From: Cladocopium goreaui
Taxonomy: Eukaryota; Sar; Dinophyceae; Suessiales; Symbiodiniaceae
DNA length: 64,000 nucleotides
Assembly: GCA_947184155.2 (NCBI GenBank)
Contig: CAMXCT020002024.1
Location: 603,620-667,619 of the forward strand
Direction of reading: 5' to 3'
Below, in pieces: positions 1 to 64,000 of this stretch; position 1 is the first letter of the stretch, and the number at the start of each line of letters is the position of its first letter. The position numbers and the translations under genes were made by a program. The notes beneath the pieces were generated by a model. It was given only the letters and a program-made list of their open reading frames with translations. It did not search any database and was not told the DNA's origin.

Positions 1-2500
1 GTTCTTACTGCGCCAAATGCCTGGCCTTTGATGGCATTGTTTCGGATTTGTTTCGTCCGGTATAGGTGTATCAAGGTGTATCATTGTGTAAAAGTAGACA
101 GATGAACAAGTTACACGGTTAGCCTGTGAAATTTGGACGGTTTTAGTGGATTTGCTTGGGTCCCCAATCTTTATCCGCGCATTATTATTATTATTTATTT
201 ATTTTTTTTGTGTGATGTTCGGGTCCACATGTTTGTTGGCCAGATAGATGTAGGATGCATGAATGGACGGATGGATAGATAGATGCGAGAACATACTCAA
301 TTTATATTCGCAGTGCATCGTTTTTTTCTTGCTTATGCAGACTTCTACACCGACATTTGTTTCTCATCACTTGTCTGACCTTCAGCCTTCAGAGCCCATT
401 GCCACGATCTCTCTCTCTCTCTCTGCCGTAGGTTGGAGTTGAAGCCGCGAAGCAAACCAATGCCAGGCGATGCAGGCTATCAAGAGGAGCAAAAATGGGG
501 GGATGCAGGTGCCGGGGCTAGTGGGGGGGTTCCCACACAAAGTGCCATGTCCGTAATCCCATCCTCCTAATATTCAGCACACCCTAGATGATCCCAAAAT
601 TGTTAAACCCCCTACTAAACCATGATTTGCGGGGGGTGCTTAATATTAGGTTGATGGGATTAGTTTAGCAGCGGATGATCAACCATGGGATCGTGGGGTT
701 TCTGCTTTGATTTTTAGACAAAACCATCTAGGACAGTCCTCCGCGAGCCTCTGGGCGTCCAGATCCCTTTGGTGGAGCAAGGCCGGCATTGGATCATGGA
801 AAGTGAATGAAAGTGACCAGACAATTGATCTTGTGGCACCTCTAGGGAATTCTGTGATCTATCGATCGATCGACCTATTTGTCCATCCATTCATTCATCC
901 ATCCGTCCGTCTCTATCTCTATCTCTATCTCTATCTACTATCCAAATCTAATCAAATCTGTCTAAATCAATGTAAATCTATCTATGTAATCCTACCTGCA
1001 GGACGTGCCCAACGCCCCACACGTAGTCACTTCATACTTATAGAGGGATAATTAAGACTCCTCACTCCCATCAATCAAACTATTACATGGATTACAGACT
1101 TCGAATTAAGGGTAAGATACGGACCCCCTTACTTACTTCATACAAAGGGATAGCCCGCCTCGCTCTCCCAAAAGCGGCGAAACCAGCTTTGGAGGACAGC
1201 AGATCCACTGCAGAAGGCTATCAATGACGTCCCTAAATCAGCTGACCTAGGGACATTTGGTTATTAGAGCCCCACATCCTAGAAAGCTACAAAGTACTGT
1301 AAGGGTCACCAAGAATGAGGGATCCGACAACCATTCCAACAGACAGTACTGGCCGTAAGCCTAGCTATCTCTATTTATATATCTTAATATCTCTCATCCA
1401 TCCATCCATCCATCCATCCATCCATCCATCCATCCATCCATCCATCCATGTGTATGGGCATCCATGTGTATGGGCATCCATATGTACGCCACATCAAGGG
1501 CCACAGCCCACAGGTATCGCACCACCCGGGCTGATGCCGACGACAACTGGCGACGGTGAGATGACCATAGCGGCTACGCGGGGGTCCAGGGGAAGCACTG
1601 CATGATGGTGATAAAACCCATCAATGAACAAACATGATAAATTAATATATATATAGATTATGTATAGTAGTCGTCAGTAAACAATGATGATTATCTATAA
1701 TAATGAATAACGAAAGAAATGATAAATAGATATAATTAATGAGTACAAATATTCCAAGGTAACATGTAATAATCTATAGTAATACTAGGCGTTAATAATC
1801 ACAGGAATGATTTTGATCATTGATGATAATAATCTATAGTCTATACAGTGATATGAAAAAATGGGGACAATGGGTGATAATGTCGGATTCAATGCCATTT
1901 GAGGATGTTTTTTTTGCATGCCATTTATGGTATATGCTCGGAAGTTTTTTCTCCAATATCCAAGCTGCATTTTTCCACTAACATGGCTGTGAGGCTGGGC
2001 GGCAGTTATGTTGAATTCCAGGATTTTGCAAATAACATCTTCGTTTATTCCAGATAGTGTAAGTTTGAGCAGCGACTCCGCGCCGAAGCTGGCTCCGCTC
2101 TCCGTTATCTCTCCAGGAAGGTGAACGGATAGCATTCATCATCTCCGAAATCCGGAAAAAGGATGAGAAAGGATGAAAAAGGATGAAGAATGCTCATGAC
2201 TCCTTAATGAATATGGGAATTGGGAAATGTTGGGAAACTGTTTTTGCCCGTGCTTTGGCTTCCTGGGGAGCCCGTAGCTTCAACTTTGATTCTGTAGTTT
2301 GGCCAGGGGAGGCCCCTGCGCCGAAGCAGCTTGCTGTGAAAGTGCGTCCAAGAATGTCCAAGATAAACTTTCAGCGAGATTCTCATGTGGTAATACTTGG
2401 TGCTTGGATGTACTTGGAATTTATATATAGTCCTTCATCCATTCAGAAAATTCAAACTATTCAATACGTCCCACCTTCACTGAACAACGGGACTGCACAA
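1..2500. other. Gene-poor region with microsatellites
   Basis: No convincing gene is seen. The stretch is AT-rich and holds short simple repeats: CT at about 411-424, CTAT/CATC-type repeats at about 890-942, and CATC at 1395-1449. Open frames here are short, cross the microsatellites and resemble no family I recognise. Confidence 0.6.
1395..1449. repeat. CATC microsatellite
   Basis: About 13 uninterrupted CATC units. A related CTATCT/CATC stretch lies at about 890-942. Confidence 0.9.
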
Positions 2501-2501
2501 C

Positions 2502-3470
2502 ATGGGCAAGTGATGGCAAGAGATGGCAAGAGATGGCAAGAGATGGCAAGAGATGGCAAGTGATGGCAAGAGATGGCAAGTGGTGGCAAGAGATGGCAAG
2601 AGATGGCACGTGATGGCAAGAGATGGCAAGAGATGGCAAGTGATGGCACGCGATCGCAAGAGATAGCAAGTGATGGCAAGTGATGGCAAGAGATGGAAAG
2701 AGATGGCAAGAGATGGCAAGAGATGGCAAGTGGTGGCAAGTGATGGCAAGTGATGGCAAGTGATGGCAAGAGATGGCAAAAGATGGCAAGTGATGGCAAG
2801 AGGTGGCAAGAGATGGCAAGAGATGGCAAAACATGGCAAGAGATGGCAAGAGATGGCAAGAGATGGCAAGTGATGGCAAGAGATGACAAGAGATGGCAAG
2901 TGATGGCAAGAGATGGCAAGTCATGGCAAGTGATGGCACGTGATGGCACGTGATGGCACGTGATGGCAAGAGATGGCAAGTGATGGCACGTGATGGCAAG
3001 AGATGGCAAGCGGTGGCAAGAGATGGCAAGTGATGGCAAGTGATGGCAAGAGATGGAAAGAGATGGCAAGAGATGGCAAGTCATGGCAAGTGATGGCACG
3101 TGATGGCACGTGATGGCAAGAGATGGCAAGTGATGGCACGTGATGGCACGTGATGGCAAGACATGGCAAGAGATGGCAAGTGGTGGCAAGTGATGGCAAG
3201 AGATGGCAAGAGATGGCAAAACATGGCAAGAGATGGCTAGTGATGGCAAGTGATGGCAAGAGATGGCAAGAGATGGCAAGTGATGGCAAGTGATGGCAAG
3301 TGATGGCAAGAGATGGCAAGAGATGGCAAGTGATGGCAAGTCATGGCAAGTCTTGGCAAGAGATGGCAAGAGATGGCAAGAGATGGCAAGAGGTGGCAAG
3401 TGATGGCAAGTGATGGCAAGAGATGGCAAGAGATGGCAAGAGATCGCAAGTGATGGCACGTGATGGCAAG
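2502..3470. repeat. 10-bp satellite, about 97 units
   Basis: Tandem decamer with consensus AGATGGCAAG; the common variants are TGATGGCAAG and TGATGGCACG. The copies differ almost only by base substitution and stay in perfect 10-bp register over the whole array. The repeat makes long open frames on both strands, because three 10-bp units give a 10-residue period. These frames are a by-product and not genes. Confidence 0.97.
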
Positions 3471-4080
3471 TGGCCCCTGCATTCGGATTTTCTACATATG
3501 AGCGGCAAGCGGTTGGGGTAATGTTTTTCTTTTTGGCTGGAAGTGGCGCCCGAAAAGGCAAGCGATTCAGCTGATAGATTCGAAGCTTTCCAAGAGGCTT
3601 CGCTGAGTGGATGCGTGACACATTATTTATTTGAGCCAACCATTTGTTTGCGCTGATGATGTTCTGGTGCTGGTGGGTTTTTACACACAGATTCTGCCGT
3701 TACTGTAAAACGTGCAGTTGCATCTTCGTTTATTTTATTTTCATGTGGTAATGTACAGGCATCTGACAAAGTCGTACCTGTTTTAGGAAAAAAACGTTGT
3801 GCCTTGGGGAAGTGTGTTTCGCAAAAGTCGTGCCTTTAGCAAGAACGCATAGGAACTCTGGAGTTTGGATATGTAACCCGTTTTCTTAAGAGATCACGTA
3901 GCTGATCACTATTAGCATGCAGAATTCCAGGTGGTGGGTATGTTGATTAGTTATAGGTAAGATGGCGTTGAGCTGGTGATTTGATCATTTTGGATGTTCA
4001 TCCCAGATTATCTTGTTTTTCCCGAATGCGTAGCGAAGGGTTCCCGTTTATAGTCTGGGGGTCTGGGGGCTGGACCCTTG
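3471..4080. other. No gene recognised
   Basis: AT-rich, non-repetitive sequence between two satellites. No domain, RNA gene or mobile-element end could be recognised. Confidence 0.5.
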
Positions 4081-4084
4081 TTCG

Positions 4085-4162
4085 CCTCGAGTGGCTCGTC
4101 GCGTCGTCGTCGGGTCGGCGTCGCGTCGTCGTCGGGTCGGCGTCGCGTCGTCGTCGCGTCGT
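4085..4162. repeat. GTCGTCGGGTCGGC-type GC-rich repeat
   Basis: About three imperfect units built from CGTCGTCGTCGGGTCGG and CGTCG. It is GC-rich in an AT-rich setting. Confidence 0.8.
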
Positions 4163-4165
4163 TAA

Positions 4166-4446
4166 TTCCGTGTCTATGGGGGGAGCTGCAAAACCTCTCC
4201 TTTTCAAAGGTTTCCAAGCAGGTTGTCATATCGTTTTGCGTGGCAGGCGTGGCACTTTGTCACATTCCAACCTGTTTGATAACGTGTCGAAAGTGTCAAA
4301 ATTGGAGGAAGTCTCGCACGAAATGCTCGTTTTGCTGCGCCCACGTGTCTGGTCTCGAGTCTCTGGTTTTCCTGTGGCGTCGCCGTGTCTATGGGGGAAG
4401 CTGCAAAACCTCTCCTTTTCGAAGGCTTCCAAGCAGGTTGCCATGT
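4166..4446. repeat. Pair of ~60-bp direct repeats
   Basis: The block around 4166-4230 (starting GTGTCTATGGGGG and running through AAACCTCTCCTTTTC) recurs at about 4385-4446 with few changes. The second copy leads directly into the ~41-bp satellite, so the pair may mark where that array began to expand. Confidence 0.8.
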
Positions 4447-4450
4447 CAGT

Positions 4451-5282
4451 TTGTAGCACGAAGTAGTACTGGGAAGTGCTTTGTGAAAGCTTTGTAGTAC
4501 AAAGTAGTACTGGGAAGGGTTTTGTGCAAGCTTTGTAGTACAAAGTAGTACTGGGAAGTGCTTTGTGCAAGCTTTGTAGTACAAAGTAGTACTGGGAAGT
4601 GCTTTGTGCAAACTTTGTAGTACAAAGTAGTACTGGGAAGTGCTTTGTGCAAACGTTGTAGTGCAAAGTAGTACTGGGAAGTGCTTTGTGCAAGCTTTGT
4701 AGTACAAAGTAGTACTGGGAAGTGCTTTGAGCAAGCTTGTAGTACAAAGTAGTACTGGAAACGTACTTTGTGCAAGCTTTGTAGTACAAAGTAGTGCTGG
4801 GAAGTAGTTTGTGCAAGCTTTGTAGTACAAAGTAGTACTGGGAAGTGCTTTGTGCAAGCTTTGTAGTACAAGTAGTACTGGGAAGGACTTTGTGCAAGCT
4901 TTGTAGTACAAGTAGTACTGGAAGTACTTTGTGCAAGCTTTGTAGTACAAGTAGTACTGGGAAGTACTTTGTGCCAGCTTTGTAGTACGAAGTGGTACTG
5001 GGAAGTACTTTGTGCATCTTTGTGCAAGCTTTGTAGTACAAAGTATAAATGCGAACGTGACTCTGTGCACGTTTGTAGACCAAAGGTAGTACTTGGAAGT
5101 CAGGTTGTGCGAACTTGTGTAACAAAGTAGTGCTGGGAAAGTGCTTTGCGCAAAGCTTTGTACTGGAAACGTCCTTTGTGCAAGCTTTGTAGTACAAAGT
5201 AGTGCTGGGAAGTGCTTTGTGCAAGCTTTGTAGTACAAAGTAGTACTGGGAAGTACTTTGTGCAAGCTTTGTAGTACAAAAT
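4451..5282. repeat. ~41-bp satellite with internal fold-back
   Basis: About 20 units that contain TTTGTAGTACAAAGTAGTAC followed by TGGGAAGTGCTTTGTGCAAG. Each unit carries a short inverted repeat, CTTTG-TAGTA-CAAAG. Later units (4860-5160) vary more and include shortened copies. The long minus-strand frames over this array are repeat artefacts. Confidence 0.95.
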
Positions 5283-6720
5283 GATGATGCAGAATCCCAG
5301 CGTTGACATGCAGGTTGCACACGAGAATGACATTATAAGAGAGTAGAAAAGCAATATTTTCACCAGTCGCGTTCCATTGTGTTTTATGTTTTTTTAATGT
5401 CTGAAATGCATGTTTACACTTTTATTGAGGACAGCGTTCCATGCAGAAAAGCATGTAGGCATGACTTAGGCATGACTTCTTGGATACAGCGTTTACAATG
5501 GTAAATGCCATTCAAAACACGCTAGGCATGACTTAGGCGTGACATTGTCGTTTCCCTGTATATATTATAAGAGAAAAAACAATATGAAACTTGAGGATTT
5601 AAATTTAAAATGTAGGAGTGACTGCTAATTTTGACAGTCGGAGTGATGATGATGAATGGGAAGAAAACATATAGAAAAAATGAAGAGATTAGAGACTTTG
5701 TCAAATGTCATCCCTGTGCCTTCACCTGATGATGAGGAAGGAGACAAATTTTGGAAGAAAGTAATTGACGATTTCAAAAGAAAACGCGGAAGGAGTATAT
5801 ATATATATATATATGGTATGATATGTTTTGCGTTTGTTGGTTTTGGCATTATAAGAAATGTATGGAACCTCACGGAGAAAAAGGTCATCGTCGATTGAGG
5901 TAAAGAATTCAACCATGATGGTAGATGCAACGCTTTGATTATTAATCTACTTCTTTTATCAATAGCAATGGATGCAATGAATGATACAGGAAAATCTTGC
6001 TTAACCCAAATACGACTGATTGAAGACGGGTGGGATTGAATAGGACAATGGAAAACATACATTGATTAATTATGATTAGTTCATAATATCTTTAAAAAAA
6101 CATATTATGAATTGTGAACTAGTCTGCAAACAAAAGTCACTGAAAACTGAAAACCCTATCAGCCACAACAATTATCTCCCTCATTCAAACCAAACATCAA
6201 CAGTGAAAGTTCGGGGCAAACTTGCCCCAAAATCCCCATCGCAAAAAACACAACATTAAAGGTAAAGATGAAACATTGAACATCAACATATCAACAGAAA
6301 AAAAACATAACAACCCACAATGAATGCTGGGATGTCCCGGTATCCCCCTTTTACCATTTCTTTAGGGGATTTTTCATAGTTGTGCTGGTTTGCCAAAGGG
6401 TATTTTTCTCACGTTCTACCTGATCAGAGATGAGTCTCCTGACCGGCGAAATTTTTGGATCATCTGGGGATATCAAATCTCCTGGCAGCCCATCGTTTGC
6501 GGGTATCAAACTCATTGCGGTGCCGCTCCGATGTTGCAGGGTCGGTAGGATCAATTTGTTTTTGTGGGAAATAGATCGGGACCCAAAAAGCATCTTTGAG
6601 AGCTTGGTTTCTCCACCACGGCTGACAATTAGGGATTGTCCAATAAGTTTCCAAGTCTAACAACATAGATCAATTGGTGATATTCCCACTATACTCCCAG
6701 TACATTCCCATTACTGTAAG
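5283..6720. other. No gene recognised
   Basis: AT-rich sequence with a TA microsatellite at about 5797-5814. Short open frames on both strands have no recognisable domain. I see no rRNA, tRNA or transposase signal. Confidence 0.5.
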
Positions 6721-7195
6721 TGTCATTTACATTCCATCACGTTCCCATGACATCCGCTTAAATCCAATGAAATCACCGTTAAATCCGATGAAATACCATT
6801 AAATCCCAGTTAAATCCCATCAAATCACAATCAAACCCATTTAAATCCCCTTGAATCACCATTAAATCCCAGAAAAAACATGGATAAACCAAGCTTTGTT
6901 TCCAAGGTATCTCTGGGTTTCCGCTCCCTTCGCAAGGTGGAAATCGTTCCTCAGGGAGATTCTTTCCTGGTGACCCGCGGGGCGCTGGGCGGGCAGCAGA
7001 GTTTATTTTTCTATTTCGGGTGCTTCATATACTGTATTGGATTTCTGGGCATAATCATGCGGATTTAGCAGGATTTTATAGGAGCTTAAAGGGGGTTTAT
7101 AGGGATTTCTTGGGATTTTACTGCGATTTTAATGGGATTCTACTGTGGTTTAATGCGTTTCATGGGATTTAAAGGGATAATCATGGGATTTAATG
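6720..7195. repeat. Degenerate inverted repeats flanking a ~200-bp core
   Basis: The left arm (about 6720-6870) is a run of degenerate AAATCCCATT/AAATCCGATG-like units. The right arm (about 7070-7195) is a run of GGGATTTTAATGGGATT-like units, the reverse complement of the left motif. The core between them has no recognised gene. The layout resembles a decayed fold-back or MITE-like element. The arms are too diverged to fix termini or a target-site duplication by eye. Confidence 0.5.
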
Positions 7196-7390
7196 AATAC
7201 GTAAGTGAGCCGTGAAAGTTATGCAGTTATACCCTGTTGGGACTTATACTACCGAATTTCTCGGGGACGATATCCACGGCTCAATCCTTGGATCTGGGAC
7301 AAGCACCCTGGAGGAAAGGCACACTATTTTTCCTGGTACTTTTTCCCCTTCCCCGGGGAATATTTTTCCCCGATCATCCTTTCACAATAA

Positions 7391-8092
<702 letters not shown>

Positions 8093-9710
8093 AAAGTTTT
8101 GAGCCAATCGTAGATAAACCTTCGAGCCAACCCTGCGGAGAAACTATAAACCCACTTTCAATAAAACAAAGCAACCCTGAAGCAACCCTAAATAAAATTC
8201 TAAACCAACTGCGACCCAAATTCAACGTTACTTATCCAAACCCTAAACGAACTTTAAACTGTAAACTAACTGGCACTAAACAGTAAATAAAGCTTTAAAC
8301 CAATCTTTGACCAACCCTAAAGAAAATTCGAAATAAAAACAGCATTTTAAATCAACCACAAACAAATGTTGAACCAACCCTTAAGAAAAACCCTAACCAA
8401 CCTGAAAAAGAAAGATAAACTGACCCTTAGTAAAGCACCTTTGAAATACAACCTGAAACCACCCTCAAATAAATTATCATTAAACCTTGAACCAATCCTC
8501 AATAAACCACAAATCAACCCTAAATAGATCTCTAACCAGCCCCAAACCAATTCTAAACCAAACCGTAAACCGTAAACTGCAAACCAATTTAAAACATTAA
8601 GTGCGCCGACACTACATCGACCCTAAACCAACTTGAATTAGCCACTAAGCCAACTTTAACAAAACCCTCAACAACTTCAAATAAATTTCCGAACAACATT
8701 CAATAAAATTTTAAACCAAAATTCCATAGTCCCCAAACCAGCTCCAATCAAACCTTAAACCAACCCCAAATCGACCCTAAACCAACCTTAAACCGATTAT
8801 AAAGAATCCCTCAATCCAACCCCAAAGAACACCTTAAAGCAAACTATAGTTTTAAAAAATAATCCTAAAACCCTCACGAAGGAAACTGCACGCACACCGT
8901 AAAGTCAAACCCCAAGCCAAGTTTAAATTTTCAGCCAACCTCAAATAAACCCTGAAAAGAATGCCAAATAAAGGGTTAACCCAACCCAAAACAAACCCAA
9001 ATCAAAAGCTAAAAGACAAATGAATTTTCGATAAATTACGAATCAAACCCTGGACCGATTTTAGAAAAAACTTTGAACCAACCTTAAGCCAACCAGCGCA
9101 ACCAGCAATAAACCACTGACCCAACCCTGAAGCAACCCGAAACCAAACCGAAAGAAAACTTAAACACACCTTAACCAACACTAAGCATGCCAGAAATAAC
9201 ACCTGAAAAAATGTTAAATGAGCATTACGCCAACATTCAATAAATCCAGAGTAAACCTTAAGCTAACACTAAGCCCACCCAAACCAAACCCTAAATATAT
9301 TTTAACTACAATTTCAAAGCGGCCTAGGAACACAACCCTAAACCAAATCTAAACAAAACTTTACACCAAACATAAACCAACCCTGAACATATCTTAAAAG
9401 ATAAGAAATATTGCAAAATACCTTCACCCAAGCCGAAACAAATCCTACAGCAACCCCAACACCATGCTAGTTGAACCAACGCTAAAACTAAGCGGACTCC
9501 TAGCCAAACCGCAAACTAACCCGAAACAACATATCGCACCAACACGGAATTCACGCCGAGCAAGCGCTACACAAACACCATTTATAGACCATCTTTAAAC
9601 CGACCTGGAATAACTAAGCCAACCCACGATACCGATACCTTTAACCAACCCCAAGCACACACCACAGCAGCCCCAACAACAATTCTAGCTGAACCAACCC
9701 CAGATTGCTG
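8093..9710. repeat. Degenerate AACCCTAAACC-rich tract
   Basis: About 1.6 kb of loosely repeated sequence in which ACCCTAAACCAAC-like words recur at irregular short spacing (clear examples near 8230, 8505, 8620 and 8775). It contains the CCCTAAA word of plant-type telomeres but is not a clean 7-bp array. It may be a decayed satellite; a telomeric origin is only a possibility. Confidence 0.55.
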
Positions 9711-10325
9711 CTAGCTCCAAAAAATTCCGATTCCGGCAGAAATATGAGTTTCTAGCTCCAAAATGCTGCAATTACGGTAGAGGTGGTTCCAAAATGTTGC
9801 AAATACTGTCGAAATGGCAGCTTCGAGGTTTAACATGCTGCAAATAGCGAGGGAACTGATGCGGCATTGAGGGGGGAAAAAAACGCAAACTGGGCCCTGG
9901 AGGAAAGAGGTGACAGGATATTTTTGTTGGGTCTGAAATGAATGCGTGGGTTTCAGTGAAAAGCCCAATAAAAATGGATGGTGAAGACTGAGTTGTTGTT
10001 TTTCTACCCCAGGTGAGAACCTTTCAGATCCTGTTGCGATCTTCCGCGTTCGTTGTTGGAATATGGTATCAGCTACCCTAATGGTCAGATATGGCAGTTG
10101 AAAATTCACCACGTCCCAGTGCCAGTCCACGTCATATATTGATAAAATGTGGGAAAGCCAACAATAAACCTACGGTATCAATCCCAGCCATTTTTCGTGA
10201 ACCTGGGCATGGTTTATGACACTGGCTTTACCACATGAGTGGTATAGCTCCCAACTGAGTATCCACGAGATGTTTTTGCCCTGGGCCAAACATAGAGCTG
10301 GAAAATCAATCTTTGATAGATTTAT
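9711..10325. other. No gene recognised
   Basis: A ~38-bp phrase around 9712-9835 (GCTCCAAAATGCTGCAA and relatives) is loosely repeated three or four times. Otherwise nothing recognisable is present. Confidence 0.5.
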
Positions 10326-10610
10326 AGATATACAATATATATATATATACACACATATATATATATATATATATGTATTAATAGAATATGTATAATATAT
10401 ATATAGTATGTTTTAATATGATATAATATAATATTTAATTTAATATATTTATATACATATTATATATATAATATAAATATATGTATATATAATACTATAT
10501 ATATATATATATATTAAATTATACTTATATATATATTAAATTATATTTATATATCATATAATATATAATATATGATATATATATATATAACAATATATAT
10601 ATATATACAT
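10326..10610. repeat. AT-rich TA microsatellite region
   Basis: Almost entirely A and T, mostly TA dinucleotides with short interruptions. Confidence 0.95.
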
Positions 10611-12195
10611 GGTTTTCCCATTAAAGTTAAACACACCATTTACAGGGTATTTCTCACTGCCACGTTTGATTCCCGGAGGGTAGATGTATTCCGGATTGAG
10701 ATGTTTAGTTTCCAGAAAATAATATTTTCACCAAGGAGAACTGGTTAACTGGTTCAGTGCTATGTAGATATACTAGACCATACTAGAATTACTAGATCAA
10801 AATCACCGGTTATATTTGAGGAACATCCTTATCGGCATGACCCAAATTTTGGGTTGCCATTTAGTTTCCGATCTCACATTTGCCAGGTACAGTTAGCCAA
10901 GAAACCTGTAGCCAAGGCAAGAAATTCGAACGAGACGGGGTTTGACCAGGTTCCCATGTGGGGTTTAGACAACCTCTTCGCAGTTCACTAGTGATGAACC
11001 TCACTGAAAGGGAAGGTGTTCTGTGTGTGTATGTCTGTTATCAGGGGGAAAGGATTATGAGGTTTACCTTTGAAACATGTTCATACATGTTCTGCATTGT
11101 GGCATTCGCATGACTGGCATTGACTGGTCACATACTGTACATCTGTAATTCTGCACTGTTTCGCGGTGTCAAGCATGTGATTATAATCCCTTTTCTAGCT
11201 TATTGGTTTGTCATGATCACTTTCGTTTAATTGATCTGTTTTCGCTGGTTTGTTTGTTTGGGACCACCAGTCAGACTGTGGTAGTTTTTTTGCGCGAGAT
11301 CCATCCACGGTTGACATGCATATCGCATCGATGTTGCAGTTCCAACCCCTGGTTTGAGAGGACAAATCTGCTTGTTTTTGTTTTTCCTGGGGTCAATGAA
11401 CCCCTTTTCTGGGGTCAAAGTAGAGACCTTCTGGGAATCATGGTAATGGAAATCTCCCAAATTTGTAGATGATATTGGATGGTTATCGAAAGTATGATTG
11501 GACCATTGCCAGGTGAAATTCGATGGAGGTCATCAATTGTTGCTGATCTAACCCTCATTTTTGCTTGCTGAACCAGCATTTTTGTTGCTTAGATGATGTT
11601 AGATCCATTTGTATCGCGGACTTCGCAGACCAGCAAGAATACCATGTTGATCCATGTTGTTTGTTTGGTTGATTATGTATTTCTATGTATTTCTGGATCA
11701 TCGAATAAACAATGTTCATTCCCCATGGTCGGGATGGTCAAAGATCCAAGTGCCCCCTAGATAAGCTAAAATGGCTTACATCCAAAATAACTAGGGTTAT
11801 GTAGATATAAAATGATATATATATATATATTGTTGATGGGGTTTATAAGCCAACATGACTGGGGCCACCACCTTGTAATTATGTGAATGCGGTTGGTTAG
11901 TTGCATAACATTATCCAATTATTGCGTTCCCATTGTCTCCCCATTACTTTAATTTGTCCAGGATACTCACATTGCTTCCCATTAATACCAATGTTGGTCA
12001 AATACACCCAAATATATTTTCAAGTTGGTTATTATTTATAGAAATGCATACTTATATCCCGTATTATACCCCAATATATCCAATATTTGGTACAGTTATA
12101 TCATAGTAATATGTCAATAATATGATAGTTATTTACCTATATATATAATTATTCCCGAGAGCGCCTGCGAAGGGTTCTTCGTAAAAAAGCAGCCG
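10611..12195. other. No gene recognised
   Basis: Unique-looking sequence with a short TA run near 11815. Open frames of up to about 90 codons show no domain and no intron pattern. Confidence 0.5.
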
Positions 12196-12199
12196 TTAT

Positions 12200-12766
12200 A
12201 CTAGATCTTCACTCCTTCACATCTGCTGATCTAGATCTTCACACCCTCACACCTGCAGATCTAGATCTTCACACCTTCACACCTGCAGATCTAGATCTTC
12301 ACACCTTCACACCTGCAGATCTAGATCTTCACACCCTCACACCTGCAGATCTAGATCTTCACATCCTCACACCTGCAGATCTAGATCTTCACACCCTCAC
12401 ATCTGCAGATCTAGATCTTCACACCCTCACATCTGCCGATCTAGATCTTCACACCCTCACATCTGCAGATCTAGATCTTCACACCCTCACACCTGCAGAT
12501 CTAGATCTTCACACCCTCACATCTGCAGATCTACATCATCACATCCTCACATCTGCAGATCTACATCTTCACACCCTCACATCTGCAGATCTTCATACCT
12601 TCACACCTGCAGATCTAGATCTTCACCCTCACACCTGCAGATCTAGATCTTCACACCCTCACATCTGCAGATCTAGATCTTCACACCCTCACATCTGCAG
12701 ATCTACATCTTCACACCCTCACATCTGCCGATCTACATCTTCACACCTTCACATCTGCAGATCTCC
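12200..12766. repeat. 30-bp satellite with palindromic AGATCTAGATCT
   Basis: About 18 units: the palindrome AGATCTAGATCT followed by TCACACCCTCACATCTGC. The units are near-identical and have no unique spacers, so this is not a CRISPR array. Confidence 0.96.
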
Positions 12767-12817
12767 TCTCGCTCTTCTTCTATTTCTCTCTTTAGGCCGG
12801 GGCGGTGCCGCCGGAGC

Positions 12818-13325
12818 GCCACGAAACGCAACCCTTTCGCACGAAATGGACGTTGGACGCCAAAAACTGAGGTAAAATTGCGATTTTACTTTGTCCATCG
12901 CAACCCTTTCGCACGAAATGGACGTTGGACGTTAAAAACTGAGGAAAAAAAATTGCGACTTTGAAGCGTCGCGCGCAACCCTTTCGCACGAAATGGACGT
13001 TGGACGTCAAAAACTGAGGAAAAATTGCGACTTTGAAGTGTCCCGCGCAACCCTTACGCACGAAATGGACGTTGGACGTCAAAAACTGAGGAAAAATTGC
13101 GACTTTGAGGTGTCCCGCGCAACCCTTACGCACGAAATGGACGTTGGACGTCAAAAACTGAGGAAAAATTGCGACTTTGAGGTGTCAATCGCAACCCTTA
13201 CACACGAAATGGAGGTTGGACGTCAAAAACTGAGGAAAAATTGCGATTTTACTTGGTCAATCGCAACCCTTACACACGAAATGGACGTTGGACGTCAAAA
13301 ACTGAGGAAAAATTGCGATTTTACT
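12818..13325. repeat. ~72-bp satellite, 7 units
   Basis: The phrase GAAATGGACGTTGGACGTC recurs at about 12843, 12916, 12991, 13062, 13133, 13205 and 13277 (spacing 71-75 bp). Because 72 is divisible by three, both strands stay open with a 24-residue period. There is no start context or flanking exon to support a gene. It abuts the 16-bp array directly. Confidence 0.93.
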
Positions 13326-14350
13326 GTGTGTAAAAGCTTCTGTGTGTAAAAGCGTCTGTGTGTAAAAGCGTCTGTGTGTAAAAGCGTCTGTGTGTAAAAG
13401 CGTTTGTGTGTAAAAACATCTGTGTGTAAAAGCGTCTGTGTGTAAAAGCAACTGTGTGTAAAAGCTTCTGTGTGTAAAAGTGTTTGTATGTAAAAAGTGT
13501 TTGTGTGTACAAGCTTCTGTGTGTAAAGCTTCTGTGTGTAAAAGCGTCTGTGTGTAAAAGCGTCTGTGTGTAAAAGTCTCTGTGTGTAAAAGTGTTTGTG
13601 TGTAAAATTGTCTGCGGGTAAAAGCCTCTGTGTGTAAAAGTCTCTGTGTGTAAAAGCGTCTGTGTGTAAAAGCGTCTGTGTGTAAAAGTGTCTGTGTGTA
13701 AAAGTGTTTGTGTGTAAAAGCGTTTGTGTGTAAAAGCGTCTGTGTGTAAAAGCGTCTGTGTGTAAAAGTGTTTGTGTGTAAAAGCCTCTGGGTGTAAAAG
13801 CTTCTGTGTGTAAAAGCGTCTGTGTGTAAAAGCGTCTGTGTGTAAAAGCGTTTGTCTGTAAAAGCCTCTGTGTGTAAAAGCTTCTGTGTGTAAAAGCGTC
13901 TGTGTGTAAAAGCGTCTGTGTGTAAAAGCGCAAAAGCGTTTGTGTGTAAAAGCGTCTGTGTGTAAAAGCGCCTGGGTGTAAAAGCTTCTGTGTGTAAAAG
14001 CGTCTGTGTGTAAAAGCGTCTGTGTGTAAAGGAGTCTGTGTGTAAAAGCGTCTGTGTGTAAAAGGTGTGTGTAAAAGTGTCTGTTTGTAAAAGCGTCTGT
14101 GTGTAAAAGCGTCTGTGTGTAAAAAGCTTCTGTGTGTAAAAGCGTCTGTGTGTAAAGGACTGTGTGTAAAGGAGTCTGTGTGTAAAAGCGTCTGTGTGTA
14201 AAAGCGTCTGTGTGTAAAAGCGTTTGTGTGTGAAAGCGTGTGTGCGTGTGTAAAAAGCATCTGCGTGTAAAAGCGTCTGTGTGTAAAAGCGTCTGTGTGT
14301 AAAAGCGTTTGGGTGTGAAAGCGTGTGTGCGTGTGTAATAAGCATCTGCG
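13325..14350. repeat. 16-bp satellite TGTGTGTAAAAGCGTC
   Basis: Over 60 units of 15-17 bp, consensus TGTGTGTAAAAGCGTC. The variable positions are mainly in GCGTC (GCTTC, GTGTT, GCCTC). It ends where the hairpin-bearing + strand domain begins. Confidence 0.96.
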
Positions 14351-14596
14351 TGTAGGAGCGTCTGTGTGTGATGGCATTCTCAGTTTGGAACGCAGCGAAC
14401 AAATCCTTTGCAGTGGATTGTGCAACTCTGCACCGACAAGCATAGTTTACCTCTTTACCTCTTTCCTTGGCTCAGATGTGAACGTAGAGACAAGATGCAT
14501 TGTGTACAGAGTGAACATCCATATTCTTATATGTACGCTGAATGTTCGTGAAACAAGTGACGATTGGCAAACAGGTATCTTGAACATTTCTTGGAC

Positions 14597-14638
14597 TTCT
14601 CGAGGTTTCTGTGGGGGCTGTCCCTGAGATCTCGAGAA
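14597..14638 (+). promoter_or_regulatory. Conserved-loop hairpin (class 1)
   Basis: Outer arms TTCTCGAGGTTTC and GAGATCTCGAGAA enclose the 16-nt module TGTGGGGGCTGTCCCT. It is the most 5' member seen and no gene follows directly. Confidence 0.75.
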
Positions 14639-16112
14639 TTGCATTGTGACAATGTCAGTGTTTGTTTACGATGCAGTGGATCTATGTAAGTACAGCACGA
14701 AAAAATATATGTAATGTTTTCATGGAAACGCATGAGCAGTGGACAAAAAATACTATTCGGGCCGATCCTGACATGCCGCCATTTTTAAGTCGGGACCTTA
14801 TATGCAAATGAATAACATGTGGTTTGATGATTTGATGTGTTCATTGTAAGCTTCACTGTTGACACGTTCAGCCTTCAGTTTGCAGGACTCTGCGACAGTG
14901 GTTCTTTGCCATGTCAAACTCATGCGTGGCATTCTCAGTTCTTTTGTGGACATGTCCATGATGATTGTTTTGTGCACAGAGTGAACATTCTTATTCCCAT
15001 ATGTACGCTGAATGTTCGTGAAACAAGTGATGATCGGACCGCATGGTTTTTGACAATGAAAATGATCTGATGCTGGTTTCGCAGTGCGGTTGATGTATTT
15101 ATATATAGCATGTGTATTGTTTGCATGTTTGCCATTCTTTGATAGACGTTGTTTGGGAAGCAGCAGCTGAGTTTTGAGCTTGCAGGTCGTTCTCCAGAGG
15201 ATGGTGTCTTCTTATCGCAAGCTCAGGAGTTGCGATCCCAGTCTCGAGCTTCACAGAGTATGTTTTGCGTTGGTCCATGCTAATTCACTGTTTCACGTTC
15301 AGACCATGTTGACCTCTTTGCTCTATAGATGTGAATTGATCATTCCTTGTCTTAGATGTGAGCAAATGGACAAGACAAGAGTCACGCATGGGGAAACAAA
15401 ATACCATGCAGCATGAGCAAATAGTGTAGGCATGCTTGACAAGACACCCCAACGGTTCTGGCATTTCTCGAGATTTTTTGAGATTTCTGAACGTGGTTCG
15501 ATCCTTACTTACAAATTGCATGTGCGTCTTTCGTTGCCATGTCTGTTGTTAATGTTTTTTGTCACAGTTTGTCTTTTGAAGGACTTGGCATTCTGCAGAG
15601 TCTTCTATGCTGCTGAGGGGATTTGAATGTGCGTGATGCTCGCTTACCTTGAACTCATGAAGATGACGGATGTAGTTTATAGCATCATGGTACCGGCTTT
15701 TGCTTGTTTTTGTTGGCAAACTGTGTGGGAAATCGTCTATTCAAATGAACAACATGTGGTTTTAGTTGGGAATTCACGGTACCAGATTTCTTTGAAATGT
15801 GTTGCTTTGACGTGTTCATTGCAAGCTTCACTGTTCAGTTTGCAGGTCTCGGCGACAATCGTGCCCATGTCCAGTGTCAAACTTAGCAGTTGTGCTTCGA
15901 GTTTCGAAGTGCGAGTGCGTAGCCAAGTGTCAAACTCATGAATTGTTTTCAGTTTCGAAGTCCATGATGATGCAACACGGAACAAGCATAGTGCACCTCT
16001 TTACTTCTTTACCTCTTTTCTGGGCTCAGACGTGAACGGAAAGACAAGATGCATTGTGCACGGAGGAAACAAGTGACGGTTGGCAAACAGTTATCTTGAA
16101 CATTTCTTGGAC

Positions 16113-16154
16113 TTCTCGAGGTTTCTGTAGGGGCTGTCCGTGAGATCTCGAGAA
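16113..16154 (+). promoter_or_regulatory. Conserved-loop hairpin (class 1), leader of RepHel gene
   Basis: Arms TTCTCGAGGTTTC / GAGATCTCGAGAA make 13 continuous pairs including two G-U. The apical module is TGTAGGGGCTGTCCGT. It lies 172 nt before the ATG at 16327 and is followed by the shared leader text (GATGCAGTGGATCTATGTGA...). Confidence 0.85.
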
Positions 16155-16326
16155 TTGCATTGTGACAATGTCAGTGTTTGTTTACGATGCAGTGGATCTA
16201 TGTGATGTATAGCACGAAAAAATATATGTAATGTTTTCATTGAAATGCATGAGCAGTGGACAAAAAATACTACGGGAATCATTGTACCGTACAATTTTGT
16301 GGTCGCTGTTTCATTTGCTGAAGGGA

Positions 16327-16581
16327 ATGTCTGTGCGAATGGAGCATGCGACCGCGTCATCCTCGTCGTCCGATGGCGTGGAAGTTCGGTTGCAGGAGCT
16401 GCGTAGCAGTGCTGTGACCAGGGGTCGTGAATGGCTCCAGGATGCCCTGGCAAACATTTCAGTCATGGAGCTTCGCAAAATGGCGCATGCTCGAAATGTT
16501 GGCCGTGGACCGGACAACAAGTGGCTTGCGGTTGGAGAGGTGCGCGCTCGATTGCTGGATGTCTTGGCACCACGCATGCAG
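16327..16581 (+). CDS. Exon 1: SAP-like module with start codon
   Basis: 85 codons starting MSVRMEHATA; an ATG at 16339 is an alternative start. After a serine-rich leader comes the first copy of a ~72-residue helical module: LQELRSSAV, GREWLQDAL, MELRKMAHARNV, then KWLAVGEVRARLLDVL. The ELR...GK.WL..AELR..L pattern resembles SAP-type DNA-binding helices. That is pattern similarity, not a proven family match. The donor after CGCATGCAG leaves phase 0. Confidence 0.6.
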
Positions 16582-19500
16582 GTCCGGTGGGGCAGAATAG
16601 GATTGTGACGAAAGTTGCGTGTTTGTCACATGGTGCAATGTTGTGACCGAATTTGCATGTGTGTCAGACATGGCATCATGTTTGTGACATGCCAAGGATC
16701 GACAAACAAATATCGTCAACATTTGTTGCATCTCTTGAGGTCTCTGTAGGGGCTGTCCGTGAGATCTTGAGAATTGCACATGCCAACGTTCGTTTGTGAT
16801 GTAGTGGATCTATGTGGTATTATTTCATTGATATGCATGAGCAGCGGGAAAAAATTGTAGAATGATGGCGGTTTTGTGGTGGCAGTGTGTCGGATGCTGC
16901 AGGTGGAAGAGGCATCGGCTGCGAAATTGGAAGAACTTCGCCTTGGGGCTGTTTCACAGGGCAGGGAGTGGCTCAGTCGTTCTTTGGACGAAATGCGAAA
17001 AGAGGAGCTTCGAGTCCTGGCTACTGCGGGTGGTGTGGAGACACGATCCGGCAAGGCTTGGCTGCCTGTAGCAGAGCTGCGCAACTCGTTGATGAAAGTC
17101 TTGGAACCCTCCACGGAGGTTGGGTTCAACCAAAACATGTGTTGTGACATGAGTTGTTTTTGTGACCGAATTTGAATCTTTGTCACATGGTGCGATGTTG
17201 TAGAATGATGGTGGTTTTGTGGTGGCAGTGTGTCGGATGCCGCAGGTGGAAGAGGCATCGGCTGCCAAATTGGAAGAACTTCGCCTTGGGGCTGTTTCAC
17301 AGGGCAAGGATTGGCTGAGGCGTTCTTTGTCGGAAATGTCAGCTCGTCCGCTTCGAGTTCTGGCTGCTGCGGGTGGTGTGCAGACACATTCCAACCGGAA
17401 TTGGCTGCCTGTAGCAGAGCTGCGCAACTCGTTGATGAAAGTCTTGGAACCCTCCACGGAGGTTGGGTTCAACCAAAAAATGTGTTGTGACATGAGTTGT
17501 TTTTGTGACCGAATTCGCATGTTTGTGAGACATGGCATCATGTTTGTGCAATACCAGGGATCGACAAACAAATATCTTCAACATTTGTTGCATCTCTTTA
17601 GGTCTCTGTAGGGGCTGTCCGTGAGATCTTGAGAATTGCATAGTGATCATGCTAATTTTCGTTTGTGATGTAGTGGATCTATGTGTTATGTTTTCATTGA
17701 TATGCATGAGCAGCGGGAAAAATTTGTAGGGTGATGGTTGTTTTGTGGTGGCGGTGTGTTCCATGCTGTAGGTGGAAGAAGCATCGGCTGCCAAATTGGA
17801 AGAACTTCACCTTGGAGCTGTTTCAGAGGGTGAGGAGTGGCTCAGTCGTGCTTTGTACGGAATAGGAAGAGACGAGCTTCGAGTCCTGGCTACTGCGGCT
17901 GGTGTGGAGACACGATCGGGCAACGCTTGGCTGCCTGTAGCAGAGCTGCGTAATTCGTTGAAGAAAGTCTTGGCGACTTCCATGGAGGTTGGGTGTAATT
18001 AAAAAAACGACATCTTGAAGTTTCTGTGGGAGCTGTTTGTGACATCTCGAGAATTGAATTGTAGACTGTCGGCATTGCAAAAACGTCAAGTGCGGCTGTT
18101 TTTTTTATATATTTTTTTTAGCAGGAGCCGTGTCACGATGATACCCTTGCATCTGGTGCAAGTGTCTTGTGGGGCTGGCTGAAACGATGTTTGGAAAGTC
18201 CTTCGGCGCCTGATACTACATTGCTTCGAGATGCTGTTCCAGAACAAAAAGATCGCATGCGTATTTTAGCGGTTTTGGCCGACAAGACCATGGGTCAGGT
18301 GGAGGGATTGCATCTTTCGCTTGCTTCTTTGGATGCTCGTGTGGTGGATGCGACGTTGCCGCTTCTTGCTACTTTCGATGAAGTGCAGCAATCGTGGCCC
18401 AGCAAAGCTGTCACGGATTCTGTTGATTTATTAGATTTACCAGGTTACTTCGCCTCCATTGGCATGGAGCATTTGCTGCGGCATCAGGTCGTGGCATTGT
18501 TGTCCTGTGTTTTGCTGAGTGTATCGGAAGAAAGACGACTTCAATGGTGTCGTTTGGTGGGGTTCACCATCGACGCGGACATGTTGGAAGTGGCGAGCCG
18601 TTTGTGGGATGTCCACACACTTACAGCTGCCTGTGAATGGGACAGTTCTGGTGGTTATGAGGATCGTGACAATGTGGTGGAGGTGAGTGGTTGTCGAAAC
18701 TATTGTATGGCCTGCGTTAGTTTTTTTTGTCGTGTCTTGCCGGTTCGCGGTTGTTTGGTCTTTGTGTTGCTTGCAGGTGGTCCTTGGCATCCTGTGGGGC
18801 ACGAAAGCGTTGGTGGTGGATGATGAGGGCGAGGTGCGCCGGCGTCGAGGTAAGCTGGATGCTGCAGACGCGACGTACCTGCGATGCCTGATGCGGAGAT
18901 ATGGTTGGGAAAGATTTGACCAGGACGTGGAGGTGTGCTATTGGTCCGAATGTTTTCCATCTGCTCGCTATGGGAACAAGAAGTGTTTACAGTTTGCTTG
19001 GCTTTTGCTGACGCAGTTACTTCATCCTCGCCAGACGCCTGCATTGCAAGCTATGCGCTCACGTCACGATCCAGTGACGGTCGCAGAACTCCGTGATTCC
19101 AGGACGAGTGCGTGTCGTTGTTGTGTGTTTTGTGAAGTTTTCTTACCTTTGTCACCTTTGTGGGTATTTGCATGAGAAAATGAATTATCATGTGTTATAG
19201 ACGGCATCATGATGCCGAGCTGTTTTGTCCCATTTATGGGGAAATGTTCTTAATAAAATGACATGACATATGTCATAGATGGCATCATGTTTTTGAAATA
19301 CCAAGGAGCGACAAACAAATATCTTCAACATTTGTTGCATCTCTTGAGGTCTCTGTAGGGGCTGTCCGTGAGATCTCCAGAATTGCTCATGTAAAGCATA
19401 ATGGTACCGAGCTTTTTTTGTTTGCGCGATGAATGAGATAACGTATGTTATTTATACATCATGCGCGTGATCATGGTAGCCAATATATCTCGAGATCATC

Positions 19501-22500
19501 AGAGATATCTTCTCGAGGTTTCTGTAGGGGCTGTCCGTGAGATCTCGAGGAATTGCATACTGATTATGACATCGTGTGTACAGGAGCGGCGTGTCTCCGG
19601 TTGTCGTTCAATTGGAACTGGATATACGACAATGGCAGGAAGTGCAGCAGTGCTTGCGGTTGCCGACTTCAGATGAAGACGGTGTGCTGTTCAAGCGGGT
19701 GTCGGAGTATTTGGAGAAGGAGAAGAAGGTGCGCTGTCGTTCCATGAAAGCTGCATTCCCTGGCGATGTGGACAACATCAAGGAGTTGAAGTTGGATTGT
19801 TTGGAAGCTTCGGATGATGCAGAGAATGGTATCAAATGGAGATCCGACACGGAACGGAACTTGATGCAGTCGATTCCTGGGTGGACTGAAGGAACTCTTT
19901 GCAAGGCCGCTTTTGTGCCATTGAGTGCCATCCTTTTCGGCGCTGGCACTTCTGTTGTGGAATGTGTTCCGGAGGTGGATGTGGAAGGGGATGGTAATGC
20001 AGTTGTTCCTGACAGCACTGGCTCTTCCTGTGTGGAAGTTGCTGAGGAGGCAGATGTGGAGATGGATGTTGCTGCGGGCATTGCTATGGAGGCCTTGCCA
20101 GAGAATTTGCAAGTTGCCAAGAAAGCATTTGCTGTGTTGGAAAATGTGAATATGAAGTTTGAGATCAAGCTGCGTGAAGTTGCGCAGATGTTGGACTGCA
20201 GTCCAGCTATCACTGCTATTGGTGAAGCGCTGTCTGGCCTTGTGTTATGGTCTTATGATGATGATGATGTTCAGAATCCGCTGGAGCGTTACCAGTGCAG
20301 ACTGTGCAATTTTGGAACTGGCGGACAGAAAGAGTTTTTGGAACATTTAGTGGAGAAACACAGTGGAGGTGCCGATGCCAGCCGTGTGCTCATCGAGTAT
20401 CGTAAGAAGGTCATTGGACTATTGACACACCTGGGCCCCACAGTTTCTTGTCTGCGCTGACCTTTTGTGGGATCGGGGTACTGAGCTTTTTGTAGCTATT
20501 TGTGTGGAATTTGTATCATAAACGGAGATAATAGTTTTAATTCACGGCGTCGTGGTACTGAGTTTTTTGCGTTTTGTATTTCTGTTAGCACGATCGGAGT
20601 AGGGTAGTGTAACATGTTTGATGCGAGATATCATGGTAGTGAAATTTGCTGATGATGTTTTGATGACGTGATGCATCAGGTCACCAGCTTTGCTTCGCAA
20701 CGTCGCCTCATGGAGAATGCTGATGAAAGGCTTCGACAGCCCGAGCAAGGAGGTCGCTTTGAAACTGCATGCGTGGTGTGTGCTCGCAGGTTTTGGCGGG
20801 AGCAGCTGAAGATGTTAATCTTATTCCAAGATCCGGCTGGCAGCACCGAGTTGGAGAACGGTGCGGTGGATGTGATTCCGTGTGGTCAACAGGAACGCTT
20901 GTGTCGAATTCTTGGAGTTGAAAGATACAGTCGAAGATGGCCGAATATCCCTTTGGAGGCTCTGCATGCTTCGGCTGTTGAACATCCATACTGCAAGGGG
21001 GAGCATTTGCTCTTACACAAGCGTCGGATGCCGGTGGACTTGAAGGACCCTTACCACTGACTGCACGGGTTTGTTGCTTTCATTGCGGGATCACGGTATA
21101 CCAACTTGTTTGTAGCTAATTTTCTGTTCACGGCATCGGATTACTCGACTTTGTTTGGGAGACTGCACGGGTTTGTTGCTTTCATTGAGGGATCACGGTA
21201 TACCAACTTGTTTGTAGCTAATTTTCTGTTCACGGCATCGGATTACTCGACTTTGTTTGGGTGAAGTTCTAGTAGTATGTTCGGATGTCACTGCAATTGC
21301 AGGATCCTTGCCTGGTGTGCAGTGACTGCAAGGGCTCGTTGATGTCATCTAGTCTGACGTTGCCTCGGCACAGCTTGGCCAATGACCTTTGGATGGGCGA
21401 GCAACTGTCCGCATTGCGTGGCCTGGCCTCGGCCACGAAGCGACTTTTGCCGATGACACGGGCGTGCATGCAGGTTGTGGTATTGCAGCCCGGGCATTTG
21501 TCGCGTGAGGAACGTCAGCATGGCTTTGTAGGGAATTCGATTTTTCTCCCGCAAGCAAAGCCGTCTTCAGTGCTGACCACGCTCCCTCCAAAAGATGTTG
21601 ATATGCAAGATGCAGTTTTGTTTGTTTTGGTTGGAAGCCAGAAGGATGCAGTCAAGGGCTCTTCTTTGTTGCGTGCCCCGAGAGATGAGTACACTGCCGC
21701 TGTTGAATGTTTGAGGAAAACGAATCCTTTCTATGCGGAGGTGGAACTGGGAGATGGCAGTGATGATCTTTTGGAGGGCTGTGTCCTGGAAACTGCGGAG
21801 GATTCTGCATTGGCGCAGGAGTTGCTGCAGCGAGGTCCTGCAGACGCACAGGGACAAGACGCGTCGGATGATGAGAAGATGGACGATGCGAGTGAAGAAA
21901 AGCGTGAAGGCCTAGATGCACCAGGCAGGGTTCTGAATTGAATTTGGTTTTATTGATTGCTTCATGGTAGGGACTGTCCGAATGAAGCGATCGAAAACGA
22001 TGTTAATATCGAGTTTTGCTTTGTAACGTCTGCCTTTCGGAACCATTTTGTTTTGTGTGGCAGAAAGTAAATATGGAAAACTCGCGCACACATTGCAGGT
22101 GCAGGTGATTGCTTCATGGTAGGGACTGTCCGAATGAAGCAGCGTGAAGGCCTAGATGCACCAGGCAGGGTTCGGAAGTGAATTTGGTTGTATTCATTGC
22201 TTCATGCTAGGGACTGTCCGAATGAAGCGATCGAAAACGATGTTAATATCGAGTTTTGCTTTGTAACGTCTGCGTTTCGGAACCATTTTGTTTTGTGTGT
22301 GTGAAAGTAAATATGGAAAACTCACTCACGCAAACATTGCAGGTCATTTGATGTCTTCCATTGTTGGCTTGAACGATGGTGCGGATGAACAGAACAAGTG
22401 GGTGCGTGTGTTGAAGGATGTGGAGGAGGTCTGTGTGAGACAGGGTGGGCGGCGAAGGAGCGATGCTGCCGATGTGCTTCGCAACCGCATCAACAATGAA

Positions 22501-24250
22501 ATGCCGGCCCCGGATGCATCTGTTCCTGGTGAACTTTTGGGTCGTGAAGGAGCCCAAGAGAGGCGAACACTTCAAAAAATTCGGAGAATTCAGAAGATTG
22601 CCCGTGGCACGGCTGAAAATGAGCGCAATGTGGAATCAGCTATGTTCCAAGTCAAACCTTCCAAGTTGGTTGTTCCGACCAGAGACGAACCGCTGTCGAT
22701 GTTTGATCCGGCCACCTGGGGCATGTCGTTTCCGGATTTGTTTCCATGGGGTGATGGCTTGCCTTTTTTGAAGCGTGAAGCCAACATGGATGCAACAGAA
22801 GTGTTTCGATATTTGTTGCTTCGGGAAGAACTGCATTACAGTGAGGGTGATGCCTTGTTGCCAAGATGGTCGCTTTCAGTGCTTTGGATTTGGTTTATTC
22901 AATTGTTGCTGAGTTTTCTGTTTCCCCAGGATGGTTTGGTGGTTGTGTTTTGGTGGTTTCAGTTTTTGAGTTTGGTCGCCTTTGTTCCAAGTATGCGGGC
23001 AGGAGACGTTGCTTCCAGTGATGTACGACGTGCAGCGTCGATTACAGTTGATGCGTGCGACGAAAGCGCATGTGATGCGTCGTGGCTTTGGCAAACATTG
23101 TCGTGTTATTTCTGAAGTCAACACGGACCAATTGCTCAAGGCAATGGCATTGCATGGAGACAATGCGGACCTCAGGGAGTTGCTGCGAGATCCGCAGGTG
23201 GATGTGGCCTTGAAGCGAGCATTGGGAGGAGTGCTTCAGGCAACTTCGAGCATCATTGGCATGGAAGGGCACCGCAGCCAGATCCGGTTGCGTGGACATG
23301 CGGCTGGGTGGCATTATGGTTCTGCGCATCTGTTCGTCACTCCCAACATCGCAGATATGCGCTCGTCCTTGCTACTTCAATTGCACCTGCAGAATGTCAA
23401 AGTGGAAGAGTGCAAAATTGATTTGGACTGGGAGGCGGAGATGCCCGAATTGCCCAGCGCAGCTGCTATGCGACGGATTGTCGCGAGCGATCCCGTCGCT
23501 CAAGCGCGTTGCTTTGCCTTGATGATGGATTTGTTCTGTGAGGAAGTGTTGGGCATTCTTCCACCTTTGACCAAGGGAAGTTTTCGGGTTGGCGTGGCAG
23601 CAACCTTCGAAGATGGCATTGCGAGTTCCCTGCAAGGAGGTGTTTTCGGTGATATTGTGGCGTTGAACGGCCCGTTGGAGACTCAGGGTCGTGGTTCTTT
23701 GCACCCCCACATGCTTATTATCTTGCTGGGACACGACCTGGGAGATCGCTTGCGGAAACTGATTCATCGGGTGCAGCATGGTGAGTTGGTCGTTGAGTTG
23801 CAGCGGTGGAGTCGTCGTGTTTTGGAGGCTGTGCAGCGTTTTCAGTATGATTCTCAATTGGCCTTGTCGGAGCAGTTGAGCAGTCCGACACAGCCACTGC
23901 CTCTGAATGAACGTCAGCGATCAGAATGTGGTCACCAGTATGAATCCGCGCCTTTGGTGCCTACGGAGCCGGATGGACACGAATTGGAAGCCTTGAAGTT
24001 GGGCGGATCCGTGGCTGGCAAGGTTTTGACATTGACCGGATGCTATGCTTCTTTGCGACCCAAGTATCTGCGACGCAGTGAACGTTCTGCGGGAGATGGT
24101 CTTGAGTGGAAGAAAAAATTCTGTGAGGATTACAGACGTTTGGTGATCCAGAATCATTTTCACAAATGCACGAAATCATGTTTCAAAAAGTTCCTCGCAA
24201 TGAGCTTGGCAAAGTTGTGGTGGTTGTTGTTGTTGTTGTTGTCGTTGTCG

Positions 24251-24293
<43 letters not shown>

Positions 24294-27200
24294 CGTGGTT
24301 GTTGTTTTGGTTGTGGTTGTGGTTGTGGGTGTGGTTGTTTGTTTTTGTCGTTATTTTTGAGTTACGTGCGGTTTCGGCTTGGTCATGGCTTTTGTTGTTC
24401 GTTTACATGTTGCACGGTTGCTGTTACGGTATCAGTTAGCGTAAAACATTTTTGTGTAGAATGGAAAAGAGACGTCTGGAGTGTACAACGTGCATAGTTG
24501 GCTGTCAACGTGAAGAAGTATGTATATGTAAACACGACATGTTGCTTTGGCTGAGGAAAGCCGTGAAAGGCAAACGTGGGTGTCGCTTTGGTTGCTTTCA
24601 CGTTGAAATGATTCTGGGCAAGGAGGACAAGCCGAAAGTGTTATGTCGGAAAGGTTGGCCTCGAGTTGCGAAAGCAGGCTTTTCTCGGTTGCAATATGAG
24701 ACAGTAGATTTGAAGGAGGTTGAAGAGTTCAAAAACGAAAACCCGCATGTGTTTCAAGCTCGGCGTGATCACCCTTTTGAAGGGATGTCGAACCCGGTGG
24801 CGCAAGCAGTGATGCGATGCAATGTGGATGTCAAGTACATTGGACGCAATTTTTCAGAAGCAGACCTTTTGAAGTTTTGTGATGGGAGCATAGACCAGGA
24901 GCCTGGAGTCGAAGTTCCTGCTTCTGCATCTTCTCTGTTGGAACTGTCCGGGAGTGGATTGCAGGAGATGGAACTTCAACGCCCGGCGCTTGGTTCGTCT
25001 TCGGATGCTATATCGGGTGCTGATGCCTCACATGCAGAGCAACCTGTGTCGACTGAGTTGGATGCTTCGGATCCGCCGCCGAAGAAGCAATGCATGGGTC
25101 GTGTTTTGGACACGGAGCATAAGAAGATGCAGACGATGAGAAAGGCGCTTGAGCGCATTCTGGTGGACCTTGCAAGAGATATGATGAATGTTGGTTTTTA
25201 CACTGGTGAGTATGCTGCAAAGAAGTTTGAAATTTCGCGGAGTATGTTACCTGAATTGTATGCAGGACTGTTTGCTTCGGGGCGGTCGAAACGGAAATTT
25301 TTGACGATATTTTTTCTTACCGACTTTGTTTTGCAGTATTTTGTGCAAATGTCCTTAGTAAAGTAATGTAACATATCTGATTTGGAACATCACGATACCG
25401 ACTCCTTTTTTGAGGATTTGTATGGGAATTCCTACAATGAAATGAGATGGTATAGATTATTTTTTGGTGTGTGCCTTAATTTGGTTCTCAGTAAACGGCA
25501 ACATTGAAGGAGTGCAGCGATTGGAAGAGGAGGAAAGGGAAAGGGCAAAGGAAGCTGCAGCGGCCTCCGAGCAGGAGCCCCTGGAGGGGGACAGGGACCC
25601 TACTATGACAGGGCAACAGAGGCGTGCATTGACGATTTTGAGAAGACTTGCCTTTGGAATGAATCGTTGTGTGGCCAAATCCAACGGTGAAATGGCGTAT
25701 CAGATGTTATTCGAGCAGGAGCAACTGGTGACGTATCGTGGCTACAACATGTTCTTCCGCTATGTGCCGTATGCAATCATGCGTTGCAGACATGAGGACA
25801 TGGAGGAGGTTTTGCAAGCTAGGCCGCATCTCAATGGCTCGCCCTTGGATGTGCTTCCTGACCCCGAAGGAGAGGCACCAGTGGTGGTGGATGAGTTTGC
25901 GGAGGTTGTTGATGAGGGAGGTGATGTGCCTAGAGTCCAGCAGGTGCATGTGAACTTCAACCAGAAAGACGATTACTTGCACAGGGGCTCTTCGGTTTTG
26001 TTGCAATGCATGTCTCTTTTGATGTATTCTCGCTTCGTTCGCAGAGTTTCGAGGAACAAAGCCGGCAAGGTGGATGGAGTGAAGTTTTTCGACTTTGATG
26101 AGCACTATGCCCACTTCAGTTCCTCCGTTCAGGATTGCTTGCGGTGGGTGGTTCTGTTTTTTTTTTCGTTCTTACTTTGTTTGGTGTCTTTAAGTTTGAT
26201 ATTTGGAAAGTGTTAACAAGTTCGGGTGAAGTTGTTTATTTCTGTGTTGAGCTGAAATTCGCAGGAAGTGAGAGCAGCAGATGACAGTGTTGTGGTGCCT
26301 TCAGATTTGCACCTTCCGAAGGATGCTGAGGGGCAGAAGTACGCAGCTCACATGTTGGGATTATCTTTTCCATTCCCAACGTGTTCTGGAGATTGCAGTT
26401 TGTCACATCGATGCTTTGCTTGCCACACCATGGAAGAAGATGCAAAGCAAGGCGTTCTTTTTGCTCGTTTTACGCTGCATTGGAAGCACTGGAAAAGTTA
26501 CATGTCAATGAGGAGGTGTTTGGCGGAGGAAAGAGTTTTGGCCGGTTTGTCTGCTCCGGTCATCCGGGATGTTGCATCAGTGCGTTCCTATGTTGCTGGC
26601 ATCGGTGACACCAGCAGTGCTTTTAGATGTTTGGAGAAGCTGTTCGGTGGAGCAGAAGGAGCGGATTGTCGCTATCATGACATGCTGCGCATCTGTGAGC
26701 GCGTTGCCTGGTTCGCAGACTTGTCCGTTCCGTTTCATTACACTCAGTTGACATCGCAAGAGTTCTTGGCCTATATTCAGACATCGTGGTTGGAGCGTTT
26801 CCAGCAGCACTGTGCTGCACGTCGTCTCAGCAGCAGTCGTCGGACAGCTGAGCGTTATGCTTTGATGACTGCTTTGGACAAGGAGGAGGACCTGGAAGAT
26901 GATTCGGCACCGCCGGTTATAGAAGGACACGAGGTCGAGGATGATCTGCTATTGCAAGAAGAGTTGGACAACTTGGAACGTGCGCAGTGGCCGGTGGATG
27001 GAGAAGCATTGCACGAAGCTATGTTTCGGGAAGAGGATTGGATGAAGGTGTTGGGCAATCGAAAGCCATCTGTATTGCAGGACATGGTATCGAGCTTTTT
27101 GGGCGATGTTCGTGGGAATTTCCCTGATAAAAGGAGATGATATATGTTTTTCGCAGCATCATGGTACTAAGCTGTTGTTGTGTAACGTTGTTGATGATTC

Positions 27201-29738
27201 ATCTTTCAGCGGGTGTGAGATGTGCCGAATAAAGCATGATATGCCTTGTGTTGCAACATGCGTTGTTTGCTGCATCATGCTAGCAAGCTGTAAGTAGTCA
27301 TCCGTGTGGAAAATGTCTACTAAAAGGATATGATACGTTCCATGATCACCAGTATGTGGTACCGAGCTTTTGTGATATGGCCTTGTTGACGAGAACATAT
27401 GTTACCGACAAACAATCATGTAGCTGCGGTGTTGCAGGATGCGTTGCAGCGTTTGCGTGACTTTGTGAATGGTTTGGGAGGTGTTCCGGATGCGAGGATT
27501 GATTTGGGAATCAAAGGCAACGCAGCCAGTGGATTGGAGCGTAATTGGACGTTCGCCGAAGCCCAGAGGTCTTTGATGCTGCAGAAGCAATATTTGGAAT
27601 TTTGCGTTGGAGGCGGAGCTTTGTGGTTGTGGATGAGTTTTGTTTTGTTTTTCTTTTTTGTCGTTGTAACATATAGCTGATTTGCTGAATATGTCAGTTC
27701 TGTTGTTTTTTTTTCGGGGGGGGGGGAATTTTGTTTGCTTGTTGTGTTCTCGTTGGTGGGTCTTCATGCAGCAGGTGGTGAAGAGGATACTGAGATGATG
27801 GCAGATCATGTTTTTCGGCCTTTGCCAGAGACGGAAGATGCCTTTTTGGTGGAGCTGAACCAGAGGAATGTGGGTCCGAGTGATTATGCTTCTGCCTTGC
27901 TTGTGGAGCACAGTCTGAATCGCCAACAGATTTTGGCCATTGCGCCCATTGCTTGGGTCATGGAACAGATGTGGCTTAACCGAAGCAATCCGGACAATTG
28001 CATTGCGGATGGTGCGTGCAATGAAAGGTGCAATTGTCTTTGGCTCGGAGCTGGTGGATCTGGAAAGACGTATGCATACAGCAAAGTATTGAGGCCACTC
28101 TTTCGACGCTTCTTTGGACAGGATGGTTATGTTGCTGGTGCTCCGACTCACGCTGCTGTTCGCCTCCTGGGGCCTGAGGCCAAAACTTTGCACAAGTGGG
28201 CCAATGTGCACAAGAGCAGCAGCTTGGATCGCCGCTCCTTGCGTTCGGCGAAGAGCAAGGGCAGCCCGATCGAAAAGAAGATCGAAGGCATCATGGCCAT
28301 GCTGTTGGACGAGTTGTCGATGGTTCCTTCGGATGTGTACCATGCTGCTTCGCTTCGATTTGCCACTGTTCGACAAGCTCGACTTATGCTTGACATGGGC
28401 GATTACTTGAAGCAGTGGTTTGGGAAGGTGCCCATTGGTGTGCAAGTTGCTGACTTTCTACAATTGCGACCCACTGCGCAAGCATCCTTGTGCGAATGGG
28501 TGGATGCGCCACGAGCTACTGATCCTGCACCGCCTCAAGACCAAGAAGACCAAAGCGATGCCGAAGAGGCCGTGGAGAAGGAGGCGGCTGAACGCACCAG
28601 CAATGCCTCAGAACTTGGACGGATCGCGTTCAAGCAATCGCTTCAGCGAGTTGTGCACTTCACTGGATCCGGTCGTTTTTCGAAGTGTGCATCCGGACAG
28701 CAGCTTGTGAGGATTCTTTTGTCCATGCGGCGAGGCGAACATCTGGAGGATGCATTGTGGGGAGCTTTGGAATCTCGAGTGATCAGCCGAGAGCAACTTT
28801 TTTCTGACAATTCCTTGCGCTCAAGGTTGTTGAGTGCTCACTGGGGCGGCCTGGCGTGGGAACAGGTTGCTCGTTTACAGCATTTGCGGGTGGCTTGGGA
28901 AGCTCAACAGAGGTCCACGACTCTTTTCTTGGTGCAAGCTATTGATCGTGCATCGGGGCCCACAGATTTGACAAGGGAGCAGAGCCTGAAGGCATTGCAG
29001 GTTGTGAACATGACAAGAACGCAGTATCTCATGGGCATTTGCCCTTTGTATGAAGGGATGGCAGCACGTGTAAGTTGCATTTTGGACATGCCGATGCTGA
29101 GTCGAGAGTTGCCGGTCATTGTTCGCTCCATTAAGTTGCACCCGAAGGAACCTGTAATTTCAAACAGCAGTGGACGTGTCGTTTTGCAATATCAGCCGTT
29201 GGCCGTCTTGGTGGAGATCGATGACCCGGAATATCGTGCCATTGCATTGCCAGATGGCAGTGCTCCGAAGGGACACGTTTGGCTGCGTCCCGTTACATGT
29301 GATCAGGCCTGGGATCTTCCTCTTGGGGGCAATCAATTTATGCAGGTTCATCGCAAACAGTTGCCACTGGCACCTCGTCACGTTCTCACGCACTACGGTT
29401 TGCAGGGCATCACTGCCAGACAAGGGCTGCTTGCTTTCATGTCCAAACCGTCCTGGATGAGTCAAGCGGACTATGGCTTGGCTATGTACGTGATGTTGTC
29501 AAGGCCAACCAAGCTGGAAGATCTGTGGATAGTGGATTTGCCGCCTCGCAATGTGTTCGAAAAGTTTCTGCACGAACACAATCCTCTTTTGGTGCAGCGG
29601 ATGCGGGAGTTTGAAGGTCAGGCCTGCGTGGACGAGCGGAAGGCCTTGAAGTATGTGCATAGACTTTCATGGCAGTGCATCCCTTGGGTGTCACAGCATT
29701 TGTCTGCAGATGAAATGTCTGCTGATCTTTTTGCTTAG
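16327..29738 (+). CDS. Helitron-type RepHel gene, ~16 exons (whole locus)
   Basis: This is a rolling-circle transposase/helicase of the Helitron superfamily: an HUH endonuclease that nicks and joins single-stranded DNA, fused to a Pif1-type SF1 helicase. Sixteen exons were placed by hand. GT-AG introns with matching phase join 16327-16581, 16903-17118, 17246-17461, 17772-17987, 18125-18682, 18777-19111, 19584-20442, 20680-21033, 21303-21903, 22343-22840, 23019-24189, 24460-25241, 25492-26147, 26265-27086, 27438-~27636 and ~27775-29738. The Rep and helicase part from about 20.7 kb is secure. Joining the SAP-like modules (16.3-18 kb) to it rests on phase agreement only. Five long introns and the 3' flank carry conserved-loop hairpins. 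Helitron termini (TC...CTRR) could not be fixed by eye, so element length is unknown. Confidence 0.75.
16733..16772 (+). promoter_or_regulatory. Conserved-loop hairpin (class 1) in intron 1
   Basis: Arms TCTTGAGGTCTC / GAGATCTTGAGA. The CTCGAG palindrome has become CTTGAG on both sides, and the stem survives through U-G and G-U pairs in + strand RNA. Loop module TGTAGGGGCTGTCCGT. Confidence 0.8.
16903..17118 (+). CDS. Exon 2: 72-residue SAP-like module
   Basis: Exactly 216 bp and phase 0 at both ends, from VEEASAAKLEELRLGAV to LMKVLEPSTE. Key features are SQGREWLSRSL, EELRVLATAGGV, GKAWLPVAELRNSL. It is about 80% alike to exons 3 and 4 by eye, so the module spread by exon duplication. It has no in-frame start at the exon edge, consistent with an internal exon. 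Confidence 0.65.
17246..17461 (+). CDS. Exon 3: 72-residue SAP-like module
   Basis: 216 bp, phase 0. Same module as exon 2 with changes in the middle (MSARPLRVLAAAGGV, SNRNWLPVAELR). The preceding 127-bp intron has no hairpin, and its left part is shared with the intron after exon 3. Confidence 0.65.
17594..17634 (+). promoter_or_regulatory. Conserved-loop hairpin (class 1) in intron 3
   Basis: TCTCTTTAGGTCTC / GAGATCTTGAGA around TGTAGGGGCTGTCCGT. The upper stem GGTCTC/GAGATC is intact; the lower stem is partly eroded. Confidence 0.7.
17772..17987 (+). CDS. Exon 4: 72-residue SAP-like module
   Basis: 216 bp, phase 0, third internal copy of the module (GEEWLSRALYGIG, DELRVLATAAGV, GNAWLPVAELRNSLKKVL). 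The intron that follows (17988-18124) holds an eroded hairpin at about 18013-18053 with loop TGTGGGAGCTGTTTGT. Confidence 0.65.
18013..18053 (+). promoter_or_regulatory. Eroded conserved-loop hairpin (class 1) in intron 4
   Basis: Class 1 relic: CTTGAAGTTTC, then TGTGGGAGCTGTTTGT, then GACATCTCGAG. The stem has mismatches. It is recognisable mainly by alignment with its neighbours. Confidence 0.5.
18125..18682 (+). CDS. Exon 5: unknown helical region
   Basis: 186 codons, phase 0 both ends, beginning EPCHDDTLASGASV and ending RDNVVE before a clear GTGAGT donor. It is rich in leucine and predicted helices (LLRHQVVALLSCVLLSV). No domain is recognised. The position between SAP-like modules and the zinc finger suggests a linker region of the same protein. 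Confidence 0.55.
18777..19111 (+). CDS. Exon 6: unknown, basic and helical
   Basis: Starts VVLGILWGTKALVVDDEGEV after a strong polypyrimidine-TTGCAG acceptor; the 94-bp intron before it is the clearest small intron here. It continues with RRRRGKLDAADATYLRCLMRRYGWERF and ends near LRDSRTS. The donor (GTGTCG, phase 2) is my best guess. No family recognised. Confidence 0.55.
19340..19382 (+). promoter_or_regulatory. Conserved-loop hairpin (class 1) in intron 6, copy a
   Basis: TCTCTTGAGGTCTC / GAGATCTCCAGAA around TGTAGGGGCTGTCCGT. It is followed within 15 nt by the second dispersed motif (AATGGTACCGAGCTTTTTTT). Confidence 0.75.
19510..19552 (+). promoter_or_regulatory. Conserved-loop hairpin (class 1) in intron 6, copy b
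   Basis: TTCTCGAGGTTTC / GAGATCTCGAGG around TGTAGGGGCTGTCCGT. It lies 31 nt before the exon 7 acceptor. Confidence 0.8.
19584..20442 (+). CDS. Exon 7: C2H2 zinc-finger region
   Basis: About 286 codons. An acidic, valine-rich middle is followed near the C-terminal end by one C2H2 finger: CRLCNF..., Cys-X2-Cys then His-X4-His in EHLVEKH. After it comes EYRKKVIGLLTHLGPT. A finger followed by an EYRKK stretch upstream of the DUF6570-like part fits N-terminal regions of Helitron proteins. A weak phase-0 donor (ACA|GTTTCT) at 20442 joins exon 8 in frame; otherwise the frame stops at 20460. Confidence 0.65.
20443..20679 (+). other. Intron 7 with two dispersed motifs
   Basis: No hairpin. It carries two versions of the dispersed motif (GGGGTACTGAGCTTTTTGT near 20476 and CGTGGTACTGAGTTTTTTGC near 20550). 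Confidence 0.5.
20680..21033 (+). CDS. Exon 8: Cys-rich segment before DUF6570-like region
   Basis: 118 codons, phase 0. Contains ETACVVCARRFW (Cys-X2-Cys) and a later HPYCKGEHLLLHKRRMP. The GTGGAC donor at 21034 joins in frame to DPCLVCSDC of exon 9. The intron after it is largely a ~105-bp direct repeat (about 21061-21160 and 21163-21266). Confidence 0.6.
21163..21266 (+). repeat. ~105-bp tandem duplication inside intron 8
   Basis: Second copy of a block first seen at about 21058-21160. Both contain GACTGCACGGGTTTGTTGCT, then ATCACGGTATACCAACTTG, a form of the dispersed motif. Confidence 0.85.
21303..21903 (+). CDS. Exon 9: DUF6570-like Helitron region
   Basis: 200 codons. The order CLVCSDCKGSL, LPRHSLANDLWMG, LPMTRACMQVVVL, GFVGNSIFLPQ, TTLPPKDVD, AVLFVLVG matches the conserved layout of the DUF6570 region that precedes the Helitron Rep domain: paired Cys, ALAN-x-W-G, GN...PQ, LP, then a hydrophobic strand. 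Its exact function is unknown. The phase-1 donor (AAGC|GTGAAG) joins exon 10. Without splicing the frame stops at 21941. Confidence 0.75.
21955..22228 (+). promoter_or_regulatory. Three conserved-loop hairpins (class 2) in intron 9
   Basis: Stems GCTTCAT/ATGAAGC at 21959-21988, 22111-22140 and 22199-22228. The loops are GGTAGGGACTGTCCGA twice and GCTAGGGACTGTCCGA once. In the first copy the stem extends to about 11 pairs (GATTGCTTCAT/ATGAAGCGATC) with one U-G. The block 22141-22330 duplicates 21901-22080, including the coding tail of exon 9, so a piece of gene 3' end travels with the hairpin. Confidence 0.85.
22343..22840 (+). CDS. Exon 10: start of Helitron-like N domain
   Basis: From HLMSSIVGLNDGADEQ to LREELHY. 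It includes a basic linker (RRTLQKIRRIQKIARGTAENE) and the phrase DPATWGMSFPDLFPWGDG, the usual Helitron 'A-F-P-x-LFP-G-G' entry into the Rep domain. The intron after it runs to about 23018; an acceptor at 22991 is also phase-compatible. Confidence 0.75.
23019..24189 (+). CDS. Exon 11: Rep (HUH) catalytic core
   Basis: Runs MYDVQRRLQLMRATKAH..., then GSAHLFVTPNIADMRSS (Helitron F-x-T-x-N/P-x-D strand), VASDPVAQARCFALMMDLF, and the HUH motif RGSLHPHMLIIL. The two His codons are at 23702-23704 and 23708-23710. They should bind the divalent metal for DNA nicking. The residue between them is Pro, unlike the usual bulky hydrophobic. The exon ends HKCTKSCFKK; an alternative donor lies at 24213. A TTG microsatellite follows in the intron. 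Confidence 0.8.
24217..24346. repeat. TTG microsatellite in intron 11
   Basis: Nearly uninterrupted TTG/TGG units. Confidence 0.95.
24460..25241 (+). CDS. Exon 12: Rep domain end with Y2 tyrosine motif
   Basis: Begins MEKRRLECTTC with several Cys pairs (CTTC, GCRFGCFH, VLCRKGWP). Then come NPVAQAVMRCNVDVKYIGR, the conserved rcNxDvkyi strand of Helitron Rep, and after a variable Ser/Pro-rich insert MMNVGFYTGEYAAKKFE. The two Tyr codons are at 25199-25201 and 25211-25213: a Y-x3-Y pair followed by Lys, as in two-tyrosine HUH transposases. A GTATGT donor at 25242 leaves phase 1. Confidence 0.8.
25492..26147 (+). CDS. Exon 13: region between Rep and helicase
   Basis: NGNIEGVQRLEEEERERAKEAAAA, then AFGMNRCVAKSNGEMAYQMLFEQ, where Helitron proteins have a conserved 'e-qgA-ql-g' helix, then YNMFFRYVP. 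The middle is acidic; the end is SSVLLQCMSLLMYSRFVRRV. The phase-0 donor at 26148 is chosen because the upstream GT would bring in a stop. Confidence 0.7.
26265..27086 (+). CDS. Exon 14: linker to helicase
   Basis: 274 codons: EVRAADDSVVVPSDLHLPKD..., a Cys/His patch (CSGDCSLSHRCFACH), a long helical stretch and an acidic tail (EGHEVEDDLLLQEELDNLE). Phase 0 at both ends. The intron that follows has two forms of the dispersed motif (27150-27175 and 27350-27375). Confidence 0.65.
27438..27636 (+). CDS. Exon 15: short pre-helicase exon
   Basis: DALQRLRDFVNGLGGVPDAR through QRSLMLQKQYLEF. The acceptor GTGTTGCAG is clear. The donor is uncertain between about 27610 and 27636. A poly-T and poly-G tract (27700-27727) lies in the intron. 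Confidence 0.6.
27775..29738 (+). CDS. Exon 16: Pif1-type helicase domain
   Basis: About 654 codons ending at TAG 29736-29738. Motifs in order: Q-like HSLNRQQILAIA; Walker A GAGGSGKT (28047-28070); GAPTHAAVRLLG; Walker B LLDELSMV; motif III VQVADFLQLRPT, where the usual Gly-Asp-Phe is Ala-Asp-Phe; GLQGITARQG near motif V; and YVMLSRPTKLEDLWI (motif VI, arginine finger). This is the helicase half of RepHel, which unwinds the donor strand during rolling-circle transposition. No frameshift or stop is seen, so it may still be active. Confidence 0.85.
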
Positions 29739-29853
29739 CATTGCTGGCGGGGAGCTTCGTCAGCTGCCATGTAGCGTTGTTTAGATTTACCGGATGTCTT
29801 TGTTCGACATGGTCATCTTATTTCGACGGTATACTACACTGCGACCTGACGTA

Positions 29854-30065
29854 TGTTTCTCGCGGTAGGGACTGTCCGAGCGGGGAGCAGGCGTTGCGTC
29901 ATGAAATTAGAGTTAGAAGATGTAAAACATGACCCAACGTATGTTTCTCGCGGTAGGGACTGTCCGAGCGGGGAGCAGGCATTGTATCATGAAATTAGAG
30001 TTAGAAGATGTAAAACATGACCTGACGTATGTTTCTCACAGTAGGGACTGTCCGAGCGGGGAGCA
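29854..30065 (+). promoter_or_regulatory. Three conserved-loop hairpins (class 3) after RepHel stop
   Basis: Copies at 29854-29889, 29942-29977 and 30030-30065 in an ~88-bp tandem unit. Arms TGTTTCTCGC / GCGGGGAGCA pair over 10 positions with three U-G wobbles, possible only in + strand RNA. Loop GGTAGGGACTGTCCGA. The third copy has one mismatch and AGTAGGGACTGTCCGA. The first lies 116 nt after the stop codon. Confidence 0.85.
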
Positions 30066-31236
30066 GGCGTTGCGTCATGAAGTTAGAGTTAGAACATGTA
30101 AAACATCTACCTGACTTCAAAGGCATCCCGTAAAACTGACATTAGACAAACACTGGAGCCGGCACGTTCGTTGACTGTCATCTCTGGATCTCTGCACGCA
30201 ACCTTTACTTTGATGAAAAAGAGAAATGCACTTCGCTGTGAAGAAAAAACAAAAGGCCGAGGTCGAGAAGCAAGAGAGCTAATGAAAAAGCAAAGATAGG
30301 AAGAATAGAATGAAAAATAAGGAAAAGGAGAACGAAGAAGGAATAAATCGAAAGGGTAAGTGACAAGAGCACGAAACTTACAAAAGAGAGGAGGAACGAC
30401 AGAAAGAGAAGAAGGAGAAAAACAAAAGGCGGGACCCCCCCCACCAACACACAATTGAAACTGATGATCGACTTTGCTGTGTCGTGTTGACATGCACAAA
30501 AACCTGACCTGATGCCCTGGTTTTCGCAGTGGCAGTTAATGTATTTATATATAGCATGTGTATTGTTTGGATGTTCGCCATTCTTTGATAGACGTTGTTC
30601 GTGAAGCAGCAGTTGAGTCTTGAGCTTGTAGGTCATTCGCCAGAGGATGGTGCTTTCTTATTGCAAGCTTCGGAGTCGCGATCCCAGTCTCGAGCTTCAG
30701 CGAGTATGCTTTGTGTTGCTCCATGGGAATTCATTGTTTCACGTGCAGACCTTGTTGACCTTTTTGCTCCATAGATGTGAATCAAACATTCCGGGGCTCA
30801 GATGGCAGGAAATGGACAAGACAAGAGTGACGCATGGGGAAACAAAATACCATGCGGCATGAGCAAACAGTGTAGGCATGCTTGACAAGACACCCCCAAC
30901 AGTTGTGGCATTTTTCGAAATTTTTGAAGGGACCGTCCGTGAGATCTCAAGATTTGAAACTGCCCGATGATGTTCTCCAACATGTAGTCATTGGAAATTT
31001 GAGACATAGCCTTTCTCTTTTCAAGTGTGCCGCCATGTCGTTGGAGTCTGGATCTCTACACGGAACATTTACCTTGATGAAAAAGAGAAATACACTTTTC
31101 TGTGAAGTTTATCGCCTTGCTGTGTTGTATGATCGACTTGCTGTGTCCTGTTGTCAAAAGGTTAACGTTTAGCGATGCCGAACTTTCATGTGCTCCAGGT
31201 GTGTTGCTTCCTTGCTGTTTGGCACTCAATGTTTTG
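30066..31236 (+). other. Purine-rich spacer and decayed gene-head block
   Basis: 30200-30430 is A/G-rich with no feature. 30530-31060 is a copy of the block that heads the kinase-like gene at 37200-37660. It includes an open phrase LPDDVLQHVVIGNLRHSL, which looks F-box-like, but the frame then runs into unrelated sequence. I treat it as a truncated relic. Confidence 0.5.
30911..30954 (+). promoter_or_regulatory. Eroded conserved-loop hairpin (class 1)
   Basis: Loop TGAAGGGACCGTCCGT with a weakened stem. It is the counterpart of the intact hairpin at 37521-37560. Confidence 0.6.
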
Positions 31237-31237
31237 T

Positions 31238-31808
31238 TATCAATTCTTTTGTGGACATGTCCATGATGATTGTTTTGTGCACAGAATGAACATTCTTATT
31301 CCCATATGTACGCTGAATGTTCGTGAAACAAGTGATGATCGGAACGCATGGTTTTTGACAATGAAAATGATCTGATGCTGGTTTCGCAGTGCGGTTGATG
31401 TATTTATATATAGCATGTGTATTGTTTGCATGTTTGCCATTCTTTGATAGACGTTGTTCGGGAAGCAGCAGCTGAGTTTTGAGCTTGCAGGTCGTTCTCC
31501 AGAGGATGGTGTCTTCTTATCGCAAGCTCAGGAGTTGCGATCCCAGTCTCGAGCTTCACAGAGTATGTTTTGCGTTGGTCCATGCTAATTCACTGTTTCA
31601 CGTTCAGACCATGTTGACCTCTTTGCTCTATAGATGTGAATTGATCATTCCTTGTCTTAGATGTGAGCAAATGGACAAGACAAGAGTCACGCATGGGGAA
31701 ACAAAATACCATGCAGCATGAGCAAATAGTGTAGGCATGCTCGACAAGACACCCCAACGGTTCTGGCATTTCTCGAGATTTTTTGAGATTTCTGAACGTG
31801 GTTCGATC
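31238..31808 (+). repeat. Near-identical copy of 14.93-15.50 kb
   Basis: Aligns base for base with few changes to about 14935-15503, ending at TGGTTCGATCC. Beyond that point this copy continues with a 1.33-kb segment missing from the other copy. Homology resumes at about 33136. Confidence 0.9.
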
Positions 31809-31886
31809 CTGTGCGGGCCGATCTTGATCTGCCGCCATTTTTAAGTCGGGACCTTGAAGGTTTCGTGACGCTGAAATTTCGCCTCC

Positions 31887-32773
31887 TTGAAGTATGCTCT
31901 TTCCGTGCCGTCTGGAACATGTGTTTGTTTTCTCAGATCGACGCGAAATGCTGAGGTGGCACTGGGATCATGGTTTTTTCATGTGAAGGACCGTCAGAAT
32001 TTGAAGCAACTGTGTGCTGTTAGTGTCAAAATGTCATCATTTCGATTGAAAGAACAGTCGGGCCGATCGAATTCTTGGCATTTTTTGAGTTTCAACCTTG
32101 AAAACATTGCTGCCCCCGGGGCTCAAGAAACTGTTCTCGAGGTTTTTGTAGGGCTTGTCCGTGAGACTTCGTCACTCGCAATGGTCTTATCAGAACTGCG
32201 GACGTGGGTAGGTCTGAGCGCTGCCGATGCGGTGAGCCTTTTCGAGGAACGTGTGGAGATCGAGCCACATTGGGGCGGTCGTTGGGGCTTGAAGCCGTCG
32301 GCGACGGAGGTGCGGACATGTAGTTCACAACGTGGTCCATTTTCAATTGGACGTCATGTTTGATAGTGTTCCTTGGGCATGTGAATGCAGGCCATTCTGC
32401 GAGCACAGCAAAGTGATCCAGCGGGTGCTTCTGCCAAGGAGTTGGAAGCACACGAAATTGTCTTCACACCCGTGGGTGTGTTGAATTTGGTGGTCTCTTA
32501 GCATTTGCTGCTTTTGGGTTGGGTGTTTGTTCGTGATTGTTTTTTGCCGTGTCATGTTTGTGATTGTAGCTTTTTGTGTTCTTTGATGTTTCATGATTGT
32601 TTTTCAGTTTTGTGCATTTTCGGATGTTGTCGTCTAAGGCTGAGGGCAAACTGTGGCAATTCGAGAACTTTCCGGGATACTTTCGATTGTTCGACAAGTT
32701 GTCTGCGGAGAAAGTGGGGCCGGACGGCACATTGTATTATACAGTGATGCCGACTGCGTATGCCATCCAGTGA
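31887..32773 (+). CDS. Possible small gene in the 1.33-kb inserted segment
   Basis: Open from 31887 to 32363 (LRTWVGLSAADAVSLFEERV and GGRWGLKPSATEV recall the SAP-like modules). An exon-like stretch follows the ATGCAG acceptor at 32392 (AILRAQQSDPAGASAKELEA). A last stretch lies at 32624-32773 (MLSSKAEGKLWQFENFPGYF to AYAIQ, stop TGA). Splicing between them is not certain, and one hairpin lies inside the first frame. No function assigned. Two hairpins begin 12 nt after the final stop, as for the other genes of this domain. Confidence 0.45.
32138..32171 (+). promoter_or_regulatory. Conserved-loop hairpin (class 1 variant)
   Basis: Stem CGAGGTTTT / GAGACTTCG, nine pairs with G-U. The 3' arm differs from all other class 1 copies yet still pairs. 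Loop TGTAGGGCTTGTCCGT. Confidence 0.7.
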
Positions 32774-32785
32774 TGTGGAGGGACA

Positions 32786-32909
32786 ACGTGCTGTAGGGTC
32801 TGTCCGTGCATGTATCCTTCTGCTTCTCGGGCCTCTGTGAGCCCATTTGTTTTTTTTGCCATGCAGTGATGTGGAGAGACAACGTGCTGTAGGATTTGTC
32901 CGTGCATGT
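32786..32909 (+). promoter_or_regulatory. Two conserved-loop hairpins (class 4) after stop
   Basis: Copies at 32786-32813 and 32882-32909. Stem ACGTGC/GCATGT with one G-U pair. Loops TGTAGGGTCTGTCCGT and TGTAGGATTTGTCCGT. They lie in a ~96-bp tandem unit that starts next to the TGA at 32771. Confidence 0.8.
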
Positions 32910-33135
32910 ATCCCTCTGCTTCACGGGTCTCTGTGAGGCCATTTGTTTTTCACCATCTGTTAACAACATGTGGAACTGTTGTTGGCGATGTGGACAATCC
33001 TGGACGTCATGCGAGAGAAACACAGAGTTCTGCGAATTGATGCGCGGGACAGTATATAGGTTGTTTATCATCTGATGCGATTGGGAAAGTGACATCTTCC
33101 ATTAGGCTTGATCAACAGGTGTCACACTTGAAGTT

Positions 33136-33770
33136 TTACTTACAAATTGCATGTGCGTCTTTCGTTGCCATGTCTGTTGTTAATGTTTTTTGTCACAGTT
33201 TGTCTTTTGAAGGACTTGGCATTCTGCAGAGTCTTCTATGCTGCTGAGGGGATTTGAATGTGCGTGATGCTCGCTTACCTTGAACTCATGAAGATGACGG
33301 ATGTAGTTTATAGCATCATGGTACCGGCTTTTGCTTGTTTTTGTTGGCAAGCTGTGTGGGAAATCGTCTATTCAAATGAACAACATGTGGTTTTAGTTGG
33401 GAATTCACGGTACCAGATTTCTTTGAAATGTGTTGCTTTGACGTGTTCATTGCAAGCTTCACTGTTCAGTTTGCAGGTCTCGGCGACAATCGTGCCCATG
33501 TCCAGTGTCAAACTTAGCAGTTGTGCTTCGAGTTTCGAAGTGCGAGTGCGTAGCCAAGTGTCAAACTCATGAATGGTTTTCAGTTTCGAAGTCCATGATG
33601 ATGCAACACGGAACAAGCATAGTGCACCTCTTTACTTCTTTACCTCTTTTCTGGGCTCAGACGTGAACGGAAAGACAAGATGCATTGTGCACGGAGGAAA
33701 CAAGTGACGGTTGGCAAACAGTTATCTTTAACATTTCTTGCGCTTCTCGAAGTTTCTGTAGGGGCTGTCC
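33136..33770 (+). repeat. Near-identical copy of 15.50-16.13 kb
   Basis: Continues the paralogy of the 31.24-31.81 kb block after the inserted segment. It includes the dispersed motif (AGCATCATGGTACCGGCTTT near 33312). Confidence 0.9.
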
Positions 33771-33785
33771 GTGAGATCTCGAGAA
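33744..33785 (+). promoter_or_regulatory. Conserved-loop hairpin (class 1)
   Basis: TTCTCGAAGTTTC / GAGATCTCGAGAA with one A-C mismatch. Loop TGTAGGGGCTGTCCGT. Confidence 0.75.
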
Positions 33786-34049
33786 TTGCATTTTGGTAAT
33801 GTCAGTGTTTGTTTATTACGATGCAGTGGATCTATGTGATGTATAACACGAAAAATATATGTGATGTTTTCATTGAAATGCATGAGTAGTGGACAAAAAA
33901 ACATATTACGGGAAGCATTGTAGCGTTCAATGTTGTACCGTTCAATTTTGTCAAAACGCATGAACAGTGAACAAAACAAATTATATGGGAATCATCGTAC
34001 CGTTCAATTTTGACGATCGGCCATTTTATATCTTGGACATTTGTTGCAC

Positions 34050-34091
34050 TTCTCGAGGTTTCTGTAGGGGCTGTCCGTGAGATCTCGGGAA
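34050..34091 (+). promoter_or_regulatory. Conserved-loop hairpin (class 1), leader of J-domain gene
   Basis: TTCTCGAGGTTTC / GAGATCTCGGGAA (one extra U-G). Loop TGTAGGGGCTGTCCGT. It lies 161 nt before the ATG at 34253, with the same following leader text as at 16155. Confidence 0.85.
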
Positions 34092-34252
34092 TTGCATTGT
34101 GATGATGTCAGGTTTTGGTTACGATGCCGTGGATCTATGTGATATATAGCACAAAAAAATATATGTGATGTTTTCATTCATTTCAATGCAGCAACAGTGG
34201 AAAAAAAGTACGGCAATCATTGCGTATTTAATTTTGTCTCGGCCGCGACTCA

Positions 34253-35095
34253 ATGGCCGCGTGGAGACCGCCGGAGGATGAGGAAGTGGCCTGGGGGTTG
34301 GAAGTTCTGGGCTGCAAGCGATCCCATATTGTGGACATGTCGGAGGATGAGTTCCGATACATTTTGAAGCCGCGGCGGAAGCAAGTTGCATTGGCACTGC
34401 ATCCGGACAAGCAAGACGATGAGAGAAGGATGATGGCGGAGGCTCAAATGAAACGCTGGAATGTGGCCTGGGAGAGACTGATGCGTAGTGTTCCGCGACA
34501 GTTCAAAGCAGCTGGTGTAGACGTCGTCCCGGCGCGAACTCAAGCTGCGCTGAATGCTCATCCTGGGATGTGGGAAGAGCCCTGGCGTGTTCCTCCTTTG
34601 TTGGTTCGGCAGTGGAGACGCAGAGGTGCAGGGCATCAGGAGTCTGAATCAGGAGATGGCGTTCCAAGTGGTTCGCAACAGCCTGGCGCGCAGTCTGCAC
34701 AGGCAGGAACGGGTACCGGTGCTACTAGTTCGGATGGTGGTATGCCCAGTGCTTCAGCGGGCAAGGATCCAGAAGGTGATGCTGGCACTTCGCAGTCGGA
34801 TTCGACCAAGGCTTCAGAGCCTTGCACTGGTACGCCTCACTGTGTTGATTTTGATACTAGGCATGGTGCCGTTCCTGCTCAAAAATTGCTCGAATACAAG
34901 TTTTTGTATTCCGCACATGGAAAATGCGTTCAGTGCATGGATTACTACGCGAGGCAGCCCGGTCTTGATGTGACCTGTAAATCTTGCAACATGAATGCTC
35001 GCCAATGGGCTGCCAGTTCCACGGGTAGCAGAAAGCGTACCACGGTACATATCCCAGATGATGTGGAACGATGGCTGCAACGCCACAACTTGTGA
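34253..35095 (+). CDS. J-domain protein with C-terminal Cys4 tail
   Basis: 280 codons, single exon. Residues 1-75 form a J-domain-like helical hairpin with the diagnostic His-Pro-Asp in ALALHPDKQDDERR. J domains bind Hsp70 and stimulate its ATPase. The middle (about 125-190) is a low-complexity Ser/Gly/Gln-rich linker. The tail (about 200-280) has HCVDFD, EYKFLYSAHGKCVQCMDYYA, CKSCNMNARQWA and IPDDVERWLQRHNL: two Cys-X2-Cys pairs that could bind zinc. The same tail ends the next gene. The stop TGA 35093-35095 is followed after 41 nt by a hairpin. Confidence 0.8.
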   Translation: MAAWRPPEDEEVAWGLEVLGCKRSHIVDMSEDEFRYILKPRRKQVALALHPDKQDDERRMMAEAQMKRWNVAWERLMRSVPRQFKAAGVDVVPARTQAALNAHPGMWEEPWRVPPLLVRQWRRRGAGHQESESGDGVPSGSQQPGAQSAQAGTGTGATSSDGGMPSASAGKDPEGDAGTSQSDSTKASEPCTGTPHCVDFDTRHGAVPAQKLLEYKFLYSAHGKCVQCMDYYARQPGLDVTCKSCNMNARQWAASSTGSRKRTTVHIPDDVERWLQRHNL

Positions 35096-35135
35096 TAATG
35101 TGTATATAGTTTGCTTCGATGGCCAACATTCCACT

Positions 35136-35275
35136 CGCATCTAAAGAGACTGTTCGTGATGCGTGGTGGGTAACATAAGTGCCATTTTGAAAAAGTTCAA
35201 CTTGTGAGAATGTGTGCATAGTTTGTTTTGAGAGCAAACATTCCACCCGCATTTAAAGAGACTGTTCGTGATGCG
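35136..35275 (+). promoter_or_regulatory. Two conserved-loop hairpins (class 5) after stop
   Basis: Copies at 35136-35163 (CGCATC/GATGCG) and 35248-35275 (CGCATT/GATGCG, U-G pair). Both have loop TAAAGAGACTGTTCGT. In the second, CCACC and GGTGG extend the stem across a bulge. Inside the loop the inner pair is A-U where most other classes have G-C. Confidence 0.85.
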
Positions 35276-35778
35276 TGGTGGTTAGCGGAAGTGCCGTTTT
35301 GAAAAGTACACTCGCGGTTGACCGTCATCCATGCAGTGATGTCATGCATTGAGATGCACTGTTATGATTTGTTCTGAGATTTCACCAGCATCAGGTCATT
35401 TTCATTGCACAACATGTGGTTTGATTCGGCGAGTCACGGTAACCGATTTTTTTGAAGTGTGTTGATTTGATGTGTTCATCGCCAGCTTCACTGTTCAGCA
35501 GTTTGCAGGTCTCTGCGACAATGGTGTCCATGCCCAGTGTCAAACTTAGCAATTGTGCTCTGAGTTTTAAAGTCGGAGAACGAATTCTTTGCATTGGATT
35601 GTGTTCTCAGCTTCTCTTGAACAAGACGAAACAAGCATAGTTTGTCTACGATGATGCAAGACGAAACAAGCTGCTCTTTGCCTCCTTACCACTTTCCTGG
35701 GCTCAGACGTGAACGGAGAAACAAGATGCATGGCAGGAAACACGGTTGGCAAACAGATATCTTGAACATTTCTTGCTC

Positions 35779-35820
35779 TTCTCGAGGTTTCTGTAGGGGC
35801 TGTCCGTGAGATCCCGAGAA
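35779..35820 (+). promoter_or_regulatory. Conserved-loop hairpin (class 1), leader of next gene
   Basis: TTCTCGAGGTTTC / GAGATCCCGAGAA. Loop TGTAGGGGCTGTCCGT. It lies 275 nt before the ATG at 36096. Confidence 0.8.
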
Positions 35821-36095
35821 TTGCAAGTGGTAATATCAGTGTTTGTTTACGATGCAGTGGATCTATGTGATGTATAGCACGAAAAAAAAATGTGATGTTT
35901 TTGTTTTTCATTGAAATGCATCAGCAGTGGAGAAAAAATATTACGGGAAGCATTGTACCGTTCAATTTTATACCGTTCAATTTTGTTGAAACGCATGAAC
36001 AGTGAACAATATAAAAATATATATTCAAATTGGTAGACGTTGTTCGGGGGGTGTGGTGGTGTAGTGTAACATTGTAGAAAAACTCGGTTCGCGAC

Positions 36096-36947
36096 ATGTC
36101 GAACCCCAGTGTTAACGTCCAAGATCAACAAAAAATTATCGAGTTCCTGCTTTTGAAGTATCAGAATTTGCTGTTGGAGCTTGGGGTGGTGCTCGATATA
36201 GAGGACGTGTCCTTGGAAGTTGTCGAGAAAGCTGCCCGAGATGTCATGGCCTCTTATCCGCAGCCTCCGAGGGACGAGAGTGAAGAAGAACATTTGCGTG
36301 AACTGAAAGGATTATTGCTGGAGTTTGAAGATTGGAAGTTGTGTGATATTCGGGACAGACAGCACATGTTGATCTCAAGATTCAGAAATTTGCTTTTCAA
36401 TTTGGGATGCAACGACAAGACATGCAAGGAAGTTTCGTTGCCCTATTTGCAGAATGAGCTTGGGAATCTCGAATCGCGTGGTCATTCACTCCGATTTGTT
36501 TCGAACTTGAAGTGCATTCTTCGGGACTTGAAAGCTTGGAGAATGCTATGTGAAGGCCGGCTCAGCGAGGAAATGGATGGTGTTACCTTTTGGCGCAAAA
36601 TGAGATTTGCACCACCGTCTCCGAGCGATGAAGACTCGGATAGTGAGGGTCCGACACTGTGTCGCGACGCTCCACATTGCAATGACTTCGATGAGAACTA
36701 TCCTCTGGGACATTGTATCTCGAAGAAAAGAAAGAAGACAATCACCGAGGAGAGACGGATGGAATACAAATTTCTCTTTGCTGCTGAGGCTCATTGTTTG
36801 AGGTGCCTGAAATATTATGCGGCGCAGCCAGACTTTGATGTCAATTGTGAGTTGTGCGGGAAAAATGCTCGGGGGTGGGCAGATTCGAACACGACTTACA
36901 ACATTCCCACGGACATCGATGCGTGGCTCCGTGACAAGAATCTTTAG
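36096..36947 (+). CDS. Unknown helical protein with the same Cys4 tail
   Basis: 283 codons, single exon, ATG 36096, stop TAG. The N-terminal ~185 residues are helical and charged (QQKIIEFLLLKYQNLLLELG, then HLRELKGLLLEFEDW) and match no family I know. The C-terminal ~95 residues repeat the tail of the J-domain protein: HCNDFD, EYKFLFAAEAHCLRCLKYYA, CELCGKNARGWAD and IPTDIDAWLRDKNL. The shared tail on two different heads suggests a domain that targets both proteins to one partner or place. A hairpin begins 12 nt after the stop. Confidence 0.8.
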   Translation: MSNPSVNVQDQQKIIEFLLLKYQNLLLELGVVLDIEDVSLEVVEKAARDVMASYPQPPRDESEEEHLRELKGLLLEFEDWKLCDIRDRQHMLISRFRNLLFNLGCNDKTCKEVSLPYLQNELGNLESRGHSLRFVSNLKCILRDLKAWRMLCEGRLSEEMDGVTFWRKMRFAPPSPSDEDSDSEGPTLCRDAPHCNDFDENYPLGHCISKKRKKTITEERRMEYKFLFAAEAHCLRCLKYYAAQPDFDVNCELCGKNARGWADSNTTYNIPTDIDAWLRDKNL

Positions 36948-36959
36948 AAGCGTTTCACA

Positions 36960-37036
36960 GTGACACTGTAGGAACTGTCCGTGTGTCACCTGAAGCCCAT
37001 TGAAGGTGACATTGTAGGAACCGTCCGTGCGTCACC
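36960..37036 (+). promoter_or_regulatory. Two conserved-loop hairpins (class 6) after stop
   Basis: 36960-36989: GTGACAC / GTGTCAC, seven perfect pairs, loop TGTAGGAACTGTCCGT. 37005-37036: GGTGACAT / GCGTCACC, loop TGTAGGAACCGTCCGT. The first starts 12 nt after the TAG. Confidence 0.88.
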
Positions 37037-37520
37037 TGAAGCTGCCCGGGATGCGATTCCCGTTTTGTGAGGAAAGGATGGCAGCTTTGTAGAGCGGAAT
37101 CATACACAGCGCATGTCATACAGGTGATCATGGTGCCGAGCTTTTCTGATGTACTTGCTTTGGCATGTCGTGGTAAGGGTAGTGTCACACGAGTCTTGTC
37201 AGGGTGAAGAAGCAGCAGTTGAGTCTTGAGCTTGCAGGTCATTCTCCAGAGGATGGTGCTTCGTTATCGCAAGCTCCGGAGTCGCGATCCCAGTCTCGGG
37301 CTTCAGCGAGTATGCTTTGTGTTGCTCCATGGGAATTCATTGTTTCACGTACAGACCTTGTTGACCTCTTTGCTCCATAGATGTGAATCAAACATTCCTG
37401 GGCTCCGATGGCAGGCAATGGACAAGACAAGAGTCACGCATGAGGAAAGAAAATACCATGCAGCATGAGCAAATTGTGTTTGGCATGCTTGACAAGACAC
37501 CACCAAACGGTTGTTGCATT

Positions 37521-37560
37521 TCTCGAGATTTCTGAAGGGACTGTCCGTGAGATCTCGAGA
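37521..37560 (+). promoter_or_regulatory. Conserved-loop hairpin (class 1), leader of kinase-like gene
   Basis: TCTCGAGATTTC / GAGATCTCGAGA: 12 continuous pairs. A G-U of other class 1 copies is here A-U. Loop TGAAGGGACTGTCCGT. It lies 82 nt before the ATG at 37643. Confidence 0.88.
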
Positions 37561-37642
37561 TTTGAAACTGACCGATGATGTTCTCAAACATGTAGTCATT
37601 GAAAATTTGAGACATAGCCTTTCTCTTTTCAAGTGTGCCGCT

Positions 37643-38593
37643 ATGTCGTTGGAGCCACTTCGCTCCCATAGGCTCGTGGAGGCCAAGATCTCGGATCTCG
37701 AGATAACATGGAGAGAGGTTTCTAAGAAAGCGCCAGCCCAAGCTTTGATTCTCAGAGCAAGTGTGACGCTGGTGTTTGGGTCTCAGGAGGACCCAAATGT
37801 GATTTCAACTATCCGAGATGTCATGACACCTGCCGGCTGTGGCGCCTTCAAAGATGTTTACGTTTTGGACAACCATCTCCTGGTGGTGAAGATGATGTTG
37901 AAGCATCGCAATAGTGCAACGTGGCCACATGGAGGTGCAGAAGAAGAGCAGAAGCGGTTTGACATGTACCGTGGCAGTCTTTCGGACTGGATGGCCTTTT
38001 GTTATGGTCAGGTGTATCTTCGAAGTAGCCTTCCAGCTGGCAAGGATGGTATTTTGTTCCCAGGAAACAGTTTCTATGGTCAGCAAGTGCCGCGCTTGTC
38101 GGCTGCAGATGTTGTCGCATCTATCACGGTCCAGGAAAAGTTGATGGCGGTCGGATTGGAAAAGGTTCGATTACTAGTTTCCAAGCAGCAGTGTGACGCC
38201 GACGGATGGTGGGAAGTCTGCAAGGAGTACATGAACATGTTGGAAGTGTTGTTCGAGTTCATGAGAAAAGGTGTTTTTCCGTGGGACGCAAAGCTGGACA
38301 ACTTGGGCATCGCGCAGAGGGGCGTGGTCGGCAAGTGGGTGATGCACGATCTGGATGGTTTGCGTGCCGTGGGTGAGGAAGACAAATACAAGACTCTGGG
38401 AAAGGGGATGAGAATGATTTTCCAGAACCTTGTTTCCCAGGATCGAGGGTTCCTTGCCGAACTGCGGAGACAAGGTTTGATTGGAGATTCTTGGCACGAA
38501 CAATTTCAGAAATTGCTTGACTTGGTCTCCACACACCTCGCACATCGTGAGTTGGGCAGTTTCTATTCAGATCTGAAACAGTGGCTTGCATAA
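37643..38593 (+). CDS. Protein-kinase-like fold protein
   Basis: 316 codons from ATG 37643; the frame is open upstream through the hairpin, so an earlier start is possible. Features in order: glycine-loop-like GCGAFKDVY, then LLVVKMM with the candidate ATP-binding Lys, a long helical middle, then FPWDAKLDNLGI (catalytic-loop-like, Asp, Lys and Asn kept, the usual His-Arg replaced) and WVMHDLDGLR (in place of Asp-Phe-Gly). The pattern fits a divergent kinase or small-molecule phosphotransferase. The substrate is unknown. No hairpin follows directly; the next frame starts about 80 nt later, so the two could be exons of one gene. Confidence 0.65.
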   Translation: MSLEPLRSHRLVEAKISDLEITWREVSKKAPAQALILRASVTLVFGSQEDPNVISTIRDVMTPAGCGAFKDVYVLDNHLLVVKMMLKHRNSATWPHGGAEEEQKRFDMYRGSLSDWMAFCYGQVYLRSSLPAGKDGILFPGNSFYGQQVPRLSAADVVASITVQEKLMAVGLEKVRLLVSKQQCDADGWWEVCKEYMNMLEVLFEFMRKGVFPWDAKLDNLGIAQRGVVGKWVMHDLDGLRAVGEEDKYKTLGKGMRMIFQNLVSQDRGFLAELRRQGLIGDSWHEQFQKLLDLVSTHLAHRELGSFYSDLKQWLA

Positions 38594-38669
38594 ATATATC
38601 TATATGTAAGGTTTTCTTTCTTTAATTCTATGTTGTTACGTTTTTTTCTGTACTTCTATTACTCAAGAA

Positions 38670-40150
38670 CGAACAGGTTTCAACCGGGAGAGCCCAGAGA
38701 ATGGACGAAGTTTCAAGAGGCTGTGTCAGCTATGACCGTTGAGTTTCGAGCAGTTCGTCGGAGCAATTTTCCATACCCTTGGCACGAGGACAAACTTCCA
38801 CGAACGCAGGCTGCTGGTGCTGCTTCCAGCTCTTCTTTTCATCCCAACGTCGCTAGATCTCCAGAGGTTGTTGTGCAAGAGGTTCCACCTCCGAGGGAGA
38901 TCGACACGTGGGGTGACACCATTTGTGTTGAACTTCTCCGGGAATCGCCGCTGGTGGTTTGCAAGGTTGAAATGAGTACTGCTAGAGGACGCCAAAGCAC
39001 GGTGATGCTGCATTGTTTTGCATCTGAAGAGCCGACGCAATGGGCGGTTGTCATCTTGGCGGCGCCAAAAGAGCTTTTGATGGAGAAAGGACATGCGAAC
39101 GTGGCGGTGTGCAAAAGACATGGTGAAACTAGACCTGAGAGCAAAAAACAGATCTCCGGCAGTTATTTGGTTATCACTGAATGTCTCCACCCGTCTTCGC
39201 GCATGGCTTCGTTTTTGTGGAACAAGATCACATCGGAGTGCTTCAATCCTTCACTGCAGCATTTTGCGCAGGAAGTGCTGGGTCGCATGGATTTGGACGT
39301 GTGGCAAAATGAAGTCATGAAACAAGGACTGCAAGACCTCGAAGACAAATTTGCGGTTCGACCAGGTCAGAAAGGTTTCTTTGCGAGGCCCACTCGAAAG
39401 AATGAGACTTTGACTTTTGTGGAAAGACAGGAACAAGGCCACCTACCATTCGAACTTGACAAGAATAAGGAAGGAAAACGTCAAAGAAGAAAGGACAAAT
39501 TGCCAGACGGCGTTTCGGACCACAATGTTCACTCGGTCATGCAGGAGTTGCGTTGGAAACCGCTGGTTTTCGCTTTCATGTTATTTCCGTTGTTTTTCGA
39601 TTTTAGATTTGAATTTTTGGATATATGGCTGATGATTTTAATTGAAGTGTTTGACACCTGATGACTGGTGCTGCATGTGCAGGATTTGATGCGAACTATT
39701 CATTCTATGTTGCCTCTGGAAAGAATTATTTGGGCCAACCGGGTGACGCCTTCTGGGAAAGTATTCTGTTGGGAAGCTACAAGTCAATGTGCCTACAACT
39801 TTGCGACTTCAGATCGCCTCATTGCTTTGCTGAAGCACATGAAGGGCGAGTGGTTCTATCCCGGAGAGAAAGAAGAAGGGGGACGCATTCGCTATGGGAT
39901 TCGCCCAGATTATCTCAACGACGTGATCGAAAGCGTTTGCTGTTGGATGCTTCCAAGAGCTGGGCCTTCTGTGCAGAATGAGGAGCATTGGCAAAAACAC
40001 CTCTTATTCCATGACTTCGAAATGACTGCACAGGAGATTAAGCAACTGGTTCGAGCAGCTGTGATCGTGACTTTGTTTCGATGGCAATGGATCACTTGTT
40101 GGATTGAAGTGAGAAAATCTGTGCGAGATGATGCGCGGGATGCGCTGTAG
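38670..40150 (+). CDS. Unknown two-exon protein
   Basis: First exon about 38670-39568: an acceptor-like CTCAAG precedes TNRFQPGEPREWTKFQEAVS, and it ends near MQELRWKPL. Second exon 39683-40150: DLMRTIHSMLPLERIIWANR... to RDDARDAL, stop TAG, after a TGTGCAG acceptor. The intron is ~115 bp. A mixed alpha/beta pattern with the basic stretch DKNKEGKRQRRKDK is visible. No family recognised. No start codon is evident near the first acceptor, so it may continue the kinase-like gene. A hairpin begins 41 nt after the stop. Confidence 0.6.
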
Positions 40151-40190
40151 TGCCATGTGTTTGTTGCCGTGTGCTTTTGCGTTCAGTACT

Positions 40191-40218
40191 CATTGCGGAA
40201 GGGACTGTCCGAGCAATG
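40191..40218 (+). promoter_or_regulatory. Conserved-loop hairpin (class 7) after stop
   Basis: CATTGC/GCAATG, extendable by U-G and C-G pairs. Loop GGAAGGGACTGTCCGA. It is part of a ~240-bp block (40126-40362) repeated at 41087-41320. Confidence 0.85.
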
Positions 40219-40362
40219 GGGAAATAACGCAGTTTCACTGGCATCGTCTGCACGATCGCGCTTCGCGGCTCTTGCTTCGAAAAAGACAGAGTTTAGTGGT
40301 TCATCTCTGTGCGAGGTGCATTGTCGTCAATCAAAATTTGATGTGAATGCATGTGTTTGAGA

Positions 40363-40691
40363 CGCGGCATGCGGCACCGAGGATATCAGGGCGTGACGCT
40401 GCATGCCACAGTTTGCCGAGATCTCACGGACAGGTGTCATCATGAACGGTTTGTTTTTGATTTGCTGTAGTGAAACTGTGAGTTTAGGCGTGTGGAGTTG
40501 TCATGTTGAACTGGAAGTTGACTGTAGACTTGTCTGTCGTTGGTTTGGGAAGAACTGTAAGCGGTAGAGTTCACAGTCTAGAGATCAGCATCGACATAGA
40601 TTTGCAGTGAGTGTCAATCCACATGTAAGGCATCGGTGTCGCGAAGCCATTTTCTTTGCTGAGTCTGGGAAGCAATCTCGGTTTGAACTCA
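40363..40691 (+). other. Spacer with an inverted half-hairpin
   Basis: No gene. At about 40416-40434, GCCGAGATCTCACGGACAGG is the reverse complement of the 3' half of a class 1 hairpin. It is the only minus-strand trace of the family that I found. Confidence 0.55.
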
Positions 40692-41075
40692 ATGGAGGAT
40701 AGTATTCGTCTGTGGATAGCTCTCGCCCCACCACAGATGGAGGAGCTGCGGACGCATCATAGAATCCAGCCAGACATCTTTACCTCCAGGATCGATTTGA
40801 GTGCGACTCAAATGCCTCTTGGGCGTGCCACAGATGTTCAATGGTGTCACACTTACAACTACTTCGATTACAGCTTCCTCCAGGTAGAAATAACTGCTCT
40901 GGGTTACTTTCGAAAGATGGAGGCAAATGTCTTGGAGAAGGTCCAACCTGGTGAGTTTCGTTGGTATGGATTTCTTGTTCCAGAAGAACGTGATGAGCAG
41001 GGAAGATTGCTCTATCAGATCATCGACCCCATGGTTGCTAATGAGCCGGTTCATGAGCGTCCTGCTAGGAACTGA
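40692..41075 (+). CDS. Small unknown protein flanked by hairpin repeats
   Basis: 127 codons from MEDSIRLWIALAPPQMEELR to HERPARN, stop TGA. It contains a His/Tyr-rich patch (CHTYNYFDYSFLQVE) and FRWYGFLVPEERDEQGRLLY. No family recognised. It is bracketed by two copies of a ~240-bp hairpin block. The downstream copy starts with a relic of the previous gene's last codons (RDDARDAL, stop). Confidence 0.55.
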   Translation: MEDSIRLWIALAPPQMEELRTHHRIQPDIFTSRIDLSATQMPLGRATDVQWCHTYNYFDYSFLQVEITALGYFRKMEANVLEKVQPGEFRWYGFLVPEERDEQGRLLYQIIDPMVANEPVHERPARN

Positions 41076-41086
41076 GGAATGCGAGA

Positions 41087-41320
41087 TGATGCGCGGGATG
41101 CGCTGTAGTGCCACGTGTTTGTTGCCGTGTGCTTTTGCGTTCAGTACTCATTGCGGAAGGGACTGTCCGAGCAATGGGGAAATAACGCAGTTCCACTGGC
41201 ATCGTCTGCACGATCGCGCTTCGCGGCTCTTGCTTCGAAAAAGACAGAGTTTAGTGGTTCATCTCTGTGCGAGGTGCATTGTCCTCAATCAAAATTTGAT
41301 GTGAATGCATGTGTTTGACG
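41087..41320 (+). repeat. Second copy of hairpin block with gene-tail relic
   Basis: Nearly identical to 40126-40362. It carries the last codons and stop of the 40.15-kb gene, the hairpin at 41149-41176 (CATTGC, GGAAGGGACTGTCCGA, GCAATG) and ~150 bp after it. Confidence 0.92.
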
Positions 41321-41512
41321 GCGGAAGATGATGGCTCCGACATGGTTTTGGTTACGGAAAGAGTCTTCAAATTGCAATCGGAGGAACAGGTGAAAGCGAT
41401 CATGGCCGAGCGTGCCGCCATCGCAGCTGTGCAGATGATTTCTTCGAAAAAAAGACACGCCGTCGACTTGGTTGAGGAAACGCCCTTGAAAGTGAAGGGT
41501 GCCAAGTGGTAG
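41309..41512 (+). CDS. Short frame before class 8 hairpin
   Basis: 67 codons, MCLTAEDDGSDMVLVTERVF to VKGAKW, stop TAG. It contains a charged helix (EEQVKAIMAERAAIAAVQMI). The first codons lie in the duplicated block, so it may be a last exon rather than a separate gene. A perfect hairpin starts 34 nt after the stop. Confidence 0.45.
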   Translation: MCLTAEDDGSDMVLVTERVFKLQSEEQVKAIMAERAAIAAVQMISSKKRHAVDLVEETPLKVKGAKW

Positions 41513-41546
41513 TTTTTTTTTGGCCAATGCAATATCATTGCTGACA

Positions 41547-41576
41547 GTGATGCTACAGGGACTGTCCGTGCATCAC
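41547..41576 (+). promoter_or_regulatory. Conserved-loop hairpin (class 8) after stop
   Basis: GTGATGC / GCATCAC, seven perfect pairs. Loop TACAGGGACTGTCCGT. Confidence 0.88.
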
Positions 41577-41691
41577 GCAGCGTGATTCTTTGCACCACGG
41601 CTTTTTTTTATTTCAACCAGCGTGGTATTTCTGGCTAGGAAAGATCCATGCTGTGGAGGGTCGCAGAAAGTGTGTTGCGTCCTGAAATGTC

Positions 41692-41862
41692 TGTTAAACA
41701 CAGAATTTTGACGGGCTTGATGCTTCAGGGACTGTCCGTGCATCGAGCGAAAAAGCAATGAAAATGGTGCTATCCGTGCCATCATGATAAGCATTCGTTT
41801 GCGTGCTTTTGTTATTCTTTGTTTACAGTTTCACCGTACAGAGAAAGTCGTGCAACTGAGGT
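41692..41862 (+). repeat. Hairpin block a (class 8), before F-box-like gene
   Basis: Contains the hairpin 41715-41748 (GCTTGATGC / GCATCGAGC, one U-G, loop TTCAGGGACTGTCCGT). Its text recurs at about 42830-42997 on the other side of the gene at 42.16-42.82 kb. Confidence 0.88.
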
Positions 41863-42163
41863 CACAGAGCAGTGTGTTGCGTCCTCAAAAATGGGGCGAT
41901 GCGACTTTCTTTCAAAGGATGTCATCGACAGCATCATGGCATTCCACTGCAGCATGGCACCACTTTTGTAGAAGTATGCATAAATCAATGATATAACGTC
42001 TGTTTTTGACAGCATCATGGTACCGAGCTTTCTTTGGCTATTCACGCATAGGTTTGCCAGTGATTTGTTGATGGATGTTGCATTTCCGGCTTACATGTCC
42101 TAGATTTGTCTTTTTTGCTTTTTGTTATTGCCCTGTCCCTCGTTCCCTGTCTTTCCGTGCAAG

Positions 42164-42820
42164 ATGGAGCCGGCAGATGAACACGCGTCGCCGAACTTGG
42201 CGGAGACACAGCCCATGTCGGTAGAGATTTGTTTTCGTTTGAGCATCTGGCCTCTCCAGCAGCTGAGTGCCCTTCCGGAGTTTCATTTTCTAGTCGACAT
42301 GGACCCACGGGATGCCAGTGTCGATCTCTTATACCAAGAGCATGTACTGCAGTGGATGACTGTGGTGGATTTACTGGGCGACTTGGTTGGTCGCATAGAA
42401 ACGCATCATGGAGGACGTTGTGACAAAAGATACATTTGCATCGCAGCGGAAGGTCATCGCCGATTCGCGGCTCGTGAGAGTTTGACTATTCTTCGTGAGC
42501 TTGCGGATGAGAATTCTGTGGTCTCTCTTGTTGCTCGCCCTTCCAGCGTTGGTAAACAAATGCTGGCTCAATTCTGGCTTCCCAAGCTTGACGCAAAGCT
42601 GGCAGCTCCAGCGTTGGCCCGACTGGACTTGCATTGTTTCCAGGTGATTCTGGCTTGGATCTCACTTTGCGGGTGGTACAACCTATGCAGAGTGAATAGA
42701 CAGTGGAGCCGCTGGCTTCGTGCAAACCCGACCTTTCGATCTGTGGTCTCGGATGCGCGTTGGGCCAAGGATCCCGAGTTGCTGGCCATCCAACGGGAGG
42801 TGCGAGCCAACGAGGAGTGA
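42164..42820 (+). CDS. Protein with C-terminal F-box-like helix set
   Basis: 218 codons, ATG 42164, stop TGA. The N-terminal part (about 1-130) has a beta/alpha pattern with VEICFRLSIWPLQQL, VDLLGDLVGRIE and CIAAEGHRRF. The end, LDLHCFQVILAWISLCGWYN then LCRVNRQWSRWLRAN, has the Leu-rich helix plus V-N-R-x-W signature seen in F-box-type Skp1-binding motifs, though F-boxes are normally N-terminal. A role in ubiquitin ligase recruitment is inference. Identical-type hairpin blocks flank the gene; the downstream stem begins 26 nt after the stop. Confidence 0.6.
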   Translation: MEPADEHASPNLAETQPMSVEICFRLSIWPLQQLSALPEFHFLVDMDPRDASVDLLYQEHVLQWMTVVDLLGDLVGRIETHHGGRCDKRYICIAAEGHRRFAARESLTILRELADENSVVSLVARPSSVGKQMLAQFWLPKLDAKLAAPALARLDLHCFQVILAWISLCGWYNLCRVNRQWSRWLRANPTFRSVVSDARWAKDPELLAIQREVRANEE

Positions 42821-42829
42821 TCTGTTAAA

Positions 42830-42997
42830 CGCGGAATTTTTGACGGGCTCGATGCTACAGGGACTGTCCGTGCATCGAGCGAAATGCAATGAAAAGGATG
42901 TCTTCCGTGCCATCATGATAAGCATTCGTTTGCGCGCTTTTGTTATCCTTTGTTTACAGTTTCACCGTACAGAGAAAGTCGTGCAACTAAGGAAGGT
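42830..42997 (+). repeat. Hairpin block b (class 8), after F-box-like gene
   Basis: Contains the hairpin 42847-42880: GCTCGATGC / GCATCGAGC, nine perfect pairs, loop TACAGGGACTGTCCGT. Compared with block a the U-G pair is C-G. Confidence 0.9.
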
Positions 42998-43440
42998 CAT
43001 CCACTGCATCGCGGTACCGAGCTTATTTGGTGAATTCTATGAGATTTTCGATATGAAAACTCGTGAACAGGTGAGATCATCGGCATTATGGTAAGGAGCA
43101 TGTTTTTTCCGTATATGCTCGTACAGCAGTTTCTGTTACGCATGCCATGGAGGAGGGCTGGAAACAGCAGTGGTTCTACAGCATCATGGCATCGAGTTTC
43201 GGCTTGCAACTCAGTGTCCGACTTGGAAGTAAGTACTCAGCTAGATCTTAGCGCACCTCTGGTTGAAGGCATCGTTGCATGCTGTAACCGTAGATTAAAA
43301 CAATGATCTGTAGTTGTGTTTGCATTGTTGTCGTTCGCGTGGCTTGCGGATGAATGACCTGTAGTTGTGCATTGCGGATCTGTTAAATCGCTTGAGTCGT
43401 GTTCAAGGTAGGAAACGTTTGTTCGATCACAGTGGCAGCC

Positions 43441-44172
43441 ATGACCACTAGCGCTCGTGAGTGGAGAGCGGCGCGCGAAGAAGATATCAGGAAGGCTTAC
43501 GCCGACAAAGAATGTTGGACTGACCTTGACCGCATTACCTGTTGGCACCCTTACTGTTTCGGGTCCATAGAGGAGTGGCCATTGGACGCTGCCGTGATCT
43601 GCAAACCTACGGATCGAGCGTCGGTGCTGCTTGGCAGCATCAAAGCGGCCTGCAGCTTGGAAGACATTTGCCAGGCTCTGTCGGTGAAGGTCACCGTGGT
43701 GGTGACCATGTGCGCAAATGAAATGAAGATTCGAGGCGCCCCAAAGGATTGGGCGCAGTATTTCCAGCAAGAAAATGTCTATCACGTCAAGTGTCATTTG
43801 GAAGACACGACATTGAAGCCGCCGCACCGTTGGGAGGAAAGAATCCCTGACTTGGTAGCTTCTTGTTTGGAACAGTGGAAAATTGTTTGTGGCCAACTCT
43901 GGAAACAGTCCATGCTGGCAGTGACCAGGGGCGAATCCATGCACGTGCTCTTTCATTGCTTTGGAGGCATCAATCGAAGCGCTGGGGCTTTATGTGCTTG
44001 GCTCGTCGTGGGTTACAACTACCCTGCAGAGGATGCCGTCCAGTTGCTGCTTAAGAAAAGACCTTCCTTGCGCCCTTGGCACAATCGCCCCTATGTCTTG
44101 GAGGCTTTGTGGCAGCTGGAAGGTTTGCGGGCCGAGTGGCACATGGAACTGAGCGCGGCGTGCACAAATTGA
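43441..44172 (+). CDS. Dual-specificity-phosphatase-like protein
   Basis: 243 codons from MTTSAREWRA, stop TGA. The Cys-X5-Arg signature loop is present as VLFHCFGGINRSAGALCAWL: catalytic Cys, Gly-Gly, Arg, then Ser. It is preceded by a strand and followed by a helix, as in DSP/PTP phosphatases. An upstream VVVTMCANEMKI strand and WAQYFQQENVYH segment match the usual position of the general-acid region; a candidate Asp lies in CHLEDTTL. The substrate is unknown. The hairpin starts 11 nt after the stop, and truncated copies of the gene's 3' end with hairpins recur at 45.65 and 46.06 kb. Confidence 0.75.
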   Translation: MTTSAREWRAAREEDIRKAYADKECWTDLDRITCWHPYCFGSIEEWPLDAAVICKPTDRASVLLGSIKAACSLEDICQALSVKVTVVVTMCANEMKIRGAPKDWAQYFQQENVYHVKCHLEDTTLKPPHRWEERIPDLVASCLEQWKIVCGQLWKQSMLAVTRGESMHVLFHCFGGINRSAGALCAWLVVGYNYPAEDAVQLLLKKRPSLRPWHNRPYVLEALWQLEGLRAEWHMELSAACTN

Positions 44173-44548
44173 TTTGCACCACTGTTCGCCTGGAGAAACT
44201 GTTCGTGGCGAACGTGGTAGATCAGTAGCCAACTGTTGTTTGTCTGTAACAATTGTTCGATCCTGTAGGGACATCGAAGAAATGGAGTGCAACAGGTGTT
44301 ATCTATGCCATCATGCTATCGAACTTGTTTTTGTGGAATCATTCACTGCGTACACAAACGAATTTGCACCACTGTTCGCCTGAGGAAACTGTTCGTGGCG
44401 AACGTGTGACATGAGTAGCCAAGTGTTGCTTCTCTGTAAGTATTGTTCGATCCTGTAGTGACATCCGAGAAATGCAGTGAGCGAAAACTCGTCCAGGCCA
44501 TCATGATATCGAACTTGTTTTGTGCCCGGAATCATTCACTGCGTTCAC
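44164..44548 (+). repeat. Tandem ~190-bp hairpin unit, two copies (class 9)
   Basis: Units 44164-44352 and 44353-44548. Hairpins GTTCGCC / GGCGAAC at 44184-44213 (loop TGGAGAAACTGTTCGT) and 44374-44403 (loop TGAGGAAACTGTTCGT). Each is followed by GATCCTGTAG and a CCATCATG(C/A)TATCGAACTTG form of the dispersed motif. Confidence 0.9.
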
Positions 44549-45013
44549 TTGTTGTTTTTTGGATACCAATTTTTAAACATTTCCAATCCAAAGCTGTGTT
44601 TGCGCACCTTTGTTTGGAAGTGAGGTCATACACGGCATCATGGTACCGGGCTTATTTGCTATGTCAAACTCCGGAGTCGTGTTTTCACGATGCGTTTCGC
44701 TGAATAGATGTGACGTTTGTAGGTCAAGCTGTGGTGGAAATATCGAAACCTTGCGCTTTCAACTAATACTTCTGTAGCCTGCATTAACAGCATGTCGCGC
44801 CTGGCAGCCGATTGCTTTACAGCTGCGGGGAGATTGCAATATACTTGTATTACATTCTGTTTTCAAATGAAGAAGCAAGAGATTGTACCCATTATGGGTC
44901 TTGGTGTTGAAGGATACCCGGCGGCAGCGCCCACATCGTTGGACATGACAGCAGTTAACAACAAACAAAATTTTGGTGCACAAACGTGTCGCATAAAGTA
45001 TTTGGGGATTTAA
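44549..45013 (+). other. Spacer
   Basis: Contains one dispersed motif (GGCATCATGGTACCGGGCTT near 44635). No gene recognised. Confidence 0.5.
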
Positions 45014-45580
45014 ATGTGGTCTGCCATGGCAGCGAATGCGGAGGGAATCCGTGCAAGGGCGGATGTCTTTGATGAACAAATTCTACGACACGTTCTTTCA
45101 TTTGTGCCTGGGAGCTCTGAATTGGCTCCAAAATATTCTTTGCAACCAGAAACCGGACACTATCTGGTAAAAGCTGGTTGGCCAGTTGTTTTGAAGAAAA
45201 TGTGTCATTGGAAGGAGGCAGACACCACCATCTGTATTTGCTGCGGTGCCAACCAAGAACCCGGCGATCCAAACGAGTCAGACGATAGCTGGACATCTCA
45301 GCAAATCTCTGCTGGCTGGGCAAAGATCATGACCGTGACAATACCACACTTTCGTCATCATCATCTGAAATATATCAAAAAAACAGTCAGAAGCATAGAA
45401 CATGTTTGGAGGACAATGGCAGCCGAGAGATGTTACATCTGCGGGCACTGCAACGACTGCGTTGTGAATCTCGAGTATGAGCATCCTGCTGACTGGCTGG
45501 AAGATCTTTCTGCGTTCACAGAGATGCTGGAACTTAGGTCGTGTCCGTGGAGGTGCCCAGATAAAGATCGACCGCAGTAG
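45014..45580 (+). CDS. Cys-rich protein with F-box-like start
   Basis: 188 codons (MWSAMAANAEGIRA); an ATG at 45026 is an alternative start. The N-terminal VFDEQILRHVLSFVPGSSEL resembles the first helix of an F-box. Two Cys clusters follow: TICICCGANQEPG, and RCYICGHCNDCVVNLEYEH, a Cys-X2-Cys-X2-Cys-X2-Cys run with a late His that could bind zinc. A further SCPWRCPD lies at the end. Family unknown. Its stop is followed by a relic of the phosphatase 3' end and two hairpins. Confidence 0.6.
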   Translation: MWSAMAANAEGIRARADVFDEQILRHVLSFVPGSSELAPKYSLQPETGHYLVKAGWPVVLKKMCHWKEADTTICICCGANQEPGDPNESDDSWTSQQISAGWAKIMTVTIPHFRHHHLKYIKKTVRSIEHVWRTMAAERCYICGHCNDCVVNLEYEHPADWLEDLSAFTEMLELRSCPWRCPDKDRPQ

Positions 45581-45639
45581 CCGGATTGCTGCAGTAGTAA
45601 AAGCGGCAAACATGCCACATCTGCAGCATCATGGTACCG

Positions 45640-46050
45640 ACCTTTGCTTGGACGCAGCTTGTGGGAGCTGGAAGGCTTGCGTACCGAGTGGCACTGAGTG
45701 CAACTGGCGCAAATTAATCTGTAGCACTGTTCGTCTGGAGAGACTGTTCGTGACGAACATGCAAAACCAGTATGTTCGTCTGGAGAGACTGTTCGTGACG
45801 AACATGCAAAACCAGTAGCCAACTGTTGTTTGTCTGTAAAGTTTTTTTTCCATCCTGTAGGGACATCGGAGAAATGCAGTGAAACAGGTGTTATCCTTGC
45901 CATCATGCTATCGAACTTGCTATCATTCACAGCATTCTTGCACGGAGTTCTAGTTTCTTACGGAGCCTTTGTTTGTGTACTTTTGCATTTTGTAGCATTT
46001 CCATTGCGACTATGTTTGCCCACCTTTGTTTGCAACTAAGGTCATCCACG
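45640..46050 (+). repeat. Phosphatase 3'-end relic with two hairpins, copy 1
   Basis: 45650-45720 matches the last codons of the phosphatase gene (WELEGLRTEWH, then a stop). Hairpins follow at 45729-45758 and 45774-45803: GTTCGTC / GACGAAC, loop TGGAGAGACTGTTCGT. Relative to 44184, a C-G pair has become U-A. The block continues to about 46050. Confidence 0.88.
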
Positions 46051-46443
46051 GCATCAGGGAGCTGGAAGGCTTGCGTACCGAGTGGCACTGAGTGCAACTG
46101 GCGCAAATTAATCTGTAGCACTGTTCGTCTGGAGAGACTGTTCGTGACGAACATGCAAAACCAGTATGTTCGTCTGGAGAGACTGTTCGTGACGAACATG
46201 CAAAACCAGTAGCCAACTGTTGTTTGTCTGTAAAGTTTTTTTTCCATCCTGTAGGGACATCGGAGAAATGCAGTGAAACAGGTGTTATCCTTGCCATCAT
46301 GATATCGAACTTGCTATCATTCACAGCATTCTTGCACGGAGTTCTAGTTTCTTACGGAGCCTTTGTTTGTGTACTTTTGCATTTTGTAGCATTTTCATTG
46401 CGACTATGTTTGCCCACCTTTGTTTGCAACTAAGGTCATCCAC
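46051..46443 (+). repeat. Phosphatase 3'-end relic with two hairpins, copy 2
   Basis: Second near-identical copy of the previous block. Hairpins at 46123-46152 and 46168-46197. It is the last hairpin block; sequence character changes just after it. Confidence 0.9.
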
Positions 46444-46494
46444 GGCATCATGGTGCCGAGCTTCTTTTGTATCTCAAAGGTCTTTGTGTGGAAA

Positions 46495-46560
46495 TGCGTC
46501 TGACCTCTCTCTCTCTCTCTTTATCTCTTCCCCCTCTTTCTCTCTGTGGTTGCAAGACAC
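46495..46560 (+). promoter_or_regulatory. Long CT-rich pyrimidine tract
   Basis: CTCTCTCTCTCTCTTTATCTC and CCCCCTCTTTCTCTC precede TTGCAAG just upstream of the helicase frame. It could be the pyrimidine tract of a 3' splice site, or a simple repeat at the junction of two sequence domains. Confidence 0.4.
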
Positions 46561-46570
46561 ATGTCATCTG

Positions 46571-49174
46571 ATGCCCTTTACCAAATATTCTCTTCTTGAT
46601 CAATCTTACTTTTTTACATCATGTCTTTCCATAGCTCATATAAAATTCACCAATAAAATTCACCAACTATTCACCGACTATCTTTTACGACTACCATACT
46701 CAGAGCTGCTTGAAACACATCTTTTTCGCTCTCGGGCCAACCGTCGTCTAGTTTCCTTACGCACCCTCATCTTCCTCCTGGACATGGTGTTGCCGCAATT
46801 AGACGCTTATCATGCGGGACGGCAGCTCCAACATCTCCAGCCTTGGGTCAGTGTAGAACTTGCTCAACAGAAGAAGCGAGGACAGACTGGAACACGACTG
46901 CAGGTTACCTATCAATATGAGGCGTATGCCGGATTTCATGTCGTCCACCTACATACTGATAGTGCTCCACTCCTGTTATTTAGTGCACCTTCCGACGTTC
47001 CAGCGCTGTCGCCGCGTGCTCTCTGTGAAGCGGGGAACCTAGGCAACTTGGAAGCGAACGTGATGGCAGGCAGAGCACTATTGGGCATACTCCAGTTGCC
47101 AGACAATCAGCACCGTTGTGTCATTGCATTGGTACATGAAAAGGTGATGACGAGCGGAGCTAGCAAGAACCCTGTTCAAAGAGCGTTCAAGCGCATCGCC
47201 CCAAAGTTGTTGGAGCTTGTTATTGTCTCTCTGCCTGTTGCTCAGACCTTTTGTGGGCGACTTTTGGACCAGTATCTTAAAACAATGAGCTATTTTGACC
47301 CTGCACAGGATTGGCTGAAACCTATTGAAGACCACCCGTCAATGGCCGTTGTTTGGGAAGAGCTGGCCTTTCTAGGAGACACACGCAGCCGCCATGAACT
47401 TTTAGTGTTTGCACAAGCTAACCAGTCGCGCCTTCCACTGGCAATGGGCATTGTGCAGCCGCATATACCTGTTCGCCGGATGGCTAGTGAGCGCAAAATG
47501 CATCTGACTGATGCGTTAGTCAGAATTCTGTGCCGCTTTTTGACACCAGCCGCTGTCGTGATGGAGGGGGCCCATGACAGCTATTATCGTGAACGTCTCC
47601 TTCCCCTAGCAGCACACGGTGATGGACATGTCCTGACAGTCTCAATTGCACTCTTGCTGGCCATTATGACTGGAAGGTCTGACTTATGTATTGCAGGGGT
47701 CTTTGGTGCTGGCAAAACGCGGTCCCTGGCGGTCCTGCTCATCGCCTTAAGCTGCGAACTGACTGAGTTTGTTGCAATCGTCTACACTAAAGAGAATGTA
47801 GCTGCCAAAGCGCTGGCGGACCAAGTGAGTGACCTTGCGCCCCCCACAATCCAGAATTTCGGCAGGCTAATTGGACGCATGGAGGAGGGTAAAGGAGCGG
47901 CTTATGCCTCCAAAATTGACGTCCGATGTAGTGACCGTAATCGAATCATCTCACATAAGAATATCCTTATCGCCACAGGTGGCTCAGCTACGTCGGAAAT
48001 GGCGATGCGCTACTCCACTTTTGGCCATTGGATCTCTCGCACCTGGCTTGCCTTCATGGATGAAAGCCAACAGTATGGCAATTACCATGAGATTGCAGCT
48101 CTTGCTGCCATACAACAGCCAATGCTAACTGTCTTTATTGGAGACCACAGGCAAACTCCAGGAGGGCTGTCCAAAGGCCGAGCAGCAGCAGTCAATCGAC
48201 GTAAACTATTGCAACGACCATTGGGGCTTCGGGCACTTGACAAGTCCGGCGACTATTTTCCACCAGCGCGCATGGCAGCTCTCGTAGCTCAGCTGTGGCC
48301 TGATGCAAGCCAAGATCCGGAGTCAGAGCTCTTCAGTCTGCTGAGACTTGCCAACAAGCCGCACAGTAGCCCATGGACATCCACTCCGCAGGATTACGAG
48401 TTGCCTGTAGCCCTCAGGCGGGTGTTCCACTGCCGAATTTCTTGCCAGTTGGATGCACACAGCAGCCTGATTGCAGCGGTGCTCGCAGTCTTGTTGATTG
48501 CCACAGCACCAGAGGAGTTTGGCGTACCTGAGAGCACCACGACCCTTGAGGCAGCTGGACTCTGTGGCCCTCACCGATGGGGAATCATTCTCCCTAACAG
48601 TTCGCGAGTTTCAATGCTGACCTACCAAGCGATCGTTGCAGTTCGATATCCGGAGCTAGTCCTCCATGAGTCCAACCACATCTACATTGGCCATTTCGTG
48701 CCACATGAGTCCACTGTTGCCATCGGAGGCTTCCGCACAGTATTGTGGAAAGCACCTAAGGATCTTAGGTCTGCAGTTGAGGATGTGGTTGCCTTTTGTA
48801 CCTACCTGAAGAATTATTATCGTAACTTGCAACAGGGAGCGACCTCGCAGCTGCTTGTCTTGTGCAACCGTACGGCTGTACATAAGTTGCTACTCCAACA
48901 CGGCTTTCAGACCGAGTGGTATGGTGGGCTGCGAGTTTCCACCACCTCCTCTGCTGCGGGAGCGACAGCACGCATTGCTGTCATTGTTCAAACAGGGGTA
49001 GGCTTTCTCAGTGGAGGACGGAGAGATTCAACAGCAGACGAGCGCGAGGACTGCTATGGACGTGCAACTGTAGCGCTGACAAGAGCCATTGACCACACCT
49101 ATATAGTCTCGCCTCTCGACATGGCAGGCTTGGTTGGAATGGCTCAGACACTAGGAGTCTACCATTACGGATAG
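46571..49174 (+). CDS. UPF1-like SF1 helicase reading frame
   Basis: About 867 codons from the first plausible ATG (MPFTKYSLLDQ). The frame is open further upstream through the hairpin block, which is probably not coding. Helicase motifs: Walker A GVFGAGKT (about 47698-47717), Ia-like VAIVYTKENVAA, motif II LAFMDESQQ (about 48048-48069), motif III FIGDHRQTPGG, motif IV-like VALRRVFHC, and motif VI ATVALTRAIDHTYIV. This is the UPF1/DNA2/NAM7 type of SF1 helicase. The N-terminal ~350 residues are unrecognised. The frame stops just before a structured 1-kb repeat. The next frames lack starts, so it is probably the first large exon of a longer gene. Confidence 0.8.
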   Translation: MPFTKYSLLDQSYFFTSCLSIAHIKFTNKIHQLFTDYLLRLPYSELLETHLFRSRANRRLVSLRTLIFLLDMVLPQLDAYHAGRQLQHLQPWVSVELAQQKKRGQTGTRLQVTYQYEAYAGFHVVHLHTDSAPLLLFSAPSDVPALSPRALCEAGNLGNLEANVMAGRALLGILQLPDNQHRCVIALVHEKVMTSGASKNPVQRAFKRIAPKLLELVIVSLPVAQTFCGRLLDQYLKTMSYFDPAQDWLKPIEDHPSMAVVWEELAFLGDTRSRHELLVFAQANQSRLPLAMGIVQPHIPVRRMASERKMHLTDALVRILCRFLTPAAVVMEGAHDSYYRERLLPLAAHGDGHVLTVSIALLLAIMTGRSDLCIAGVFGAGKTRSLAVLLIALSCELTEFVAIVYTKENVAAKALADQVSDLAPPTIQNFGRLIGRMEEGKGAAYASKIDVRCSDRNRIISHKNILIATGGSATSEMAMRYSTFGHWISRTWLAFMDESQQYGNYHEIAALAAIQQPMLTVFIGDHRQTPGGLSKGRAAAVNRRKLLQRPLGLRALDKSGDYFPPARMAALVAQLWPDASQDPESELFSLLRLANKPHSSPWTSTPQDYELPVALRRVFHCRISCQLDAHSSLIAAVLAVLLIATAPEEFGVPESTTTLEAAGLCGPHRWGIILPNSSRVSMLTYQAIVAVRYPELVLHESNHIYIGHFVPHESTVAIGGFRTVLWKAPKDLRSAVEDVVAFCTYLKNYYRNLQQGATSQLLVLCNRTAVHKLLLQHGFQTEWYGGLRVSTTSSAAGATARIAVIVQTGVGFLSGGRRDSTADEREDCYGRATVALTRAIDHTYIVSPLDMAGLVGMAQTLGVYHYG

Positions 49175-49216
49175 CCCGGGCGGAGGTTGCGGCCCGCCAA
49201 GAGGCATGTCTGTAAG

Positions 49217-50255
49217 AGGGGGAGGTGGACCCGGGGGGACGTTAAACTGGTAGTATAGCGCTGGGGAGTTGCTGAAGGCCCCCGTCCCTAACGAACCGTG
49301 AACGGACACGGTACCTTCGTACCCCCTAGTCGGCGTGTGTTGACATGTTGGGTTGCTCCTCATGTCACACCCTCGTTTGTGTTTGCGCACATCCTTGGGT
49401 GATCGTGCGGTATCTCGGGGTTCTCCCGGACCGATCGGTACACACATGGTACGGGACCGACGGGTCTCACCTTACCTCGTGTCTAGGGTAGCAACACCCT
49501 ATGATGACAAGGGGGAACAGGCAAGGTCGGTGAACCTCTTAGAGACTTGGGGACTCGTCTCGAGGAGGGGTCAATGGGGCAACCCGTTGGCTAACGGTCA
49601 AAATTCATCGTGGGTAGCCAAGCTCACGGTGGACAAGACCGTCGGTTCCTCCCTAACAGTGTTAGGGTCCTGTCGTGAGACAGGTGTATCCCTCTGGGGA
49701 TGATGGGATCGCTAACGACTGGGTCACCGACCGGTCCACTCTCAACCTTCGGGGAGAGTGGGCTCAATGTACAGTCTGGCCACAGTAAGGACCTAATCCA
49801 AGGTTCGAGCTGTGCTCCATTGGGACTGGGGTCACTGAAAAGGTGACTTAGTTCGACCACTCCTTTTTTGGTCGTTCTTCTCCTGTACGAGCAGGAGTCC
49901 GGGAACCAATGGGGGCATCGTGTGATGGTTTCACCTTCGGTGATTGTGGTGAACACCTTGTGTGGTGGTGGGTGTCCGTGTTCCACGTCCCTTGAGTGGT
50001 GATCATCTTGGGTGAAATGAATGGGTACCTTTGTGGTTCCCACGTCACTCGGTGAGTGGATCCACTTGGGGAAATGAATGGTCACGGTTACTTACCACCC
50101 GGTGTGTGGATCCACTTACCTTAGGTTGGCCTGTGTCACACGGTGTGGAAAGGTGTGCGCCGCCGGCTGCGCCTGGTGCTTCCGGGGGGCCGTGCTTCTG
50201 CATGGTTTTTGCCTTTTTGGCGTGGCCCTGCACCGGGAGGCCAAAGCACACAAGC
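49217..50255 (+). repeat. ~1-kb structured repeat, copy 1 (candidate structured intron)
   Basis: Direct repeat of 51564-52575, alignable over its whole length. It folds locally into many hairpins on the + strand: CCGTG-aacgga-CACGG, GGTAC-cttc-GTACC, AATGGG-GCAA-CCCGTT, CCCTAAC-agt-GTTAGGG, CCTGTC-GTGA-GACAGG, CC-TTCG-GG inside CTCTC/GAGAG, CTCCTG-tacgag-CAGGAG. The loops are GNRA and UUCG types, which are stable only as RNA. It starts ~40 nt after the helicase stop and ends before a frame with no start codon. No group I or II core motif could be confirmed by eye. Confidence 0.75.
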
Positions 50256-50275
50256 GATTTCACTCTGAAAGGCCG

Positions 50276-51530
50276 TAATATTCAGTACCATGGCCCTACA
50301 AACTACCCTAGCGATAGATGTGCCATACTGGACTGGGGATTAGCGGTACCCTTTACTCCCCAAGATAAACCGCCCCTTGCTATTGCCATGATAGTGACCA
50401 TCAATGGCACACGAGCGTGGAGACGATATCGGTTGGTAGTGGCATGCAGAGACAGGCTACGGCTCCCCCCTAACGTCCTTGCAGCGCTAGAGCCCCGCAC
50501 ACGTGACCATGTGTTGACGACCAGCGGATTTTTCCCCTGCTCAATTGATCGTGAATACTTATATGGTTACGCTGCTGATGGTTACAGATCTCCCCTCTGG
50601 CTTTGTGCAGCTTACAATGGGTCTCCTGCCCTAGTTCATCGACATAGAGGTCACAAGGTCTTCTTTCATGTTGGTATACAGGATCGACAGCTCGTTGTCA
50701 TCCCTGGTATCCATTACTTTGATGCCCATCGGCTGCAACCAGAGCTTTTGGCCACACTCGATCGCCAGTTTGATCCAGGCACGATGAAACTTGCAAGCCC
50801 GGAAGGTGCAAGAGACACAGTGAGCGACCCCTCCTCGGATGAAGAAGCAGCCTCTACCGATGGAGAAAGTGATCCAGAAGATCCTACCATCTCATGGTGT
50901 CCACCCATACCTGAAGCAGCTGAAGATCCCTCTGAGGACGAGATCTTGAGCGCAGCTGATAAGCTAGCCATCTTACTTGACAATACCCAACTTGACGGAA
51001 ACCCATTCTGCATACCAGAAAACCTTGGCATTCTCCCGCCGCTATGGCTTCAGGCGAGACTGACCTTGTCTCTAATTGCCATCCAAGAAAAGTTTGCACG
51101 TGTCTTGCTCAGTGTGGCTGGTGAACTGTGGTTGCGCGGGCAAGGTGCCAGAGTGGAGGATGTCCTTATGCAAACAGCCAGGGCTCTCACAATTCGTTTG
51201 GCAGAGAAGCTCGCCCAAGCGATGAGCTCTTTGATGAGATTGGCTGAATCCATGGTGACTCCAGAAACTGAATGCCTTTTGTATGCCACATACTGGTTTC
51301 GGCCCATCCTATCTGAACTCATTGGCTCAGCCTGCGAGAGCTCCGAGGTGAATCGAAGTCGAGCGCCGAGTGGCCCTGTTAAAGTTTTAGTTACAGATCG
51401 GCCGCATCGGCGCACTACTGGGTTAGTGGACCTTACGGGTGGAGCCTCTGCCCTCTTGGCATGGTTTCCGGCTAGTTGGGCCAGTAAAATTGCTCCCAAA
51501 CTCCTCGAGCATGCTCCTGAGAATGGGTAG
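50276..51530 (+). CDS. Second frame of the helicase locus, no start codon
   Basis: About 417 codons from NIQYHGPTNYPSDRCAI to LLEHAPENG, stop TAG. The first in-frame Met is deep inside (AIAMIVTING). The first ATG after the repeat (50290) is out of frame, so this looks like an internal exon. It contains EYLYGYAADGYRSPLWLCAA, a basic N-terminal half, an acidic Ser/Glu/Asp stretch (SDPSSDEEAASTDGESDPED) and a helical C-terminal region. Its C-rich composition matches the helicase frame. Family not recognised with confidence. Confidence 0.6.
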
Positions 51531-51563
51531 GGGGATGGGGTCCCCAATACCATGTTCTCAACA

Positions 51564-52575
51564 GGGGGAGGTGGACCCGTGAGGGTCCGGGGGGACGTTA
51601 AACTGGAGCATAGCGCAGGGGAGTTGCTGTAGGCCCCCGTCCCTAACGAACCGTGAATTAACACGGTACCTTGGTACCCCCTAGTCGGCGTGTGTTGACA
51701 TGTTGGGTTGCTCCTCATGTCACACCCTCGTTTGTGTTTGCGCACATCCTTGGGTGATCGTGCGGTATCTCGGGGTTCTCCCGGACCGATCGGTACACAC
51801 GTGGTACGGGACCGACGGGTCTCACCTTACCTTGTGTCTAGGGTAGCAACACCCAATGATGACACGGGGGAACAGGCAAGGTCGGTGAACCTCTTAGAGA
51901 CTTGGGGACTTGTCTCGAGGAGGGGTCAACGGGGCAACCCGTTGGCTAACGGTCAATATTCATCGTTGGGTAGCTAAGCTCACGGTGGACAAGACCGTCG
52001 GTTCCTCCCTAACAGTGTTAGGGTCCTGTCGCAAGACAGGTGTATCCCCCTGGGATACATGGGATCGCTAACGACTGGGTCACCGACCGGTTCACTCTCA
52101 ACCTTCGGGGAGAGTGGGCTCAATGTACAGTCTGGCCACAGTGAGGACCTTGTTCTCGGCTCTAAGGTCCGAGCTGTGCTCCATAGGGACTGGGGTCACT
52201 GAAAAGGTGACTAAGACTTTCCACTCCTTTCTTGGATCGTCTTCTCCAGTAGCTGCTGGAGTCCGGGAACCTATGGGGGCATCATGAGTTGGTCTCTCTT
52301 GGATTGAGTGGTGATCATCTTGGGTGAAATGAATGGGTTCCGTCTCCACGTCCATTCGGGGTGTACGGTTTACGCTGTACATTCCTGGTGGAAATGAATG
52401 GGTTCGGTTCCCACGTCACTCGGTGAGTGGATCCACTCTCCTTGGTTTGACCTGGGACTCGTGGTGTGGAAAGGGTACCGCCCCAGGGTGCGCCTGGTGC
52501 TTGCGGGGGGCCATGCTTCTGCGTGGTTTTCGCCTTTTTGGCGTGGCCCTGCACCGGGAGCCCAAAGGTACCAAG
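51564..52575 (+). repeat. ~1-kb structured repeat, copy 2 (candidate structured intron)
   Basis: Same structures as copy 1 with loop or compensating changes: CCGTG-aattaa-CACGG, GGTAC-cttg-GTACC, AACGGG-GCAA-CCCGTT (C-G for U-G), CCTGTC-GCAA-GACAGG (GCAA for GTGA), CTCCAG-tagctg-CTGGAG (A-U/U-A swap), GTATCCC-cct-GGGATAC. It also has GGACCC-GTGA-GGGTCC near its start, absent from copy 1. The preceding frame ends GGGTAG, giving a GG|GTAG edge; copy 1 has GG|ATAG. Confidence 0.75.
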
Positions 52576-53318
52576 CGGCACAGAAACCTCAAGAAATCAA
52601 CCTCACGTGCCCGAAACGTTCCTGTGACGAGCTTTCCGCGGAAGGAGAAAAACAGCTGCTCCAAGCAGTCAAATTTGGTTCTACAAATTTGCCTGGTTTT
52701 CACCTGGGGTTGGATGAAGACTTTCAAATGGCTGGAAGCTTCCAGGAGCTCATCCATGGGTACACCGCAGGGCTCGTTGAACCATGTATGATGAGAGGTC
52801 TCCAACCACTCGGATCGAATCGTACTATTCTGGAGGTGATCATTCCTTCTCCAGAAGGGCTTACCCCCGAGAAATGGAAAGAAACAGCCACACTGTGCCC
52901 ACTTGACTGGCCTTCCAATTACAGTCTTTTACGTTTGTGGCATATGAATGGGAGCCTTCATCAAACAGAGGCGCGGCTCAGGAAGCAACAGTCCCACAAC
53001 CATATGTTTGCTGAGTGGACAGTCCATCTTGACAGATTCGAGGAGCGAGTTTTATTCCAGCAGCCAGCAGTCTATATAGCGGAACATGCCTTGCAAACCA
53101 ACTTGAGGGAACGAAATTTCCCCGACAGGCGAGTCCGAAGGAAGGTCCCTCCTGAGGATCTGGACGCACATCGAAGGGCGCTCAGAGCACTTCATCAGCG
53201 TGCCACTGCCCAGCAAGCAGTGAACCCAGTTTCATTTGTGCTCACAAATGAATGGTATGATACTATTATAGCAGACAAAAAACGTCATCTTGAACACTTC
53301 ACGAGAGGTATGACATGA
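52576..53318 (+). CDS. Third frame of the helicase locus, no start codon
   Basis: About 247 codons from AAQKPQEINLTCPKRSCDEL to HFTRGMT, stop TGA. The first Met is ~50 residues in (FQMAGSFQ), so it too looks like a continuation exon. It has FGSTNLPGFHLGLDEDFQMA, LTPEKWKETATLCPLDWPSN and a basic C-terminal half (RRKVPPEDLDAHRRALRAL). No family recognised. It is followed by a C-rich noncoding stretch. Confidence 0.55.
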
Positions 53319-55880
53319 CCCCCAGCTCAACCCCCTACTTTCACACTTTCCTCCGTGTGTCCACCCCCCTCCCCCTCCTCTTCTCGTTTTTCTGTTTCAC
53401 TCCGGTTTTTCACCCATTAGTTGGTTTTGTTTTCATCAATCATGGTGGTGGAAGATGACTCTCGTGTCTAATAGGCTCATTTGTCACATCTACTTCAGTG
53501 AACTGTGCATACCCAGTGTGTCTGTCCAAGGACGTGACAGGTGCACTGGTATGCAGCAGGAGACACACCTTTCCCATTTATAATTGTTAGGTTCCTCATG
53601 TGACACATGCCTGGCTCCAACCAATCTAGATCTCGCCAGCAGTTGTGAGCCACAGTTGGCTTTGTGTGCGGGTGCCAGCGTAAGCTTAACAGATCGTGCC
53701 CATGGCACCGTTAATACCTGTTCTCCCCATGTTTGTCCCGTCACGCGCTTAGCTTGTACTAAGGTTGCCTCTGTTGAAAGCCTTGTGCACGCATTCGCTT
53801 TTTCACAGTCTGTGCCTGACAATCATCGATGGGTAAAGATGCTGGTGTTGTCCCTAGATGTCGTCGTTATGAGCCACCCACTCCCCCACCCTTTTTCACC
53901 AACTAAGGCACTTGAATTCACTAACTCATCTATAGATTTTACCATATGCAGCGCGAAACTAGGTGTTGGTGCCTCTTACTGTCTGTTTTTAGTTTAGGTT
54001 ATTGTTCCCTGCCTGACGTGACCCTCACTCCCCCTTGGATGTTCCTACTTGGCGCCTCGGTCCAGGTTTTACTGGTCCCTCCCTCGGGGTATCGTTGCTC
54101 CCGGCGACGGCCTTGTTGCTTTGCCTCCGTGCTGGGAGTGATTGCTGTGCATTGATTTCTCCTCTTCATTGTGTCTCATGGCATTAAAGGCCTCTGGCCC
54201 TGTGTGGGGATCTTTCCCTCTACACCATGTTTCCCGTGTTGTTGGAGTGCTGTGTGCACCCTCACTGAGGTATTCATCATTGTATGATCCGTGGCCCCTT
54301 CTTTGAACTCCGCTAAGGCACATTTGTACCCCTTCTGGTGCGGGTGTGTCCCTCTCCCTCTGTCCTCTGCTGCCTCCTGGCTCCTCTCCTCGTTCCTTCT
54401 GTGTGGCCGGTGTCGTTGTGTGTGCTTTGTCTTGGCCTCTCCCCCTTGTGTGGTTTGCTTCCCCCCATGATGGCAGGGTTCTCTTTGGCTTTTTTGTTTG
54501 ATTGACTTGTTTAAATTGGTGCCTTCTGGTTAACCTGCTGCCTGGATACTGAGGTTACCGCCCTACATCAGTGCGCTGTCATTTCACCCTACTATATTGG
54601 TCTTAGCTTTGGCTCCTAGGAATTCGTTTGCGGTGGGGCAGACTTTTGTCACCGTCCCCCCCTCTCCGTTTTACCTCTTTTTGGTTCTTGTTGTTTGCCT
54701 TGGCTGTTTGTTTTTTGTGGCTTTCTCGTTGGCTGTCTGGGGAGGGCCCTTCTCTTTTTGTTTTGTTTCTGCGTATTCTCAGGGAGGGGCGGTAGATCCC
54801 CGGTAGAGCCATGGACCAGGCTGCACTGCAGTGAGCTCTACTGGCGCTGTCCAGTGGTGCTTCCTGCTGTTCAGTCTGGAGCGCCCTAGTGCAGCAAAGC
54901 CTGCCCACATGGATCGGTGCGCTGATGGGACGTTGTGATTCTGCTACTGGCTTACTCTAGGGGAGAGTGGCCTTATGCGAGATGCACTGCGAACCTCTGG
55001 AACAGCTGATTTGCAGCAGTTTTCTTTCGCAGGGACGATGACACCTTGTAAATTCTGCTTGTCAATCTGGTGCTGGTACAGCGCACCTAGTCACCTTTTC
55101 AAGTTTGTGGCGTGAGCACGACTGACATGCGAGAGCGGCACAATTGTGTACAGTTCGCTAGTAGCAATCTTTCTTGCTTAAGCCTACCCTCTGCATGAGT
55201 GCATTTTATTCATCTGCAAAGACTATACGGAGAGAATCATCCATTTCTTTTGTGGCTACAGCTCGCCATTGGCACCTTTTCAGGTCCTCTTGGCTTCCTA
55301 CGATTTGACAGCATTTGTGGTGAATTACACATTTTGTCCTGCATGACCTACAGGCTGTCAATCCCTACCCCCCGCGAGGGGGGTATCAAGTCACATCACC
55401 ACTGCGGCAGCATCTCACTATAGAGACTGGACTCCGACTTCACTTCTCTTCATATGATTAACTGTGATAATGAGACTGGCAACTGGTACGAATTGTACTA
55501 TCAACGTTTCCTGATTTGCCTACTTATCAGAGAGCTGGAGCAACAGCAACGGATTACAGGAGATGAGATTCTGGGTGATCGTGCACTATATTTTTTTCGT
55601 TCTGCAGTACCTAATTAGTTTGCATGTTTTTGATGACGATGCAGTGACTTCTGTCACTGTATCCTTGGCAAATCACTGAATGGTTGGTTTGGTTGTTTGT
55701 TTGGGCCCGGCCCCGTTCTTTGTTGCTTCGCTGTTTTGCCTTTTGGCGAAACGCAAATCTGGCTGGGGGATTTGCGGGTCGTTTTTGGTTGCTCTTTTTT
55801 GGTTTTGGTTGGTGTTGATATGATGATTTGCCTGCGTTTTAGGGACCACACGTGTCCTTTTTCTGAATGCTTTTCACCGC
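53319..55880. other. Pyrimidine-rich region without a recognised gene
   Basis: C/T-rich sequence (CTCCCTC, TTTTGTTT words). The longest + strand open stretch (53584-53997) lacks a good start and any domain. It may be 3' UTR or intron of the helicase locus. Confidence 0.5.
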
Positions 55881-55899
55881 TTACTCAATTGTAAGGACC

Positions 55900-56641
55900 G
55901 TGCCTAGTGCGAATCGGCCAAACCGGAGGAAAAAAAAGAAACCACCGTGGCCCGGGTACATACATGGCCTGCGACTTTTCACTAAGTTGCTAGTTGCACA
56001 CCCGCTAGTCGGAGTAAGTCTGCCCCCTGAAATCCGCCCAGTTGATCTTCTGAGATTAACAGGATACATGGTAGGCTCCATCTACATTCGGGGGCACAGC
56101 GCTGGCTCGTACGCAGGAATGGTATGGGAAACTATCCTCTCAGAATTCCCAGATGTTCGTCAAAACCGTGCTAGCAGCCATTGCGCTACCACCATCGCTG
56201 CTCACGACATGCAATTCATCTCAGCTGAGAGAGATCCACCTCATTCACCATGCAGATGACAGGCTCTGCGTATGGAACCCGTCAAACCATGACATCAAGC
56301 TGCTTAAGTAACGGGGCTTTAAAATTGCGCATATCACAGGATGGAGAGCGTACCTCGGTACTGCACAACATAACTACTCGCATTGGACAAGAGTTGCCCT
56401 CCCAGAAGGACGACCAGATATGGAGCAGTTAGAAGGTACCCCTGGAGTGCTCCCCTTCGAAGTGTACTCACAGGCTCCGCTCCGACTGATCTCATGGTGC
56501 AGCTTTGAGCTCTCAAGAATTGCCAGAAAACTCCTGCGTGAATTAGCGGAAATGTGTGAGCTACCTGAAACCACTACACAGGCACTTGTTACACACATTG
56601 CTGCCCACAAGGGAGGCCCTTTTGAGCGAAGCCGGTTTTGA
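55900..56641 (+). pseudogene. Alpha/beta-hydrolase-like frame, broken
   Basis: Frame 1 gives a basic start (RRKKKKPPWPGYIHG), then SIYIRGHSAGSYAGMVWE, a Gly-x-Ser-x-Gly nucleophile elbow. A frameshift near 56160 moves to a frame reading VLAAIALPPSLL, LREIHLIHHADDRLCVW (candidate acid), an in-frame TAA at 56309-56311, then ITGWRAYLGTAQHNYSHW (candidate His). The Ser-Asp-His order fits an alpha/beta hydrolase. With one shift and one stop it should not make a full protein unless spliced around. Its end merges into the first unit of the 1.08-kb satellite. Confidence 0.6.
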
Positions 56642-59600
56642 GAAGGTTTTCCGGACCCAGAATTGGGTCCGTCGGAGCAAGCAATTTGTAGATGATTTTG
56701 CTTCTTGTTGGGGCAAAAGCGGGGTGCATATCGGTTGCTGCTTGACCCACTTGAAGTTAGCTTCCTATTATTTTCGTTGCGTCTGGTGGCTTGATTGTTT
56801 GCCGCTAAAGAAGGCCCATCAGCCTTTTGCAGCCCTTAGGTGATTGCTTGAAGTGTTTCTTGCTGTTGAGGAGTTTGTGGGTTTTTCGCGCAGGTGGCCG
56901 GCTTCCATTTGAATGATTGTATTGAATACTTTACTGCCCCTTGTTGGCCCCCCTTGCCCCTCTAGACTCCTACCGAGTTTTCAGCTCAGAAAGAACATGA
57001 ATCATGATCTTTTCAGTCAATCCCGTTATTAATTAATAGTATTAATTTAAAACGGGATGGAGTAGGAATCTGCTTAGGAAAATATGTGGCAGGGTGACGT
57101 ATTGAAGGCTTTCTTACTCCGCCATCGTTTCGATATCGTGTCAATTACATTGGGTAATTGAATTAAAACATAGCACGGAGTAGCGGAGTAGGCGGAGTAG
57201 CGAAGGATTGGTGAATGTTGCCTGGGTGGTGCTGCATTGCAAATCGCCGCATTGGAGCTAGGGAACGGAGACAGCTGATACCACATGTGCGCTTTCAGGT
57301 TCCATTTCTGGGGTCGGAAAGTCAATTGAAATCAGGCTTCGCATGTGCGGGCCTCTTCTGTTCCAACTCTATATGCTGGTTGCTTAAATAAACGCAGTTC
57401 TAATTTTTTGTGTTGCACTGGTCGGCCTTTGTTGTGGATTTTGCGATTTTGCGGTCTCATTTTTGGTACCGCCAGACGGTCCCAAAAATGGGACCGTGAA
57501 AGTACTTTTCTTTTGTTCTTTTACTAAGCCGTGCATGTGGTCCCAAAAATGGGACCGCTAGGCGGTCCCATTTTTGGGACCGTGTTTAGGTTCATTTTTT
57601 AAAGTTTTTTTTGTATCAGGGTTGCAGAAGCGCAATGTTTTGGTTTCAATGAAACTTTGCGGCTTATGGCGACCGGACAGGCAACTAGGGAGGCCCTTTT
57701 GAGCGAAGCCGGTTTTGAGAAGGTTTTCCGGACCCAGAATTGGGTCCGTCGGAGCAAGCAGTTTTGTAGATGATTTTTCTTCTTGTTGGGGCAAGCGGGG
57801 TGCATATCGGTTGCTGCTTGAACCCACTTGAAGTTAGCTTCCTATTATTTCGTTGCGTCTGGTGGCTTGATTGTTTGCCGCTAAAAGAAGGCCCATCAGC
57901 CTTTTGCAGCCCTTAGGTGATTGCTTGAAGTGTTTCTTGCTGTTGAGGAGTTTGTGGGTTTTTCGCGCAGGTGGCCGGCTTCCATTTGAATGATTGTATT
58001 GAATACTTTACTGCCCCTTGTTGGCCCCCCTTGCCCCTCTAGACTCTTACCGAAGTTTTCAGCTCAGAAAGAACATGAATCATGATCTTTTCAGTCAATC
58101 CCGTTATTAATTAATAGTATTAATTTAAAACGGGATGGAGTAGGAATCTGCTTAGGAAAAGATGTGGGAAAGTGAAGTATTGAAGGCTTTCTTATTCCGC
58201 CATCGCTTCGATATCGTGTCAATTACATTGGGTACTTGAATTAAAACATAGCACGGAGTAGCGGAGTAGCGCGGAGTAGCGAAGGATTGGTGAATGTTGC
58301 CTGGGTGGTGCTGCATCGCAAATCGCCACATTGGAGCTAGGGAACGGAGACAGCTGATACCACATGTGCGCTTTCAGGTTCCATTTCTGGGGTCGGAAAG
58401 TCAATTGAAATCAGGCTTCGCATGTGCGGGCCTCTTCTGTTCCAACTCTATATGCTGGTTGCTTAAATAAACGCAGTTCTAATTTTTTGTGTTGCACTGG
58501 TCGGCCTTTGTTGTGGATTTTGCGATTTTGCGGTCTCATTTTTGGTACCGCCAGACGGTCCCAAAAATGGGACCGTGAAAGTACTTTTCTTTTGTTCTTT
58601 TACTAAGCCGTGCATGTGGTCCCAAAAATGGGACCGCTAGGCGGTCCCATTTTTGGGACCGTGTTTAGGTTCATTTTTTAAAGTTTTTTTTGTATCAGGG
58701 TTGCAGAAGCGCAATGTTTTGGTTTCAATGAAACTTTGCGGCTTATGGCGACCGGACAGGCAACTAGGGAGGCCCTTTTGAGCGAAGCCGGTTTTGAGAA
58801 GGTTTTCCGGACCCAGAATTGGGTCCGTCGGAGCAAGCAGTTTTGTAGATGATTTTTCTTCTTGTTGGGGCAAGCGGGGTGCATATCGGTTGCTGCTTGA
58901 ACCCACTTGAAGTTAGCTTCCTATTATTTCGTTGCGTCTGGTGGCTTGATTGTTTGCCGCTAAAAGAAGGCCCATCAGCCTTTTGCAGCCCTTAGGTGAT
59001 TGCTTGAGGTGTCTCTTGCTGTTGCGGAGTTTGTGGGTTTTCGCGCAGGTGGCCGGCTTCCATTTACATGATTATATTGAATACTGTACTGCCCCTTGTT
59101 GGCCCCCCTTGCCCCTCTAGACTCCTACCGAAGTTTGCAGCCCAGAAAGAACATGAATCATGATCTTTTCAGTCAATCCCGTTATTAATTAATAGTATAA
59201 ATTTAAAACGGGATGGAGTAGGAATCTGCTTGGGAAAAGATGTGGGAAAGTGAAGTATTGAAGGCTTTCTTACTCCGCCATCGTTTCGATATCGTATCAA
59301 TTACATTGGGCACTTGAATTCAAACATAGCACGGAGTAGCGGAGTAGCGCGGAGTAGCGAAGGATTGGTGAATGTTGCCTGGGTGGTGCTGCATTGCAAA
59401 TCGCCACATTGGAGCTAGGGAACGGAGACAGCTGATACCACATGTGCGCTTTCAGGTTCCATTTCTGGGGCCGGAAAGTCAATTGAAATCAGGCTTCGCA
59501 TGTGCGGACCTCCTCTGTTCCAAATCTATATGCTGGTTGCTTAAATAAATGCAGTTGTAATTTTTTTGTTTGTTGCAAGGGTCGGCCTTTGCTGTGGATT

Positions 59601-62600
59601 TTGCGATTTTACGGTCTCATTTTTGGTACCGCCAGACGGTCCCAAAAATGGGACCGTGAAAGTGCTTTTCTTTTGTTCTTCTACTAAGCTGTGCATGCGG
59701 TCCCAAAAATGGGACCGCCAGGCGGTCCCATTTTTGGGACCATGTTTAAGTTCATTTTTTGAAGTTTTTTGTATCAGGGTTGCAGAAGCGCAAAGTTTTG
59801 GTTTCAATGAAACTTTGTGGCTTATGGCGACCGGAAGGGCAACTAGGGAGGCCCTTTTGAGCGAAGCCGGTTTTGAGAAGGTTTTCCAACTAGGGAGGCC
59901 CTTTTGAGCGAAGCCGGTTTTGAGAAGGTTTTCCGGACCCAGAATTGGGTCCGTCGGAGCAAGCAGTTTTGTAGATGATTTTGCTTCTTGTTGGGGCAAG
60001 CGGGGTGCATATCGGTTGCTGCTTGAACCCACTTGAAGTTAGCTTCCTATTATTTCGTTGCGTCTGGTGGCTTGATTGTTTGCCGCTAAAAGAAGGCCCA
60101 TCAGCCTTTTGCAGCCCTTAGGTGATTGCTTGAGGTGTTTCTTGCTGTTGCGGAGTTTGTGGGTTTTCGCGCAGGTGGCCGGCTTCCATTTGAATGATTG
60201 TATTAAATACTTTACTGCCCCTTGTTGGCCCCCTTGCCCCTCTAGACTCCTACCGAAGTTTTCAGCCCAGAAAGAGCATGAATAATGATCTTTTCAGTCA
60301 ATCCCGTTATTAATTAATAGTATAAATTTAAAACGGGATGGAGTAGGAATCTGCTTAGGAAAATATGTGGCAAGGTGACGTATTGAAGGCTTTCTTACTC
60401 CGCCATCGTTTCGATATCGTGTCAATTACATTGGGTAAGTGAATTAAACATAGCACGGAGTAGCGAAGGATTGGTGAATGTTGCCTGGGTGGTGCTGCAT
60501 CGCAAATCGCCGCATTGGAGCTAGGGAACGGAGACAGCTGATACCACATGTGCGCTTTCAGGTTCCATTTCTGGGGCCGGAAAGTCAATTGAAATCAGGC
60601 TTCGCATGTGCGGGCCTCCTCTGTTCCAACTCTATATGCTGGTTGCTTAAATAAACGCAGTTGTAATTTTTTGTTTGTTGCACGGGTCGGCCTTTGCTGT
60701 GGATTTTGCGATTTTGCGGTCTCATTTTTGGTACCGCCAGACGGTCCCAAAAATGGGACCGTGAAAGTGCTTTTCTTTTGTTCTTTTACTAAGCTGTGCA
60801 TGTGGTCCCAAAAATGGGACCGCCAGGCGGTCCCATTTTTGGGACCGTGTTTGGGTTCATTTTTTAAAGTTTTTTTTTTGTATCAGGGTTGCAGAAAGCG
60901 CAATGTTTTGGTTTCAATGAAACTTTGTGGCTTATGGCGACCGGACGGGCAACTAGGGAAGCCCTTTGGAGCGAAGCCGGTTTTGAGAAGGTTTTCCGGA
61001 CCCAGAATTGGGTCCGTTAGAGCAAGCAGTTTTGTAGATGATTTTGTTTCTTGTTGGGGCAAGCGGGGTGCATATCGGTTGCTGCTTGAACCCACTTGAA
61101 GCTAGCTTCTTATTATTTCCTTGCGTCTGGTGGCTTGATTGTTTGCCGCTAAAAGAAGGCCCATCAGCCTTTTGCAGCCCTTAGGTGATTGCTGGAAGTG
61201 TTTCTTGCTGTTGAGGAGTTTGTGGGTTTTCGCGCAGGTGGCCGGCTTCCATTTGAATGATTGTATTAAATACTTTACTGCCCCTTGTTGGCCCCCTTGC
61301 CCCTCTAGACTCCTACCGAAGTTTTCAGCCCAGAAAGAACATGAATAATGATCTTTTCAGTCATTTAAAACGGGATGGAGTAGGAATCTGCTTAGGAAAA
61401 TATGTGGCAAGGTGACGTATTGAAGGCTTTCTTACTCCGCCATCGTTTCGATATCGTGTCAATTACATTGGGTAAGTGAATTAAACATAGCACGGAGTAG
61501 CGGAGTAGCGGAGTAGCGCGGAGTAGCGAAGGATTGGTGAATGTTGCCTGGGGGGTGCTGCATCGCAAATCGCCGCATTGGAGCTAGGGAACGGAGACAG
61601 CTGATACCACATGTGCGCTTTCAGGTTCCATTTCTGGGGCCGGAAAGTCAATTGAAATCAGGCTTCGCATGTGCGGGCCTCCTCTGTTCCAACTCTATAT
61701 GCTGGTTGCTTAAATAAACGCAGTTGTAATTTTTTGTTTGTTGCGCGGGTCGGCCTTTGCTGTGGATTTTGCGATTTTGCGGTCTCATTTTTGGTACCGC
61801 CAGACGGTCCCAAAAATGGGACCGTGAAAGTGCTTTTCTTCATTTCTTTTACTAAGCTGCACATGTGGTCGCAAAAATGGGACCGCCAGGCGGTCCCATT
61901 TTTGGGACCGTGTTTAGGTTCATTTTTTGGAAGTTTTTTGTATCAAGGTTGCAGAAGCGCAACGTTTTGGTTTCAATGAAGCTTTGTGGCTTATGGCGGC
62001 CGGAAGGGCAACTAGGAGGCCCTTTTGAGCGAAGCCGGTTTTGAGAATGTTTTCCGGACCCAGAATTGGGCCCGTCGGAGAAAGCTGTTTTGTAGATGAT
62101 TTTGTTTCTTGTTGGGGCAAGCGGGGTGCATATCGGTTGCTGCTTGAACCCAGTTGAAGGTAGCTTTTTATTATTTCGTTTCGTCTGGTGGCTTGGTTGT
62201 TTGCTGCTAAAAGAAGGCGCATCAGCCTTTTGCAGCCTTATAGGTGATTGCTTGAAGTGTTTCTTGCTGTTGCGGAGTTTGTGGGTTTTCGCGCAGGTGG
62301 CCGGCTTCCATTTGAATGATTGTATTGAATACTCTACTGCCCCTTGTTGGCCCCCCTTGCCCCTCTAGACTCCTACCGAAGTTTTCAGCCCAGAAAGAAC
62401 ATGAATCATGATCTTTTCAGTCAATCCCGTTATTAATTAATAGTATAAATTTAAAACGGGATGGAGTAGGAATCTTCTTAGGAAAAGATGTGGGAAGGTG
62501 AAGTATTGAAGGCTTTCTTACTCCGCGATCGTTTCGATATCGTGTCAATTACATTGGGTAATTGAATTAAAACATAGCACGGAGTAGCGGAGTAGCGCGG

Positions 62601-64000
62601 AGGGGCGAAGGATTGGTGAATGTTGCCTGGGTGTTGCTGCATCGCAAATCGCCACATTGGAGCTAGGGAACGGAGACAGCTGATACCACATGTGCGCTTT
62701 CAGGTTCCATTTCTGGGGCCGGAAAGTCAATTGAAATCAGGCTTCGCATGTGCGGGCCTCCTCTGTTCCAACTCTATATGCTTGTTGCTTAACTAAACGC
62801 AGTTGTCATTTTTTGTTTGTTGCACGGGTCGGCCTTTGCTGTTGATTTTGCGATTTTGCGGTCTCATTTTTGGTACCGCCAGACGGTCCCAAAAATGGGA
62901 CCGTGAAAGTGCTTTTCTTTTGTTCTTCTACTAAGCTGTGCATGTGGTCCCAAAAATGGGACCGCCAGGCGGTCCCATTTTTGGGACCGTGTTTGGGTTC
63001 ATTTTTTAAAGTTTTTTTTGTATCAGGGTTGCAGAAAGCGCAATGTTTTGGTTTCAATGAAACTTTGTGGCTTATGGCGACCGGACGGGCAACTAGGGAA
63101 GCCCTTTGGAGCGAAGCCGGTTTTGAGAAGGTTTTCCGGACCCAGAATTGGGTCCGTTAGAGCAAGCAGTTTTGTAGATGATTTTGTTTCTTGTTGTGGC
63201 AAGCGGGGTGCATATCGGTTGCTGCTTGAACCCACTTGAAGTTAGCTTCTTATTATTTCGTTGCGTCTGGTGGCTTGATTGTTTGCCGCTAAAAGAAGGC
63301 CCATCAGCCTTTTGCAGCCCTTAGGTGATTGCTTGAAGTGTTTCTTGCCGTTGAGGAGTTTGTGGGTTTTCGCGCAGGTGGCCGGCTTCCATTTGAATGA
63401 TTGTATTGAATACTTTACTGCCCCTTGTTGGCCCCCCTTGCCCCTCTAGACTCCTACGGAAGTTTTCAGCCCAGAAAGAACATGAATCATGATCTTTTCA
63501 GTCAATCCCGTTATTAATTAATAGTATAAATTTAAAACGGGATGGAGTAGGAATCTGCTTAGGAAAATATGTGGCAAGGTGACGTATTGAAGGCTTTCTT
63601 ACTCCGCCATCGTTTCGATATCGTGTCAATTACATTGGGTAAGTGAATTAAAACATAGCACGGAGTAGCGGAGTAGCGCGGAGTAGCGAAGGATTGGTGA
63701 ATATTGCCTGGGTGGTGCTGCATGGCAAATCGCCACATTGGAGCCAGGGAACGGAGACAGCTGATACCACATGTGCGCTTTCAGGTTCCATTTCTGGGGC
63801 CGGAAAGTCAATTGAAATCAGGCTTCGCATGTGCGGGCCTCCTCTGTTCCAACTCTATATGCTGGTTGCTTAAATAAACGCAGTTGTAATTTTTTGTTTG
63901 TTGCACGGGTCGGCCTTTGCTGTGGATTTTGCGATTTTGCGGTCTCATTTTTGGTACCGCCAGACGGTCCCAAAAATGGGACCGTGAAAGTGCTTTTCTT
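56610..64000. repeat. ~1.08-kb satellite, about 6.8 units, runs off the window
   Basis: Unit starts (GGGAGGCCCTTTTGAGCGAA or close variant) at about 56611, 57688, 58767, 59846, 60956, 62015 and 63096. Unit lengths are 1077, 1079, 1079, 1110, 1059 and 1081. Each unit has CGGACCCA-gaa-TTGGGTCCG, three GGTCCCAAAAATGGGACC-type palindromes side by side, and an ATCCCGTT...AACGGGAT fold-back. Unit 4 has a 47-bp internal duplication (59843-59937) and unit 5 lost one arm of the CCCGTT fold-back near 61363. The number of CGGAGTAG words varies between units. Short open frames in the units are not conserved as proteins. Confidence 0.95.

Follow-up and report, generated by a model that had tools for sequence, protein, structure and literature searches.

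Stem-loops in the untranslated regions of mRNAs, such as the IRE, the Roquin decay element and the Smaug element, are read by proteins, one reader acting on many mRNAs. In these systems, as in the hairpins described here, a conserved apical part sits on a free helix; our hairpins differ in having another apical sequence and no match in Rfam, and in being borne by a transposon. The 3' stem-loops of LINEs and SINEs likewise combine a mobile element, a conserved loop, a variable stem and an RNA 3' end, but no reverse transcriptase domain is present in the 20 ORFs that we scanned with Pfam, and the present element is not a retroelement. Integron attC sites provide one folded site per gene in the same orientation, with their conserved parts in the stem, whereas our hairpins are conserved at the apex and none of the seven junctions read lies at a module. 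The hairpin rule of Mimivirus is also close, since it places a hairpin with a variable stem behind stop codons; the available part of PMC4402537 describes that motif as lacking nucleotide-level conservation, in contrast to the conserved 16-nt apical module found here.

Helitron2/Helentron elements are characterised, in the portions of PMC5148889 and PMC4067079 at hand, by a Rep and a helicase of the PIF1 type, by TT insertion, by a 5' hairpin and by inverted repeats that are asymmetric, the 3' repeat being set back from the terminus; those portions make no mention of gene-wise hairpins. In dinoflagellates AAAAG/C marks poly(A) sites, 3' UTRs average 72 nt and a canonical poly(A) signal is lacking, according to the available part of PMC2488372.

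The host element

The window, i.e. the whole 64,000-nucleotide stretch of Cladocopium goreaui DNA analysed, had been read from sequence only as containing a domain of hairpins. This was incomplete, as the region is a 34.6-kb Helitron2-like transposon (12153..46751, + strand), the hairpins of gene-specific types tend to follow stop codons closely, and members of the family occur throughout the genome. The element begins with 5'-TC, ends with CTAG-3', is flanked by T on both sides and encodes a Rep and a helicase. Its right end is common to copies on five other contigs and its left end to three of these, with 98.6-99.9% identity across the longest blocks and unlike host flanks. T precedes TC at all four left ends and follows CTAG at all six right ends (window counted), with no target duplication evident at any of them. 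The 5' end (TCCCGAGAGCG, 12153..12181, +) carries a hairpin, CGAAG/CTTCG, and the 3' end (CGCTCTCGGG ... CTAG, 46727..46751, +) contains its inverted repeat; these asymmetric terminal repeats (CCCGAGAGCG and CGCTCTCGGG), of which the 3' copy is set back 15 nt from the terminus, are of the Helitron2 kind. The terminal hairpin has 5 bp at the 5' end, whereas by eye only 3 bp are seen at the 3' end.

The Rep part (22982..24439, +) matches Helitron_like_N (E 6.6e-14), and the HUH-like motif HPHMLI is found in the translation of 23003-24160. It is followed by a PIF1-type helicase gene of several exons (25605..29738, +), for which the PIF1 match (E 3.8e-4) is under the Pfam cut-off, while several homologues have PF05970. 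A Rep with an HUH motif together with a PIF1-type helicase marks the element as Helitron2-like, as does the set-back 3' repeat; the T flanks may reflect TT insertion, and the 5' hairpin would fit as well. Unlike Helitron2/Helentron, the element is 34.6 kb long, has several further genes and ends in CTAG as Helitron1 does. One cargo gene (34253..35095, +), with a weak DnaJ-like match at its start and a Cys-rich C-terminal part, is present at 20 places in the 1.17-Gb genome at 97-100% identity, window included. No RNA-binding domain is recognised by Pfam among the proteins scanned. A bacterial or organellar origin is ruled out by the spliced genes, the dinoflagellate protein matches, and the absence of any tRNA or Rfam match in the window.

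Structure and covariation of the hairpins

A covariance model finds 36 hairpins in the window, bearing out the estimate of about 36 in the sequence-only reading, all on the + strand and all between 14.6 and 46.2 kb. The module TGTAGGGACTGTCCGT has 33 matches with up to 3 mismatches, all on the + strand, against a chance mean of 0.31, and its 16 nt are closed flush by stems of ten groups. When sites were sought by the 12 core letters without any stem criterion, all 23 + strand sites with 0-1 mismatch had at least 5/6 flush pairs, as did 10 of the 12 with 2 mismatches; on the minus strand no site comes within 0-1 core mismatch, and those with up to 4 mismatches all fall short of 5 pairs. Viral contigs contain 40 exact matches to a 14-nt stretch of the module; considered as possible relatives, these look like chance and were used as a control: 5/6 pairs are seen in 2/40 and 6/6 in none, pairs being counted by hand and several of the 40 sharing one context. 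Neither helicase peptides nor two 18-19-letter patterns revealed relatives in viral contigs. Model scores range from 29.1 to 43.5 bits for the 36 copies, and the best control match reaches 23.7. Weak extra sites lie at 18017 (E 0.08) and 24928 (E 0.1), with three others at E 3.7-4.5. The module has been lost from two further F1 copies, at 15460 and 31765.

What was first taken for a plain loop has a structure of its own: a 4x2 internal loop (NNNA / GN) leads into an apical stem of 3 bp, which is capped by a tetraloop whose last base is G. RNAalifold returns this structure unaided. An alternative apical register, G6-C14, pairs 87.4% of cells as against 100%, and was rejected. G5, G11 and T12 are invariant across the 36 copies.

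The lower stems fall into ten types (F1-F10), where at least nine unrelated ones had been proposed; they are not fully unlike, as 3/45 type pairs share 4/6 letters of the 5' arm. The typing is our own grouping, and loose single linkage on the 6-nt arms, which merges types into 3 groups (AGGG form) or 1 (AACC form), was not used. First copies of all ten types pair 6/6, but arms swapped between types form a mean of 3.03 pairs, and 0/200000 permutations are as good as the real pairing. The claim of a conserved module on free yet paired stems holds. Cells changed on both sides number 105 compared to 30.4 in shuffles, 95.6% of cells are paired compared to 64.8%, and the covariation score is 0.886 compared to 0.261, slid registers giving at most 0.25. 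Both-side changes occur in all eight lower-stem pairs and in one apical pair (G-C to A-U). Two of the five covariation measures are weak, the number of pairs changed on both sides being matched by 105/500 shuffles and that of further pair types by 12/500. Adding relatives raises pairing to 96.9% and the score to 1.027 (0.314 shuffled), and a second apical pair also changes from G-C to A-U.

The proposal of a functional RNA element thus survives the covariation test, and the family is new to Rfam (no match at gathering threshold in the window, none at E up to 1 in 14400-46500), while action as RNA is graded as likely. The ratio of G-U to A-C is 17:5 in the window hairpins and 71:54 in the region's other hairpins (one-sided P 0.055), and with a stricter control set (22:15) P rises to 0.13; in a sample of AACC-form hairpins it is 29:7 (P 0.007, with a control not matched for place). 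Unrelated hairpins in the DNA after the element have a similar G-U excess, 51:14, and the bias is modest, falls short of significance in the window and is not specific.

Position relative to genes

Only one of the 36 hairpins overlaps a scored coding segment, namely F2 (16311..16342), whose 3' arm contains the in-frame ATG (16339) of an ORF ending at 16608. The gene-specific types are mostly found 12-150 nt behind stop codons, often as 2-3 tandem copies, and tandem duplications are seen among the hairpin copies. F3 (21958..21989, 22110..22141, 22198..22229) begins 15 nt behind the scored stop at 21941, and F4 (29856..29887, 29944..29975, 30032..30063) 114 nt behind the helicase stop at 29738. 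F6 (35134..35165, 35246..35277) follows the stop at 35095 by 41 nt, and F7 (36959..36990, 37005..37036) that at 36947 by 13 nt. F9 lies 35 and 203 nt behind the stop at 41512 (41546..41577, 41716..41747) and again 27 nt behind that at 42820 (42848..42879), and F10 (44183..44214, 44373..44404) begins 12 nt behind the stop at 44172. For F5 (32784..32815, 32880..32911) a TGA ends at 32773, the preceding gene being uncertain (seen by eye, not scored as coding). The two F8 hairpins lie behind ORF ends at 40150 (40189..40220) and 41075 (41147..41178), both ORFs below the coding threshold (the latter scoring 8.4). The remaining F10 hairpins (45728..45759, 45773..45804, 46122..46153, 46167..46198) begin 148 nt behind an ORF end at 45580, also below threshold.

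Measured against 18 codon-scored segment ends, 6 of the later scored segments having been in the training set of the codon score, 7/12 gene-type clusters (F3-F10) start within 125 nt behind a scored end (background 0.103, P 6e-5) and 6/12 within 50 nt (background 0.043, P 5e-6). When all 25 clusters are taken together, 8 start no more than 125 nt behind such an end (P 0.003), 6 of them no more than 50 nt (P 6e-4). The other 5/12 gene-type clusters are beyond 125 nt from any scored stop, four of them with an ORF end or TGA nearby, by eye or with a score below threshold.

Downstream, AAAA[GC] occurs within 75 nt after 8/12 gene-type clusters (background 0.173, P 2e-4) and within 30 nt after 5/12 (P 0.002), in a test devised after some cases had been seen by eye; it follows 0/13 F1/F2 hairpins within 75 nt. 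The 12 copies of F1 (TTCTCGAG), at 14602..14633, 16118..16149, 16737..16768, 17599..17630, 19346..19377, 19515..19546, 30917..30948, 32139..32170, 33749..33780, 34055..34086, 35784..35815 and 37525..37556, lie in spacers, most of them more than 500 nt behind any scored stop, and misfit a plain 3'-UTR role.

Diverged relatives

The hairpins are also present at hundreds of other places in the genome. A syntenic relative, L063, has the same gene order with 32-34% protein identity. It too has hairpins at most of the syntenic places, but their stems differ and their module, AACCRGARCTGTCYGA, has diverged. Two module hairpins follow its second gene, 29 and 135 nt past the stop, and others precede its first and third genes; a scan found none behind the stop of the first gene. 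The family is therefore not one recent repeat whose stems differ by chance, an explanation left open at the outset, because swapped arms fail to pair and this relative has other stems at syntenic places. Genome-wide, AACCRGARCTGTCYGA occurs 396 times, against 4 for the control. In an AACC-form sample chosen by module alone the flush stem is present at 43/47 sites and absent at 4/47, and even isolated AGGGACTGTCCG sites are paired in 9/16 cases, against the expectation of chance matches. It had been predicted beforehand that further relatives would carry a hairpin no more than about 150 nt behind the stop, and a script found one in 5/7, four of the seven being near-copies of L063; in L069 a hairpin is recognisable by eye alone and contains an extra base that does not pass the strict register, and in L070 the first hairpin is truncated and the next is 201 nt away.

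Alternative explanations

The main rival is that the hairpins act as single-stranded DNA, as sites for the HUH Rep or replication factors, as internal origins or terminators, or as attC-like sites of cassette exchange. Rolling-circle origins typically show conserved loops on free stems, the element does encode a Helitron Rep, a separate hairpin type for each gene is reminiscent of a cassette array, and the G-U bias does not separate RNA from DNA, where G-T pairs form too. This reading would not predict a place between stop codon and AAAAG/C, and neither terminus of the element has the module, the nearest model copies being 2.4 kb and 0.55 kb inside. Seven deletion or insertion junctions between element copies, located by eye, are all at least 69 nt from any module (0/7 nearer), and recombination at the hairpins in the manner of integron attC was rejected; the junction at 15444 is 16 nt away from a stem that no longer carries the module. 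We consider action as DNA unlikely.

It is improbable that the hairpins obey a rule of the Mimiviridae type, in which the transcript is cut at the hairpin by an RNase III-like enzyme and polyadenylated at that point, although a location 3' of stops (7/12 gene-type clusters within 125 nt), stems free to change, and AAAAG/C 5-38 nt past the stem in 6/12 clusters would fit it. Cutting needs no tandem hairpins, F1 sits in spacers rather than behind stops, and with G5, G11 and T12 invariant it is the module that is conserved here, unlike the sequence of the Mimivirus motif. Remnants of a small palindromic mobile insertion that had multiplied by copying into the transposon would account for the equal size, many copies and tandem duplications, but copies of one insertion would share stems, and here arms pair within types and not across them; with syntenic positions also kept in a relative at 32-34% identity, we regard such an origin as highly improbable.

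A proposed shared RNA signal

We favour, with a probability of roughly 0.68, the interpretation that the hairpins are a cis-acting RNA element, carried in common by mRNAs of a giant Helitron2-like transposon and of related elements. The lower stem is free to change while nearly always remaining paired, and carries the 4x2 internal loop, the 3-bp apical helix and the tetraloop; gene-specific versions tend to fall between the stop codon and the probable poly(A) site, with F1 as a second version in spacers. Since stem sequences drift whereas pairing and module persist, it is likely that there is a single putative protein reader, able to recognise the apical module whatever helix bears it. From these patterns we infer that the hairpins are present in mature RNA and that such a reader has a regulatory outcome: it may mark the element mRNAs jointly for 3'-end definition, stability, export or translation.

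A broader proposal, which we put forward tentatively, is a mobile-element RNA regulon, in which a superfamily of giant dinoflagellate Helitrons tags its mRNAs with one hairpin code and a dedicated reader ends, protects or translates the tagged mRNAs as a set. This would be the equivalent, in a transposon, of the hairpin rule of giant viruses, operating within the polycistronic, trans-spliced transcription of the host. A shared hairpin tag on the genes of a jumping element seems undescribed, and no title describing it was found among the open-access matches listed.

To our knowledge few cis elements are known in dinoflagellates. Their regulation is thought to be mostly post-transcriptional, as stated in the available part of PMC12787238. 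As a family of several hundred copies that covary strongly and prefer sites behind stop codons, the hairpins offer a handle on dinoflagellate 3'-end formation and mRNA control and, if our interpretation is true, would provide an example of a DNA transposon with its own shared post-transcriptional signal.

Results

The domain that carries the hairpins is a transposon, a 34.6-kb Helitron2-like element (12153-46751) of a 1.166-Gb genome. The same element is present on five other contigs, with 98.6-99.9% identity in the longest blocks; the right end at 46751 is common to all five copies and the left end at 12153 to three of them (C748, C942 and C123), while the flanks differ. The left end is TCCCGAGAGCG, preceded by T; at the right end CGCTCTCGGG is followed by 15 nt that finish in CTAG, with T behind them. 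The element codes for a Helitron Rep domain and a PIF1-type helicase, whose named relatives include records of Durusdinium trenchii, Symbiodinium microadriaticum and eukprot Skav, which we take to be Fugacium kawagutii; from these names a dinoflagellate of the Symbiodiniaceae is the most likely host. Own-genome searches comprised exact patterns and one protein. The protein of 34253-35092 gives 94 matches in the genome, 20 of them (window copy included) showing 97-100% identity across 252 or more of the 280 residues, the remainder being one at 86%, one partial at 69%, and fragments, a neighbouring paralogue or remote forms. The hairpin limits and single-strand bias noticed in the sequence-only reading stand as described, and are explained by the element boundaries and the strand of its genes.

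Other features of the element and of the window were seen. Its 5' part (12187-14370) holds tandem arrays that differ between copies, with 30-nt units containing CAGATCTAGATCTTCAC, then GACGTTGGACGTCAAAAACTGAGG units, then TGTGTGTAAAAGCG, and alignments of the copies C748, C418, C922 and C942 pass over some 216 nt present in the window (30244-30459). Cargo genes include a DUF6570 gene (21285-21938, E 4e-16) and a dual-specificity phosphatase-like gene (43441-44169, E 1e-7, just under the Pfam cut-off). A long ORF at 46367-49174 starts within the Helitron 3' end, lies mostly outside the element and shows weak similarity to superfamily 1 helicases (AAA_19, E 4e-4, under cut-off). A second recurrent motif, CATCATGGTACCGAGCTTTT, has nine matches with up to three mismatches, all on the + strand and within the element (chance 0.01), spanning 19205-46465 (e.g. 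19397, 42013, 44636, 46446); visual inspection places it in introns and spacers, and it is found again in L064, a related locus of the same genome. A tandem repeat of about 1080 nt (57315-63801) is visible as regularly spaced weak minus-strand matches.

Searching the window for the 16-nt module irrespective of stems, with up to three mismatches, gave 33 matches, all on the + strand (chance 0.31). When sites are picked by the 12 core letters alone, 23/23 + strand sites with 0-1 mismatch and 10/12 with two mismatches have five or more of six flush pairs, as against none of the minus-strand sites with up to four; of 40 control viral contigs holding a perfect match to 14 nt of the module, two have 5/6 pairs and none 6/6. 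A covariance model built from a gapless alignment of the 36 copies recovered all 36 (29.1-43.5 bits), bearing out the claim of some 36 modules on the + strand only, together with two degenerate sites, 18017 (16.0 bits) and 24928 (15.6 bits), and three further sites at E 3.7-4.5; the top score in the control contigs was 23.7 bits. Two copies of the F1 stem type, at 15460 and 31765, retain the stem sequence while the module is gone.

Unaided, RNAalifold returns ((((((((....(((....)))..)))))))), in which a free lower stem leads through a 4x2 internal loop to an apical helix of three pairs capped by a tetraloop. Paired cells amount to 95.6% against 64.8% in shuffles, and all eight lower-stem pairs show a double-sided change somewhere. 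The covariance test proposed in the sequence-only reading gives an excess of paired changes (score 0.886 versus 0.261 shuffled; slid registers at most 0.27, two structures tested), with two of five measures weak: pairs changed on both sides were equalled in 105/500 shuffles and further pair types in 12/500. In the apical helix every cell (100%) is paired, including one G-C to A-U double change, and the two sides of the closing mismatch N1/N16 vary jointly (T.T in 28/36 copies, G.A in 7/36, A.A in 1/36). When relatives are added a second apical pair (G5-C14) also changes to A-U, and the score becomes 1.027 versus 0.314. The ten stem types, grouped by ourselves, pair 6/6 within their own arms and on average 3.03/6 when arms are exchanged; the earlier count of at least nine stems holds, their unrelatedness less surely, as some types may be related because 3/45 type pairs share 4/6 letters of the 5' arm.

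Codon use served to score coding segments, the threshold being the top minus-strand score; 18 pass, although six of these also figure in the training set and several segment ends are intron ends, not true stops. Outside these segments lie 35/36 hairpins, the exception being F2 (16311-16342), which overlaps the start of one. The F2 region (16307-16346) includes the in-frame ATG 16339 of an ORF ending at 16608, a start codon that the hairpin could mask. Seven of the 12 gene-type clusters (hairpins or tandem groups of types F3-F10) have their start no more than 125 nt downstream of a scored end (background 10.3%, P 6e-5), and six of these no more than 50 nt; for all 25 clusters the counts are eight (P 0.003) and six (P 6e-4). 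Among the five gene-type clusters off scored ends, 41716 is the second of a pair, three lie behind ORF ends (40150, 41075 and 45580) under the coding threshold, and one follows TGA 32773, where the gene is uncertain. No covariance-model match above 11 bits lies between the helicase gene exons, and the first hairpin of this gene comes 114 nt after its last stop. F1 hairpins sit in spacers and would have to play a different or an extra part.

In the dinoflagellate Amphidinium, 3' UTRs are reported to have a mean length of 72 nt (range 42-143), with poly(A) addition at AAAAG/C (PMC2488372). AAAA[GC] follows within 75 nt of 8/12 gene-type clusters (background 17.3%, P 2e-4, some cases having been seen by eye before the test), or 6/8 by stem family because F8a/b and F9b/c are related pairs, and of 0/13 F1/F2 hairpins.

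Exact patterns occur genome-wide 435 times for the AGGG core versus 115 for its reversed control, and 396 times for the AACC module of relatives versus 4. Across the window and loci L041-L064, pairing is seen at 160/164 sites that differ by at most one letter from any of five module forms; the four exceptions are a single coding site in four element copies. In 40 short AACC regions, chosen by module only among the first 100 of the 396 places (eight from contig 194), 43/47 sites are paired, 30 of them distinct. Isolated AGGG sites are paired in 9/16 cases (seven F9 type, one F3 and, at L120, one new stem type).

L063, a diverged stretch of contig 194, keeps homologues of three adjacent window genes in order at 32-34% identity, with hairpins of altered module AACCRGARCTGTCYGA and their own stems: two ahead of the first gene, which has none behind its stop, two after the second (their modules lying 29 and 135 nt beyond its stop, the nearer one with a 14-bp stem) and one ahead of the third. 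At L064 (68-80% identity to window genes) two stops are followed by modules, one of F7 type at 29 nt and one of F6 type at 47 nt, and a hairpin of F1 type is upstream of a gene. For seven more relatives, four of them near-copies of L063, a hairpin behind the stop was predicted before the result was read; by script, it was found within about 150 nt in 5/7. At L069 it is seen by eye only, an extra base failing the strict register, and L070 has a truncated first hairpin, with the next one 201 nt away.

Discussion

The balance of G-U to A-C pairs on the + strand bears on whether the hairpins act as RNA. The window hairpins give 17:5, counted by distinct family and position, against 71:54 in the region's other imperfect hairpins (one-sided P 0.055) and 22:15 in a stricter control set (P 0.13); the AACC sample gives 29:7 (P 0.007, its control not place-matched). 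Against this, the DNA beyond the element has a ratio of 51:14 in hairpins outside the family; the bias leans at most weakly to + strand RNA. An action of the hairpins as single-stranded DNA with the element's own Rep is unlikely in our estimate; plain hairpin cleavage, as in Mimiviridae, seems less likely still, and a mobile palindrome very improbable.

Several RNA-binding proteins read stem-loops via a fixed apical module on an exchangeable helix, as in the IRE, Roquin and Smaug cases. The favoured location between stop and probable poly(A) site, the tandem copies and the upkeep over deep divergence together suggest a shared 3'-UTR signal. We predict from sequence, with a probability of roughly two in three, that the hairpins would serve as such a signal, common to the mRNAs of the element.
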